DNA of 64,000 bases, from assembly GCA_032622095.1 (NCBI GenBank), contig CP136067.1, positions 173,262,556 through 173,326,555 on the forward strand, given 5' to 3'. The notes under the pieces are model-generated. The model was given only the letters and a program-made list of their open reading frames with translations. It was not told the origin of the DNA and searched no databases. Positions 1 to 64,000 of the stretch are shown piece by piece (position 1 is the first letter of the stretch; every line of letters starts with the position of its first letter). Both the position numbers and the translations under genes were made by a program. Source of the DNA: Siphonodentalium dalli. Its lineage: Eukaryota > Mollusca > Scaphopoda > Gadilida > Siphonodentaliidae.

Positions 1-13
1 AATATTTTTGTCA

Positions 14-66
14 GTTTTGAATTCGCGCAGCTAGGTGCGCGAATTTAAAGTGCGCGAATTCAAAAC
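14..66. repeat. short hairpin of GCGCGAATT motifs
   Basis: GTTTTGAATTCGCGCA at the left pairs with its exact reverse complement at 51-66, and a third related TGCGCGAATTTAAA lies between them. The arms are 16 bp and perfect. No coding or RNA function can be assigned. It could be the end of a repeat that starts outside the window. Confidence 0.6.
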
Positions 67-906
67 AGCGAAAAATAGTACTGCGCGAATTTAAATACGA
101 GTAATGTACTCGTCAATGAGTATTTAGTATTAATGATTAATCAGGTAGCTAACATTGACTATGTGTTGAATTTAGAAGTTCTAGATATAAAGTTCTAAAC
201 CTCACTAATTTGTTGGTAGACTCCGCAGAATATATACACCCCATTGTGAATTCTTTCGTATCATTCACGATATAATATTAATATAAAACTGACTTCAAGA
301 TGATGCTTTTCGAAAGGTAATGTTCACTAGTGGACGATATGTTATTGCCACCAACATAAGGTTTTTTTCCCCGCCAGAAATGGCACCTTCTGAGAGCTGT
401 GTCCTATGTGGTGTAGTGTTGTGCTAAATTAGCACATATTATACCAAAATCGCTTGCAAAAAGCAATGAACAGAGGCAACAATCTCGACAATATATATAC
501 AGAAATGTGTCGACCAATTTACTAAAGCGTGTCCAAATGAAATTAAAACATTACTTTGAAAAAAAAAATTCACAGGAACGACGCCAACTTGCGAAGTGGC
601 AACATTCGGTTTAATTCACATTATGGTACAGCTTCGGGTTTTCGTGCATTCAAACCAAACCCTAAATACTGCGCGTTTCGGTTTATTGAACTAGATTTCA
701 ACACATTCTTGCGACGATAACGTTTATCTTAAACTGTTTATCGGTAAGTGGCTAATCATATTTGTTCTCAGTAAAACGAGTTGTAATCTATTTCTTATTA
801 CTGTCTTATGAAGGGCATTTGAACAGTCCAGCAATTGGTGTTGGCAGGGTACGGTAATGTATATGCATGCTACAAGTTCGAATTTTTCAGTGAAATATAA
901 TAAAAC

Positions 907-1037
907 GAGCATGTCTTGCCGTTGACTGCGCGGGTACAGCACCCAGTGGGGTAGGTATAGTTCAATCCGCTTCGCATGGTGAACCATACCCACCACACTG
1001 GACATTATACCCGCGTAGTCAACTTCGCGTCGTGCTC
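907..1037. repeat. imperfect hairpin, ~130 bp
   Basis: The left arm (GAGCATGTC, then TTGACTGCGCGGGTA and GGGGTAGGTATAGTTCA) is matched in reverse by the right arm (TGAACCATACCCACC, then TACCCGCGTAGTCAA and GTCGTGCTC) with scattered mismatches. The loop contains CCGCTTCGC. It lies 5 bp before a second, much more perfect palindrome at 1,042-1,188, and both carry GCGAAGC-type loops, so they may be halves or relatives of one foldback MITE. Confidence 0.6.
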
Positions 1038-1041
1038 TATT

Positions 1042-1188
1042 TAATAATTAGAGCATGACTTGGAGTGAAATACGCCGATATAGTGCATAGTGAGGTTGTG
1101 TAGTTCACGACGCGAAGCGGAGTGAACTACACAACCGCACTATGCACTATATCGGCGTATTTCACGACAAGTCATGCTCTAATTATTA
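1042..1188. mobile_element. near-perfect palindromic foldback element, 147 bp
   Basis: The two arms are about 66 bp each and almost identical in inverted orientation. They run from TAATTAGAGCATGACTTG through GTGAAATACGCCGATATAG to TTGTGTAGTTCAC, with a loop of roughly 14 bases around GACGCGAAGCGG. I see only a few arm mismatches (for example GGAG versus GTCG near the outer end), so it is recent or maintained by pairing. No ORF is possible in it. It is best called a MITE or hairpin element; no clear target-site duplication is visible. Confidence 0.75.
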
Positions 1189-2329
1189 TATTGTATCGAA
1201 CAAATGCAGAAATTAAACTACTGCTTTCAACTTTTACTAAGTTCAGACAATTGATGTTCGCCTTACTGAAGCTTTAATTTGGATCAGCGGCGAAATAACA
1301 AGTAGTTTCAGAACAAAGTTTGATGTAGTGTTCGTTACTATTTTTAGTAGTCAAAACTACATATGCATAGTGCACGATGGGAGAGACTTGAATGCGTAGT
1401 ATACAACTACGAATAATAGAGTCGAGTAGCCAACCAATCGGAAAGCTTGATTTCAATAACAAAGTCACGTGAGATACAATATTATTAAATAACATGTAGT
1501 ATGTTGATATTTGACGTGCGAATATTTAAATTCTCAAATGTAAACCGCGCAACTACTAGAAGCGTTCTTGGTTGCGAGGATACCCACAAGCAATATATAT
1601 GTGACATAACATCGTAATCTAAGGCTCAGTGATTGCTTATTTGCATAGTGGTTGTCATGTATTATTTTGAAAAATAAAACACACAGTTAAGCTTTAAAAA
1701 TCTACATAAATTTCATATGCAAGCGTTGGTTTTATTTCTTGTGAAACATAACTCTATCTTTCAAAAAAACATAATCCACTTGAATTTATCAGCTCGCAAT
1801 ATGAGTATTCGAGTTCAGTAATTGTCATGATTATTTGTCTATATACGGCCCACTTCGATTTTGTTTAAAGTTTTTCCATTTTTATACGCAAAAACATCTC
1901 ACCCAATTTCAACTCACAGATCACTTGAAGTCCTATGTACATTTCACAGCTTTCAACCAAATAATTATGAGTAGATAGGTTCTACCGACCAGCGACTGAG
2001 CCGGTCGCTAATTGCTGCCTTGAGAATTTGTTCACCCTAATAGTAATATCCGAGCATACTTTCAGTGTTAAATTGCTTATTTTCAAACAACTTTTCGTTG
2101 TCAAATCATAATTTACTGAAATTTCGATTTGTGCAATAATGTTGGCAATTCGTAAATGATCATAACACGTGTTTTTTTTTCATTTTGCGGGACAGTCGTC
2201 ATATATTTCACAATTGAAGAAATACAGAAAGTATGATCTCGGGTGTAGTATAGCATGTCGGCAGCGCTGTAAATTAAATATAAATATTTCTACAGACACA
2301 TTGTCTCCTACAACCATAATCTCCTCACA
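1189..2329. other. no gene or recognised repeat seen
   Basis: AT-rich sequence with frequent stops on all frames. The short ORFs are below 80 codons, without domain signatures or splice context. I see no tRNA, no obvious tandem repeat and no long hairpin. Confidence 0.6.
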
Positions 2330-2333
2330 TTAA

Positions 2334-2853
2334 AGGCACGGGCGGCGTTTGTTGCAGAAATATTTATATTTGTTCAAATCGCCATCAACAGAAGGAACAC
2401 CAAAATATATACAGTTCCGCTCATATGCCAAACATAATAAGCGCGTAAACAGTATATTGTCGTCAATGCGTACGATGGTGTGCGTAAACAAGAGACTGCT
2501 CGTGTCACAGAAGTTGTGCTTCTGTTTACATAACACAGCGCAATTCTATTGGTTAATCACACAAAACTGATATAAACGCTCTTTATTATTTCCATATCAG
2601 GAAAACATTAACAAATAACGCTCTTTATATTTACCATATCCGGATCTAAACAAAAGCCAGGTCACGTAACTTTTTTTTGCTTTTGTTTACATAACAAAGG
2701 GGAAAAAGTGAAAATAACATACTGTTTATGCCATATTTCTGATTGGCACAAGAACAAAGTCTCTCTATATCTTACTATTCCTTCTGTTTATGGCGGTTTT
2801 TGACTGAGGTGAATATTTTAACAGCATACCCACCGCCAACACCGCCCGTATCT
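2334..2853. mobile_element. foldback element D, TTAA target site
   Basis: The left end reads TTAA then AGGCACGGGCGG. The right end reads CCGCCCGTATCT then TTAA, so the termini are inverted copies (AGGCACGGGCGG versus AGATACGGGCGG) flanked by TTAA on both sides. Homology between the ends continues inward more loosely through AAATATT. The 520-bp body has no coding potential. It contains the duplicated motif AACGCTCTTTAT at about 2,574 and 2,619, also found in relatives at 3,600, 42,700, 45,670, 53,690, 61,830 and 62,560. TTAA target sites are characteristic of piggyBac and Kolobok transposons; which group applies is not visible. Confidence 0.7.
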
Positions 2854-2961
2854 TTAATGCCTACGTGTGAAAAGGACCATAATTCCTTTTGTCCTGAAAA
2901 CATATATTTACTTCAGCATTGTCGCTAAATTGAATGATTGGAGTGTTCAAAAAAAAAGAAA

Positions 2962-3345
2962 GGGAGTGGGTCGTCCACTGACAGTTTAAGAATGGGAGTG
3001 TGTCGTCCACTGACAGTTTGAGAATGGGAGTGTGTCGTCCACTGACAGTTTAAGAATGGGAGTGTGTCGACCACTGACAGTTTAAGAATGGGAGTGTGTC
3101 GTCCACTGACAGTTTAAGAATGGGAGTGTGTCGTCCACTGACAGTTTAAGAATGGGAGTGTGTCGTCCACTGACAGTTTAGGAATGGGAGTGTGTCGTCC
3201 ACTGCCAGTTTAAGAATGGGAATGTGTCGTCCACTGACAGTTTAAGAATGGGAGTGTGTCGTCCACTGACAGTTTAAGAATGTGAGTGTGTCGTCCACTG
3301 ACAGTTTAAGAATGGGAGTGTGTCGTCCACTGACAGCTTAAGGGT
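2962..3345 (+). repeat. 32-bp minisatellite, 12 copies
   Basis: Twelve tandem copies of a unit beginning GGGAGTGTGTCGTCCACTGA and ending GTTTAAGAAT, with no length variation. Point variants mark single copies: copy 2 has GTTTGAGAAT and copy 4 has TCGACC in place of TCGTCC. The same marked copies occur in the two 14-copy arrays at 43,102 and 46,066, so the three arrays share one ancestor. It directly follows element D. Confidence 0.95.
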
Positions 3346-3384
3346 ATACCCGCAGATCATGCCATGAATCTCTACTTCAGCTAC

Positions 3385-3830
3385 AGCCTTAAAGGCACGT
3401 GTGGCCTTTATTGTCGAAAATATTCATATTTGTTCCAAACACCGTAAACAGAAAAACATTAAAACACACACAGTTCCGTTCATATATACCATGACCATCG
3501 CGTAAACAGCATGTTATCATAAAGACCTACTATATTTTACCTAAGCAAGAGCCTGATTGTGTTACAGAAGACAGCACAATGCTACTGGCTAATCACACAC
3601 AAATGGCATAAACGCTCTTTATTAGTTTCATATCAGGTATTCACCAACAAAGAACGCTCTTTATGTTTACCATCATAATATAAACAAACACTAGAAAAGT
3701 AACTTTTTATGCGAGAGACATAAAGCTCGAGCTCGGAAACCAACCACCCACCCATAACAAACCGATTGTATACAAACACCGCTAATAATGTAAACATCCG
3801 GGCGGGCATGCGCAACGGCGCAAGATCGTA
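3385..3830. repeat. diverged D-family fragment
   Basis: This starts with TTAAAGGCACGTGTGGCC, a degenerate D terminus. It carries the paired AACGCTCTTTAT motif at 3,610-3,665 and ends with a stretch (CCAACCACCCACCCATAACA) that is the reverse complement of sequence at about 40,540. It is an older D relative in which no right terminus with TTAA can be placed confidently. Confidence 0.55.
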
Positions 3831-4089
3831 ATTTCAGAATAACAGTATACAGTAATGACCAGAATAGCTAACAAAGACATCTATCTCTCAGATAACATGA
3901 CTAAAGTTTTATAAATCTGTGTTTCCTTACAGTTATATACCTATAATGGGTCACAATAATATATCATTATTTTCCAGACATCTCATAAGGTGTTTAGTTA
4001 TTTATATAAAAAAAATAAGCTGTAAATAGTTGACAAATGACAGAATAAATTCCATAATGGCAATGCTCCTCAAATACTATACTATAGAC

Positions 4090-7000
4090 ACTGTTTTTGT
4101 TGTTTGTGGATAGGTATGCATCTATATACAAATAGTTTGCACAAAGTATGGGCTCCTTAGTGGGTTTTAAGGGTATGGAGACAGCCCAACACCCACAGCA
4201 CCCATGACAATTCAAGTTAAATTGGTATATTTAACTTGAATTGGGCCATATGACCCATTATATGTATCTACTTCCAACACTTTTGTTGTTTGTGGATAGG
4301 TATGCATCTATGCACCCGGCACTTATACGTCTGAAAGGATGCTGTGACGTACAAGATTCAGATTCAGATTCACAAAGTTTGGGCTCCGCAGTGGGTTTTA
4401 AGGGTGTGGAGACTGCCCAACACACACAGCACCCATGATAAAACCATACAGCACCCGTGCCTATGAAAACATATTTCTGAGTCAGCCATCTCTCAGACTA
4501 TACCCATTCTGTAAATGATTCCACATCTCACTCTAGAATATATAGAGGCAATTGGAAAAAAATATTTGGGCACCTGAATGGGATTTTGGGCTCTAGTCAG
4601 GGGGTATATTTGTTTTTTTTAATGGTTAAATTGGTATATTTAACTGGAATTGGGTCCTGTATAGGTATATACTTCTAGGTCTCCTAGTGTTTTTGGAAAT
4701 ATCTGCATCAGTATAAGAAGATTTGCAAAAGTTTGGGCTCCTTAGTGGGTTTTAAGGGTATAGAGACAGCCCAACACCCACAGCACCCATGACAATTCAA
4801 GTTAAATTGGTATATTTAACTTGAATTGGGCCATATGACCCATTATATGTATCTACTTCCAACACTTTTGTTGTTTGTGGATAGGTATGCATCTGTGCAA
4901 ATGGTTTGCACAAAGTTTGGTCTCCTCAGTGGGTTTTAAGGGTATTGAGACAGCCCAACACCCACAGCACCCATGATAAAACCATACAGCACCCGTGCCT
5001 ATGAAAACATATTTCTGAGTCAGCCATCTCTCAGACTATACCCATTCTGTAAATGATTCCACATTTCACTCTAGAATATATAGAGGCAATGGGAAAAAAT
5101 ATTTGGGCACCTGAATGGGATTTTGGGCTCTAGTCAGGGGGGGATATTTGTTTTTTTAATGGTTAAATTGGTATATTTAACTGGAAGTGGGTCCTGTATA
5201 GGTATATACTTCTAGGTCTCCTAGTGTTTTTGGAAATATCTGCATCAGTATAAGAAGATTTGCAAAAGTTTGGGCTCCTTAGTGGGTTTTAAGGGTATGG
5301 AGACAGCCCAACACCCACAGCACCCATGACAATTCAAGTTAAATTGGTATATTTAACTTGAATTGGTCCATATGACCCATTATATGTATCTACTTCCAAC
5401 ACTTTTGTTGTTTGTGGATAGGTATGCATCTGTGCAAATGGTTTGCACAAAGTTTGGGCTCCTCAGTGGGTTTTAAGGGTATTGAGACAGCCCAACACCC
5501 ACAGCACCCATGATAAAACCATACAGCACCCGTGCCTATGAAAACATATTTCTGAGTCAGCCATCTCTCAGACTATACCCATTCTGTAAATGATTCCACA
5601 TTTCACTCTAGAATATATAGAGGCAATGGGAAAAAATATTTGGGCACCTGAATGGGATTTTGGGCTCTATTGGTATATTTAACTTGAATTGGGCCATATG
5701 ACCCATTATATGTATCTACTTCCAACACTTTTGTTGTTTGTGGATAGGTATGCATCTATGCAAATGGTTTGCACAAAGTTTGGGCTCCTCAGTGGGTTTT
5801 AAGGGTGTTGAGACAGCCCAACACCCACAGCACCCATGATAAAACCATACAGCACCCGTGCCTATGAAAACATATCTCTCAGACTATACCCATTCTGTAA
5901 ATGATTCCACATTTCACTCTAGAATATATAGAGGCAATGGGAAAAAAATATTTGGGCACCTGAATGGCATTTTGGGCTCTATTCAGGGGGATATTTGGTT
6001 TTTTAAATGGTTAAATTGGTATATTTAACTGGAATTGGGTCCTGTAAAGGTATATACTTCTAGGTCTCCTAGTGATTTTGGAAATATCTGCATCAGTGTA
6101 AGAAGATTTGCAAAAGTTTGGGCTCCTTAGTGGGTTTTAAGGGTATGGAGACAGCCCAACACCCACAGCACACATGACAATTCAAGTTAAATTGGTATAT
6201 TTAACTTGAATTGAGCCATATGACCCATTATATGTATCTACTTCCAACACTTTTGTTGTTTGTGGATAGGTATGCATCTATGCAAATGGTTTGCACAAAG
6301 TTTGGGCTCCTCAGTGGGTTTTAAGGGTATTGAGACAGCCCAACACCCACAGCACCCATGATAAAACCATACAGCACCCGTGCCTATGAAAACATATTTC
6401 TGAGTCAGCCATCTCTCAGACTATACCCATTCTGTAAATGATTCCACATTTCACTCTAGAATATATAGAGGCAATGGGAAAAAAATATTTGGGCACCTGA
6501 ATGGGATTTTGGGCTCTATTCATGGGGGATATTTGGTTTTTTTAATGGTTAAATTGGTATATTTAACTGGAATTGTGTCCTGTGAAGGTATATACTTCTA
6601 GGTCTCCTAGTGATGTTGGAAATATCTTCATCAGTATAAGAAGATTTGCAAAAGTTTGGGCTCCTTAGTGGGTTTTAAGGGTATGGAGACAGCCCAACAC
6701 CCACAGCACCCATGACAATTCAAGTTAAATTGGTATATTTAACTTGAATTGGGCCATATGACCCAGTATATGTATCTACTTCCAACACTTTTGTTGTTTG
6801 TGGATAGGTATGCATCTGTGCAAATGGTTTGCACAAAGTTTGGGCTCCTCAGTGGGTTTTAAGGGTATTGAGACAGCCCAACACCCACAGCACCCATGAT
6901 AAAACCATACAGCACCCGTGCCTATGAAAACATATTTCTGAGTCAGCCATCTCTCAGACTATACCCATTCTGTAAATGATTCCACATTTCACTCTAGAAT

Positions 7001-10000
7001 ATATAGAGGCAATGGGAAAAAAATATTTGGGCACCTGAATGGCATTTTGGGCTCTATTCAGGGGGGATATTTGGTTTTTTAAATGGTTAAATTGGTATAT
7101 TTAACTGGAATTGGGTCCTGTAAAGGTATATACTTCTAGGTCTCCTAGTGATTTTGGAAATATCTGCATCAGTATAAGAAGATTTGCAAAAGTTTGGGCT
7201 CCTTAGTGGGTTTTAAGGGTATGGAGACAGCCCAACACCCACAGCACCCATGACAATTCAAGTTAAATTGGTATATTTAACTTGAATTGGGCCATATGAC
7301 CCATTATATGTATCTACTTCCAACACTTTTGTTGTTTGTGGATAGGTATGCATCTATGCAAATGGTTTGCACAAAGTTTGGGCTCCTCAGTGGGTTTTAA
7401 GGGTATTGAGACAGCCCAACACCCACAGCACCCATGATAAAACCATACAGCACCCGTGCCTATGAAAACATATTTCTGAGTCAGCCATCTCTCAGACTAT
7501 ACCCATTCTGTAAATGATTCCACATTTCACTCTAGAATATATAGAGGCAATGGGAAAAAAATATTTGGGCACCTGAATGGGATTTTGGGCTCTATTCAGG
7601 GGGGATATTTGTTTTTTTTAATGGTTAAATTGGTATATTTAACTGGAATTGGGTCCTGTGAAGGTATATACTTCTAGGTCTCCTAGTGATTTTGGAAATA
7701 TCTGCATCAGTATAAGAAGATTTGCAAAAGTTTGGGCTCCTTAGTGGGTTTTAAGGGTATGGAGACAGCCCAACACCCACAGCACCCATGACAATTCAAG
7801 TTAAATTGGTATATTTAACTTGAATTGGGCCATATGACCCAGTATATGTATCTACTTCCAACACTTTTGTTGTTTGTGGATAGGTATGCATCTGTGCAAA
7901 TGGTTTGCACAAAATTTGGGCTCCTCAGTGGGTTTTAAGGGTATTGAGACAGCCCAACACCCACAGCACCCATGATAAAACCATACAGCACCCGTGCCTA
8001 TGAAAACATATTTCTGAGTCAGCCATCTCTCAGACTATACCCATTCTGTAAATGATTCCACATTTCACTCTAGAATATATAGAGGCAATGGGAAAAAAAT
8101 ATTTGGGCACCTGAATGGCATTTTGGGCTCTATTCAGGGGGGATATTTGGTTTTTTAAATGGTTAAATTGGTATATTTAACTGGAATTGGGTCCTGTAAA
8201 GGTATATACTTCTAGGTCTCCTAGTGATTTTGGAAATATCTGCATCAGTATAAGAAGATTTGCAAAAGTTTGGGCTCCTTAGTGGGTTTTAAGGGTATGG
8301 AGACAGCCCAACACCCACAGCACCCATGACAATTCAAGTTAAATTGGTATATTTAACTTGAATTGGGCCATATGACCCATTATATGTATCTACTTCCAAC
8401 ACTTTTGTTGTTTGTGGATAGGTATGCATCTATGCAAATGGTTTGCACAAAGTTTGGGCTCCTCAGTGGGTTTTAAGGGTATTGAGACAGCCCAACACCC
8501 ACAGCACCCATGATAAAACCATACAGCACCCGTGCCTATGAAAACATATTTCTGAGTCAGCCATCTCTCAGACTATACCCATTCTGTAAATGATTCCACA
8601 TTTCACTCTAGAATATATAGAGGCAATGGGAAAAAAATATTTGGGCACCTGAATGGGATTTTGGGCTCTATTCAGGGGGGATATTTGGTTTTTTTAATGG
8701 TTAAATTGGTATATTTAACTGGAATTGGGTCCTGTAAAGGTATATACTTCTAGGTCTCCTAGTGATTTTGGAAATATCTGCATCAGTGTAAGAAGATTTG
8801 CAAAAGTTTGGGCTCCTTAGTGGGTTTTAAGGGTATGGAGACAGCCCAACACCCACAGCACCCATGACAATTCAAGTTAAATTGGTATATTTAACTTGAA
8901 TTGAGCCATATGACCCATTATATGTATCTACTTCCAACACTTTTGTTGTTTGTGGATAGGTATGCATATATGCAAATGGTTTGCACAAAGTTTGGGCTCC
9001 TCAGTGGGTTTTAAGGGTATTGAGACAGCCCAACACCCACAGCACCCATGATAAAACCATACAGCACCCGTGCCTATGAAAACATATTTCTGAGTCAGCC
9101 ATCTCTCAGACTATACCCATTCTGTAAATGATTCCACATTTCACTCTAGAATATATAGAGGCAATGGGGAAAAAATATTTGGGCACCTGAATGGGATTTT
9201 GGGCTCTATTCAGGGGGGATATTTGGTTTTTTTAATGGTTAAATCGGTATATTTAACTGGAATTGGGTCCTGTAAAGGTATATACTTCTAGGTCTCCTAG
9301 TGATTTTGGAAATATCTGCATCAGTATAAGAAGATTTGCAAAAGTTTGGGCTCCTTAGTGGGTTTTAAGGGTATGGAGACAGCCCAACACCCACAGCACC
9401 CATGACAATTCAAGTTAAATTGGTATATTTAACTTGAATTGAGCCATATGACCCATTATATGTATCTACTTCCAACACTTTTGTTGTTTGTGGATAGGTA
9501 TGCATATATGCAAATGGTTTGCACAAAGTTTGGTCTCCTCAGTGGGTTTTAAGGGTATTGAGACTGCCCAACACCCACAGCACCCATGATAAAACCATAC
9601 AGCACCCGTGCCTATGAAACATATTTCTGAGTCAGCCATCTCTCAGACTATATTCATTCTGTAAATGATTCCACATTTCACTCTAGAATATATAGAGGCA
9701 ATGGGGAAAAAATATTTGGGCACCTGAATGGGATTTTGGGCTCTATTCAAGGGGGATATTTGGGTTTTTTAATGGTTAAATTGGTATATTTAACTGGAAT
9801 TGGGTCCTGTAATGGTATATACTTCTAGGTCTCCTAGTGTTTTTGGAAATATCTGCATCAGTATAAGAAGATTTGCAAAAGTTTGGGCTACTTAGTGGGT
9901 TTTAAGGGTATGGAGACAGCCCAACACCCACAGCACCCATGACAATTCAAGTTAAATTGGTATATTTAACTTGAATTGGGCCATATGACCCATTATATGT

Positions 10001-11760
10001 ATCTACTTCCAACACTTTTGTTGTTTGTGGATAGGTATGCATCTATGCAAATGGTTTGCACAAAGTTTGGGCTCCTCAGTGGGTTTTAAGGGTATTGAGA
10101 CAGCCCAACACCCACAGCACCCATGATAAAACCATACAGCACCCGTGCCTATGAAAACATATTTCTGAGTCAGCCATCTCTCAGACTATACCCATTCTGT
10201 AAATGATTCCACATTTCACTCTAGAATATATAGAGGCAATGGGAAAAAAATATTTGGGCACCTGAATGGGATTTTGGGCTCTAGTCAGGGGTATATTTGT
10301 TTTTTTAAATGGTTATATTGGTATATTTAACTGGAATTGGGTCCTGTAATGGTATATACTTCTAGGTCTCCTAGTGTTTTTGGAAATATCTGCATCAGTA
10401 TAAGAAGATTTGCAAAAGTTTGGGCTACTTAGTGGGTTTTACGGGTATGGAGACAGCCCAACACCCACGGCACCCATGACAATTCAAGTTAAATTGGTAT
10501 ATTTAACTTGAATTGGGCCATAAGACCCATTATATGTATCTACTTCCAACACTTTTGTTGTTTGTGGATAGGTATGCATCTATGCAAATGGTTTGCACAA
10601 AGTTTGGGCTCCTCAGTGGGTTTTAAGGGTATTGAGACAGCCCAACACCCACAGCACCCATGATAAAACCATACAGCACCCGTGCCTATGAAAACATATT
10701 TCTGAGTCAGCCATCTCTCAGACTATACCCATTCTGTAAATGATTCCACATTTCACTCCAGAATATATAGAGGCAATGGGGAAAAAATATTTGGGCACCT
10801 GAATGGGATTTTGGGCTCTAGTCAGGGGGGGATATTTGTTTTTTTTAATGGTTATATTGGTATATTTAACTGGAATTGGGTCCTGTATAGGTATATACTT
10901 CTAGGTCTCCTAGTGTTTTTGGAAATATCTGCATCAGTATAAGAAGATTTTCAAACGTTTGGGCTCCTTAGTGGGTTTTAAGGGTATGGAGACAGCCCAA
11001 CACCCACAGCACCCATGACAATTCAAGTTAAATTGGTATATTTAACTTGAATTGGGCCATATGACCCATTATATGTATCTACTTCCAACACTTTTGTTGT
11101 TTGTGGATAGGTATGCATCTATGCAAATAGTTTGCACAAAGTTTGGGCTCCTCAGTGGGTTTTAAGGGTATGGAGACTGCCCAACACCCACAGCACCCAT
11201 GATAAAACCATACAGCACCCGTGCCTATGAAAACATTTCAGAGTCAGCCATCTCCCAGACTATACCCATTCTGAAAAGGATTCCACAGTTCACTTTAGAA
11301 TATATAGAGGCAATGGGAAAAAATTATTTGGGCATCTGAATGGGATTTTGGGCTTTGGTCAGGGGGAGGGGAATATTTGGGTTTTTTAATGGTCAAGTTG
11401 AATTGAGCCATGTGACCCATTATATGTATCTACTTCTATGTCTCTTACTAGTAGTGTTTTTGGAAAGATGTGCATCAGTATAAGAAGGTTTGCAAAAGTT
11501 TGGGCACCTGGGAGTGATTTAATGGTGAGCAGGTGGCACAACACCAGTCGTAATGAATTTCGAAGTACAATTGCTAGTCGCGCTCGTACCGTGCGCAACT
11601 CTGGGAGCAAATGTACGCTAAGTTTACTGAGACTGGCACAACACCAACAGCACCCATGATAAATCATACAGCACCCTTGTCTTTAAAATCATATTTGGGC
11701 TCAGGTGAAGGACAAAATATGTTTTTTAATATTAATGTCGGTATATTTAACTTGAATTGG
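4090..11760 (+). repeat. ~538-bp satellite array, left (about 13 units)
   Basis: The landmark GGGCACCTGAATGG recurs near 4,570, 5,106, 5,642, 5,956, 6,490, 7,028, 7,566, 8,105, 8,641, 9,181, 9,719, 10,258 and 10,796, giving spacings of 534-540 bp except one short 314-bp unit. Each unit is a dimer: the block TGGGTTTTAAGGGTAT...GCACCCATGA occurs twice, spaced alternately ~183 and ~350 bp. Each unit also holds a hairpin, CAATTCAAGTTAAAT and ATTTAACTTGAATTG separated by a few bases. Units from 4,240 to 11,000 are very alike, while the copies at 11,100-11,760 are diverged and broken. No ORF spans a unit. The same satellite lies inverted at 32,110-36,752. Confidence 0.95.
5642..5956 (+). repeat. 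short hybrid satellite unit (314 bp)
   Basis: Here GGGATTTTGGGCTCTA is joined directly to TTGGTATATTTAACTTGAAT, which skips about 224 bp present in every other unit. The junction falls exactly where the two halves of a normal unit share TTGGTATATTTAACT. That is the product expected from slippage or unequal crossover between the two halves. Confidence 0.8.
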
Positions 11761-11834
11761 GCCATGTAAACCGGGGTATTCTATACACTCAGGGGGGATA
11801 CCCTGGGTAATCTATACAATCAGGGTGTTTCCTT

Positions 11835-11950
11835 CCTGTACGCTATTCGTTTAGGCCCATATAGAGCTTATTTAAGTTTTCAAATATTGCCAACATGAGC
11901 TTATTTCGCGCAATTTTAAAATAAGCTCAGTTTCACATAAACAGACTGTT
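11835..11950. repeat. M-family fragment beside the satellite
   Basis: GGCCCATATAGAGCTTATTT, followed by TGAGCTTATTTCGCGC and AAAATAAGCTCAG, matches the hairpin repeats that fill 14,745-32,100. It shows that the repeat family starts close to the inner edge of the left satellite, with 2.8 kb of other sequence separating this piece from the main domain. Confidence 0.6.
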
Positions 11951-12029
11951 ACTTGGTGTTCATATTCAGATAGTTCTCAGGTGTCCAATCTCAAATACCG
12001 ACCTCGTCGCCATCCGTATACTACCGATT

Positions 12030-12480
12030 ACGTCGACAAAACGATGGCAAATAATTTAAGATAATAATATATTGGGATATCAAATCGTGTAATATAGTAG
12101 TGTCTTAAAATATGAAAATTACATTTCCAAGAATAAATAAACAAAAAATGTGAAGATGACAACAAATATTTAACAAGACAGTCAATGACTGTGGGTCGCT
12201 CACCAGACTGTAAAGACTGAGAAGAATGGGACATAGATGGAGGTTCTCCGATGAGCAGGGCTCTTCAACTTGAAATTTCTAATTGAACACCACTGACAAA
12301 TCTCCAACCTCTTACATTTTACAGAAGACAACCATACCACAGTACTAAGTTCACAGAAATCATTTTGCATACCCCTCTTAGGTTGAATTTTACAACTAGT
12401 ACAAGGATATAGGAGAGTTAAATCTCTTAGCTGTGCCCCTATTAGAACAAATGTGAATCCCCATCTATGAGATCCATTCA
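12030..12480. other. no gene or clear repeat seen
   Basis: Mixed-composition DNA between the satellite edge and the next repeat block. Open frames on the minus strand reach 93 codons but lack start context, domains or conserved motifs. I assign nothing here. Confidence 0.5.
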
Positions 12481-12498
12481 TCTAGTAATATCAATATA

Positions 12499-13160
12499 CC
12501 CCCCCCCCCCAATTTCCAATAGGGTATGATTTCACCTGGATAAGTGGTACGTGGTTAAGAAAATAATATTGGAACAGCCAAGTCTGTATTTAGTATGTCT
12601 GATCTTTGCAGAATGAGGTCCACAAAAGGTGAATTTAATGACACTATTCCCCAAGGTGGAAAAGCATCAACGAATTCACCCTATGGGGACCTCATTTCCT
12701 AAAATGACCCAATTTGAACAAATCTGAACCCGGTCACCCGAGGCCCATCCATACCAAATATAAGCTAATATAGGCTCAATGGTTCTTGAGAAGAAATTTT
12801 AAGATTTACTATGGAGGAAAGAGTTATGGCCCTAGCTTCGCACCTATTTGATATGATGAACTTATTTGAACAAATCTGATTGTGAGTCACCTAGGGAACA
12901 TGCACACTGAAATATATAAACATATTTGGTCTTTAATATGGAGAAGAAAACAATTGTTGATAGACGGATGGATAGACATCCCAACAGACAGACGAGTGCC
13001 TGACAGACATAAGACAAATTCAATCCAATAGACCCCCCCCAATGTTTCTTTGAAAAATCAGGGTATGATTTCATCTGGATAAGCGGTGGTTAAGAAAATA
13101 ATATGCCAGCCATGTCTGCATATAGTGTGTCAGACATTTGCAGAATGAGGTCCCCAAATG
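12499..13160 (+). repeat. direct repeat pair with C-tracts
   Basis: Two copies, at about 12,499-12,660 and 13,025-13,190, share CCCCCCC...AGGGTATGATTTCA, TCTGGATAAG, GTGGTTAAGAAAATAATAT and GCAGAATGAGGTCC in the same order. A third partial, reverse-oriented relative (GACCTCATTATGCAAATGTC) lies at 13,519. The spacing and the internal C-tract suggest a tandem duplication of a dispersed repeat; nothing in it looks coding. Confidence 0.6.
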
Positions 13161-14350
13161 GTGAATTTAATGACAATATTCCGCAAGGTGTGCTAGCATC
13201 ACCAGATTCATCCTCAGTCTGATTAGGCCTCACCAGCCATGGGAAACCTATATAGGAACATATTTAAGTTCTAAAGTTGAAGTTTGTAATGCACACCCAT
13301 TGAGCGCCTCAATTATGCATTTTATCTTCTGCAAATTAGGGGGGGCATAGAAACTGAACTGAAGGGAAAAAGTAAAAAAGTAACTAAAACAAAATTTCAA
13401 TTTGATACTTAAGATACTTCCCAGAAGATGATGCCTAAGCAGAATTAGGTCCATGGAGGGTGTATTTGGTGATGCTAGCCTGCTGTACAGGGTTGCAACA
13501 CGAAATTCACCCTCTGGGGACCTCATTATGCAAATGTCAGACACTAAATTCAGGCAGTTTGTTTAAAATTGCTAGCAGTAATGTTTACACAAGCTGCCAG
13601 ATGACATTTTATTGTAATCTAGATTAATGACATGTGTCTCTCTCTGTCTATCCACAAAGATATATCTGCAACTTTAATAGAACAGGTATTAAAGTTGGAA
13701 GCTGGAGATGATATCCGTTGGAAGGGATGTTGGTTGGGTGCAGGCCACTGCAGGGTGGGGTGGGTCTGGGCCATATGGGATGGGGGATGGGTAATGGAAT
13801 ATTTCTGTAATTTCATTAAAGATTAAAGTTTCATAACTCTGCAGATGTTATAATGGTGTCACTTTTTTCAAATTTCATATAATGTTTAAAAACTAATTTT
13901 TTTTATTGTTAAATTGAGCAAGGTGAGAATTCAAAAAATCTTAATTAAATTTTTTTTTTAGTTATGTCCTGGCTCCGCCCACATTCGATCCAGTGACCTC
14001 ATTTGAACAAATCTGAATAACAGTCCCCCAAGGACCCTTTGTATCAAATACGAACCCATTCGGCCCAATGAAATTTGAGAAGTCGTTGTAAGAATTACTA
14101 TGGTGGCAAAGAGTTATGGCCCTGGCTTCGCAACTATTTGACCCAGTGTCCTCATTTGAACAAATCTGAATGAGAGTCACCTTGGAAACATACACACCAA
14201 ATATGAACCCATTCGGTTTCATGGTTCCAGAGGAGAAGATGTTCAAAGTATTGTAGACGGACGGATGGACGGACGGACGATGGACGGACGACGGACGAAG
14301 AGTGATGACAATAGCTCCACCGGAGACTTCGTCTCAGGTGAGCTAATAAA
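12700..14350 (+). repeat. GGACG-tailed dispersed repeat, four sub-copies
   Basis: Four related blocks (about 12,705-12,850, 12,855-13,000, 13,990-14,130 and 14,140-14,350) share TTTGAACAAATCTGAA, GTCACC.., CCAAATATGAACCCATT and GGAGAAGA... in order. The last ends with GACGGACGGATGGACGGACG, then AGTGATGACAATAGCTCC and CCGGAGACTTCGTCTCAGG. I recognise this end from bivalve genomic repeats; that is memory, not a search. It is non-coding, and it is the main hint to the taxon. Confidence 0.7.
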
Positions 14351-14359
14351 AACGTGAGA

Positions 14360-14600
14360 CAACCAGCCCCGGAAAATCTGGACAACCCACCCTAACATAC
14401 GCCCGCGCGAGTTGTCCCTGTGGTCCCGATTCGGTCTGTAGTCAGATGTACTATATACACATGTATATACTTGTATATACAGGAACGGGACCATCCGCCC
14501 CAGGCACAACCGACAACAAGCGACCCGGAACAACCCGACCCAATTAAAGTACGAACTATGTTTTGGTTTAAACCTTTAATTAAATTAGGACAAGATATGG
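14360..14600. repeat. imperfect inverted repeat of CCCGG-rich sequence
   Basis: GTTGTCCCTGTGGTCCCG in the left half pairs loosely with CGGGACCA...GCACAACCGACAAC in the right half, around a run of alternating ATATAC/GTATAT at 14,450-14,480. It sits between the GGACG repeat and the M domain. It may be a small MITE, but no target duplication is evident. Confidence 0.4.
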
Positions 14601-15014
14601 TAAATTGTAGTTGTGATACACTGCATGGACATAATGATATAGTATTCTGTATGAAATATGAAGAATATTTTAATATGAATATATACGGAAGTACAACATA
14701 TGTATATGAAAAAGGAATGTATAGTACATGTATATGCTACTTCACAGCCTGTTCTCGTGAAAATAGCCACACTCCCGGCTTATTTTAATGAGCGAAATAA
14801 GCTCATAGCAATATAGGCTCTGTGTGGAGATAAACGTACACTATGGGAGTACATGTATGGTTTCCATAAAAATAAGCACGTTACGGTCTTATTTTAATGA
14901 GCGATATAAGCCCCTATTGGTATTATTTAATCACAATATACGCTCTATATGGACCTAAAACTCAGTTTATAAAACAGTCCAATATGGGACTATCTCCCAT
15001 ATTGTCATTATTAA

Positions 15015-15493
15015 AGGTACTCAATCCGATAAAACTCCTCTCAATTACTATTTCAATGGGTTCGGGGGTCAAAAATATTTGATTCGAGTCGAGGAAGTCA
15101 CCCATCAAAGCTCAGATTTGTTAGATATCGATTTTAGAAATCTATTATTTTTCATTATCGGGAATTCTTTCTGGCCCAGAAGACAGTCAAAATTTCGTTA
15201 TTATTACCACGTGATTATAGAGTTATCCATCCTTGTCTGTTTGAATAGAGTTTTGGCGTAAAATCTCGAGCAGGTTACCAAATTGACGGCAGTTATTAGT
15301 ACTCATCTCGAGCAATTAACAAATTTCAAAAATCAATATCTAATAACTCTGAGCTTTGTTTGATAGGTTCCTCGACTCGAATCAAATATTTTTTACCCCC
15401 AAAGCCAAAGAAATAGTAATATAGGACCCTCTGATCGGATTGTTGTTGTTGGAATCTGTTGAGATGGGGACCCTCTTTACGGATTGAGTACCT
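15015..15493. mobile_element. foldback element I, TTAA target site
   Basis: The 479-bp element starts AGGTACTCAATCCG and ends CGGATTGAGTACCT, flanked by TTAA on both sides (15,011-15,014 and 15,494-15,497). Inner homology between the halves includes AAATATTTGATTCGAGTCGAGG and its reverse complement near 15,360. Removing the element and one TTAA gives ATTATTAATCTACC, which is how uninterrupted M copies read, so this is an insertion into M. A similar left end, AGGTCCTCAATCCG, is at 63,780. TTAA sites point to piggyBac or Kolobok mobilisation. Confidence 0.85.
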
Positions 15494-15874
15494 TTAAATC
15501 TACCGTTTTTCATCGCAACTTATCCTCGCGAAAATAGGTTCATATTGGGCATACATATTAACATATGTTTCAATGGACGTAATTGATTCGGAAATAAGCC
15601 ATTAGTGAGTTTATACCCGTTATTTAGTTGAATGAAGCGAGCCGCAGTTAAAACACATTATAAAGAGCGTGAATCTGGTATGTCGTGTCGCAACATATCC
15701 TCCCTCAAATAGGCACATAATCGGCCTATAATGTGAAATAGGTACATTTTATTGTGAAATAAGCAGATAATAGATCATATCCGTCATTTCGTTTTATGGC
15801 GCGGCCACATTGAAAACACATGCTATAAAGAACATACACATGAAAGCCGTGAGTTGGCTTATTTGTGTCATTTT

Positions 15875-16022
15875 CTGCACACAATCTGATTACAATCGAC
15901 TCATTGGCAGTCGATAATGTGACTAAAATTGTCTCATTTTCAGCACATTATCGACTTAAATTATGAGATTCTAAGCATATTATCTACCTAAATATGTTTA
16001 TGTATAAGCAGATAATCTGCGG
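15875..16022. repeat. M2 hairpin module, copy a
   Basis: Central arms AGTCGATAATGTG and CACATTATCGACT face each other, framed by ACAATCTG on the left and ATAAGCAGATAATCTGCGG on the right. It is followed by GGGAGAACAGGCTG, which is an M1 end. Confidence 0.75.
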
Positions 16023-16687
16023 GTTTTTGGGAGAACAGGCTGCATGTCGATAAACAAGTTTCGGTTGTTAAATAATGACAATGGGATCTTAATTCGCTCA
16101 TTAAAATAAGCCCGTTTCGCAGCGGTATGTGCTTATTTTTACGAGAACAGGATGAAACACATCGTCGTGCAAATAGGTTCAAATTGGACCTACATGTAGC
16201 TATTCGCATAGGTTGATATTTGAAATAATTTGATTATGAAATAACTCCATAGTGAGCTTAAATCGTTATTCCGTTATGGCCGCAGTGAAAACATTATAAA
16301 GATCGTGAAATTGGTAAGTCGTGTCGATGAAAAGAGGCAGATTAAATCATTTCAATTTGGGCTTGATATGTATGGAAATAATCCCACATTGTACTGCTTT
16401 ATTTATAAAAACAGTGTGTTAGATCCATATTGAGCGTATATTGTGGCAAAATAATTCCAATATCAGCTTATATCGCGCATTAAAATATGTCCGTTTTGTA
16501 CTTATTTTCATGAGAACAGCATGACAAGTCTTGAGTTGTTTAATCGTGTTCTCGTGAAAATAAGCACAATACGGGTTTTCCTCATATTGAAATAACCCAT
16601 ATACATGTACATGTAAGGCTGTTTTAATAACTAGCGTTTAGGCCTTACGGAGCGTATTTCAGTTTTCAAATAATGTCAACATGCAGA

Positions 16688-17201
16688 CTGTTCTCGTGAA
16701 AATAAGCACACAAACGCCATGTTATTATGAACTAAATATTGCCATTATTTAACCGCAGTATACGATATGGACAGAAAATGCGGGTTTTAAGACAGTCTAA
16801 CATGGGACTATTTCCATACGAAATATGCCCATATTGGCACTATTTAATCTATCTACCTATTCTCATCGAGATAACTTACTAGATTCACGCTCTTTAGAAG
16901 GTATTTTCACTGTGGCCCGCGCCATTCTACGGAATAACTGGTATACGCTCACCGTGGGCTTATTTCAGAATAAAATAAGTCCAATATGAACTGTGTGAAT
17001 ATTTAGGTCAAAATATAAACCTGAGGATATGTTGAGATGAAAAAAAGTAGATTAAATAATACCAATATGGGCTTACATAGAAATACTCCAACATTTGACT
17101 TATTTAAAAATCGCGTTTAGGTTCAATAATGGCAGTATATGAGCTTAATTCGCTCATTAAAATAAGCCCGTTATGAGCTTATTTTTACGAGAACAAGCTG
17201 C
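16688..17201. mobile_element. complete M1 foldback unit, ~514 bp
   Basis: The unit opens CTGTTCTCGTGAAAATAAGC and closes GCTTATTTTTACGAGAACA, its inverted copy. Inside, GGGACTATTTCCATACGAAAT pairs with the later TTACATAGAAATACTCC, and CACGCTCTTTA lies near the middle. Other copies give the same order, so this is the clearest full-length representative of the M1 module. There is no ORF. Confidence 0.75.
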
Positions 17202-17393
17202 ATATTGTCATTATTTGATTATTATAACAGCCCTATATGGGATATTTCAATATGCGATAAGAACATCTTATGATTATTTTTGCAATTTGTGTTGTGGAAT
17301 ACAACACAAATAAACCAACTCAAGACTGTTCTCGTGAAAATAGGCACATAATAATATGATATAAGCCCGTATTGTCGCCAATAGTCCCGATTC

Positions 17394-17535
17394 CAGAAGT
17401 AAATATTTACAATTGAGCGTAGTTCAGACGATGATTTCTATGGAGAGGTACGGTCGATTTACTTGACATAGCGCCTGAATGCTAACTTATCAGTTTCACA
17501 TACCCGTACAAGTCCATAATATGTCTTTAAAGTGC
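17394..17535 (+). repeat. dispersed ~140-bp segment, copy 1
   Basis: AGAAGTAAATATTTACAATT, then ACGATGATTTCTATGG, GCGCCTGAATGCTAACTTA and TCAGTTTCACATACC match, in order, the reverse complement of 50,365-50,535. The second half also recurs at 18,725-18,810. It interrupts the M modules and is not part of their hairpins. Confidence 0.7.
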
Positions 17536-17573
17536 GTACATCTGATAAGCTGTGGGTTGGCTTAGTTGTGTCA

Positions 17574-17731
17574 TTGTCTGCTCATAATCTGCTTAGATTT
17601 GTTCCATTATGAGGCGATAATGTGACTAATTTGGTATAATTTTCAGCACATTATCGACTCAAAATGAGAGCGTTCATAAGCAGATTATCTACCTAGAATA
17701 TTAACTTTATATATAAGCAGATAATGTGCGG
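17574..17731. repeat. M2 hairpin module, copy b
   Basis: GCGATAATGTGACTAA and CAGCACATTATCGACTC form the inner hairpin; CTCATAATCTGCTTAG and ATAAGCAGATAATGTGCGG form the outer one. The module runs directly into GGGAACAGGCTGTTTCAAA, an M1 junction. Confidence 0.75.
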
Positions 17732-18724
17732 GAATTTTGGGAACAGGCTGTTTCAAACGGTACAATATGGGACTATTTACATAAGAAATAAGCCCATATT
17801 GGCATTATTTTATCTACCTTAGTTTATCACTTACTTACCAAAGCTACCCTAATTGTATTGTTTTTACTGAAATAAACCCATATCAGTATTATTAATCTAG
17901 CTTTTTTCATCGACACAACCTACCAGATTCAAGCTCTTTATAGTCAATGCTGCCCTCGCCATTCAACCAAATAATGGCTATAAGCTTACTGTGGACTTAT
18001 ATCAGAATCAAAAGAACATATGTGAAAACTTAAAGGTCAAATATGAACCTATTTACATGAGGATATGTTGCGATGAAAACAAATTAGATTGAATAATACC
18101 AATATGGGACTAGTTCGATAGAACAGTCTGATATTGTCTGTTTAAAAAGCCGCGTTTATAGGTCTATATATATAGCGTACATGTATACATATTAAGTTAA
18201 ATTATACCTCTGTATGAGCTTATTTAGCTCATTAAAATAAGTCCTGTTTTGTGTTTATTTTCACGAAAACAGACTGCAAACTGCCATTATTTGAAAACTA
18301 AATAAGCTTCATATGGGCCTAAACGCTGGTTATTATAACAGCCCTATATAGATATTTCAATATGCGATAAGCTCGTCATGCTTATTTTAGCAATTCGTGT
18401 TGTGGCACAACACAAATAAACCAACTCAAGACTTACCATGCAGACGTCACCCTGTTCTCATGAAAATAAGCACATAACAATATGAGATAGGCACGTGGTG
18501 TGCTTATTTTCACGTCAACAGGCTGGAAAACAACACGATTAAACAACTCAACACTTGCCATGCAGATGTCAAGCTATTTTCGTGAAAATAAGCACTTAAC
18601 GGCCGTATTTTAACGAGCGAAAATTTTGGCATTATTTAATCGCAATATATATAAGCTCTATATTGACCTAAATCTCGGCTTTTAAAGCAGTACAATATGT
18701 GACTATTGCCATATGTTACTAAAA

Positions 18725-18810
18725 TGCTACATTCCTCCAGTTGACATAGCGCCTGAATGCTAACTTATCAGTTTCACATACCCGAACAAATCCATATTAT
18801 GTCTTTAAAT
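18725..18810 (+). repeat. dispersed segment, copy 2 (partial)
   Basis: CATTCCTCCAGTTGACATAG through GAACAAGTCCATATTATG repeats the second half of 17,394-17,535. It is close to the minus-strand copy at 50,365-50,430, including the CATTCCTCCAGTTG stretch missing from copy 1. Confidence 0.7.
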
Positions 18811-18854
18811 AGCGTACATCTGAAAAGTTATGGGTTGGCTTAGTTGTGTGATTG

Positions 18855-18986
18855 TCCGCACATAATCTGAATTGCCCCATTATGAGTCGATAATGTGACT
18901 AAAATATTCTCATTTTCAGCACATTATGGACATTCTAATCAGATTATCTACCTAAAATAAATTATTTATAAGCAGATAATGTGCGG
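18855..18986. repeat. M2 hairpin module, copy c
   Basis: GAGTCGATAATGTGACTAAA faces CAGCACATTATGGAC, with ATAAGCAGATAATGTGCGG closing the right side. One arm base has changed (ATCGAC to ATGGAC), which slightly weakens the inner stem. Confidence 0.7.
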
Positions 18987-19252
18987 AATTTTGGGGAACA
19001 GTCTGTTTAAAACACAGTACAATATGGGACTATTTACATACGAAATGAGCCCATATCGGAATGATTTAATCTGCCTTTTTTCATAAACACAACTTACCAA
19101 AGCTACGCTCTTTGTAAGGTGTTTGGCGCCATTCAACGGAATAAGGGACTCAGTATGTACTTATTTCAGAATCAGATAGTTCCAACATAAACCTGTGAAT
19201 AGTTACATGTAGGTCCAATATGAACCTATTTGCACGAGGACATGTTTCATCC

Positions 19253-19713
19253 TGTTCTCGTAAAAATAAGCACATAACGGGCTTATTTTAATGAGCGAAC
19301 TAAGCTCATACTGGCATTATTTAACCTCAATGTTTTCATCGACACGACATACCAGACTCACGCTCTTTAAAATGTGTTTTAACTGTGGCCCATGCCATTT
19401 AGCTGAATAGCGGGTAGTAGTTCACTGTGGGTTTATTTCAGAATCGAATAAGTCCAATATGAACCTATGTGAATCTTTAGGTCCAATATGAACCTATTTT
19501 TACGAGAATATATGTTGCGATGAATAAAGGTGGATTAAATAATACCAATATGGGCTTATTTCTTATGGAAATAATCCCACATTGGACTGTTTTAACATCC
19601 TTGTTTTAGGTTCAAATATAGCATACATATATAATGAGTCTTAATAATTCCAATATGAGCTTATTTCGCTCATTAAAATAAGCCCGTTATGGGATTATTT
19701 TCTCGAACACAGG
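19253..19713. mobile_element. M1 foldback unit, shortened
   Basis: CCTGTTCTCGTAAAAATAAGC and CGGGCTTATTTTAATGAGCG at the left are mirrored by CGCTCATTAAAATAAGCCCG and ATTATTTTCTCGAACACAGG at the right. The left part lacks the segment normally found between ATTATTTAACC and TTTTCATCGACAC, which accounts for its shorter length. The retrotransposon remnant begins 36 bp further on. Confidence 0.7.
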
Positions 19714-19748
19714 CTGGAAAACAACACGAATAAACACATGACTTACCA

Positions 19749-20304
19749 ATCAATCAATCAATCAATCATGTTTATTTGTACGTTACACCATATATGGTCA
19801 AATGTACATGAACACAGAATAACAAGACAAAATGGACGGATTACATGAAACAAAGTACAATGTAACAACAATGATATATGGCGGTATATGCTTATATATG
19901 ACAATATACATATGTTATACCGGTATATGCCTATCATACGTTCAGATAATATATGTAGATGATTGGCAAACATACCATTCAGAGTTGATACTGGCAACAC
20001 TGACATGGTCTCAAGTCGAAGAATCTTTGTTCCTTTTTTGTTGTACTCGATTTAAGAGTCGTTACTCTGTTGCCAAACCCCTTTCTTTTTCAATCCATAG
20101 TGGACAAAGTGTGCCCCAAAGCCCGCATAGTTTTTGAGTCGCTGCTGATCATTATTTGTTTAAATAGTTTCTCGTTGGGGATGTTTAACAGATTGGGTGA
20201 TATGTTCTCGTAGAATAGGGCGCGCTCGTCTGGCAGAAGAAGTACAGTAAATAATTGTCGATTTCATTGCATGTTTCGCAAATTCGGTCCGCTTCGTCGA
20301 AATC
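19749..20304 (-). pseudogene. non-LTR retrotransposon, 3' part (after element F)
   Basis: Minus-strand remnant of a CR1/Jockey-like reverse-transcriptase gene. From 20,304 it reads DFDEADRICETCNEI, the Cys-x-x-Cys cluster common near the C-terminus of these proteins. A frameshift near 20,240 follows, then ERALFYENISPNLLNIPNE and onward to a stop at 20,090. The rest is 3' untranslated sequence ending in AATAAAC and a (TGAT)n tail at 19,749-19,768, a typical non-LTR terminus. The other half lies at 22,741-23,086, separated by F. The family call rests on motif memory, not a search. The copy is dead: it is 5'-truncated, has two in-frame stops upstream and one frameshift. Confidence 0.8.
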
Positions 20305-20346
20305 TACGGCGGCCTGGAACCGCCACCTCCTCTTCAGTTAGTTTCC

Positions 20347-20727
20347 TGATATATCAGGTTACCTATCCTGATATATCAGGTTAGTATCCTGATATATCAG
20401 GTTACGTATCTTGATATATCAGGTTATTATCCTGATATATCAGGTTACTTATCATGATATATCAGGTTATTATCCTGATATATCAGGTTACGTATCCTGA
20501 TATATCAGGTTATTATCCTGATATATCAGGTTAGTATCCTGATATATCAGGTTATTATCCTGATATATCAGGTTACGTATCCTGACATATCAGGTTATTA
20601 TCTTGATATATCAGGTTACGTATCCTGATATATCAGGTTATTATCCTGATATATCAGGTTACGTATCCTGATATATCAGGTTACGTATCCTGATATATCA
20701 GGTTATTATCCCGATATATCAGGTTAT
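20347..20727 (+). repeat. left arm of F: 18 tandem palindromes
   Basis: Eighteen copies of CCTGATATATCAGG (a 14-bp perfect palindrome) are separated alternately by TTA or TTACG/TTAGT spacers. Only a few carry substitutions (TTGATATATC, CATGATATATC, CTGACATATC, CCCGATATATC). The orientation is read from the spacer TTACGTA. Confidence 0.95.
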
Positions 20728-21179
20728 GTCTCGACCAATCCAGAGTGTCGTCTCATTGGCGGAGGCTTGTGGTTGGTTGGATTCTTAGTCAATATTGTTA
20801 GGCCAATGTATATGCTCTTATATATGCGAGGCTACCAGTAGGAGACTCGCATATATAAAAGAGTTCATTGGCACAGGCTTTTGCAAAAATTTCAAGGAGC
20901 CCCAGTCACGGAAGTGTTAGCAAGACCCGAACCATCCACTGAGCGATGACCAGTCCATTATTAACCCTTTCTATACTAAATAATCATTGACGAGTAGTTC
21001 CCTTCGGAAATGATTAGATAATAAGTTCAAATGAAAGTGTCAATGACACTGTAGCTCAACGTTGGTAGGTGTTAATTTCATGCTGAGCTGTCAATAGAAT
21101 GATAAAGGACTCCTATAGAAGAAGGAAAGTCAAAAAGTTACAATAATGTACGCAATGGGCTTGTATTCTGTAGATGATA

Positions 21180-21790
21180 TTGTTATACCCCATTTTTCCG
21201 TCCGTCCGTGCGTCTGTATGTGCGTCCGTCAGTACGTCCGTCAGATGTCTGTTCATGTCATAACTTTAACAGTAGTGCTCAGTTCTCAATGAAATTAGGT
21301 ATGGATGTTCACTACTATGAGGAAATTAAATAGAGGTTTCCATCGTTTTGTTCGGATTTTCCATTCTAGAGTTATTCATCATTGTTTATCTGGAAATTTT
21401 GGATTTTTGGTCCGTCTGGTGTCTGTTCATGTCGTAACTTCAACAGTTGTGCTGGGATCTCAATGAAATTTGGTATGGATGTTCACTAGTATGATGACAT
21501 TCAATAGAGGGTTCCATTGTTCTGTTTCGCTTTTCCATACTAGAGTTATTCATCTTTGTTTATCTGGAAATGTTGGCTGTTTGGTCCATCCGATGTCTGT
21601 TCAGGTCATAACTTGAACAGTAATGCTCGGATCTCAATGAAATTTTGTATGGATGTTCACCAATATGAGGACATTTAATGGCACATTCAACTGATTTGTT
21701 TTGTTTTTTGTTCTATAGTTATTCATCTTTGTTTATATGAAAATTCTGATTTTTTGGGTCCAATCTGTCTGAGTATAGCAGTCATAAGTT
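21180..21790 (+). repeat. three ~180-bp repeats in the core of F
   Basis: GATGTCTGTTCATGTCATAA, TCTCAATGAAATT, GTATGGATGTTCAC and AGAGTTATTCATC... recur at about 21,245, 21,420 and 21,597. The first is preceded by a CCGTCCGTCCGTG-type run. Frequent stops exclude coding. The pattern resembles a dispersed repeat captured inside F. Confidence 0.75.
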
Positions 21791-22449
21791 ATAGATATGC
21801 TCACACTAGGCGGTAATCCACAAGGGGGTATGCACCGGACGACAGTCCATCTCTTGTTTTCATTTAAAACATTTCACCAATAAATGAGGGATGCATGTGT
21901 GCGAATGAAATCCTGCTGGCGGCCATGTTTTCTTTTCATAAATTGCGTAATAATTGGATACCTCCCATGTTTTTCAATGACATTTTTGGTGGCTCCCATC
22001 TCCCAGAAGATCCATATGAAGTTCAGTAAGGACTATATAAAAGATGTGGTCTGTATTGTGTGCCAAATCATTTAGTCATACAAAGTTTAAAATCCAAAAG
22101 GGCGGAAATGCTTTCAACGAAATTCGGAAACATTTGATATCCCCAGAGGTGACACAAAACACGCCTGTATAATGTTTTAAAATATTTGTTCCGATATTTG
22201 TTCTGCTGGGTGTGCCAATGGATCCAAATTTGAAATCCAAGATGACTGATGGCGGCCATGTTTTCTAATGAATTTCGGGAAAAAATAGATGGCTCCCTGA
22301 ATATCCATATGAAGTTTGGTGAGGGGTGTGTGGTTAATCGCCTACATGTACATGCCACATCACTCATCCTCATCGTCACCAAACTTAATATGGAACCAAC
22401 CACAAGCCTCCGCCAATGAAAGACGACATTCTGGATTGGTCGAGACAAC

Positions 22450-22712
22450 CTGATATATCAGGATACATAACCTGATATATCAGGATACGTAACCTGATAT
22501 ATCAGGATAATAACCTGATATATTAGGATACGTAACCTGATATATCAGGATAATAACCTGATATATCAGGACACGTAACCTGATATATCAGGATACGTAA
22601 CCTGATATATCAGGATAATAACCTGATATATCAGGATACTAATCTGGTATATCAGGATACGTAACCTGATATATCAGGATACGTAACCTGATATATCAGG
22701 ATACTAACTGAA
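22450..22712 (-). repeat. right arm of F: 12 tandem palindromes
   Basis: Twelve copies of the same 14-bp palindrome with inverted spacers (TACGTAA, TAATAA), so this is the reverse complement of the left arm with six fewer units. Variants (CTGATATATTAGG, CTGGTATATCAGG) do not coincide with those of the left arm, which suggests independent change after insertion. Confidence 0.95.
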
Positions 22713-22740
22713 GAGGGGGTGGCGGTTCCAGGCCGCCGTA

Positions 22741-23086
22741 GAAATCGAATTAGCGTCCGCGTTCGATGCCCAAGGTGTGGCAACTTATTCTTAATTTTGT
22801 CAGGGATTCACGCTATTTTGGGACGGAAATGATGTTGATATATTTGTCCAAAGAAGTCATCGTTTTGAATGTTCTATACGTTCTAAGTTTGTTCCTTGGA
22901 TGATCACGTCGATTGCTATTTTTGAGAAGTTTGGTGCGAATATTATCATTAAATATTTGTTTCTGTATTGAGTTATCGAAGAAGTCATTAATACCGTGAC
23001 TTGGGGACATGGATGTGACTAATTGTTGACATTGTGACAGCGACCTGCTCCATGAATCCAGATTAGATTCAAATAGTTGTATGCAC
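22741..23086 (-). pseudogene. non-LTR retrotransposon, coding remnant before element F
   Basis: On the minus strand the frame from 23,086 encodes a hydrophilic stretch including QKQIFNDNIRTKLLKNSN, a TAG at 22,813-22,815, then RESLTKLRISCHTLGIERGR, a TAA, and FDF. LTKLRIS.HTL.IERGR is the conserved block preceding the Cys cluster in many CR1/Jockey-type proteins. The frame continues directly into 20,304 once F and one GATTTC copy are removed. The 5' end joins M sequence at about 23,087 (ATGCACATTTCAGCC), so the insertion was 5'-truncated at birth, leaving about 900 bp. Confidence 0.8.
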
Positions 23087-23099
23087 ATGCACATTTCAG

Positions 23100-23592
23100 C
23101 CTCTCGTGAAAACAAGCTCATATCGGGCTTGTTTTAATGAGCGAAATAAGCTTCTTTGGGCGTTATTTAACCGCAATATACGGTTTATATATGGACCTAT
23201 AAATAACGCAAAATAACCCCATATTAGTATTATTTAATCTAGCTTTTTTCATCGACACGACCTACCAGATTCAAGCTCTTTATAATGTGTTTTCTATGCG
23301 GCCCTCGCCATTCAACGGAATACTGGCTATAAGCTCACTGTGTGCTTACTACAGAATCAAGTCCAAAAATTAACTTATATGTGAATACTTAGGTCCAATA
23401 TGAACCTACATGTATTTACCCGAGGATATGCTGCTATTAAAAAAATTAGATATTGGACTGTTTTAAAAACCGCGTTTAATAGGTCCATATATATAGCGTG
23501 CATGTATATTAGGTTAAATAATACGACTATATTAGTTTATTTCGCTCATTAAAATAAGCCCCGTTATGTGTTTATTTTAACGAGAACAGGCT
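23100..23592. mobile_element. M1 foldback unit following the retrotransposon
   Basis: CTCGTGAAAACAAGCTCATA and TTTTAATGAGCGAAATAAGC at the left mirror GCTCATTAAAATAAGCCCCG and TATTTTAACGAGAACAGG at the right. The centre carries CAAGCTCTTTATAATGTG. The left terminus lost its first bases next to the retrotransposon junction. Confidence 0.7.
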
Positions 23593-24125
23593 ACAAATTG
23601 ACATTATTTGAAAACTCAAAAACGCTCCATGTGGGCCTAAACGCTGGCTATTAAAACAGCCCTTTTTTGTGTATATTGGATATTTGAATATGAGATAAGC
23701 CCATATTGTGTTTAGTTTCATGACAATAGAGTGGAAAACAAACACGAATCAACCATCTCAAGACTTACCATACAGATTGTTCTTGTGAAAATAAGCACAT
23801 TTTGAGCGAAATAAGCTTATATTGGCATTATTTAACCGCAATATACGCTATATATGGACACAACACTCTTATAGATGTGGGTATGAGGGTATACTTTTGT
23901 AGATACCACGGTATATTTGGGTATGTGCACCATATACATGGGTACAGTATCACTGCATATACATTATTCGAAAACACTATACGCTCTATATGTGCTTAAA
24001 CTAAAGTTATTAAAACAGCCCTATATGGGATATTTCAATATGCGAGAAGCCTGTTTTGTGCTTATTTTTGCAATTCGTGTTGTGCAAAACAACACAAATA
24101 AACCAAATCAAGACTTACCATGTAG

Positions 24126-24676
24126 CTATCAGCTCATAACGGGATTTTTTTGCTGAGCGAAATAAGCTCCTTTTGGCATTATTTAACCGCAATATACGTT
24201 CTATATGGACCTAAAACGGGTTTTTTTTTAAACAATCCAATATGGGATTATTTTCATACGAAATAAGCCCATATTGGCATTATTTAATCTACCTTTTTTC
24301 CATCGACACGACCTACTAGATTCACGCTCCTTATAATGTGTGTTAACTGTGGCCCGCGCCATTCAAAGGAATGATAGAGATAACCTCACCGTGGGCTTAT
24401 TTTAGAATCAAATAAGTCCATATGAACAGTGTGAATATTTAGGTCCAATATGAACCTAATTACATGAGGATGTGTTGCGAAGAAAAAAAGTAGATTAAAT
24501 AATACCAAAGATAGGCTTATTCCGTGTAAAAATAGTCCAACATTTGACTGTTTTAAAAACCGTGTTTAGGTCAATATATAAAAAGTTCAGGTATATTGAG
24601 GTTAAATGATGCCAGTATGAGCTTATTTCGCTCATTAAAATAAGCCCGTTATGAGCTTATTTTTACGAGAACAGAC
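24126..24676. mobile_element. M1 foldback unit, ~550 bp
   Basis: GAGCGAAATAAGCTCC and GGGATTATTTTCATACG at the left pair in reverse with AGCTTATTTCGCTCATTAAA and the TCCGTGTAAAAATAGTCC region at the right. It closes with CTTATTTTTACGAGAACAG. The left terminal CTGTTCTCGTGA is replaced by CAGCTCATAACGGG. Confidence 0.65.
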
Positions 24677-24821
24677 TGCATATTGTCATTAATTGAACAC
24701 TAAATATATGCTTTGGGATATTTCAATATGCGATAAGCCCGCCTTATGCTTATTTTATCAATTCGTGTTGAAAATAACACAAATAAACCAACCCAAGACT
24801 TACCATGCAGATGTCAGCCTG

Positions 24822-24942
24822 GTCTCGTGAAAATAAGCACATACCAATATGATATTGGCCCGTGTTGTGCTTGGTCTCGTGAAAATAAGCACATACCAAT
24901 ATGATATTGGCCCGTGTTGTGCTTATTTTCACGAGAACAGCT
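24822..24942 (+). repeat. tandem duplication of an M1 terminus (2 x ~49 bp)
   Basis: GGTCTCGTGAAAATAAGCAC through CCCGTGTTGTGCTT occurs twice back to back, and the second copy runs on into TATTTTCACGAGAACAG. The two copies look identical, so the duplication is recent. Confidence 0.85.
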
Positions 24943-25301
24943 AGGCTGGAAAACAAGACGATTAAACAACTCAACATTTACCATGCAGAGGTCAGGCTAT
25001 TTTCTTGAAAATAAGCACTTAATTTTATTCATATAAGCTAATGTTGGCTTATTTAATCGCAATATATATAAGCTCTATATTGACATAAAACACGGTTTTT
25101 AAAACTAACATATCCTCCCATAAATACGCATATAATCGACCTATAATGTGAAATAGTTACGTATTGTGATTATTTGATTCTCAAATAAGCATATACTGGA
25201 GTCATAGCCGTGATTTCGTATTATGGCGCGGGCCACAGTGAAAACACATATTAAAGAGCGTACACCTGAAAAGCCATGGGTTCGCTTATTTGTTTCATTG
25301 T

Positions 25302-25453
25302 CCACATATAATCTGCTTATATAGAATAGCCTCATTATGAGTCGATATTATGACTAAATTGTTCTAATTTTCAGCACATTACCGACTTAATTTGAGGCGA
25401 TTCTAAGCAGATTATATACATAAAAAGCTTTATTATAAGCAGCTAATGTGCGG
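25302..25453. repeat. M2 hairpin module, copy d
   Basis: ATAATCTGCTTAT, GAGTCGATATTATGACTAAA, CAGCACATTACCGACTTAA and ATAAGCAGCTAATGTGCGG are in the standard order, but each arm has a substitution. This makes it one of the more decayed copies. Confidence 0.65.
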
Positions 25454-25571
25454 ATTTTAGGGAGAACAGGCTGTTTAAAACAGAACAATATGGGACTATT
25501 TACATACAAAATAAGCCTAGTGAGCTTATACCCGCTATTCAGTTGAATGACGCGAACCGTAGTAAAACACA

Positions 25572-26632
25572 TTTGCACTAGAATGCACCCATCACACATA
25601 TGGCATGTTTTGTGATATCTTGCCAACAGCAGTTTGAACCACGGGTGCTGGGCCCTCTTTTGAGAGATCGATAGAGAATCTAGATATCAAATTTCAGTTC
25701 ATCCATCGCTGAAATATTTGTGTGTACGGACAGAATATCTCTGTTATCTCCAGTTGATCTATTACACTAATTATGGTCTTAGTAATGACGTAAGAGTTGT
25801 TTGACATATTTATAGAACAATATAGACATCGCTCATATGAAGAGTGTGAATACGATTGGTTGCCACTGATGCTATATATTATATACCAATTGGGTTACAT
25901 TACTAGTTTGACTAGAATGCTTTGTGTATGTCATTGCACTTCAGCGGCAAAAAACGTCAAAGTCAATTCCGACACAATTAAATAAAAGACACGCGATCAT
26001 TGGTTAGTCTTTGATTATCAATGTATCAATGTGAACATGCCCTTATAGCGACTGATCTACGGTCTTCGGGAACATATCATCAAAATGCCAATTGCTTTGA
26101 GAATGAGAAAGCTTGTTTTCCCAGTTAATTAATAAGGCGCTTTAATAATCCATGTTTCAACATATTTTTCAGTACAATTTTGTCTAGAACCATGCGCTCG
26201 ATCGTTCGGCCGGACATGGTTTATATGCACCTGCGTCTTTCGGAAATGTTTTTAACGTCGAAGAAAGTTTCCAGAAATTTGTTCGCACATCATTTTCTAT
26301 GCGAGAAAAAAAAAAACGATTCCGCACGCATCTTTTAGACTCGATCTCAAATAATTTTCCGAGTTTCAAAGAAAGCAATCTTTCAATTTTGTTCTTTTAT
26401 GAACGATTTATTACCAAAATAAAACGAGATAACAATGCAAATTTAGCATAAATGTGGATTTAAAAATTTAAATTACAATTGGTGCCATCATTTCATATTA
26501 GCGCATGTGCATTCTTTACATTCTGTACTTCCGGTATGACGTAACATATTCGTGGAAGGACAGACAAATAAACAGATAAACAGAGATCCTGACCGAAAAC
26601 ATTGCTTGCGCCCAGCATAGACTGGCGCAAGT
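25572..26632. mobile_element. unclassified ~1.06-kb block interrupting the M domain
   Basis: The M sequence GTAGTAAAACACATT stops at about 25,571 and resumes as TAAAGAGCGTGATATGTC at 26,633; other M copies have these joined. The block starts TGCACTAGAATGCACCC and ends AGCATAGACTGGCGCAAG, whose reverse complement begins CTTGCGCCAGTCTATGC, a weak terminal inverted match. The content is ordinary AT-rich DNA without a coding signature. It is probably a transposon copy; I cannot define a target duplication. Confidence 0.5.
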
Positions 26633-26689
26633 AAAGAGCGTGATATGTCCTGTCACAAGCTCCATGAATTCCGTTCCCAGTTCCCAGTT

Positions 26690-27400
26690 CCCCTAAAATT
26701 GCACTTTTCGTTACTAAATCGGATACGTAGCCAGAGTCATGGTGGCCACCCGTGAATCCTTGTATTTTCGTGCGGTGCCACCCAGCTGGCATCTATAGGA
26801 AAGGGACGCGACCATGCAGCCCCTTCCAAATTTTCGAAAATCGGGCTGAAGTCGTGCATGGGGTGTCAATATAGCACTTTTCGTTACTAAATCGGCTGCG
26901 TAGCCAGAGTCATGGTGGCCACCCGGGAATCCTTGTAGTTTCGTGCGGTGCCACCAAGCGGGCATCTATAGGAAAGGGACGCGACCATGCAGCCCCTTCC
27001 AAATTTTCTAAAATCGGGCTGAAGTCGTGCATGGGGTGTCAAAATAGCACTTTTAGTTACTAAATCGGCTGTGTAGACAGTCATGATGGCCACACGGGAA
27101 TCCTTGTATTTTCGTGCGGTGCCACCCAGATGTCATCTATAGGACAGGGACGCGACCATATAGCCCCTTCCAATGTTTCGAAGATTGGTCTAAAGTCGTG
27201 CATGGAGCTCAAAATCGCACTTTTTGTTACTAAATCGGCTGCGTAGCCAGAACCATGGCGACCACCCGGGAATCCTTGTATTTTTGTGCGGTGCCACCCA
27301 GCGCGCATCTATAGGACAGGGACGTGGCCATATAGCCCTTCCACTTTTGTGAAAATTGGGCTGAAGTCGTGCATGCATGGAGCTAAAAATTGCATTTTTT
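26690..27400 (-). repeat. left arm of G: about four ~173-bp units
   Basis: Units contain TTACTAAATCGGCTGCGTAG, CATGGTGGCCACCCGGGAAT, CGTGCGGTGCCACCCAG and GCTGAAGTCGTGCATGG. The two outer units (to about 27,050) have GACGCGACCATGCAGCCCC and end in GGGGTGTCAA. The inner ones have ACCATATAGCCC and GGAGCTCAAAA. The same two subtypes occur in mirror order in the right arm. Confidence 0.9.
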
Positions 27401-27904
27401 TGTTGCTAACTCGGCTGCGTAGCCAGAACCATGGCGGCCACCCTGGAATTCCTTGCATTTTATGGGACCTAGTTTGTGATGTTTCGATTCCACAAGGATA
27501 GACTCGTGGCAGCTACGGTTATGCCTACGCAGGCGATTTAGCAATGAGAAATGATTTTTTTTTCATTATTTTGACCCCACGCACGACTTACGCCCAATTT
27601 TTGAACAACTGGACAGGCTTATGTGACTATGTTTGTGATTTTTAGATGGAATAGTGGTGGCATAAGAAGCATCCACAAGGATACCCTCGTGGCTGCTATG
27701 TGTATGCCTCCGCAGGCGATTTAGCAACGAAATATTATCTTTTTTTTCATTATTTTGACCCCACGCACGACTTACGCCCAATTTTTGAACAGCTGGACAG
27801 GCGTATGTGAACTAGTTTGTGATTTATAGATGGACTAATTGTGGTATAAGAAGAATACACAAGGGTAGCCCCGTGGCTGCTATGGTTATGCCAACGCAGG
27901 CGAT

Positions 27905-28256
27905 TTAGTAACATATCCTCGCACGAATACGCACAAAACCGACCTAAATTTTAATTAGGTACTTAAAGTGATTATTTGGTTATGAAATAAGCAGATAATG
28001 GAGTCATAGTCGTCATTTCGTATTTTGGCGCGTGCCACAGTGAAACTACATGCTAATGAGCGTACACCTGAAAAGTTTGGTTTTTATTTTTGTCATTGTC
28101 AGCACATAATTTACTTAGAATTGCCTCTATGAGTCGATAATTTGACTAATAGGAACTCATTTTCAGCACATTGTCGACTCAAAATGAGGCGATTCTAAGC
28201 AGATTATCTACCTAAATTATTGTTTCTTCTCAGCAAATAATGTGCTGGTTTTCAGG
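27905..28256 (+). repeat. M fragment inside G, first copy (with M2 copy e)
   Basis: GATTTAGTAACATATCCTCG joins a G unit to M sequence (ATACGCACAAAACCGACC ... GAAATAAGCAGATAATGG). It ends with an M2 hairpin at 28,101-28,247 (GAGTCGATAATTTGAC and CAGCACATTGTCGACTC). The junction at GATTTAGCAACATATCC is the same as in the copy at 28,988, so the pair arose by duplication of a composite unit. Confidence 0.75.
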
Positions 28257-28987
28257 ATTAAGCAACGAAAAATGTCATATTTTCACCCCACGCACGATTT
28301 ACGCCCAACTGTTGAACAGCTGGACAAGTTTATATGACATATTTTGTGATTTCTAGATGGACTTGTAGCGGTACAAGAAGAATCCACAAGGATAGCCCCG
28401 TAGCGTCTATGATTATGCCTACGCAGGCGATTTAGCAACGAAAAATGAATTTTTTTTTCATTATTTTGACCCCACGCACGACTTACGCTCAATTTGTGAA
28501 CAGCTGGACGGGAGCATGTTAATTGATTTGTAATTTCTAGATGGACTGGTGGTGGCAGAAGAAAAATCCACACGGATAGTCTCGTGACTGCTATATGGTT
28601 ATGCCTACGCAGGCGATTTAGCAACGAAAAATGAACTTTGTTTCATTATTTTGACCCCACGCACGACTTACGCCCAATTTTTGAACAGCTGGACAGGCGT
28701 ATGTGAACCAGTTTGTGATCTCTCGATGGACTAGTCAGGTGGCATAAGAAGAATCCACGACGAGAGCCCCGTGGCTGCTGTGGATATGCCTACGCAGACG
28801 ATTTGCAACGAAAAATGGCATTTTTTTCATTATTTTCATCCGATGCACGACTTACACCCAATTTATTAACAGCTGGACAGGCATATGTGAACCAGTTTGT
28901 GATTTCTAGATGGACTAGTGGTGGCCAAAGAAGAATCCACAAGGATAGCCCAGTGGCTGCTATGGTTATGCCAACGCAGGCGATTTA

Positions 28988-29268
28988 GCAACATATCCTC
29001 GCACAAATACGCATATATTCGACCTATAATTCCAATTAGGTACATAAAGTGATTATTTGATTCTGAAATAAGCAGATAATGGAGTCATAGTCATCATTTT
29101 GTGTTAAGTCGCGAGCCACAGTGAAAATACATGTTAATGAGCGTACAGCTGAACAGTAGTGGGTTGGCTTATTTCTTGTCATTGTTCGCACATAATCTGC
29201 TTAGAATCGCCTCTATATGAGTCGATAATGTGACTAATAGGGTCTCCTTTTCAGCACATTATCGACTA
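28988..29268 (+). repeat. M fragment inside G, second copy (with truncated M2 copy f)
   Basis: This has the same left junction as the first copy (GCAACATATCCTCGCAC). The M2 hairpin at 29,185-29,268 stops at CAGCACATTATCGACT and switches to CGAAAAATGTCCTATTTTGG, a G unit. It therefore lost the right outer arm that copy e retains. Confidence 0.75.
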
Positions 29269-29399
29269 ACGAAAAATGTCCTATTTTGGACAAGTTTATG
29301 TGACCTAGTTTGTGATTTTTAGATGTAATAGTGGTGGCACAAGAAGATTCCGCAAGGATAGCCACGTGTCTGCTACGGTTATGCCTACGCGGGCGATTT

Positions 29400-30800
29400 A
29401 GCAACGAAAAGTGCGATTTGGAGCTCCATCCACGACTTCAACCCAATTTTCGAAAAATTGAAAAGGCCTATAAGGTCTCGTCCCTGTCCAATAGATGTCT
29501 ACTGGGTGGCACCGCACGAAAATACAAGGATTCCCGAGTGGCCGCCATGGTTCTGTCTACGCAGCTGATTTAGTAACAAAAAGTAAAAAAAATTAACTCC
29601 ATGCACGACTTCAGCCCAATTTTCAAAAAATTGGAAGAGGCTATATGGCCGCGTCCCTGTCATAAAGATGCCCGCTGGGTGGCACCGCACGAAAATGAAA
29701 GGATTCCCGAGTGGCCGCCATGGTTCTGTCTACGCAGCTGATTTAGTAACAAAAAGTAAAACAAATTAACTCCATGCACGACTTCAGCCCAATTTTCAAA
29801 AAATTGGAAGAGGCTATATGGCCGCGTCCCTGTCATAAAGATGCCCGCTGGGTGGCACCGCACGAAAATGAAAGAATTCCCGGGTAGCCGCCATGGTTAT
29901 GGCTACGCAGCCGATTTAGTAACAAAAAGTAAAAAAAATTAACTCCATGCACGACTTCAGCCCAATTTTCAAAAAATTGGAAGAGGCTATATGGCCGCGT
30001 CCCTGTCATAAAGATGCCCGCTGGGTGGCACCGCACGAAAATGAAAGGATTCCCGAGTGGCCGCCATGGTTCTGTCTACGCAGCTGATTTAGAAACAAAA
30101 AGTTAAAAAAATTAACTCCATGCACGACTTCAGCCCAATTTTCGAAAAATTGGAAGGAAGGGGCTAGATGGCCGCGTCCCTGTCCAATAGATGCCCGCTG
30201 GGTGGCACCGCACGAAAATGCAAGGATTCCCGGGTGGCCGCCATGGTTCTGGCTACGCAGCCGATTTAGTAACGAAAAGTGCTATTTTGACACCCCATGC
30301 ACGCCTTCAGCCCGATTTTAGAAAATTTGGAAGGGGCTGCATGGTCGCGTCCCTTTTCTATAGATGCCCGCTGGGTGGCACCGCACAAAAATACAAGGAT
30401 TCCCGGGTGGCCACCATGACTCTGGCTACGCAGCCGATTTAGTAACGAAAAGTGCAATTTTGACACCCCATGCACGCCTTCAGCTCAATTTTCGAAAATT
30501 TGGAAGGGGCTGCATGGTCGCGTCCCTTTCCTATAGATCCCCGCTGGGTGGCACCGCACGAAAATACAAGGATTCCCGGGTGGTCACCATGACTCAGGTT
30601 ACGCAGCCGATTTAGTAACGAAAAGTGCTATTTTGACACCCCATGCACGACTTCAGCCCAATTTTCGAAAATTTGGAAGGGGCTGCATGGTCGCGTCCCT
30701 TTCATATAGATCCCCGCTGTGTGGCACCGCACGAAAATACAAGGATTCCCGGGTGGCCACCATGACTCTGGCTACGCAGCCGATTTAGTAAACGAAAAGT
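29400..30800 (+). repeat. right arm of G: about eight ~173-bp units
   Basis: Units repeat every ~173 bp with CCGATTTAGTAACGAAAAGT, CATGCACGACTTCAGCCC, GCTGGGTGGCACCGCACGAA and GGATTCCCGGGTGGCC. Inner units (29,420-30,180) have ATATGGCCGCGTCCCTGTC; outer units (30,250-30,790) have TGACACCCCATGCACG and GCATGGTCGCGTCCC. Open frames of 60-83 codons run across neighbouring units, but 173 is not a multiple of three, so no continuous repeat protein is possible. Confidence 0.9.
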
Positions 30801-31052
30801 GCAATTTTAGGAGAATAGGGAACTGGGAACTGGGAACGGAATTCATGGAGCTCGTGTCACAACATATCCTCGCGCAAATACGCACATAATCGGCACATAA
30901 TGTGAAATAAGTACATAATATGATTATTTAATTGTGAAATAAGCAGATAATAGATCATATCGTTATCTGGTTCTATGGCGCGGGCCACATTGAAAACACA
31001 TGTTAAAGAGCTTACACTTGAAAGTCGTAAGTTGGCTTATTTGTGTCATTTT

Positions 31053-31197
31053 CCGCACACAATCTGTTTACAATCGACTCATTGTCAGTCGATAATGTGA
31101 CTATGCTCTCAATTTTAGCACATTATCGACTCAAAATGAGGCGATTCTAAGCAGATTATCTACCTAAAACAAAATTATTATAAGCAAATAATGTGCC
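31053..31197. repeat. M2 hairpin module, copy g
   Basis: CAGTCGATAATGTGACTA and TAGCACATTATCGACTC form the stem, and TAAGCAAATAATGTGCCC closes it. With its upstream flank (AATCGGCACATAATGTGAAA ... TAGATCATATC) it is a direct-orientation near-copy of 15,700-16,022, 15 kb away. Confidence 0.75.
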
Positions 31198-31479
31198 CGT
31201 TTTTTTTTTGGGAACAGGCTGTTTAAAACAGTACAATATGGGACTATTTACATACGAAATAAGCCCATATTGGCATTATTTAATCTAACCTTTTTCCATC
31301 AACACGACTTACCAAAGCTACGCTCTTTGTACGGTGTTCGCACTGTGGCTCGCGCCAATCAACGGAATAAGGGTTTAAGCTTAATATGTGCTTATTTCAG
31401 AATCAGATTATGGGCTTATTTTCTCAAGAACAGGCTGAAAAATAACACGAATAAACCAACACAAGACTTTCCATGTACA

Positions 31480-32027
31480 TTTCATCCTCGTGAAAATAAG
31501 CACATAACGGTTTTATTTTAATGTGCGAAATAAGCTCATATTGGCGTTATTTAATATAAGCTTTATATATGGACCTAAAACGCGGTTTTTTAAAACAGTC
31601 CAATATGGGACTATTTTCGTACGAAATAAACCCATATTATTATTATTAATCTAGCTTTTTTCATCGACATGACCAATATCAGATGCACACTCTTTATTTT
31701 TTATATATGCGACCCTCGCGATTCAATGGCGTAATGGCTATAAGCTCACTGTGGGCTTATTTCTGAATCAAATAAGTCTATTAAATCATATGTTGATATT
31801 TATTTCCACTATGAACCTATTTTTGTGAGGATATGTTACGATCAAAAACGGTAGATTTAATAATACCAATATGGGCTTTTTGCGTCCGGAGATAGTCCCA
31901 TATTCGACTGTTTTAAAAACTGAATTTTAAGTCCATATAGAGCGTATATTGTGATTAAATAATACCAATAGGGACTTAGTTCGCTCATTAAAATAAGACC
32001 GTTGCGTGCTTATTTGTATGGAAATCA
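31480..32027. mobile_element. M1 foldback unit at the right end of the M domain
   Basis: CCTCGTGAAAATAAGCAC and CATACGAAATAA-type motifs at the left mirror CGCTCATTAAAATAAGACCG and CGTGCTTATTTGTATGG at the right. From 31,640 outward this unit and its flank to 32,095 are the inverted copy of 15,720-14,786, so it forms the right terminus of the M domain. Confidence 0.7.
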
Positions 32028-32109
32028 TGGTCCCATATTGGACGTTATCTCCACACAGAGCCTATATTGATATGAGCTTATTTCGCTCATCAAATGCAAT
32101 TTAATAATA

Positions 32110-35100
32110 CCAATTAGACCATGAACAAACAAATATTCACCTCCCCACTGAGACCAAAATCCCTTTCATGTGGCCAAATTGTTTTGTTCAGTGCCTGCCT
32201 ATATTCTAAAGTCAAATGTGGAATCATTTTCAGAATGAGTAGAGTCTGAGACTGACCCCAAAATATTATTTCACAAGCACAGGTGTTGCATGGTCCATTG
32301 GATTTATCATGGGTTCTGCAGGTGTTGGGCCAGCTCCGTGCCCTTCAATCCCAACCAGGAGCTCAAACTTCAGTAAATATTTTATGCAGATGCAGATCTA
32401 TCCATTAACAAATTAATGGGTACTGGGCCCAATTCAAGTTAAAAAATACCCAATCGACTTTAAACACAAATATTCACCTCACCTGAGCCCAAAATCCCTT
32501 CAACGTGCCCAAACATTAAATGGGTTACTGGGCCCAATTCAAGTTAAAATTATCCATTTGACTATTAAACACAAATATTCACCTCCCCCTCAGCCCAAAA
32601 TCCCTTCCAGTTGCCCAAATAATCTTTTTTTCGGTGTCTGAGATAACACTGACCCCAAAATATTATTTCATAGGTACCAGTGCCATATGTTTTATCATGG
32701 GTGGTATGGGTGTTGGACTGATTCCTAAGCCTAAAATACCAATATGGCTATTAAAAACACAAATATTCCTCTCCCCTCGCCCAAATTCCCTTCCAGGTAA
32801 CAAAATATTTTCTGTTGATCGCCTGCCTATACTCTAAAGTCATATGTGGAATCATGTTTCATAAATGAGTGTTGTCTGATTGAACACTGACCCCAAAATA
32901 TGACTCTATAGGCACAGATGCTGTATGGTTTACCATGGGTGCTGTGGGTGTTGGGCTGGCTCCATACTCTTAAATCCAATACGGGAAATCATTTACATAG
33001 GTGCTTACCTATTCAATAACACTAAAAGCCCTGGATGTAGATATCAATAATGGCACAATATAAGTTAAATATACCAACTTGACTATTAAAATTCCTAATA
33101 TTCCACTCCCCTTGACCAGAGCCCAAAATAACTTCCAGGTGCCAAAATATATCATTTTCAGAATGGGCATAGTCTGAGACCCAGAAAAATGATTTTATAG
33201 GCACGGGTGCTGTATGGTTTCATCATGGGTGCCGTGGGTGTTGGGCTGTCACCACACCCTTAAAACCCACCGAGGAGCCCAAACTTTTGCACATCTTCTT
33301 AAACAGATGAATATATTTCCAAAAACACTAAAAGTACTGGAAGTTGATATCTATAATGGGTCACAATTCAAGTTAAATATACCAACTTAACTATTAAAAA
33401 ACCCAAATATTCCCCTCCCCCTGACCAGAGCCCAAAATACCATTCAGGTGCCCAAAGAATTGTTTTACCATTGCCTACATATATTCTGAAGTAAACTGGA
33501 TTAATTTTCAGAATAGGTATAGTCTGAGAGAACACTGACCCAGAAATATGTTTTCATAGCCGCTGTATGGTTTCATCATGGGTGCCGTGGATGTTGGGCT
33601 GTCACCATCTCCTAAAAACCCACTGAGGAGCCCAAACTTTTGCACATATTCTTATACAGATGAAACACTAAAACTACAGGAAGTAGAAATCTATAATGGG
33701 TCACAATTCACGTTAAATATACCAATTTAACTTTTAAAAAACCCAAATATTCCCCTCCCCCTGACTAGAGCCCAAAATCCCATTCAGGTGCCCAAATATT
33801 TTGTTCTCATTGCCTCTATATATTCTAGAGTGAAATATGGAATCATTTACAGAATGAGTATAGTCTGAGAGATGGCTGATTCAGAAATATGTTTTCATAG
33901 GCACGGGTGCTGTATGGTTTTATCATGGGTGCTGTGGGTGTTGGGCTGTCTCAATACCCTTAAAACCCACTGAGGAGCCCAAACTTTGTGCAAACCATTT
34001 GCATAGATGCATACCTATCCACAAACAACAAAAGTGTTGGAAGTAGATACATATAATGGGTCATATGGCCCAATTCAAGTTAAATATACCAATTTAACTT
34101 GAATTGTCATGGGTGCTGTGGGTGTTGGGCTGTCTCCATACCCTTAAAACCAACTAAGGAGCCCAAACTTTTGCAAATCTTCTTATACTGATGCAGATAT
34201 CTCCAAAAACACTAGGAGACCTAGAAGTATATACCTTTACAGGACCCAATTCCAGTTAAATATACCAATTTAACCATTAAAAAAACCAAATATCCCCCCT
34301 GAATAGAGCCCAAAATCCCATTCAGGTGCCCAAATATTTTTGTTCCCATTGCCTCTATATATTCTAGAGTGAAATGTGGAATCATTTACAGAATGAGTAT
34401 AGTCTGAGAGATGGCTGACTCAGAAATATGTTTTCATAGGCACGGGTGCTGTATGGTTTTATCATGGGTGCTGTGGGTGTTGGGCTGTCTCAATACCCTT
34501 AAATCCCACTGAGGAGCCCAAACTTTGTGCAAACCATTTGCATAGATGCATACCTATCCACAAACAACAAAAGTGTTGGAAGTAGATACATATAATGGGT
34601 CATATGGCCCAATTCAAGTTAAATATACCAATTTAACTTGAATTGTCATGGGTGCTGTGGGTGTTGGGCTGTCTCCATACCCTTAAAACCCACTAAGGAG
34701 CCCACACTTTTGCAAATCTTCTTATACTGATGCAGATATTTCCAAAAAAACTAGGAGACCTAGAAGTATATACCTTTTCAGAACCCAATTCCAGTTAAAT
34801 ATACCAATTTAACCATTAAAAAAAACAAATATCCCCCCTGACTAGAGCCCAAAATCCCATTCAGGTGCCCAAATATTTTTTTCCCATTGCCTCTATATAT
34901 TCTAGAGTGAAATATGGAATCATTTACAGAATGAGTATAGTCTGAGAGATGGATGATTCAGAAATATGTTTTCATAGGCACGGGTGCTGTATGGTTTTAT
35001 CATGGGTGCTGTGGGTGTTGGGCTGTCTCAATACCCTTAAAACCCACTGAGGAGCCCAAACTTTGTGCAAACCATTTGCATAGATGCATACCTATCCACA

Positions 35101-36752
35101 AACAACAAAAGTGTTGGAAGTAGATACATATAATGGGTCATATGGCCCAATTCAAGTTAAATATACCAATTTAACTTGAATTGTCATGGGTGCTGTGGGT
35201 GTTGGGCTGTCTCCATACCCTTAAAACCCACTAAGGAGCCCAAACTTTTGCAAATCTTCTTATACTGATGCAGATATTTCAAAAAACACTAGGAGACCTA
35301 GAAGTATATACCTTTACAGGACCCAATTCCAGTTAAATATACAAATTTAACCATTAAAAAAAACCAAATATCCCCCCTGAATAGAGCCCAAAATCCCATT
35401 CAGGTGCCCAAATATTTTTTTCCCATTGCCTCTATATATTCTAGAGTGAAATGTGGAATCATTTACAGAATGGGTATAGTCTGAGAGATGGCTGACTCAG
35501 AAATATGTTTTCATAGGCACGGGTGCTGTATGGTTTTATCATGGGTGCTGTGGGTGTTGGGCTGTCTCAATACCCTTAAAACCCACTGAGGAGCCCAAAC
35601 TTTGTGCAAACCATTTGCATAGATGCATACCTATCCACAAACAACAAAAGTGTTGGAAGTAGATACATATAATGGGTCATATGGCCCAATTCAAGTTAAA
35701 TATACCAATTTAACTTGAATTGTCATGGGTGCTGTGGGTGTTGGGCTGTCTCCATACCCTTAAAACCCACTAAGGAGCCCAAACTTTTGCAAATCTTCTT
35801 ATACTGATGCAGATATTTCCAAAAACACTAGGAGACCTAGAAGTATATACCTTTACAGGACCCAATTCCAGTTAAATATACAAATTTAACCATTAGAAAA
35901 AACCAAATATCCCCCCTGAATAGAGCCCAAAATCCCATTCAGGTGCCCAAATATTTTTTTCCCATTGCCTCTATATATTCTAGAGTGAAATGTGGAATCA
36001 TTTACAGAATGGGTATAGTCTGAGAGATGGCTGACTCAGAAATATGTTTTCATAGGCACGGGTGCTGTATGGTTTTATCATGGGTGCTGTGGGTGTTGGG
36101 CTGTCTCAATACCCTTAAAACCCACTGAGGAGCCCAAACTTTGTGCAAACCATTTGCATAGATGCATACCTATCCACAAACAACAAAAGTGTTGGAAGTA
36201 GATACATATAATGGGTCATATGGCCCAATTCATGTTAAATATACCAATTTAACTTGAATTGTCATGGGTGCTGTGGGTGTTGGGCTGTCTCAATACCCTT
36301 AAAACCCACTGAGGAGCCCAAACTTTGTGCAAACCATTTGCATAGATGCATACCTATCCACAAACAACAAAAGTGTTGGAAGTAGATACATATAATGGGT
36401 CATATGGCCCAATTCAAGTTAAATATACCAATTTAACCATTAAAAAAAACAAATACCACCCCTGACTAGAGCCCAAAATCCCATTCAGGTGCCCAAATAT
36501 TTTTTTCCCATTGCCTCTATATATTCTAAAGTGAAATGTGGAATCATTTACAGAATGGGTATAGTCTGAGAGATGGCTGACTCAGAAATATGTTTTCATA
36601 GGCACGGGTGCTGTATGGTTTTATCATGGGTGCTGTGGGTGTTGGGCTGTCTCCATACCCTTAATACCCACCGAGGAGCCCAAACTTTGTGCAAACTATT
36701 TGCATAGATGCATACCTATCCACAAACAACAAAAGTGCTGGAAGTAGATACC
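32110..36752 (-). repeat. ~538-bp satellite array, right, inverted
   Basis: Reverse-complement copies of the left satellite. CCATTCAGGTGCCCAAATAT recurs near 33,780, 34,315, 34,853, 35,393, 35,934 and 36,479 (spacing 538-545). Units beyond 33,590 are very similar to each other and to the left array; those from 32,110 to 33,590 are progressively diverged. Near 36,240-36,430 an extra short half-unit is present, with the change at the CAATTCAAGTTAAAT hairpin. The array ends sharply at CAAAAGTGCTGGAAGTAGAT, the same unit phase at which the left array starts. Confidence 0.95.
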
Positions 36753-37206
36753 TAACAGTGATGGAATAGGTTATGTACAGTGCCCAAATTTATGGGAGGC
36801 CAAATTCACATTTAATAATGAATTGCGCTTATTGTGCTTAAGCGCAAATAGGGCATTTACGCTTAAGCACAATTAATTGCGCTTAAGCGTAATTGTGACT
36901 ACTATCTAACCTACCATAAACTATTAGCATGACCTGGTGTATCACCTAGCAACACAAGATGAGCATTGGGCTAATTTTGAACTGTACTCAACAGTCAAAC
37001 TGTGAGTATGTGTTCAACAAGGAGAATCCCCTAATTACATATTATCAGCATCCCTCTATCCAAAGAATTGATGTCGCCTTCCCGGAACTCTAGTAATGTT
37101 TTGTTTGATGTTTTTAATGTATTTTTGCAAGAGATTTTAGCCTTTACTATGGTAATATCCTATACATGCATGCGGTGTCACTGCATGAGGGCTTTCTTAC
37201 CTCATA

Positions 37207-37415
37207 CAGTAATGCTCTATTTAATCGACTTCTTAACCACAGCAGAATTATGGGTAACTTTTCAGGATTTAGTCGGAAATATGGCTTGTTGCCATTCATC
37301 GAAAAGCTCTGAGAGCTTTCCGATGAATGGCAACAAGCCATATTTCCGACTAAATCCTGAAAAGTTATCCATAATTCTGTTGTGGTTAAGGAGTCGATTA
37401 ATTAGAGCATTACTG
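37207..37415. mobile_element. Tc1/mariner-type palindromic MITE, copy 1
   Basis: Termini CAGTAATGCTCTA and TAGAGCATTACTG are flanked by TA on both sides, the classic mariner target. The whole 209 bp folds as one stem: GCCATTCATCGAAAAGCTCT meets AGAGCTTTCCGATGAATGGC at the centre. It is inserted in E1. A 153-codon frame crossing it is only an accident of the palindrome. Confidence 0.88.
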
Positions 37416-37670
37416 TATGGTTTACTTATTGACTTAAATCAGGGGGGAAAAACCCTATTTTCATATTATCAGCATCCCTGTCCAAAAAAATGGTGTGTAA
37501 TTACTGGAGCTTTGGTGTCTCAGTCCTGAAGCTCTAGTTTTTCTTATTAAATCAGCAGCTCTTGCACAAATCTATAGCATTTCCATGATCATATAGTGTG
37601 AATGTGGTGTCAACGAGGGCTTGCTTCCCTCATATGGTGTGCCTGTATACTCGAAAATTGAAGAAAATCA

Positions 37671-37798
37671 ATGTCGCCCCGACTAATACAGAAAGTAATG
37701 CTATTGCAAGTAGCCCCAACTAATATATACCGAAGATAATATAATGCTATCACGAATCGCTCCAACTAAAACAGAAGGTGATACTATTGCGAGTCAGC
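37671..37798 (+). repeat. three ~50-bp repeats in E1
   Basis: GCCCCGACTAATACAGAAAG, GCCCCAACTAATATATACCG and GCTCCAACTAAAACAGAAGG each precede a GATA/TAATGCTAT-type segment. They are diverged tandem copies without coding meaning. Confidence 0.65.
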
Positions 37799-38013
37799 CA
37801 TTTTGATAAAGAAGTTGGGCTAGCTCCCTACCCATCCAAACCAATGAAACCAAGAAGTGACATGTCAATAGGAGTTAATGCTAAGTTATGGAGAAACCTA
37901 TTTATTCACCAGGGGTGTTTTGTTACATATAACCATGAATTGCGCTTAAGCGTAATTATTTGCGCTTAAGCGCAATTAATTATTAAATGTGAATTTGGAC
38001 TCCCATACAAATT

Positions 38014-38555
38014 GGAGTTAAATGAATGATACTAATTTTAATATTAAAAAAAAACCATATAGTTGCCTTAGGCTACACTGAGCCCAAAATCGCTTCTAAT
38101 GAGTTATATGTGCCCAAGTCATAAGTATAGGTCCCAAGTGAACCAGTTTTCAACATATGTAATATATCACACAATTAAAACCCCCCTGCCAACTGTGACT
38201 ATAAACATGGCCTAAACGAAGATATATATCTGGTAATTGTTTGTATTATTTTGATTGCAACTGTACTACTCATAGGCGTTATCATTGCATTCGTAGTAAA
38301 ATATCATGTCAGGTCTGATATTGCGCATGTGCTAGCGGATGTTTACATTGTGTGTTTATATTATTACGCCACCGTAGTGTGGTGTTTCTAGCTTTTGGTT
38401 TTTTGATATCGCATGGTCGATCGATAATTCACTGGGTGATTGTACATTCGGCAAACCTCGTCAGATTCCGTCACCGTTTCATCGTACCGATAATTACGAG
38501 AGTACAACTAAGATTGGCACATGTGTTTACGTCACCGGTGTAATTGTGGGGACAT
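38014..38555. other. no gene or repeat recognised
   Basis: AT-rich spacer between E1 and the CCGAAGGTT repeats. The plus-strand open frame at 38,352-38,543 (63 codons) shows no domain, and I see no hairpin or tandem pattern. Confidence 0.5.
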
Positions 38556-38559
38556 GCTT

Positions 38560-39330
38560 CTATTATGAAGGTTTGCTATCCCGAAGGTCCGCTATTCCGA
38601 AGGTTCTCTATTCCGAAGGTTTTTGTTATTTTTAGGTTAATTCTATATTTTAAAGTATTGAGACTAATTTGAGAGGGTTCATTTTCACAAAGATTCTTTA
38701 TATGGAGTGTGCGCTCACATCCGAACTGATCATGCGCGCACACCGATACAGATACAGGAGGAAATAACTTAACTTAGAACATTAAATGTGATTTTGTTTT
38801 GTTTTCGCTGGTTTTCTTGAGATTTTATGTCATTACGTGGGCCCATACCTTTGAATTCTTGGCATATACTATGAATGTTGTGGTATATATGGACCCTCCC
38901 GCATTGGGACATGACATAGGTTCAGTTGACTTAAGTGGTGTTCTGTGTGTGCTCCAATTTGGAGTTCAATATTTTAAGGGCCAAGTTTAGAATTTTATGG
39001 GTCCATACCTTTGAACTCTGGGCATATAATATGAATATTGGGGGGCATGTCTCTATTCCGAAGGTTCACTATCACGAAGGTCCACTATTCCGAAATTTCT
39101 CTGAATGTTCGCTATTCCGAAGGTTCACCAATCCGAAGGTTCTTTATTCCGAAGGTTCTGTGTTCCAAAGATTTTTTTTATTTTAAGGTTAATTCTATAT
39201 TCGAAAGTAACGAGAGGGTTCATTATCACGAAGATTCTTTTTATGAAGGAAATAACGTAAAACATTAAATGTGATTTTGTTTTGTTTTCGAGGGTTTTCT
39301 TGAGTTTAATGTCATTACGTATGACCTATT
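38560..39330 (+). repeat. duplicated block with CTATTCCGAAGGTT microrepeats
   Basis: Two direct copies (about 38,560-38,860 and 39,045-39,330) each start with tandem 14-19-bp units such as CTATTCCGAAGGTT. They continue with AGGTTAATTCTATATT, GAGAGGGTTCATT, ACATTAAATGTGATTTTG and TTTTCTTGAG. The second has more microrepeat units. A shared GGGCCCATACCTTTGAA-like stretch recurs at 38,838 and 39,000. No ORF is credible. Confidence 0.8.
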
Positions 39331-39784
39331 TCTCATTACATATTCACGCCAAGGAGCCCACACAATTGCTATGTTACGATGCGATTTAATGTGATTATGT
39401 GTGACCTAATATCTCAATAATCTGAGGCAAGAGTACGCCTGCTAAAGGCGAATTATAACAGTTGGGGGTATAACGCTCAATAAATACTGGAGGCTATAAC
39501 AAACTGCGCAGTAGAATATCGCTGAATGGACGAGTATGAGATGAGCCTAAATGCAATTGTGACTTTGTTTAAAGGCCCACTTAATTTTCGAGTCATTAAT
39601 TTTTTATAGTATATACGGTTTTAATAACAATTTATGCCATAAAATTTGAATAAACTACTATAATTCATCACCATTTGAAAGGCAGAATACTTCTATCTCC
39701 TAGTTTGAAACACCTTCAAAATACCGCGTCGTATATCTAGCAATTAGCAACCAACATGTCCTCCTCGGCTTTCCATAGAATTCA

Positions 39785-40295
39785 ACGTAATTTGATACTT
39801 ATGGGTATTTGTGTCCGGGAAGTGTTTTGAACGGGTCAAATCGTGACCCCGACCTGACCTTGACCATTAAAACTGTCAATGCAAGGTCAATTTGGGTAAA
39901 ACGGACAAATTTCGGCGAAATTTGATACCTAGGGATACTTTGGTCCGAGGAGAGTTTTGAACGGGTCAAATCGTGACCTTGGCCTGACCTTGACCTTCAA
40001 TATGGCCAATCAAAGGTCAACTCGGATAAAACGGATAGATTTCGACGAAATTTGATACCTATGGGTACTTTTGTCGGGGGGGGGGGGTGTTTTGGACGGG
40101 TCAAATCATGACTCTGACCTTACCTTGACCTTCAAAATTGTTAATTAAAGGTCAAGTTGGGTAAAACGGACGGATTTCGACGAAATTTGATACCTATGGG
40201 TAGTTTTCTACGGGTGGGGGTGTTTTGGACTGGACAAATCATGACCCTGACCTGACCTTGACTTTCGAAATAGTCAATTGAAGGTCAAATCGCAC
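39785..40295 (+). repeat. ~130-bp tandem repeat rich in TGACCTTGACC
   Basis: Four units recur near 39,785, 39,915, 40,050 and 40,180, each with GAAATTTGATACCTATGGGT, GGGTCAAATCGTGACC, GACCTGACCTTGACC, CAAAGGTCAA-type and GTAAAACGGAC. TGACCTTGACC is the reverse complement of GGTCAAGGTCA, which contains the extended half-site TCAAGGTCA recognised by ERR/SF-1-type nuclear receptors. Whether it binds anything is inference; the tandem structure is certain. Confidence 0.85.
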
Positions 40296-40589
40296 CTTTC
40301 ACCGGAAAGCAGATGGGAAACAGCCCGGGTGAAGTCGGGCCTATCAGCTTGTGTAATAAAGAAGACAGTTTGATGAAAGTAATGTATGCCACGAGAAACG
40401 GGAAAACTTGAAATATGGAAGTACGCAAATTTCCCGCATAAAATTTGAAAGCTAGTTTATAGAATAATTGTATTATTATTTATATTTATGGCTAATAATA
40501 CGATCTTGGTGGCGTTACCATTTCTGACTATGGTTTTCTTGTTTGTTATGGGTGGGTGGTTGGTCTCCCGTCTGGAGCATTCCCTATTA

Positions 40590-40775
40590 GTTTTATGCTG
40601 TTGTTTACATAACAATGGTCAAACATATGACCATAATATACTGTTTATGCGATATTTCTTATTTGTATACGGACAACGTCTATCTACATTTTGATGTTCT
40701 TTCTGTTTGTGGCGGTTTTTGACGGGTGGAGATATTTTCACAGGATACCCACCGCCAAGGCCAACCGTGTCTTTA
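40590..40775 (+). repeat. diverged D-family fragment (D0)
   Basis: TGTTTACATAACAATGG, ATACTGTTTATGCGATATTT, TGGCGGTTTTTGACGGG and ATACCCACCGCCAAGGCC follow the order of element D, and the end reads CCGTGTCTTTAA. It lies directly left of the first triplicated unit, where later units have a full D copy with minisatellite. Confidence 0.7.
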
Positions 40776-41067
40776 AATATCATACTCGATTGATACAAAA
40801 TCTGGGAACTTTTTGATGTTTTGACAGTTAAGTTTTTACTTTGCATCGCTTACAATCCTATAATTTCTCCAGGGTAATTATGTTTCAATGTTTCTTGCGA
40901 TACCAAAAAGGGATGCATTTTTAGTTGGGATCACCCACTACTGTGAAGTAGTTTATTCAGGAACAAATATTAACAAAGACATATCATGTCTTGTTTGTTC
41001 AATGTTATAAGTTCCCTGTCAGAACGGGTCAGAACATCAAAAACTTCGATCAAATAGATCAAATCGA

Positions 41068-41486
41068 CCAAACAATCAATTAACACATCTAGCTCTCACT
41101 AATGACTTGTCGTCTAGTAATTTATTTACTCATACAAAGCAACACATCGTCGTTGTCTATTTTTATAACCACGAAATCACAGGGTAGTTCTGAAATATAT
41201 ATTATGTTTTTCTATCTTATTCGTGACCTCATCTACATAAATATCAAACACTATCGACGCTCATGTTTATTCTAGCCAATCAGTGCACCCATATTCATAT
41301 TCAAGATCGGGTCATATGTCGATGAGGTCACAAAGAGAGAACGAAAAAAATATAAAAATTTCAGAATCACCCTGTGATTTCGTCGTTATAAAAATAGATA
41401 AGATGATGTGTTGGTTTGTTTGATTAAATAAATTATTAGACGACAAGCCATCACTGAGAGCTTGATGCGTTAGTTGATTGTTTGAT
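41068..41486. mobile_element. palindromic element J, copy 1
   Basis: The left arm (CCAAACAATCAATTAACACA, TGACTTGTCGTCTAGTAATT, CGAAATCACAGGGTAGTTCT, CGTGACCTCATC) returns inverted in the right arm (GATGAGGTCAC, AGAATCACCCTGTGATTTCG, AATTATTAGACGACAAGCCA, GTTGATTGTTTG). Arms are about 180 bp around a loop near 41,240-41,320. There is no ORF. Confidence 0.85.
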
Positions 41487-42221
41487 CACGTTTTAACTAT
41501 AATAAGCTGGATGGTGGTGAATTTTGGAGAATCATATCGCCATGTTGCTTGGCTGGACCAACCTGGATTTTTACGCTCTCTGGAGACAATATTTGGTTGT
41601 CAAGATTTTATTAAATGCTATGGATAGAAATGGAATTGAGGGGCGCTTGTGGTATTGGTCGAAAGAGGAATCCTTCGCCGACACACCCTTGGCGACATCG
41701 ATATCATTGCTCAGATAACTGTCTGATTTCCGAGCGATGGTAAATCGAAGAAATTTCTACTGTTCACCTTGTCCTTGGTATAATACCATTAACGTAAAGC
41801 AGGCGCGTATCTAGATTCGGCGTACAGGGACAGTGTAATGGGAGCAGCGGAGCGCGTTACATGCCCCATGTGGCTGGAGTAGAGATTCCTGGCATGATAT
41901 AAAGAAACCCGGTCAGATTGTAACTCACAGACACTCGACCCCCAGTCTGGTTTTTTAAAGAAACCACCTTGATAAACCTGGACATATTTACTTGTCTGTG
42001 TCGTGACCACCACTTTCGGAGTCATCACTTGGAGATACATTTCGTGCACAACGACTGTCGTGTGACGGTTTTTACTTCTGATAAGAAACACTCTTCCCCA
42101 GTATGTTTTTCCAAGAAACCACATTGTTCAACCTACACTTGCCTTACATGTCATGACTATATCTCCTTCAGTATGAGCTCTTGGAAACACCAATTTCGTA
42201 CAAAATGACTGCCTTGGGGTG

Positions 42222-42302
42222 TATATAACTTCTTCCGTTCATCCCTCACAAGTTTGTATTTACTGTTTCAACATGACAGAGACAGAAGCCATTAGATCTT
42301 AA
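42222..42302 (+). promoter_or_regulatory. TATA-like motif with downstream mini-ORF, unit 1
   Basis: TATATAA at 42,222-42,228 is followed about 30 bp downstream by CATCCCTCACAAG and by an ATG at 42,273 opening a 9-codon frame (MTETEAIRS). The spacing would suit a core promoter. No transcript evidence is visible, and a mariner MITE follows within 25 bp, so function is doubtful. Confidence 0.3.
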
Positions 42303-42322
42303 GTCGCTCTTATGCTTTGCTA

Positions 42323-42504
42323 CAGTAATGCCATAAATAATCGACTCCTTGACCACAGCAGAATTATGAGTAACTTTTCAGGATTTAGTCGGACATATGG
42401 CTTGTTGCCATTCATCGGAAAGCTCTCAATGAGAGCTTTCCGATGAATGGCAACAAGCCATAATTATGCTGTGGGTAAGGAGTCGATTATTGAGGGCATT
42501 ACTG
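42323..42504. mobile_element. Tc1/mariner-type palindromic MITE, copy 2
   Basis: CAGTAATGCCATAAATAATC and GATTATTGAGGGCATTACTG are bounded by TA. The stem centre is GGAAAGCTCT/AGAGCTTTCC. It is 27 bp shorter than the copy in E1 because the right arm lacks the CGACTAAATCCTGAAAAG part. Confidence 0.88.
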
Positions 42505-43101
42505 TATGTCTCATAAGATACGTGCTTATGAATACTTGTTCCTCTGAGATCTGATCAAACTGAATCAATTTACTCTTTGTGCGGTTTTACCTTCTCGACC
42601 TTCCCAACGATAATATCATTGCTTGCTTTTATCTGAAATATACCTCGCTGGAATTGTGCTTCTGTTTACATAACACAGCGCAATTCTATTGGTTAATCAC
42701 ACAAAAATGATATAAACGCTCTTTATTATTTCCATATCAGGAAAACATTAACAAATAACGCTCTTTATATTTACCATATCCGGATCTAAACAAAAGCCAG
42801 GTCACGTAACGTTTTTTTGCTTTTGTTTACATAACAAAGGGGAAATATTGACAATAACATACTGTTTATGCCATATTTCTGATTGGCACAAGAACAAAGT
42901 CTCTCTATATCTTACTATTCCTTCTGTTTATGGCGGTTTTTGACTGAGGTGAATATTTTAACAGCATACCCACCGCCAACGCCGCCCGTATCTTTAATGC
43001 CTACGTGTGAAAAGGACCATAATTCCTTTTGTCCTGAAAACATATATTTACTTCAGCATTGTCGCTAAATTGAATGATTGGAGTGTTAAAAAAAAAAGAA
43101 A

Positions 43102-43549
43102 GGGAGTGTGTCGTCCACTGACAGTTTAAGAATGGGAGTGTGTCGTCCACTGACAGTTTGAGAATGGGAGTGTGTCGTCCACTGACAGTTTAAGAATGGG
43201 AGTATGTCGACCACTGACAGTTTAAGAATGGGAGTGTGTCGTCCACTGACAGTTTAAGAATGGGAGTGTGTCGTCCACTGACAGTTTAAGAATGGGAGTG
43301 TGTCGTCCACTGACAGTTTAGGAATGGGAGTGTGTCGTCCACTGACAGTTTAGGAATGGGAGTGTGTCGTCCACTGACAGTTTAAGAATGAGAATGTGTC
43401 GTCCACTGACAGTTTAAGAATGAGAGTGTGTCGTCCACTGACAGTTTAAGAATGGGAGTGTGTCGTCCACTGACAGTTTAAGAATGGGAGTGTGTCGTCT
43501 ACTGACAGTTTAAGAATGGGAGTGTGTCGTCCACTGACAGCTTAAGGGT
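43102..43549 (+). repeat. 32-bp minisatellite, 14 copies (unit 1)
   Basis: Exactly 14 x 32 bp. Copy 4 carries GTATGTCGACC and copy 2 GTTTGAGAAT, as in the third array; the array at 2,962 has the same copy-2 and TCGACC marks but two fewer units. Confidence 0.95.
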
Positions 43550-43658
43550 ACACCCGCAGATCATGCCATGAATCTCTACTTCAGCTACAGCCTTAAATAT
43601 CATACTCGACTGATACAAAATCTGGGAACTTTTTGATGTTTTGACAGTTAAGTTTTTA

Positions 43659-43779
43659 TCACTGAACAAACAGTGCATGTAATAAGTTTCTTAGTTAATA
43701 CCGGTTCCTTTATAATGTAGTTATCTGTAGGTAAAGGTCCCAACTCGAAGTGGCACGAGTTAAGTGACTTGGTGAGTGA
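43659..43779. mobile_element. 121-bp insertion with TTTTA duplication, unit 2
   Basis: The element runs TCACTGAACAAACAGTG to GGTGAGTGA and is flanked by TTTTA on both sides. Unit 1 has the empty site AAGTTTTTACTTTGC with a single TTTTA. The ends TCACT and AGTGA are inverted. A 5-bp duplication with short inverted ends fits a MITE; the superfamily is not decided. Confidence 0.8.
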
Positions 43780-44031
43780 TTTTACTTTGCATCGCTTACA
43801 ATCCTATAATTTCTCCAGGGTAATTATGTTTCAATGTTTCTTGCGATATCTTATAAAAAAAAGTCACCAAAAAGGGATGCATTTTTAGTTGGGATCACCC
43901 ACTACTGTGAAGTAGTTTATTCAGGAACAAATATTAACAAAGACATATCATGTCTTGTTTGTTCAATGTTATAAGTTCCCTGTCAGAACGGGTCAGAACA
44001 TCAAAAACTTCGATCAAATAGATCAAATCGA

Positions 44032-44450
44032 CCAAACAATCAATTAACACATCTAGCTCTCACTAATGACTTGTCGTCTAGTAATTTATTTACTCATACA
44101 AAGCAACACATCGTCGTTGTCTATTTTTATAACCACGAAATCACAGGGTAGTTCTGAAATATATATTATGTTTTTCTATCTTATTCGTGACCTCATCTAC
44201 ATAAATATCAAACACTACCGACGCTCATGTTTATTCTAGCCAATCAGTGCACCCATATTCATATTCAAGATCGGGTCATATGTCGATGAGGTCACAAAGA
44301 GAGAACGAAAAAAATATAAAAATTTCAGAATCACCCTGTGATTTCGTCGTTATAAAAATAGATAAGATGATGTGTTGGTTTGTTTGATTAAATAAATTAT
44401 TAGACGACAAGCCATCACTGAGAGCTTGATGCGTTAGTTGATTGTTTGAT
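44032..44450. mobile_element. palindromic element J, copy 2
   Basis: Offset exactly 2,964 bp from copy 1 and virtually identical, including the loop. It was carried along by the segmental duplication rather than inserted anew. Confidence 0.85.
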
Positions 44451-45185
44451 CACGTTTTAACTATAATAAGCTGGATGGTGGTGAATTTTGGAGAATCATA
44501 TCGCCATGTTGCTTGGCTGGACCAACCTGGATTTTTACGCTCTCTGGAGACAATATTTGGTTGTCAAGATTTTATTAAATGCTATGGATAGAAATGGAAT
44601 TGAGGGGCGCTTGTGGTATTGGTCGAAAGAGGAATCCTTCGCCGACACACCCTTGGCGACATCGATATCATTGCTCAGATAACTGTCTGATTTCCGAGCG
44701 ATTGTAAATCGAAGAAATTTCTACTGTTCGCCTTGTCCTTGGTATAATACCATTAACGTAAAGCAGGCGCGTATCTAGATTCGGCGTACATGGGCAGTGT
44801 AATGGGAGCAGCGGAGCGCGTTACATGCCCCATGTGGCTGGAGTAGAGATTCCTGGCATGATATAAAGAAACCCGGTCAGATTGTAACTCGCAGACACTC
44901 GACCCCCAGTCTGGTTTTTTAAAGAAACCACCTTGATAAACCTGGACATATTTACTTGTCTGTGTCGTGACCACCACTTTCGGAGTCATCACTTGGAGAT
45001 ACATTTCGTGCACAACGACTGTCGTGTGACGGTTTTTACTTCTGATAAGAAACACTCTTCCCCAGTATGTTTTTCCAAGAAACCACATTGTTCAACCTAC
45101 ACTTGCCTTACATGTCATGACTATATCTCCTTCAGTATGAGCTCTTGGAAACACCAATTTCGTACAAAATGACTGCCTTGGGGTG

Positions 45186-45266
45186 TATATAACTTCTTCC
45201 GTTCATCCCTCACAAGTTTGTATTTACTGTTTCAACATGACAGAGACAGAAGCTATTAGATCTTAA
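45186..45266 (+). promoter_or_regulatory. TATA-like motif with downstream mini-ORF, unit 2
   Basis: TATATAA at 45,186 and ATG at 45,237 reproduce unit 1. The only change I see in the 9-codon frame is synonymous (GCC to GCT). Unit 3 has lost this whole stretch. Confidence 0.3.
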
Positions 45267-45286
45267 GTCGCTCTTATGCTTTGCTA

Positions 45287-45468
45287 CAGTAATGCCATAA
45301 ATAATCGACTCCTTGACCACAGCAGAATTATGAGTAACTTTTCAGGATTTAGTCGGACATATGGCTTGTTGCCATTCATCGGAAAGCTCTCAATGAGAGC
45401 TTTCCGATGAATGGCAACAAGCCATAATTATGCTGTGGGTAAGGAGTCGATTATTGAGGGCATTACTG
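45287..45468. mobile_element. Tc1/mariner-type palindromic MITE, copy 3
   Basis: TA-flanked CAGTAATGCC...GGCATTACTG at the equivalent position of unit 2, same 182-bp length as copy 2. It was duplicated with the segment. Confidence 0.88.
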
Positions 45469-46065
45469 TATGTCTCATAAGATACGTGCTTATGAATACT
45501 TGTTCCTCTGAGATCTGATCAAACTGAATCAATTTACTCTTTGTGCGGTTTTACCTTCTCGACCTTCCCAACGATAATAGCATTGCATGCTTTTATCTGA
45601 AATATACCTCGCTGGAATTGTGCTTCTGTTTACATAACACAGCGCAATTCTATTGGTTAATCACACAAAAATGATATAAACGCTCTTTATTATTTCCATA
45701 TCAGGAAAACATTAACAAATAACGCTCTTTATATTTACCATATCCGGATCTAAACAAAAGCCAGGTGACGTAACGTTTTTTTGCTTTTGTTTACATAACA
45801 AAGGGGAAATATTGACAATAACATACTGTTTATGCCATATTTCTGATTGGCACAAGAACAAAGTCTCTCTATATCTTACTATTCCTTCTGTTTATGGCGG
45901 TTTTTGACTGAGGTGAATATTTTAACAGCATACCCACCGCCAACGCCGCCCGTATCTTTAATGCCTACGTGTGAAAAGGACCATAATTCCTTTTGTCCTG
46001 AAAACATATATTTACTTCAGCATTGTCGCTAAATTGAATGATTGGAGTGTTCAAAAAAAAAGAAA

Positions 46066-46513
46066 GGGAGTGTGTCGTCCACTGACAGTTTAAGAATGGG
46101 AGTGTGTCGTCCACTGACAGTTTGAGAATGGGAGTGTGTCGTCCACTGACAGTTTAAGAATGGGAGTATGTCGACCACTGACAGTTTAAGAATGGGAGTG
46201 TGTCGTCCACTGACAGTTTAAGAATGGGAGTGTGTCGTCCACTGACAGTTTAAGAATGGGAGTGTGTCGTCCACTGACAGTTTAGGAATGGGAGTGTGTC
46301 GTCCACTGACAGTTTAGGAATGGGAGTGTGTCGTCCACTGACAGTTTAAGAATGGGAATGTGTCGTCCACTGACAGTTTAAGAATGAGAGTGTGTCGTCC
46401 ACTGACAGTTTAAGAATGGGAGTGTGTCGTCCACTGACAGTTTAAGAATGGGAGTGTGTCGTCCACTGACAGTTTAAGAATGGGAGTGTGTCGTCCACTG
46501 ACAGCTTAAGGGT
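46066..46513 (+). repeat. 32-bp minisatellite, 14 copies (unit 2)
   Basis: Same length and marked copies as the array at 43,102; it differs by single bases such as GGGAATG versus AGAATG in one unit. It follows the D copy of unit 2. Confidence 0.95.
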
Positions 46514-46622
46514 ACACCCGCAGATCATGCCATGAATCTCTACTTCAGCTACAGCCTTAAATATCATACTCGACTGATACAAAATCTGGGAACTTTTTGA
46601 TGTTTTGACAGTTAAGTTTTTA

Positions 46623-46743
46623 TCACTGAACAAACAGTGCATGTAATAAGTTTCTTAGTTAATACCGGTTCCTTTATAATGTAGTTATCTGTAGGTAAAG
46701 GTCCCAACTCGAAGTGGCACGAGTTAAGTGACTTGGTGAGTGA
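46623..46743. mobile_element. 121-bp insertion with TTTTA duplication, unit 3
   Basis: Identical position and ends to the unit 2 copy. Sharing by units 2 and 3 but not unit 1 shows it was present before those two separated. Confidence 0.8.
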
Positions 46744-46995
46744 TTTTACTTTGCATCGCTTACAATCCTATAATTTCTCCAGGGTAATTATGTTTCAATG
46801 TTTCTTGCGATATCTTATAAAAAAAAGTCACCAAAAAGGGATGCATTTTTAGTTGGGATCACCCACTACTGTGAAGTAGTTTATTCAGGAACAAATATTA
46901 ACAAAGACATATCATGCCTTGTTTGTTCAATGTTATAAGTTCCCTGTCAGAACGGGTCAGAACATCAAAAACTTCGATCAAATAGATCAAATCGA

Positions 46996-47414
46996 CCAAA
47001 CAATCAATTAACACATCTAGCTCTCACTAATGACTTGTCGTCTAGTAATTTATTTACTCATACAAAGCAACACATCGTCGTTGTCTATTTTTATAACCAC
47101 GAAATCACAGGGTAGTTCTGAAATATATATTATGTTTTTCTATCTTATTCGTGACCTCATCTACATAAATATCAAACACTACCGACGCTCATGTTTATTC
47201 TAGCCAATCAGTGCACCCATATTCATATTCAAGATCGGGTCATATGTCGATGAGGTCACAAAGAGAGAACGAAAAAAATATAAAAATTTCAGAATCACCC
47301 TGTGATTTCGTCGTTATAAAAATAGATAAGATGATGTGTTGGTTTGTTTGATTAAATAAATTATTAGACGACAAGCCATCACTGAGAGCTTGATGCGTTA
47401 GTTGATTGTTTGAT
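46996..47414. mobile_element. palindromic element J, copy 3
   Basis: Again 2,964 bp after copy 2, with the same arms and loop. Confidence 0.85.
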
Positions 47415-48138
47415 CACGTTTTAACTATAATAAGCTGGATGGTGGTGAATTTTGGAGAATCATATCGCCATGTTGCTTGAGCTGGACCAACCTGGATTTT
47501 TACGCTCTCTGGAGACAATATTTGGTTGTCAAGATTTTATTAAATGCTATGGATAGAAATGGAATTGAGGGGCGCTTGTGGTATTGGTCGAAAGAGGAAT
47601 CCTTCGCCGACACACCCTTGGCGACATCGATATCATTGCTCAGATAACTGTCTGATTTCCGAGCGATGGTAAATCGAAGAAATTTCTACTGTTCGCCTTG
47701 TCCTTGGTATAATACCATTAATGTAAAGCAGGCGCGTATCTAGATTCGGCGTACAGGGACAGTGTAATGGGAGCAGCGGAGCGCGTTACAGGACCCCGTA
47801 GAGATTCCTGGCATGATATAAAGAAACCCGGTCAGATTGTAACTCACAGACACTCGACCCCCAGTCTGGTTTTTTAAAGAAACCACCTTGATAAACCTGG
47901 ACATATTTACTTGTCTGTGTCGTGACCACCACTTTCGGAGTCATCACTTGGAGATACATTTCGTGCACAACGACTGTCGTATGACGGTTTTTACTTCTGA
48001 TAAGAAACACTCTTCCCCAGTATGTTTTTCCAAGAAACCACATTGTTCAACCTACACTTGCCTTACATTTCATGATTATATCTCCTTCAGTATGAGCTCT
48101 TGGAAACACCAATCTTAAGTAGCTCTTATGCTTTGCTA

Positions 48139-48320
48139 CAGTAATGCCATAAATAATCGACTCCTTAACCACAGAAGAATTATGAGTAACTTTTCAGGAT
48201 TTAGTCGGACATATGGCTTGTTGCCATTCAACGGAAAGCGCTCAATGAGAGCTTTCCGATGAATGGCAACAAGCCATAATTCTGCTGTGGGTAAGGAGTC
48301 GATTATTGAGGGCATTACTG
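48139..48320. mobile_element. Tc1/mariner-type palindromic MITE, copy 4
   Basis: TA-flanked CAGTAATGCC...GGCATTACTG. It differs from copies 2 and 3 at the stem centre (CAACGGAAAGCGCTC), so this stem has small mismatches. Confidence 0.88.
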
Positions 48321-48478
48321 TATGTCTCATAAGATACGTGCTTATGAATATTTGTTCCTTTGAGATCTGATCAAACTGAATCAATTTACTTTTTGTGCGG
48401 TTTTACCTTCTCGACCTTCCCAACGATAATATCATTGCATGCTTTTATCTGAAATATACCTCGCTGGAATTGTGCTTG

Positions 48479-50340
48479 GATTTTGGAATTACTGACTAAA
48501 CCTTGCTGGCTAAGTGACTCAGTTGAAAGGTCCAGCTCCCTGCACCATTGACCTCCTTTCCCGGCGTTGGTGGAGATACATCAATCCATGTGTACGTTTC
48601 ACTTGACGCTGGTATCAGAACAATTGTCACACAAACAAATCATCCATCATATGGCGCATTAGTTTACTTCCTGAGTGTTTCCTGTTCAATTCGGAATTAA
48701 TTTCTGTACTGTGGGTGTCATCTAACACTGCATATTATGGAGGCAATAAACCCCAAACCGATAAGTTGAGTCGTCATTAACTTGCTACTCATTCAGTGGT
48801 CGACACTTCTGGTTTCGTACAATCCATGCCTGTATACCTACAAGTAATCTCCCTTTTGCATATCGATCTGCACCATGATACACAGACGAACAATGTGCTA
48901 ATGGTATGGTAAGGTCTGTCATACTATTGACATGGAATTCAGTTTCATTTCCATCCAATCGATAGAATCGTGCACTGTTCTAATTTCCATACTTGCGTGC
49001 GTTTCTGTTTTTGGCGAAGTTTCTATCCCACTTCTACCACCAGGCTGTTACGTGGCCACTTTATGAAAGGCCAATGTTTATTTTAGAATGTCAAATGATA
49101 AACCAAAGTAGGCAAGTATCAATAACATGTGAAATCCTCTACGTTCATCGTGTAAATTACTTAATTAGTTATGCGCTATGTAGTGTTAACTACACAATGT
49201 ATATTCACGGTCATGAATTATGTAGTCTCCAGGAAAGCGTGGCCATATTTGACATTAAAGCCCAAGGCACAGTGATTTTATGTCGAAGCGCACATATGGC
49301 TAAATATAGCTCAAACATATTGACATTATAACTAATTTCGAAATATTCGATAGTTCGCTCTATAACAGTTTAGCAAAGTTTCCAATATAAGGTTATTCGA
49401 TGTTTTAGAAGCACGAGACGTGTTGCAATGTATGACACTTTCCATCCTCCATGAAGAATTCACGTTCACGAAAAGTTTTTCCGTTGAAATTGGACAATAG
49501 TCCTCAGGCACTGAGATGCTAATCGCAAGCTATCTCAGCCTGCTCCGCGTGGTTTTATCGTCGAAACACTGATACAGTAAGCGGTTTGTTAGGTAACTTG
49601 CATTTGATCATTTGATGCAACTGTAGTCCAATCGGGGTAGTCATTCCAATATATAAGAGTATGTTTATGGCTTCCAGTGAGAAAGTGGATGACGACCATC
49701 ATTCCTATATTCCTAGCTGCGAATGCCAGAAGAAATTGTTCAGCCATTACATAGATCCCTGTTCCGCACAAATTGAAATTTAAAGGATGTCATGCCACCG
49801 AGATACCTTTATGTATTTCGCATACTGGGTATCTTCTCTGAACTATAGTTAGTTGAAGTTGGTGGGAGATGGTTTGAGTATTGTGAAATCTATACCATGC
49901 ATAAATTGATTTGTAACGCTGTGATATGATAAACAAATTGTTTTTACTAATTCTAATAGTTTATGTACATACATATATATTTCTCATTTAGCGATTTAGT
50001 GCACGTATTTTCCAGTTTCTTGTTATGCATATTCCCTGATCCGAGAACCGAAGCCACGTGATGCTCTATTACCAATGGCATATCATTTAAATTTATCCTT
50101 GTTATGCTGAATGGATTCTCCAACTCAGTTATAAAAGTATACACCGGACCGGTCTATTACTCATCTGGATGGGTAATAGGTTAATTAAACAGACAACAAT
50201 CAGACGAAAAGATAATACAAGTGCAGAAGGATTTATATTCATTGGTGGGAAATGTTTAGATAATAAGTTTTTAAAAACGACTTATGGTCGTCTGTTGAAC
50301 TGATTTTCTTATTTCAGACGGGAATTACTCGTCACAGAGT
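48479..50340. other. low-repeat DNA, no gene recognised
   Basis: The longest open frame (48,993-49,331, plus, 112 codons) has no domain or signal that I recognise. I see no tandem or inverted repeat. This is one of the few stretches that could be unique sequence, so regulatory DNA or an intron of a neighbouring gene cannot be excluded. Confidence 0.5.
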
Positions 50341-50361
50341 ATCTAGTACAGAAATGGTTAA

Positions 50362-50535
50362 AGGCATATTATGGACTTGTTCCGGTGCATGAAACTGATA
50401 AGTTAGTATTCAGGTGCTATGCCAACTGGAGGAATGCAGCATTCTACTAACATCGCCAAAAATCTCAAGCAAATTGAACGTGCCATTCCATAGAAAATAT
50501 CGTCCGAATTGTGCTCAATTGTAAATGTTTACTTC
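50362..50535 (-). repeat. dispersed ~140-bp segment, copy 3
   Basis: The reverse complement carries CATTCCTCCAGTTGGCATAG, CACCTGAATACTAACTTATC and AGAAGTAAACATTTACAATT, all shared with 17,394-17,535 and 18,725-18,810. It lies outside the M domain, so this segment is an independent dispersed repeat. Confidence 0.7.
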
Positions 50536-50974
50536 TCTATTAGGGACGCAACAATCGGAGATAAACTAACGAAAATGATTTCGCGATCAAGAGTTACTAT
50601 ATTTAATTGATATATAGGAATGACGGCGTGTGTCGTCAATTTGGATGCAATTTTTGTAAACATACTACGTGGAGCAAGATTATTCTCCAATTCTATTGTA
50701 TCACCCGACTGGAGTGTTTCACATCACTTGGATGTCGCACCCATGACTCCTAATGTGAATCGACCCTCACATCGATCATTGGGCTGAACAATCGTGTAAT
50801 ACACATTCATTCTGCATTTTATCCTACTGCTGTGTGCCGAGCCCCTCGAGATAGAAAATGCTCATTTATCTTCCCGTGTACGCAAGCTGTGCTCTTCTGG
50901 GACACCTACACCAATACATCATCGCGAGTAATGGTAAAAATATTCAATATCCTATTGACATCGACAGTAAAGGG

Positions 50975-51240
50975 GATCTATTCGATTGTGAATCGGATCA
51001 CAACCGACGCTCGCTCGGTCTCTGTGATAAGAAGCTCGCATTATTTGTGGTAATCCGGTTTACTCTCTAGAGATACTATTGTTCTGTATATAGCTTACCA
51101 ACTCATCCACTAATATGAAATGGAATGATGTGGTTTTAAAGAATGTCTGGAAGTCAGGGCTCAAGAGACAAGCTCGAGGCATAGGCGCTATAACGTCTTT
51201 TCCGCTTCCCAAATCATACACCAATGAGTTACAGATAAGG
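50975..51240. repeat. K segment, copy 1
   Basis: ATTCGATTGTGAATCGGATC, GATAAGAAGCTCGCATTAT, GGTAATCCGGTTTACTCTC and GAATGTCTGGAAGTCAGGGC are shared, in order, with 54,025-54,440 and 57,425-57,660. Here it precedes a tandem array of the ~140-bp unit that follows it once in the 57-kb copy. Confidence 0.75.
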
Positions 51241-51245
51241 CCATG

Positions 51246-52200
51246 AGACACAATGTTATATATATACGTTTTTGAAGGTCGTTGTCACAAGTTTCTGACC
51301 ACAGGTGTGGCTATATTTTTTGAAATCCGCCACGTTGGTAGCAAGCAGAGACGAGTGGGTGTGACACAGACAGTAAGTCAGGAGACACAATGTGGCATGT
51401 ACGTTTTTGAAGGTCGTTGTCACATGTTACCGCATTGTCACATGTTACAAACGACAGTTGTGGATATTTGTTTCAGATCCGTCACGTTGGTAGCAGGTAT
51501 TGGTCAAACGAGTGTGTGTGGCACAGACAGTAAGTCAGGAGACACAATGTTACATGTACGTTTTTGAAGGTCATTGTCAGAAGTTATCAACGACATTTGT
51601 GGATATTTTTTTCCAAATCCGTCACGTTGGTAGCAAGAATTGGTCAGACGAGTAGTTGTGGCGCAGACAGTAAGTCAGGAGACACAATGTTATATGTACG
51701 TTTTTGAAGGTCATTGTCAGAAGTTATCAACGACAGTTGTGGATATTTTGTCCCCCAAATCTGTCACGTTGGTAGCACGAATTGGTCTGACGATTGGTTG
51801 TGGCGCAGACAGTAAGTCAGGAGACACAATGTTATATGTACGTTTTTGAAGGTCATTGTCAGAAGTTATCAACGACAGTTGTGGATATTTTTTCTCCAAA
51901 TCCGCCACGTTGGTAGCAGACATTGGTAAGACGAGTGGGTACGGCACAGACAGTAAGTCAGGAGACACAATATTAAATGTACGTTTTTGAAGGTCATTGT
52001 TACATGTTACCGCATTGTCACATGTTACCAACGACATTTGTGGATATATTTTTCTTCAAATCCGTCACGTTGGTAGCAAGAATTAGTCAGACGAGTGGTT
52101 GTGGCGCAGACAGTAAGTTATGTGACACAATGGTATATGTACGTTATTGAAGGTCGTTGTCACATGTTACCGTCGACATGGTAGCAAGGATTGATAAGAC
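51246..52200 (+). repeat. ~140-bp tandem array, about seven units
   Basis: GAGACACAATGTTATATGTA, CGTTTTTGAAGGTC, TTATCAACGACAGTTGTGGA, CCGTCACGTTGGTAGCA and GTGGCGCAGACAGTAAGTCA recur with 135-160 bp spacing. The 160-bp units contain an extra CACATGTTACCGCATTGT. Related single units lie at 53,940, 56,520 and 57,700. GTGGCGCAGACAGTAAG resembles a tRNA A box. The array looks like amplification of an internal part of a SINE-like element. Confidence 0.85.
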
Positions 52201-52370
52201 GAGTGGGTGTGACACAGACCGTATTAAGTTACATAGTAAATTATACAATAAACACCCACCAATAATGAAGCGGGTTCGATTCCCGTTAAGCGGAGATGTG
52301 CGACCCACGCGAATTTATCGGGTTATACATAATAATAAGAATAATAATATTTGTATAGCGATTATCCCCA
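52200..52370 (+). mobile_element. tRNA-like SINE segment with B box
   Basis: GCGGGTTCGATTCCCG at 52,270 contains GGTTCGATTCC, a perfect pol III B-box match. It is followed by GCGGAGATGTGCGACC...CGCGAATTTATCGGG and an AATAATAAGAATAATAAT tail. The upstream GGGTGTGACACAGACCG may be the A box. The same GGTTCGATTCCCG, then GTGATCTACGCGAATGTAGG, is at 57,834. It is not a functional tRNA: no acceptor stem or anticodon arm can be drawn. Confidence 0.6.
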
Positions 52371-52374
52371 ATAA

Positions 52375-53650
52375 GGGTGCGTTCATACACTGGCAAGTTT
52401 GCACCGCATGTTTTTGCAGGCATTTTCTCATAGAAAACCCTATGGTGTCAGAATATGAACGGAAACATGCATTTATAATGTATATTTAGTTATTTACCAA
52501 AGAAGTAAACTTTCGATAGTTCCACATGTAACGGTGCTACTAAAATACTAAATACCCGTATGAATGATTCCTGCGAGATAATTGCATGCTATTTACAGGC
52601 AATTGTCGATAGCATCGCTACAAGTGGAACTACATACATGTGTAGATTTTACTTCTCATATTGTTAGCTGTGGTGAATGCGCATTTAAAAAGCATGCTTT
52701 GCATTCGGTTTCTGGCACATTGTAGGCTTTCTACACCGCAATTCTTGCAAATGAATGCCTGGCAAATTTGCGACTATATGAACGTATCATAAGCGGGCCC
52801 TAAGCGCTTGACAAATCATATAAACATAAAAATTCAATATAAATCCACAAAAATCATGCAATATTTACAATATTCACAATATCAAAGTCATTTCTGAAAC
52901 GACGCGCGAACATGTAAGTTTTAGTAACTTCTTGAAGTCGTCGAGAGTTCGTGACTCTTTTATATTCAATGTCAGAGGACTCCATGCATTTGGATACGTA
53001 ACTTTAAAACAACGGTACACAACCGCGATCAAATTAGCACCAGATGGTGTCAAAAGAAGTTTGTCCTCTGAACGAAGTGATCGGCGTGGGACGTATGGAA
53101 TAAGGATATCACTGATTATGCTGGAAGAGCTTTAGAGTCATGGGTTAATTGCTTGATATGCATATGTCACAAGTTTATAAATAATTATATCTGTCACATG
53201 TAGCCAAGGTAGTTATTGCAACATTTCATCTATGTCGACAGATCTTTTACGACAGAGAACAACCCTTACAGCAGTGTGTTGCAGATGATGAAGCCTGGTA
53301 ATATATAGAATAGAAAGAGAGTTGCAATAGTCAAGTCGACTGAGATTCCGGGATGAAGCAAGTTTTTTTCCCCAGCTGAGTCAGTGTTGATGTATTTCCT
53401 CATTTGTCCTCATTTTGAAGTTCAATGTATATTGCCTTGCGTATCTGGCTTATACATGATGCCATAGACAGCGATCTATCAAAAAAATACATGTATGTTA
53501 ATATAAACGGACATGACTCGTTCGAGCTTCCAAATTTTGTCTACATAATTTGAAAACAAGGTGTAAGATAGGTTGACAAATACACAAAATATTGACATAC
53601 CGGCTTCATATGCTCTGAACAATACTTGCCATGGTCACAGCCATTATCCA
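52375..53650. other. no gene or repeat recognised
   Basis: Open frames up to 110 codons (52,157-52,489) overlap the SINE-like repeat. The 67-codon frame at 52,932-53,135 begins at TTG and shows no domain. I see no structured RNA or tandem pattern. Confidence 0.45.
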
Positions 53651-53659
53651 GCTGTTATA

Positions 53660-53745
53660 AATTTTTCACACAGAAGTGAAACAAACGCTCTTTATTTATA
53701 CCATATCCAGATAAGACTAGCACAGAACGCTCTCTTCTGTTCCAT
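53660..53745 (+). repeat. paired AACGCTCTTTAT motif block
   Basis: CACACAGAAGTGAAACAAACG, CTCTTTATTTATACCATATC and AACGCTCTCTTCTGTTCC reproduce the paired motif of the D family without the D termini. A sister block is at 62,540-62,612. Confidence 0.6.
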
Positions 53746-53929
53746 ACCGTGCATATGGCTGGGACCCAAACATCTTGTTCAAACTTGTATTTTGTATGAC
53801 TTTCTGTGACATATATAATTCTCGTAGAAGGGTAGTTCAAGTATTTATCGACCCATTACGATACCGGGAAAAAGTCAAAAGCGAATATTATTAGGTGTAT
53901 TTTGGAGCGCAAACCGCCATGTGGCTTAA

Positions 53930-54460
53930 ACCACCAGTAATCGGATTTTCAAACCAACCACGTTGGTGGCAAACACTAATGCAATGCCAATAAAACAACG
54001 ACATGGTTGCACAGACAGGAAGGGGATCTATTCGATTGTGAATCCGATCACTCCCGATACTCCCTCGTCTCCGTGATAGGAAGCTCTCATTATGCTGGTA
54101 ATCCGGTTATACATTCCAGAGATCATATACTGTTATGTATGAGGCCCCCACCCCACCCCCATGGAATACGGAATACCAGTTAACAGCCATATGGAATACA
54201 TACAAATATATGTAAACTTCATTTTTTGGAACGTCGGCGTACGAATACCGGTATATTTGGAATACCGAATACCTCCTAACAGGGGCCGGAATACAGCGTA
54301 CCTCATAACAGGGCATGGAATACGGCGTACGAAAAGGGGGGTGGGGGCCTCATGTATATATTCCCAAATAACCACTTCGGACAAGAGAACGATGGAGTAC
54401 TTTCAAGCAATGTCTGGCAGACAGGACTCAGTGTTCAAGGCACAATCAGCACAAAAGGCA
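53930..54460 (+). repeat. SINE-like/K segment copy split by element H
   Basis: CGGATTTTCAAACCAACCAC, GTTGGTGGCAAACA and GGTTGCACAGACAGG precede K (ATTCGATTGTGAATCCGATC ... GTAATCCGGTTATACATTCC). K resumes after H with CGGACAAGAGAACG and AATGTCTGGCAGACAGGACT. This fixes the original continuity of K across the insertion. Confidence 0.7.
54140..54352. mobile_element. MITE H, 213 bp, TGTA target duplication
   Basis: The ends TGAGGCCCCCACCCC and GGGGTGGGGGCCTCA are exact inverses, flanked by TGTA at 54,136-54,139 and 54,353-54,356. The K copy at 51,085 reads TTCTGTATATAG at the same place, consistent with a single TGTA before insertion. The interior has several GGAATAC repeats. A 147-codon frame runs through it, but it begins inside H and is not conserved, so it is rejected as a gene. 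Confidence 0.85.
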
Positions 54461-54616
54461 TTAGAGTCAGGGTCCGCACTGGACCGAAATTTACTTTTGC
54501 TAAATAATTTGCCAAATGAAAATATTTTTTGCCAAATGCTGTCCCTGATAGTATCATTTTCTACAACCTTGATTGAGTCTTATATTTCGACACTCGCGGT
54601 TTGAACGACGTTTGAT

Positions 54617-55152
54617 TATGGGATGCCAAATTGACATTTAATAAATAATTGAGCTTCAGCGCAATAAGGAATCCCTTATTGCGCTTAAGCGCAATAAGGG
54701 AAGATCTAATTGCGCTTAAGCGCAATAAGGAATATTCTTATTGCACTTAAGCGCAATTAGATCTTCCCTTATTGCAATTAAGGGCAATACGGGATTATTG
54801 CGATTAAGCGCAATTACATCCTTATTGCGCTTAAGCGCAATTAATATCTCCATCATGAGATCACCCCTCTGCAACTAGTAGAATTATCCTATATTTGCCC
54901 CACCCATTGTACCATGGACTACACAATTTGAATTATAGGGAGTTTATGTAATGTGACTAATTGCGCTTAAACGCAATAAGGAATATTCCTTATTGCCCTT
55001 AAGCACAATTAGCTCTTATTGCGCTTAAGCGCAATAAGAATATTCTTTATTGCGCTTAAGCGCAATTAGATCTTCCCCTATTGCGCTTAAAAGGGGATTC
55101 CTTATTGCGCTTAAGCTCAATTATTTATTAAATGTCAAGTTGGCATCCCATA
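54617..55152. mobile_element. foldback element E2, 536 bp, 6-bp target duplication
   Basis: TATGGGATGCCAAATTGACA and its near-exact inverse form the ends, with TTTGAT on both sides (54,611-54,616 and 55,153-55,158). The arms are dominated by tandem palindromes of the form TTGCGCTTAAGCGCAA, more than ten in each orientation, with spacers such as GATCTTCCCTTA. A ~100-bp unique core (54,850-54,950) remains. It is a shorter relative of E1 with the same end logic. Confidence 0.92.
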
Positions 55153-55253
55153 TTTGATATCGATAATCAAGCAGTTAGTTAATAATTATACTCGCATTTC
55201 TATTATGGTTTATCATATTAACATTCTGATATGTTATTGGTTTGTCTTTGTGC

Positions 55254-55563
55254 ACACTACACAGTATGAGCACCCCCGTGTACGTGGTATCGCCAAACCC
55301 GAGGGTATCAAACCAAACCAAACCAGACCATGCTGTTTTGATAAATGAACATATCTTCCCTCAGTTGAATCTATATATCTTCCAGTTAAATGGTGATATC
55401 CACTGTTCAATACATAATTTCGCAAAGCGGAATGTTCCCTCAATGGGATAGCGACTATAGCTTGCGCCCACCCTGATAAATTTAATAGATATTCCGGCTC
55501 ATTTACGATTTTATCATAGAGATTAGACATAGGTAGTTCCTTTGGAACATTATTATCAGCCAT
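55254..55563 (-). CDS. hypothetical small ORF or first exon, unassigned
   Basis: On the minus strand an ATG in a reasonable context (CCATCTATGG) opens MADNNVPKELPMSNLYDKIV and continues through LSGWAQAIVAIPLREHSAL to a stop just past 55,240 (109 codons). It is hydrophilic at first, with one short hydrophobic stretch, no signal peptide and no recognised domain. It is not inside a repeat that I can identify; E2 ends 80 bp away. Composition looks more protein-like than most frames here, but there is no homology or splice evidence. It could equally be chance. Confidence 0.2.
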
Positions 55564-56509
55564 AGATGGCGGATAATGCGTGTATCAATAGAAAAATATA
55601 CGTTTAATTAAATATAAAATTGTCTAGCCTGCAGAGCGGTTCGCAAAAATAAAAATACTATCTGCGTCCAAGTGTGGGTACCCACCATAATTTCGGGTAT
55701 CAAAGCCGCAGATCGAGATGTCGCCAAACCAGATCTGGGATGTCAAAAATGCGAATGATATACTTCATATTTTGACCTTTTCTGCTTGAAGATATCCCAT
55801 TTATCAATCGGACATGGATCATCTTCAGTGTGGGACCGTGGGGTGCATGTGTATGGGAGAAAACGTGCATGTTTGTTTGTGTTTTATGTTATAACTAGCA
55901 GGTTAGCCCGCCACTGGCGGCGTTGGTCAGAAACATGACATTTTTTTGGCTTTTCAACGAGTTAATTGTGCCTTTTTAATCAAGAGAAATTATGGTACCC
56001 GTCCCTAAAAGATTTAAGGTACAACGGGCGGAAAGAACTGACCCGATGAAAAATTGTTGAGCCCGACGTTGTCCGGGCTATTCAAAAACCAAATTTCAAG
56101 TCGGTAGCTCCACCCGTTTCCGATATCTGGTCTGCGCATGCGCGAAGCTGGCGTCGGACGGGCTCGGCGACCCGATAAAATTCGTATCCAGGGCATTTGA
56201 GAGAACCGATTACATGTTTTCAAACAATGTCGGGAAGGCAGGAGCCAATAGACATAGTCAAGGATTCAGTCAGGACTAATGCATTTCAATGGCAGTATTG
56301 AAAATGTTCGCCTTAAACATACATGTATGTATGACATTTCATGTCATCATGTCTCCATACCAATATAATTTTGAGTGAAGAGAATAAACAAATTGATTGG
56401 AGGGTCCATGCATATGTATATATTATATCTATTTTTCTATTCTATATTTTGTAAATATATCTCTTTCTCAATATCCCGTATTAAAATGGAACAGATAATA
56501 ACGCATATG

Positions 56510-56660
56510 CTAACAACATAGTCCGATTTTTACACCCATCACGTTGGTAACAAACATTCCACACATAAGGGCGCGTGGCAAAGATGGTAAGGCCCACCCG
56601 ACAATTATCAACTGTACCAACCTCTACCAGAGCGCACCAGTCATACTTCCTTTCTGACTC
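56510..56660 (+). repeat. SINE-like segment, short copy
   Basis: CATCACGTTGGTAACAAACA followed by GCGTGGCAAAGATGGTAAGG gives the best tRNA A-box-like match (TGGCAAAGATGG) in this family. No B box follows at the expected distance, so the copy is partial. Confidence 0.55.
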
Positions 56661-56720
56661 TGTCATCGGATGCGTACTAGTCTGCCGTTTCTCTATTTAG
56701 CGCGGGGTTTTCCAAACAAA

Positions 56721-56942
56721 ATGGCGAAAACCGATCGCCCCAAAGTCAAATTTCCTATCTGCTTTGAGAACAATTCCCGCACTAAAAACTTAATGGCAGA
56801 ATGGAGGATCAGGGAGGTAGCTTTGTTGACGATTTTCGCAAGCAACTCGTCAAAATTGGAGCAAATTAGAACGCTTGTGTCTGACTTGCCATGCGTGTTG
56901 TCGGGACACTGTCGCCATATGCGTTTAGACTTTTTGTGTTGA
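56721..56942 (+). CDS. hypothetical 73-aa ORF, unassigned
   Basis: CAAAATGGCG is a good initiation context. The frame reads MAKTDRPKVKFPICFENNS, then LMAEWRIREVALLTIFASNS, and ends ...RLDFLC. It is basic at the N-terminus, with a mixed hydrophobic centre and no signal peptide or known motif. There is an overlapping open frame of similar size on the other strand, which weakens the case. It might be a real small protein, a first exon, or chance; I do not recognise it. Confidence 0.22.
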   Translation: MAKTDRPKVKFPICFENNSRTKNLMAEWRIREVALLTIFASNSSKLEQIRTLVSDLPCVLSGHCRHMRLDFLC

Positions 56943-57026
56943 TAAAATAATTGGAGAACCAAATCATACCGTTTCGAAATATAGTTCTTTGGTTCTGGTG
57001 GGACTTTCCAAACTTAAGGTACGAAC

Positions 57027-57653
57027 TCACAGAAATTGTTTTCGATATTTTGTGTGCTTAATAAGGGCAGCATTTTGGTCTGCTCGCTTAGTATATATTT
57101 TAATATCGCGGAAGACCACCAAATGTGGGTAAAATGTCGCCGACAGCAGCGGTCTTACCGAGTCAACAAGGGAGGTAAATCCTGCATGGAGTTTGCAACT
57201 GTGTACATCGATGCCGAAGCTGCGTGGGTATAACCCGATAACCGCGTGGACCTGCTTTCCACGCGGAGGATGGGTGACCAGATTCGTGTATTTGTTCAAG
57301 TTTGGCTGTTGCTTGGCGAAGGTCAACATTTTGTACGTGAGTGGTGTAATTTCCCAATGATATTTACCCTCTATGTGGTCTATCTTCTTCCAATAAAACA
57401 ACGTCGCATAGTTTGTTCCACCAGCATAGTGAATCCGATCACTCCCGATACTCCCTTGGTTTCCGCCATAAAAGAAACTCTTTATTCTGGTAATCCCGTT
57501 ACGCTCTCCAGAGATTCTTTTTTGTTCTGTTTCACTTCCCAAATCAAATACAGCTGCTTGGTTAACATTAAGGGAAGAAGAAACGCTGAAATGTCGTGAA
57601 AGAATGTCTGGACGGCAGGGCCCAAGAGACACGTTCACAGGCATGGCAGACAT
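57027..57653 (-). CDS. longest open frame (208 codons), doubtful
   Basis: The frame starts at an ATG at 57,651-57,653 and contains GSETEQKRISGERNGITRIK and KIDHIEGKYHWEITPLTYKM. Its first third, to about 57,425, lies in the K segment, which recurs at 50,975 and 54,025 with stops in the corresponding frame, so that part is repeat-derived. I recognise no domain, signal peptide or membrane segment. It is listed because of its length; the likely explanation is a chance open frame across a repeat border. Confidence 0.15.
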   Translation of the reverse strand: MSAMPVNVSLGPCRPDILSRHFSVSSSLNVNQAAVFDLGSETEQKRISGERNGITRIKSFFYGGNQGSIGSDRIHYAGGTNYATLFYWKKIDHIEGKYHWEITPLTYKMLTFAKQQPNLNKYTNLVTHPPRGKQVHAVIGLYPRSFGIDVHSCKLHAGFTSLVDSVRPLLSATFYPHLVVFRDIKIYTKRADQNAALIKHTKYRKQFL

Positions 57654-57960
57654 TAGATATAGTGGTAATGAAGGTGTCGTATAGTCACATTGTCATGTCA
57701 CCGATAACATTTGTTGGAAGATTTTTAAACCCGCCACATTGGTAGCATACATGGCACAGACAAGGGCAAGTGACACAGATGGTGAGAAACATAGCGCATT
57801 ATACTGCCATAAACTGTCCAACGACGGCAAAGCCGGTTCGATTCCCGATAAGGTCAGATGTGTGATCTACGCGAATGTAGGGTTATATGTTAACATCTGT
57901 AGTCGGATTTTCAAACCAGTCCCGTTTGGTATCAAACATTGCATGCACAGGCATATGTGA
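57425..57960 (+). mobile_element. SINE-like composite, single-unit copy
   Basis: The order is K segment (GTGAATCCGATCACTCCCGA ... GAATGTCTGGACGGCAGGGC), one ~140-bp unit (CCGCCACATTGGTAGCATAC), an A-box-like GTGACACAGATGGTGAG, a B box GGTTCGATTCC at 57,834, and the tail GTGATCTACGCGAATGTAGG...CGGATTTTCAAACC. This is the single-unit counterpart of 50,975-52,370, where the middle unit is amplified about sevenfold. Confidence 0.6.
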
Positions 57961-57974
57961 GGATAATTAAGATG

Positions 57975-58400
57975 TTTTAACTATAATTGCGCTACGTTTA
58001 AGCTAATAATTAGCTGAATTACGCTTAAATGTAATTTTATTACACATGAGCGTTATTCTGTTACACTTAAGCGTACGTCGATTTTCTACTATTCTTACCT
58101 TGGATATGAAGTGTCACAGATGACAATGAAACTCAACTTGGGGAGGCGTTAATTTTTATGCTGAGCAGTCAACATAATGATAAAGAAGGAAGAATAGTCA
58201 AACAGTGTCAGTAAAGGGCTTGTATTGTGTTGATGAAATTGTTTGCATTAAAAAATATTTCATCAATAAATGTGAGCTGCAATGTGTGGCGATGGATTCA
58301 CATGTGAAATCCAAGACGGGTGCTGGCGGCCAAGTATTTTCCGATCTAGTGGTCACCCCACATGAAGTTTGATTGCGATCGGATGAGGTATCACAGTGGA
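57975..58400. repeat. decayed E/F-related remnant
   Basis: TTACGCTTAAATGTAATTTT and TTACACTTAAGCGTACG are degenerate E-type palindromes. They are followed by TTTTTATGCTGAGCAGTCAA, AAAGGGCTTGTATTGTGTTG and GAAATCCAAGACGGGTGC, which match the core of F near 21,080-21,180 and 22,230. A fragment combining E-like palindromes with F-core sequence supports kinship of the two elements. No ends are left. Confidence 0.55.
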
Positions 58401-58676
58401 TCAACGGACACGAACCAAAACCGGAAGTCGTAGATTTCGAGGTGGAGAAATATCTGTCGACAAATATTTATTGACATTTTTTGACGGTTTTTTGGGAAAA
58501 TAAACGCTTGGATACCATATCTGACCAACTGAAGGTGAGTAAATATTTCTTCGCTAATGCTCGGACACCGACGATCAATTTAAGGCAGTTGCCATTGTTC
58601 GATCGCGGAAAAAATGTCATTTAATCATCGCCGCGAGACGATTTCTTCCCCAAAATATCCCAGAAAATCATACTTT

Positions 58677-58907
58677 TCACATCCATCGCAGACAACTGTC
58701 GCAACAACCTATACACCGATCGAAAGGCCTGTTTTCCCCCCAAAAATGCATATTTTGAGTATTTTCACGGACTGTCTCAAAATTCCAAATTTCATCTTTT
58801 GATGTAGGTACACACCTCGAAAATACTGTCCGGTTAGTCCCGAAAAATTTAATCATTAGTTGTAAAAAATCTGTCCGCTTAGTCGTGATTTTGCTGAGGT
58901 CTGCCAT
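58677..58907 (-). CDS. hypothetical ORF or first exon, unassigned
   Basis: GAAGATGGCAGACC on the minus strand gives a good initiation context for MADLSKITTKRTDFLQLMIK. After FSRC the sequence TTCGAGGTGTGT offers a possible splice donor; otherwise the frame runs to a stop at 58,677. Upstream on the plus strand CTGAAGGTGAGT (58,530) is also a strong donor-like sequence, so the region has exon-like features on both strands. No domain is recognised. Confidence 0.2.
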   Translation of the reverse strand: MADLSKITTKRTDFLQLMIKFFGTNRTVFSRCVPTSKDEIWNFETVRENTQNMHFWGENRPFDRCIGCCDSCLRWM

Positions 58908-59095
58908 CTTCAATTTCTGGTCGAAAAAGCAATTTTGCCGCAGATGATGGGCGTTTCATTTGACTATTGCGTGGCCACAATGGTTCTGGGTGTTCATAAT
59001 GTTGTATATTTCTCCTGGTACAATATAACATCCAGGCGGTGACTTATATATATAACTGAACTGTAACCTGTAACTGAAATTCAACTACGAAGTAC

Positions 59096-59581
59096 ATGTT
59101 TGGTAAACATATAACTTTTGATGTATATATATATGTCATAATGTTAACTCTGACTTGTCATCACTCTCGGAGGGCCGACATAAAAAAAAATGATTTACAT
59201 CCAACTTTTTTCAGAAAAATGCAGCGGTGTGCCGATTTTTACCCTTTATATTTGATTATACACTCGCAACGAGTTGTGGCCCACAACTTGTGGGGTTATA
59301 CAGGAGGCAGCTTGTTCGTCCTTTCGTGGATGCAATTTTCCGAGTTTTTATTGCTAAGTTTTGCGGTCATTTGTTTTTTTGGCTTGGCATATATATATTT
59401 AGTACCATGGGAACATGCGAACATATATGATTATGAAATATGTCAGACCTTTTTGTTTGGAGTTATGACATTTTTCGACTTAGAAAATTATTGTTTTCAA
59501 TATTCAGCAATGGTTAAAACAATAATGTGGAGGGGACTAAAACATACAGTCGGAGGGGTGTACAGCTATATCTGTTACTAA
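59096..59581 (+). CDS. hypothetical 161-aa ORF with hydrophobic segment
   Basis: The ATG at 59,096 opens MFGKHITFDVYIYVIMLTLT and continues to a TAA at 59,579. Residues around 85-110 (FSEFLLLSFAVICFFGLAYI) are strongly hydrophobic and could form a membrane helix. The region is T-rich, which by itself produces such stretches. No family match comes to mind, and no promoter or polyadenylation context decides it. Confidence 0.2.
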   Translation: MFGKHITFDVYIYVIMLTLTCHHSRRADIKKNDLHPTFFRKMQRCADFYPLYLIIHSQRVVAHNLWGYTGGSLFVLSWMQFSEFLLLSFAVICFFGLAYIYLVPWEHANIYDYEICQTFLFGVMTFFDLENYCFQYSAMVKTIMWRGLKHTVGGVYSYICY

Positions 59582-59794
59582 TATTAGCTTAAGTTCAAGT
59601 CCACTAAGCGATATTATTTTATAATTCCAGGTGCTACTGACGATAGGATCGCATGCCTGCCTTCATATATGTAACCACTGTGCGGCAAAGGCTTGCCGCT
59701 TCGCTGAGGCAATCGACGATGGGATTTTACAACACCCGAATGAATGTTTGAAAATAAAATTATTGAAAATAAAAAATATAACAATTATTTATAA

Positions 59795-59850
59795 TAAAAT
59801 ACTATACAATACTATACTATACTATACAATACTATACGAAATATTGGTAC
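59795..59850 (+). repeat. (ACTAT)n-like microsatellite
   Basis: ATACTATACAATACTATACT and following alternate ACTAT and ACAAT units over about 50 bp. Confidence 0.8.
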
Positions 59851-60170
59851 TCTCGGTTGATATAGAGAATAGAAACATCACCAGGAAAACTCCAGTGTTC
59901 TTTCGAGTTGTTGTATTCTTAATCCCACCTTGGCTGTTCATTAATGTAGAAGTGTTGTGTTTCCTACATGTATATAGCGGGTAAAATTCCAATCTACAGC
60001 GTACAACTGAATGTGGAACCAGATGCAAGTTATATATGCACGTGATTTTTGTCCTGTTGTATTCAAATCGCGCCATAATTAATTGTTTCCACATTGATTC
60101 ACACACTGGATAATTTGGTTGGGAAGTTTTTAACGCAAATGGTCGCTTATATATTCAAATTTAAGTATAG

Positions 60171-60266
60171 GATATTCCCCGAGCTGTCGGGCATTCGGAG
60201 AAATAATTCACCGAGGCGAAGCCGAGGTGATTATTTGGACGAATGGCCGACAGCGAGGGGAATATC
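60171..60266. repeat. 96-bp imperfect hairpin
   Basis: GATATTCCCCGAGCTGTCGG at the left pairs with CCGACAGCGAGGGGAATATC at the right. The inner part AATAATTCACCGAGGC faces GCCGAGGTGATTATT. It resembles a compact MITE or a stem-forming element; no target duplication is seen. Confidence 0.75.
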
Positions 60267-60538
60267 TGGCTTAATCCTCTGTATTTAAAGAATAACAAGA
60301 CGAAATTTAATTTTACCTATAGTATTACTTTGAAATTTGTCAATGACATTACAATGTATGATATATTCAACTAAAAGTCAATAAAAGTTTTAACAAAAAA
60401 TGTGAACATGACCATTAAACAATATCCGAATCTGTCAGACAAATAAAGATTTGTACGCAAATTCAGTTGCCACTTTAAATAGTGATCTGGAGATTTGGAA
60501 TTAAAATTGTCATTAAAAATGTGTCAATCGCCACCCCA

Positions 60539-60558
60539 CCCCCCCCCCCCCCCCCCCC
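60539..60558 (+). repeat. C20 homopolymer
   Basis: A run of 20 C within a C-rich stretch that continues GCCCC. Such a tract forms G-quadruplex/i-motif-prone DNA and is a common place for assembly length error. Confidence 0.95.
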
Positions 60559-60599
60559 GCCCCATGAAATATGGCCAATCCTGCTATATATCCTACTTA

Positions 60600-61605
60600 G
60601 CTGTGCATTTATAAACCAATATGACCACAATATTTTTGACTCACATTATGTTATATCTCAGATAACACATGGGCGGAAGTCTAATTGACACCAGTGCATA
60701 TGTGCATGGACACCTTCCAGTTACAACAAACATTTAATTTGCTTGGCCTGATACTGCTCGTCCTCGCTGCATTGTCACAAATCAAAATTCTCGCATTGAG
60801 TTGGTATGCACTGAGCCGCGTTGACAATCCAGTTATGATGAGTGGTTATCGGGATATCAGTTATAGGTAGCCCCAAACATGATATTGCCTTTGTCGCCGA
60901 TTAGCTAACCACACGCTTTAATCTAATTAACACGTCGTTCTCGGGCGCATTTGTAAATTGAATGTGAGAAGAGTGAATTTTGTCAGTAAAACGTGACGTG
61001 AACAAACTCCGCATTCGAACAGGGAATGAAGTAATTTTCTAAACTTTCTGTGTCGACGTTATCTAAATGGATATTACATAGTTATATGTTATCAGCATGG
61101 CGTTCATTTTATAAGCGAAATAAACATCACAAGCACCCGGAGGTAAATGACAATCCAGCCGATGATCAAACTGATGTTTTCCGTTAATATTGGAATAAAA
61201 AAATCTTTCGATGAGTCGTTTTCGTATTGTACTGTTTATCTGATTTATTTCCATGAATTCGAAGTTGGATTTACAAGGAGTTCTTGACCAACGTAAGTTA
61301 TCGAATGAGGTTTATTTACTATAAATATATAGTAGTCGTTACCCGTATAAAACGATCTTCAATTTCAGCATTTTGACATCAAATTCTTAACATTTTATTA
61401 AAATCCATGTAATCAACGTAACTAATCCACTTAAGTTATAGTGTGGTGTACCCGACATTACGAACTGATTTGGATTATCAACATTTAAATATTTAGCATT
61501 TACCAGAAAATTATATCGTGCGAGTGATTCCGTGTTATAAGAAGGCTCCACCTTCGTAAGTTTTTCATTATTAGAACAAGTCTCAAATACAATGCAAATG
61601 TGTCG
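60600..61605. other. no gene or repeat recognised
   Basis: Short open frames only. I see no tandem, inverted or SINE-like pattern. Confidence 0.45.
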
Positions 61606-61607
61606 TT

Positions 61608-61960
61608 AAAGATACGGGCGGTGTTGGCGGTGGGTATGCTGTTAAAATATTCCCATCCGTCAAAAACCGCCATAAATAGTGAAATATAGACAGACTTTGT
61701 TCTTATAGCAATAAGAAATATGACATAAGCAGTATGTTATTGTCGATTTCTTCCCCTTTGGCATGTAAACAAAAGCAAAACATGTTACGTTTTCTGGCTT
61801 TTGTTTAGATCCGGATATGGTAAACATAAAGAGCGTTATTTATTACTGTTTTCCTGATATGGAAATAATAAAGAGCGTTTATATCATTGTGTATGAATAA
61901 CCAATCGAATTGCTCTGTGTTATGTAAGCAGAGCACAACTTGTGTGTGTTTACGTACACC
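61608..61960 (-). repeat. D-family copy on the minus strand
   Basis: TTAAAGATACGGGCGGTGTT at the left is the D right terminus in inverted orientation. Then come CAAAAACCGCCATAAATAG, TTTGTTTAGATCCGGATATG and two AAAGAGCGTT motifs. The opposite terminus is missing, so the copy is truncated near 61,960. Confidence 0.75.
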
Positions 61961-62090
61961 ATCGTACGAAAATATAGTCGAATTTCAACAACCAATACAA
62001 CCAGTATTAAACATATTTCGCAATAAATATGTTTTGAATGTTTGATACGCATAATGGCTTTTCGTGGATATGTTCAGGTTATCAGCATCA

Positions 62091-62206
62091 GTTTGCCCTA
62101 ACATCATCAGAGAAATTCAGTAGGACCCAACCGCATCATAGCAGATTAGCAGGACCACTTGACCGGGGTGGAATATATTTGTTCTAGTCCGAATTGTCTA
62201 ATTCCG
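62091..62206 (+). repeat. 115-bp direct repeat, intact copy
   Basis: ATCAGCATCAGTTTGCCCTA through CCGCATCATAGCAGATTAGC and GACCACTTGACCGGGG to CTAGTCCGAATTGTCTAA. The second copy, 850 bp downstream, is the same sequence interrupted by an insertion. Confidence 0.85.
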
Positions 62207-62539
62207 AAATTACCAATTTCACATTCCTGTTTGTAACTGTTTTCGTTATGTTCTGGCGGAATCGACGATTATAAAATAATTTACCCCCCCCCCAAATAAG
62301 TGAATTCTTTAACTATTTCTAGGCTACACTGGGCTACAGCCTCCATACTTGAATGTGGGGAGATTTTTCGACCATTTCTTCGTGAAAATCATTATTATTT
62401 TTTTTTTTATTGACTTGAAGCTTCCAAGCTTCTGCATAATCGACAAAGGCGAGGAGAGCCCCAGTGATATACCGACTTTGTGTGCTCTGAAAATAAATGT
62501 TAATATAACATATATTTTTCAGCTGTTTTAAATATTTCG

Positions 62540-62612
62540 CACACAAGTGAGAGAAAAACGCTCTTTATTCATACCACACCAGGAATGTATTAACAAGGAA
62601 CGCTCTTTATTG
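62540..62612 (+). repeat. paired AACGCTCTTTAT motif block, second
   Basis: CACACAAGTGAGAGAAAAAC, GCTCTTTATTCATACCACAC and GGAACGCTCTTTATTG: same motif pair and spacing (about 40 bp) as in D copies, without D termini. Confidence 0.65.
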
Positions 62613-62616
62613 TTCA

Positions 62617-62946
62617 ATGCCAAAGAAGTTGGGGAACCGAACTTTCTCAATTCAATCTCTTGAACTAGGCTATGTGCGGCATACAGAGGCCTTATACGAA
62701 TATAACAAACGCGAGCATAATTTAGACCTTCAAACCACTTATTCCCATAATCACACTGGTAACTTAAATAATAAATCTAATAAATATATTGTTTGTTCGC
62801 AACCAAATTACGACACTGACTTAGCATATGTGGCGTTGAGCAATGCATTTGCTATGCATATTGTCCAAACTCACACAAGAGCAGACTTCAATTTTAGCTT
62901 GTACATTGTTTTAATTCGTTGTGGAACTCACGGTACTATTTGTTAA
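62617..62946 (+). CDS. hypothetical 109-aa ORF, unassigned
   Basis: The ATG at 62,617 opens MPKKLGNRTFSIQSLELGYV, five bases after the second AACGCTCTTTAT motif. It ends at TAA 62,944-62,946, where a direct repeat begins. The product is polar, Asn/Thr/His-rich, with no recognised domain or signal peptide. The close fit between two repeats makes chance or repeat-derived sequence more likely than a gene. Confidence 0.2.
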   Translation: MPKKLGNRTFSIQSLELGYVRHTEALYEYNKREHNLDLQTTYSHNHTGNLNNKSNKYIVCSQPNYDTDLAYVALSNAFAMHIVQTHTRADFNFSLYIVLIRCGTHGTIC

Positions 62947-63153
62947 CAGCATCAGTTTGCCCTACCATCATCAGAGCAATTCAGCAGGACCCAACCGCAT
63001 CATAGCAGATAGGATAGGATAGGATAATTTTATTTATAATACACATATTAATAGTACAATAAATTAACACATAACTAGATCATAATTCAGTATATTGCTG
63101 GACCACTTGACCAGGGGTGATATATATTTTTCTAGTCCGAATTGTCTAACATT
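62944..63153 (+). repeat. direct repeat, copy interrupted at 63,010-63,097
   Basis: AACAGCATCAGTTTGCCCTA ... CATCATAGCAGAT is cut by an ~88-bp insertion and resumes CTGGACCACTTGACCAGGGG. The homologous copy at 62,091 is the empty form. Confidence 0.8.
63010..63097 (-). mobile_element. short retroelement 3' end with (CTATC)n tail
   Basis: On the minus strand the insert runs through AATTTATTG...ATAAATAAAATT to TATCCTATCCTATCC. An AATAAA-like stretch followed by a short tandem tail is the pattern of a severely 5'-truncated non-LTR or SINE insertion. Direct target duplication is unclear because a few bases were replaced at the junction. Confidence 0.55.
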
Positions 63154-63553
63154 GATGTAAAATTGTTGTTATTACATTAAACAAATTCCACCCACCGTCT
63201 TTCTTAGTATCCCTATGATCATAATAATCACCTAAGACTGTTCAGTTTCTTATTTGATTGATTGATTGGTCACACCAATTTTACATTCCGGTGTGTCAGC
63301 AAGTGGAGAACACAGCAAACAATGACTTGCGATTGTTATGACAATACCTGGGGAATATTTTAATATTCCACAGTTATTGTTAAAATAATGCACACTTATT
63401 GTTTAAATAATCCACAGCTATTGTTACCAGTGGGCAATCGGCTGGATATTGTGCAAGGGAGAACAATAGAAAATATGGCGACTGTGGATTAAGCGGACAG
63501 AAGACATGCAGACAGACCCTACTCGTTCATATATATATACAAAAAATTAACTG

Positions 63554-64000
63554 TATGGGAGGTCAAATTCACATTTAATAATGAATTGCGCTTAAGCGCA
63601 TATACCACACATCGCGCTGAAGCACACATATGGCATTTGCGCATAATTGAAATGAATTGCGCTTAAGTGCAATTAATTCCGATTAAGCGCTATGAGTTGC
63701 TTGAGAGTAAGTGTAACTACCCATATAACCTAACTATTAGCATGACCGGGTGTATCTGCATTTGGCTAATTTAAACTAAAGGTCCTCAATCCGATCAGAA
63801 AGACCCATATTATAAAGATACAACAACAACAACAACAACAATATTTCTTCAAAATAAGCTTTAGTTATCAGAATCGATTAACTGCAAAAAATAATGCTGA
63901 CCACTGTCAAATATGGTATCAAATTTCCCCAAAACGTGTGATTTATAAACATTTTGTTCAACAAAATATGGCCGTATAATTACTAAAGTATCACGAAATT
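63554..64000. mobile_element. foldback element E3, left part (runs off the window)
   Basis: TATGGGAGGTCAAATTCACA, then TTTAATAATGAATTGCGC and TTAAGCGC-type palindromes, reproduce the left end of E1; ACCTAACTATTAGCATGACC also matches E1 near 36,920. If complete, TAACTG (63,548-63,553) should be repeated beyond its right end, outside this window. Confidence 0.8.
63780..64000. mobile_element. element I relative inside E3 (left end only)
   Basis: AGGTCCTCAATCCGATCAG matches the start of element I (AGGTACTCAATCCGATAAA). It lies in E3 sequence that is uninterrupted in E1. It is preceded by CTAA rather than TTAA, so the target copy has mutated or the assignment is imperfect. A (CAA)7 run follows at 63,821. 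The right end would be outside the window. Confidence 0.5.

Follow-up and report, generated by a model that had tools for sequence, protein, structure and literature searches.

The short foldback elements in the 64,000-nucleotide stretch of DNA analysed here (the window) include a gene-less relative of very large, palindrome-armed transposons of 28 to 41 thousand bases. One of these short elements, F, arose by deletion from a 28-kb transposon that encodes a DDE transposase of the Pfam rva_4 family; it has lost the genes and retains little besides the arms. We consider it quite probable, on the whole, that F derives from such an rva_4 giant, that the transposase reads rows of palindromes in the arms, the two being matched within each lineage, that the other type of short element, E, belongs to the same superfamily, and that the group fits IS3EU.

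The exact 6-bp target duplications and TAY ends that an earlier note on this DNA had reported for F and for two E elements, E1 and E2, were confirmed, with GAAATC, CAAATT and TTTGAT, respectively, directly bordering the termini on both sides (Table 1). The same note described inverted arms of tandem perfect palindromes, which is the case for F and E2; for E1 the description is weak because that element contains a single perfect TTGCGCTTAAGCGCAA and few units overall. All 30 occurrences of CCTGATATATCAGG in the window (two or fewer mismatches; chance mean 0.17) lie inside F, and all 20 occurrences of TTGCGCTTAAGCGCAA (three or fewer mismatches; chance mean 0.19) lie within E1, E2 and a further E element at 63554. 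No significant Pfam domain was found in the largest open reading frames (ORFs) of F and E1. F is embedded in a larger repeat: its flank recurs in the 8 other copies fetched, and two longer genomic copies share the window from 12229 to at least 27906 around it, so that GAAATC represents one insertion that was later duplicated with the host repeat. The possibility that the duplication is an artefact of the larger repeat was rejected given that independent F insertions carry other 6-bp duplications; genome-wide, the duplication is exact at 7 of 9 F insertions and has one mismatch at the other 2.

Table 1 Features of the F and E elements in the window.
Feature	Positions	Strand	Details
Larger repeat hosting F	12229..27906	.	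runs on unbroken in two other genomic copies, to at least 27906
F left target duplication	20299..20304	+	GAAATC
F, non-autonomous element	20305..22740	.	2436 bp; ends TACGGCGG..CCGCCGTA
F left array	20345..20723	.	18 CCTGATATATCAGG units (<=1 mismatch); spacing 21 or 22, mean 21.5
F right array	22449..22700	.	12 CCTGATATATCAGG units (<=2 mismatches); spacing 21 or 22, mean 21.6
F right target duplication	22741..22746	+	GAAATC
E1 left target duplication	36785..36790	+	CAAATT
E1, non-autonomous element	36791..38007	.	ends TATGGGAG..CTCCCATA; few palindromes, internal hairpin
E1 right target duplication	38008..38013	+	CAAATT
E2 left target duplication	54611..54616	+	TTTGAT
E2, non-autonomous element	54617..55152	.	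ends TATGGGAT..ATCCCATA; 12 TTGCGCTTAAGCGCAA units (<=3 mismatches), mostly 26-32 bp apart
E2 right target duplication	55153..55158	+	TTTGAT
Fourth element, a further E, left part	63554..64000	+	end TATGGGAGGTCAAATTCACATTTAATAAT; continues past window edge

The earlier note proposed to search for an autonomous partner with the same terminal 20 bp; one was found for F and none for E. The partner of F is a 28,218-bp element (C4:26576442-26604659; duplication GTTTTA) that carries the 32-bp end of F and an rva_4/IS481-like transposase. Its terminal 32 bp are identical in inverted orientation, its arms (885 and 819 bp) match at 90% and contain 35 and 32 perfect CCTGATATATCAGG units, and the first 481 bp and last 347 bp of the window F match it. 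The derivation of F from the 28-kb element rests on the ends and arms common to both, the 6-bp duplications and the transposase gene in the large copies. Two more giants of this lineage are 27,080 bp (C4:60622662-60649741; duplication TATATC) and 28,627 bp long (C7:158584711-158613337; duplication CATTGC). The L044 lineage includes giants of 39.5 and 40.9 kb with a different palindrome, GGCGTTTAAACGCC, both flanked by exact 6-bp duplications. Near-identical copies among the giants agree at 99.2% over 14 kb. The two lineages bounded at both ends thus span 28–41 kb; L043 is a 3.07-kb member, and no second end was found for L041 and L051.

The F-lineage transposase gene starts 857 bp from the right end of the element and continues, through a GT donor and an AG acceptor, into a second exon. 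The protein matches Pfam rva_4 (E 2.7e-26) and the IS481 model (E 2.1e-5), with no match to the H2C2 (zinc-finger, HHCC) domain. Of the DDE residues, across 11 aligned rva_4 sequences, D191 and E231 are invariant and D132 is nearly so, and the N-terminal part yields a below-threshold Pfam match to a helix-turn-helix. A structure model of modest quality (pLDDT 70.9, pTM 0.43) gave Tn7 TnsB, Mu MuA and IS21 IstA as top Foldseek matches (E 5e-5 to 9e-4, low TM-scores). The likeness to these proteins lies in the predicted fold, a helical N-terminal part followed by an RNase-H-like core, whereas the latter are bacterial or phage proteins with partner ATPases. Tn7 and Mu have several spaced binding sites per end and produce 5-bp duplications. 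A genome search with the IS481 profile NF033577 was abandoned in favour of Pfam rva_4, the six loci read being Gypsy-type retrotransposons by their frames.

The suggestion of the earlier note that the palindrome differs while the design stays the same extends well beyond F and E: arrays of eight different palindromes adjoin rva_4 genes at 11 of 31 loci, whereas none occurs at any of the 6 Gypsy loci or in any of the 41 window tiles. The threshold for an array, four identical 10-bp palindromes within 1.3 kb (control maximum 3), was fixed after the counts had been seen, and some of the sequences read at the 20 loci below it may stop short of an array. At L042, L043, L045, L031-L035, L038, L039 and L050, no array was found in 3.5–9 kb, so the rva_4 family as a whole does not require one. 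Successive units are mostly spaced by 20–22 bp (33 of 33 steps in F, 43/44 in L041, 28/29 in L044, 16/17 in L051, 39/39 in L093, 32/34 in L103 and 12/15 in L106), and some of the steps outside this range, near 41–43, correspond to one missed unit. The units of L049 (20–22 bp in 19 of 26 steps), L099 and L102 are less evenly spaced, and in E the distances are mostly 20, 25–27 or 29–32; helical phasing is therefore not strict. The elements start with TACGG in F, L043, L044 and L051 and with TATGG in E, L041 and L049 (one end only for L041, L049 and L051).

We propose that the transposase recognises the element ends via the palindrome rows, each palindrome being a putative site for a dimer of the N-terminal helix-turn-helix part, and that the sites, being roughly two helical turns apart, would all lie on the same side of the double helix. 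Palindrome and transposase would have been altered together in each lineage, and lineages would therefore not mobilise one another's copies. The arrays could instead be operators or promoters through which the transposase gene is autoregulated, and in the four lineages where the gene was read (F, L041, L044 and L051), the array indeed lies directly upstream of the transposase frame. However, giant F has arrays in both arms, one of them some 26 kb away from the gene, and the gene-less F and E retain palindromes in both arms, which makes regulation as the sole role unlikely.

A short palindrome could also have multiplied without function, as satellites do, its units kept alike by unequal exchange or gene conversion. 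Such growth would accommodate the variation in the number of perfect units between arms and copies (32, 35 and 41) and the irregular spacing in E copies, but we consider it improbable, given eight unrelated palindromes with one design and near-constant spacing in a single family and none at the control loci. We give similarly little credence to the view that the arms act as hairpins or cruciforms and that this structure is what is recognised or replicated: the arrays are self-complementary, and at L090 an E end is joined to its own mirror image plus flank, without a duplication, but a DDE transposase and duplications that are regularly 6 bp long are typical of ordinary end recognition. Under the preferred reading, recognition of palindromes by a matched transposase, the eight natural transposase/palindrome pairs in one genome form a series for tracing the joint change of the DNA-binding part and its sites, and the presence of each lineage's own palindrome beside its own transposase gene makes the matching directly testable.

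The short forms are very common, with 9,117 E ends in the genome, hence the large share of the group in it. Exact 6-bp duplications flank 21 of 26 distinct E insertions, one (L047) has a duplication with one mismatch, and four lack it (L010 and L011, both with altered right ends, L020 and L090); duplications of other lengths, which the earlier note had named as evidence against its proposal, did not appear. This count omits elements with one end seen (L014, L016, the first element of L017 and of L018, and the element at 63554) and insertions already counted (L018b, L019, L046, L088 and L089); ten E pairs on C1 were chosen by spacing from the list of E ends, their flanks unseen at the time. A wide pair of E ends (C1:102646029-102659658), one of the 26, is taken as an E with a nested insertion because it is flanked by the duplication CAAAAC, its start resembles that of ordinary E1-type copies and no rva_4 match is listed there; another (C2:77626076-77637333) has unlike flanks and was left out. 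Apparent E2 'dimers', always separated by a 52-bp spacer, proved to be one host repeat carrying two E2 insertions (three loci read). A base preference in the target duplications was looked for post hoc at six places.

E ends were absent from L034-L039, L041-L045 and L049-L051, and the E palindrome array from 14 stretches upstream of rva_4 genes (L093-L106), so no autonomous E partner was seen at the rva_4 loci read, with about 100 places listed per genome search. A lone GCTTAAGC, not an array, occurs in L097 and in L098. Its ends, duplication and design place E most likely in the superfamily of F, as a non-autonomous member; the autonomous copy of the lineage that moved it may have been lost, may have degenerated or may lie outside the loci read. 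These negative searches would also agree with E being part of a different superfamily that likewise makes 6-bp duplications, but we find this doubtful, considering that E resembles the rva_4 lineages L041 (TATGGAG) and L049 (TATGGGG) in its TATGG..CCATA ends, its duplications of 6 bp and its palindromic arms.

The IS3EU-type affinity suggested by the earlier note is borne out for F, through its 28-kb partner; for E no such partner was found at the rva_4 loci read. According to the literature, IS3EU elements usually duplicate 6 bp of target and have TA..TA ends (PMC10045372), and those of rust fungi end in TAYGG..CCRTA (PMC12730594). The group fits this superfamily in ends, duplication and, in the F lineage, an IS3/IS481-related DDE transposase without an HHCC domain, an assignment based on the printed description. 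Terminal inverted repeats over 30 bp are likewise shared with IS3EU/GingerRoot; the palindrome rows in the arms and the HECT-like cargo set the present elements apart, as may the 28–41 kb size. Ginger1 and Ginger2, with 4-bp or 4–5-bp duplications (PMC10045372, in part), differ from the 6 bp found here, as does Galileo, a foldback-like member of the P superfamily that also has long inverted arms and many transposase-less copies but combines 7–8-bp duplications with a P-type transposase (PMC4168063, in part). Polintons/Mavericks resemble the giants in 6-bp duplications (PMC10045372), large size and an rve-type DDE enzyme, and are unlike them in that the elements here have TAC ends; no polymerase (protein-primed polymerase B) or capsid domain was detected in the 15 ORFs scanned, out of 19 of at least 100 aa, a scan that split genes could escape. 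No title or abstract among the literature matches listed mentions an IS3EU element that is giant, has palindrome arrays or carries a HECT gene, nor do passages of PMC8268682 and PMC9587614.

HECT-like genes cluster with rva_4, 16 of 35 lying within 40 kb compared with a shuffle mean of 0.14. The giants show that IS3EU-type enzymes can sit on elements of 28–41 kb, which a HECT-like gene tends to accompany. Fungal TET-carrying IS3EU families have TET/JBP and alpha-kinase genes instead, according to part of PMC12730594. We are evenly divided on whether the giants form an IS3EU-type clade that unites a transposase, arms made of many copies of a lineage-specific palindrome repeated roughly every two helical turns, and a gene resembling those for HECT ubiquitin ligases, with the transposase and its palindrome co-evolving like a lock and its key and the HECT-like protein working for the element, possibly through turnover of the transposase or of a host silencing factor.

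The short, gene-less element F shares its ends with giant elements that carry a gene of rva_4, a Pfam family of DDE transposases. A genome search for rva_4 yielded at least 126 matches (150 of 241 candidates scored), and two loci from one group, L036 and L037, terminate in F's own arm. The left ends of these giants were located by pattern, that is, duplication plus F end; the two C4 copies are 99.2% identical across the 14.2 kb compared. The F of the window matches the giant over its first 481 and last 347 bp, and about 164 bp of its interior match weakly (70%), the remainder being unmatched. A fourth transposase copy (C5:81208690) lies 1.7 kb from an F end; a second F end was not found there. 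Against Pfam, F and E1 gave no significant domain in their largest ORFs.

Elements of the window and giant elements of the genome
Element	Position	Length (bp)	Flanking 6 bp	Remark
F	window 20305-22740		GAAATC	both sides
E1	window 36791-38007		CAAATT	flanking
E2	window 54617-55152		TTTGAT	flanking
Fourth element, E kind	window, starts 63554
Giant F	C4:26576442-26604659	28,218	GTTTTA	both sides
Giant F	C4:60622662-60649741	27,080	TATATC
Third giant F	C7:158584711-158613337	28,627	CATTGC	both sides
L044 lineage giant	C8:155464449-155505324	40,876	GTATCA	both ends found
L044 lineage giant	C7:164195858-164235351	39,494	AAAGGG	both ends found

The genome that holds the window (2.23 Gb, nine contigs) contains at least 40 identical copies of the F left end (40 of 365 candidates scored). 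The flank of F is identical in all eight copies fetched, and in two longer copies the match to the window starts at 12229 and reaches at least 27906; GAAATC therefore marks a single insertion, and the larger repeat that received it was copied afterwards. This shared flank might be held against a genuine F duplication, an argument countered by independent copies elsewhere with other exact duplications (ATTATG, TAATTA and CCAATG); two further copies have duplications with one mismatch (CAAAAG/CAAAAA and CTAATA/CTAATC). The large repeat (window 12229-27906 and beyond) is 96–98% identical among the copies compared, contains few, short ORFs and runs on into 173/184-bp tandem repeats.

The E family is very abundant: with up to three mismatches allowed, its 28-nt end matches the genome 9,117 times, and the reversed control not once. 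Both ends were seen for 26 distinct insertions; the 6-bp duplication is exact in 21 of them, has one mismatch in 1 and is absent in 4. An E element flanked by GATATG (L040:5879-7194) is nested in giant F and common to two giant copies, so that E moved before those copies arose. E would belong with F through its ends, duplication and design only. At L090 (C1:31119670-31119820), an E end is joined to its own mirror image with about 29 bp of host flank and no duplication, which is a palindromic rearrangement. In three loci read (L087-L089), a host repeat bears two E2 insertions 52 bp apart, a spacing that recurs at many listed places.

All strings quoted in the earlier note are present in the window, and both palindromes occur far above chance (30 matches to the F palindrome vs a shuffle mean of 0.17; 20 to the E palindrome vs 0.19). 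The arms of tandem palindromes described there are regular arrays in F, with units spaced by 21 or 22 bp, and recur in E2 at wider steps, mostly 26–32 bp; the description fits E1 only weakly, with few units, one of them perfect. Other rva_4 lineages have other palindromes arrayed beside the gene: TCGTGGCCACGA in L041 and L103, GGCGTTTAAACGCC in L044 and weakly in L102, TGTGATATCACA in L049 (with L109 and L110 as terminal pieces from two related loci), TCGAGATCTCGA in L051, CCTAATTAGG in L093, GTTAGCTAAC with TGATTAATCA in L099, and CGTTATAACG in L106. When an array is defined as four or more identical 10-bp palindromes within 1.3 kb, a cut-off chosen after the counts were seen, 11 of 31 rva_4 loci have one (4 to 41 palindromes), against none of six Gypsy retrotransposon loci (all 1) and none of the 41 tiles that cover the window beyond F and E (maximum 3). 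Steps of 20–22 bp account for 33/33 in F's L036, 43/44 in L041, 28/29 in L044, 16/17 in L051, 39/39 in L093, 32/34 in L103, 12/15 in L106, 19/26 in L049, 6/12 and 12/16 in L099 (one value for each of its two units), and 1/4 in L102.

Next to their arrays, F, L041, L044, L049 and L051 have TACGG or TATGG ends; in three of these lineages (L041, L044 and L049), comparison with a second copy places the sequence change exactly at this end. The second ends of L041 and L051 were sought and not found. In a tree of 11 proteins, built from partial ORFs and with L036, L041, L044 and L051 as the array lineages included, these four and the arrayless L045 form one supported clade (98/98). A compact, arrayless member of 3.07 kb (L043) has a TIR of 16/16 and a one-mismatch duplication (AGAACA/ATAACA). 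Pooled over E, F and the L044 lineage, the 30 exact duplications show a weak symmetric preference for A at the second place (15/30, p 0.02) and T at the fifth (17/30, p 0.003), sought after the fact with a binomial test (A or T at 0.31).

The transposase gene of giant F begins 857 bp from the right end. As called from sequence rather than RNA, exon 1 closes at a GT donor (ATTCAG|GTGAGA) and an AG acceptor precedes the second exon. D191 and E231 are invariant across 11 aligned sequences and D132 nearly so; we take these three to be the catalytic triad, after the general rve pattern. The sole plausible match in NCBIfam is IS481 (2.1e-5). For an AlphaFold model of modest quality, the best Foldseek matches are IstA, MuA and TnsB, at 5e-5 to 9e-4 and with low TM-scores. 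Retroviral integrases lead the VIA-align ranking (Z about 10); where the core alone was aligned, about 130 residues superpose with an rmsd near 4.

In giant F there is also a frame of 564 aa that matches the HECT C-terminal part at residues 458-559 (5.7e-7). A genome search with this ubiquitin-ligase-like frame gave 62 matches in 35 clusters, of which 16 have an rva_4 match no more than 40 kb away, both cluster counts taking in weak matches (E values up to 6.5e-4). The mean of 20,000 shuffles, drawn uniformly along each contig and blind to how mobile DNA clusters, was 0.14 and their maximum 3. The 16 include those of F, L041, L044, L045, L051, L093 and L099; the genome search gave no HECT-like match near the array loci L049, L102, L103 and L106. 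Among the 19 clusters without a nearby rva_4 match is a copy at C9:71882172, with the gene at 100% match, a one-sided F arm of 41 perfect units and no nearby rva_4 among the matches listed. Others lie at C6:70.0-71.9 Mb, C3:36.6-42.2 Mb and C5:224 Mb.

The earlier note had likened the ends and duplication to IS3EU. In published descriptions, IS3EU elements end in TA..TA, usually make 6-bp duplications and cluster with GingerRoot, separate from Ginger and Polinton (PMC10045372), and the rust fungal members have TAYGG..CCRTA ends and TIRs over 30 bp (PMC12730594). These features fit F, E and the lineages described here, and the kind is therefore already known, the variant not having been met in the literature searched; term counts and passages of a giant-transposon review (PMC6431247) include no mention of IS3EU or HECT. 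Galileo differs in its 7–8-bp duplications, as given in part of PMC4168063, vs 6 bp here. The duplications, ends and gene show the frame to be the ordinary one, in which a DDE transposase recognises the ends. We infer that the palindromes are the binding sites of this transposase because gene-less copies retain them in both arms, their sequence varies by lineage and successive units stand nearly two turns apart.

Further repeats were observed in the window. E1 has in its middle (about 37210-37420) a hairpin some 200 bp long, judged by eye to be near-perfect and comparable with a 218-bp self-inverted match in the related E of L040. Tandem repeats of 184 bp occur in opposite orientation at 4722-11202 and 34462-36437; E1 adjoins the latter, and its flanks are the same as those of L019 on C2. 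A 32-bp minisatellite unit, AAGAATGGGAGTGTGTCGTCCACTGACAGTTT, is found at 2956-3342, 43096-43546 and 46060-46510, perhaps inside copies of one repeat.
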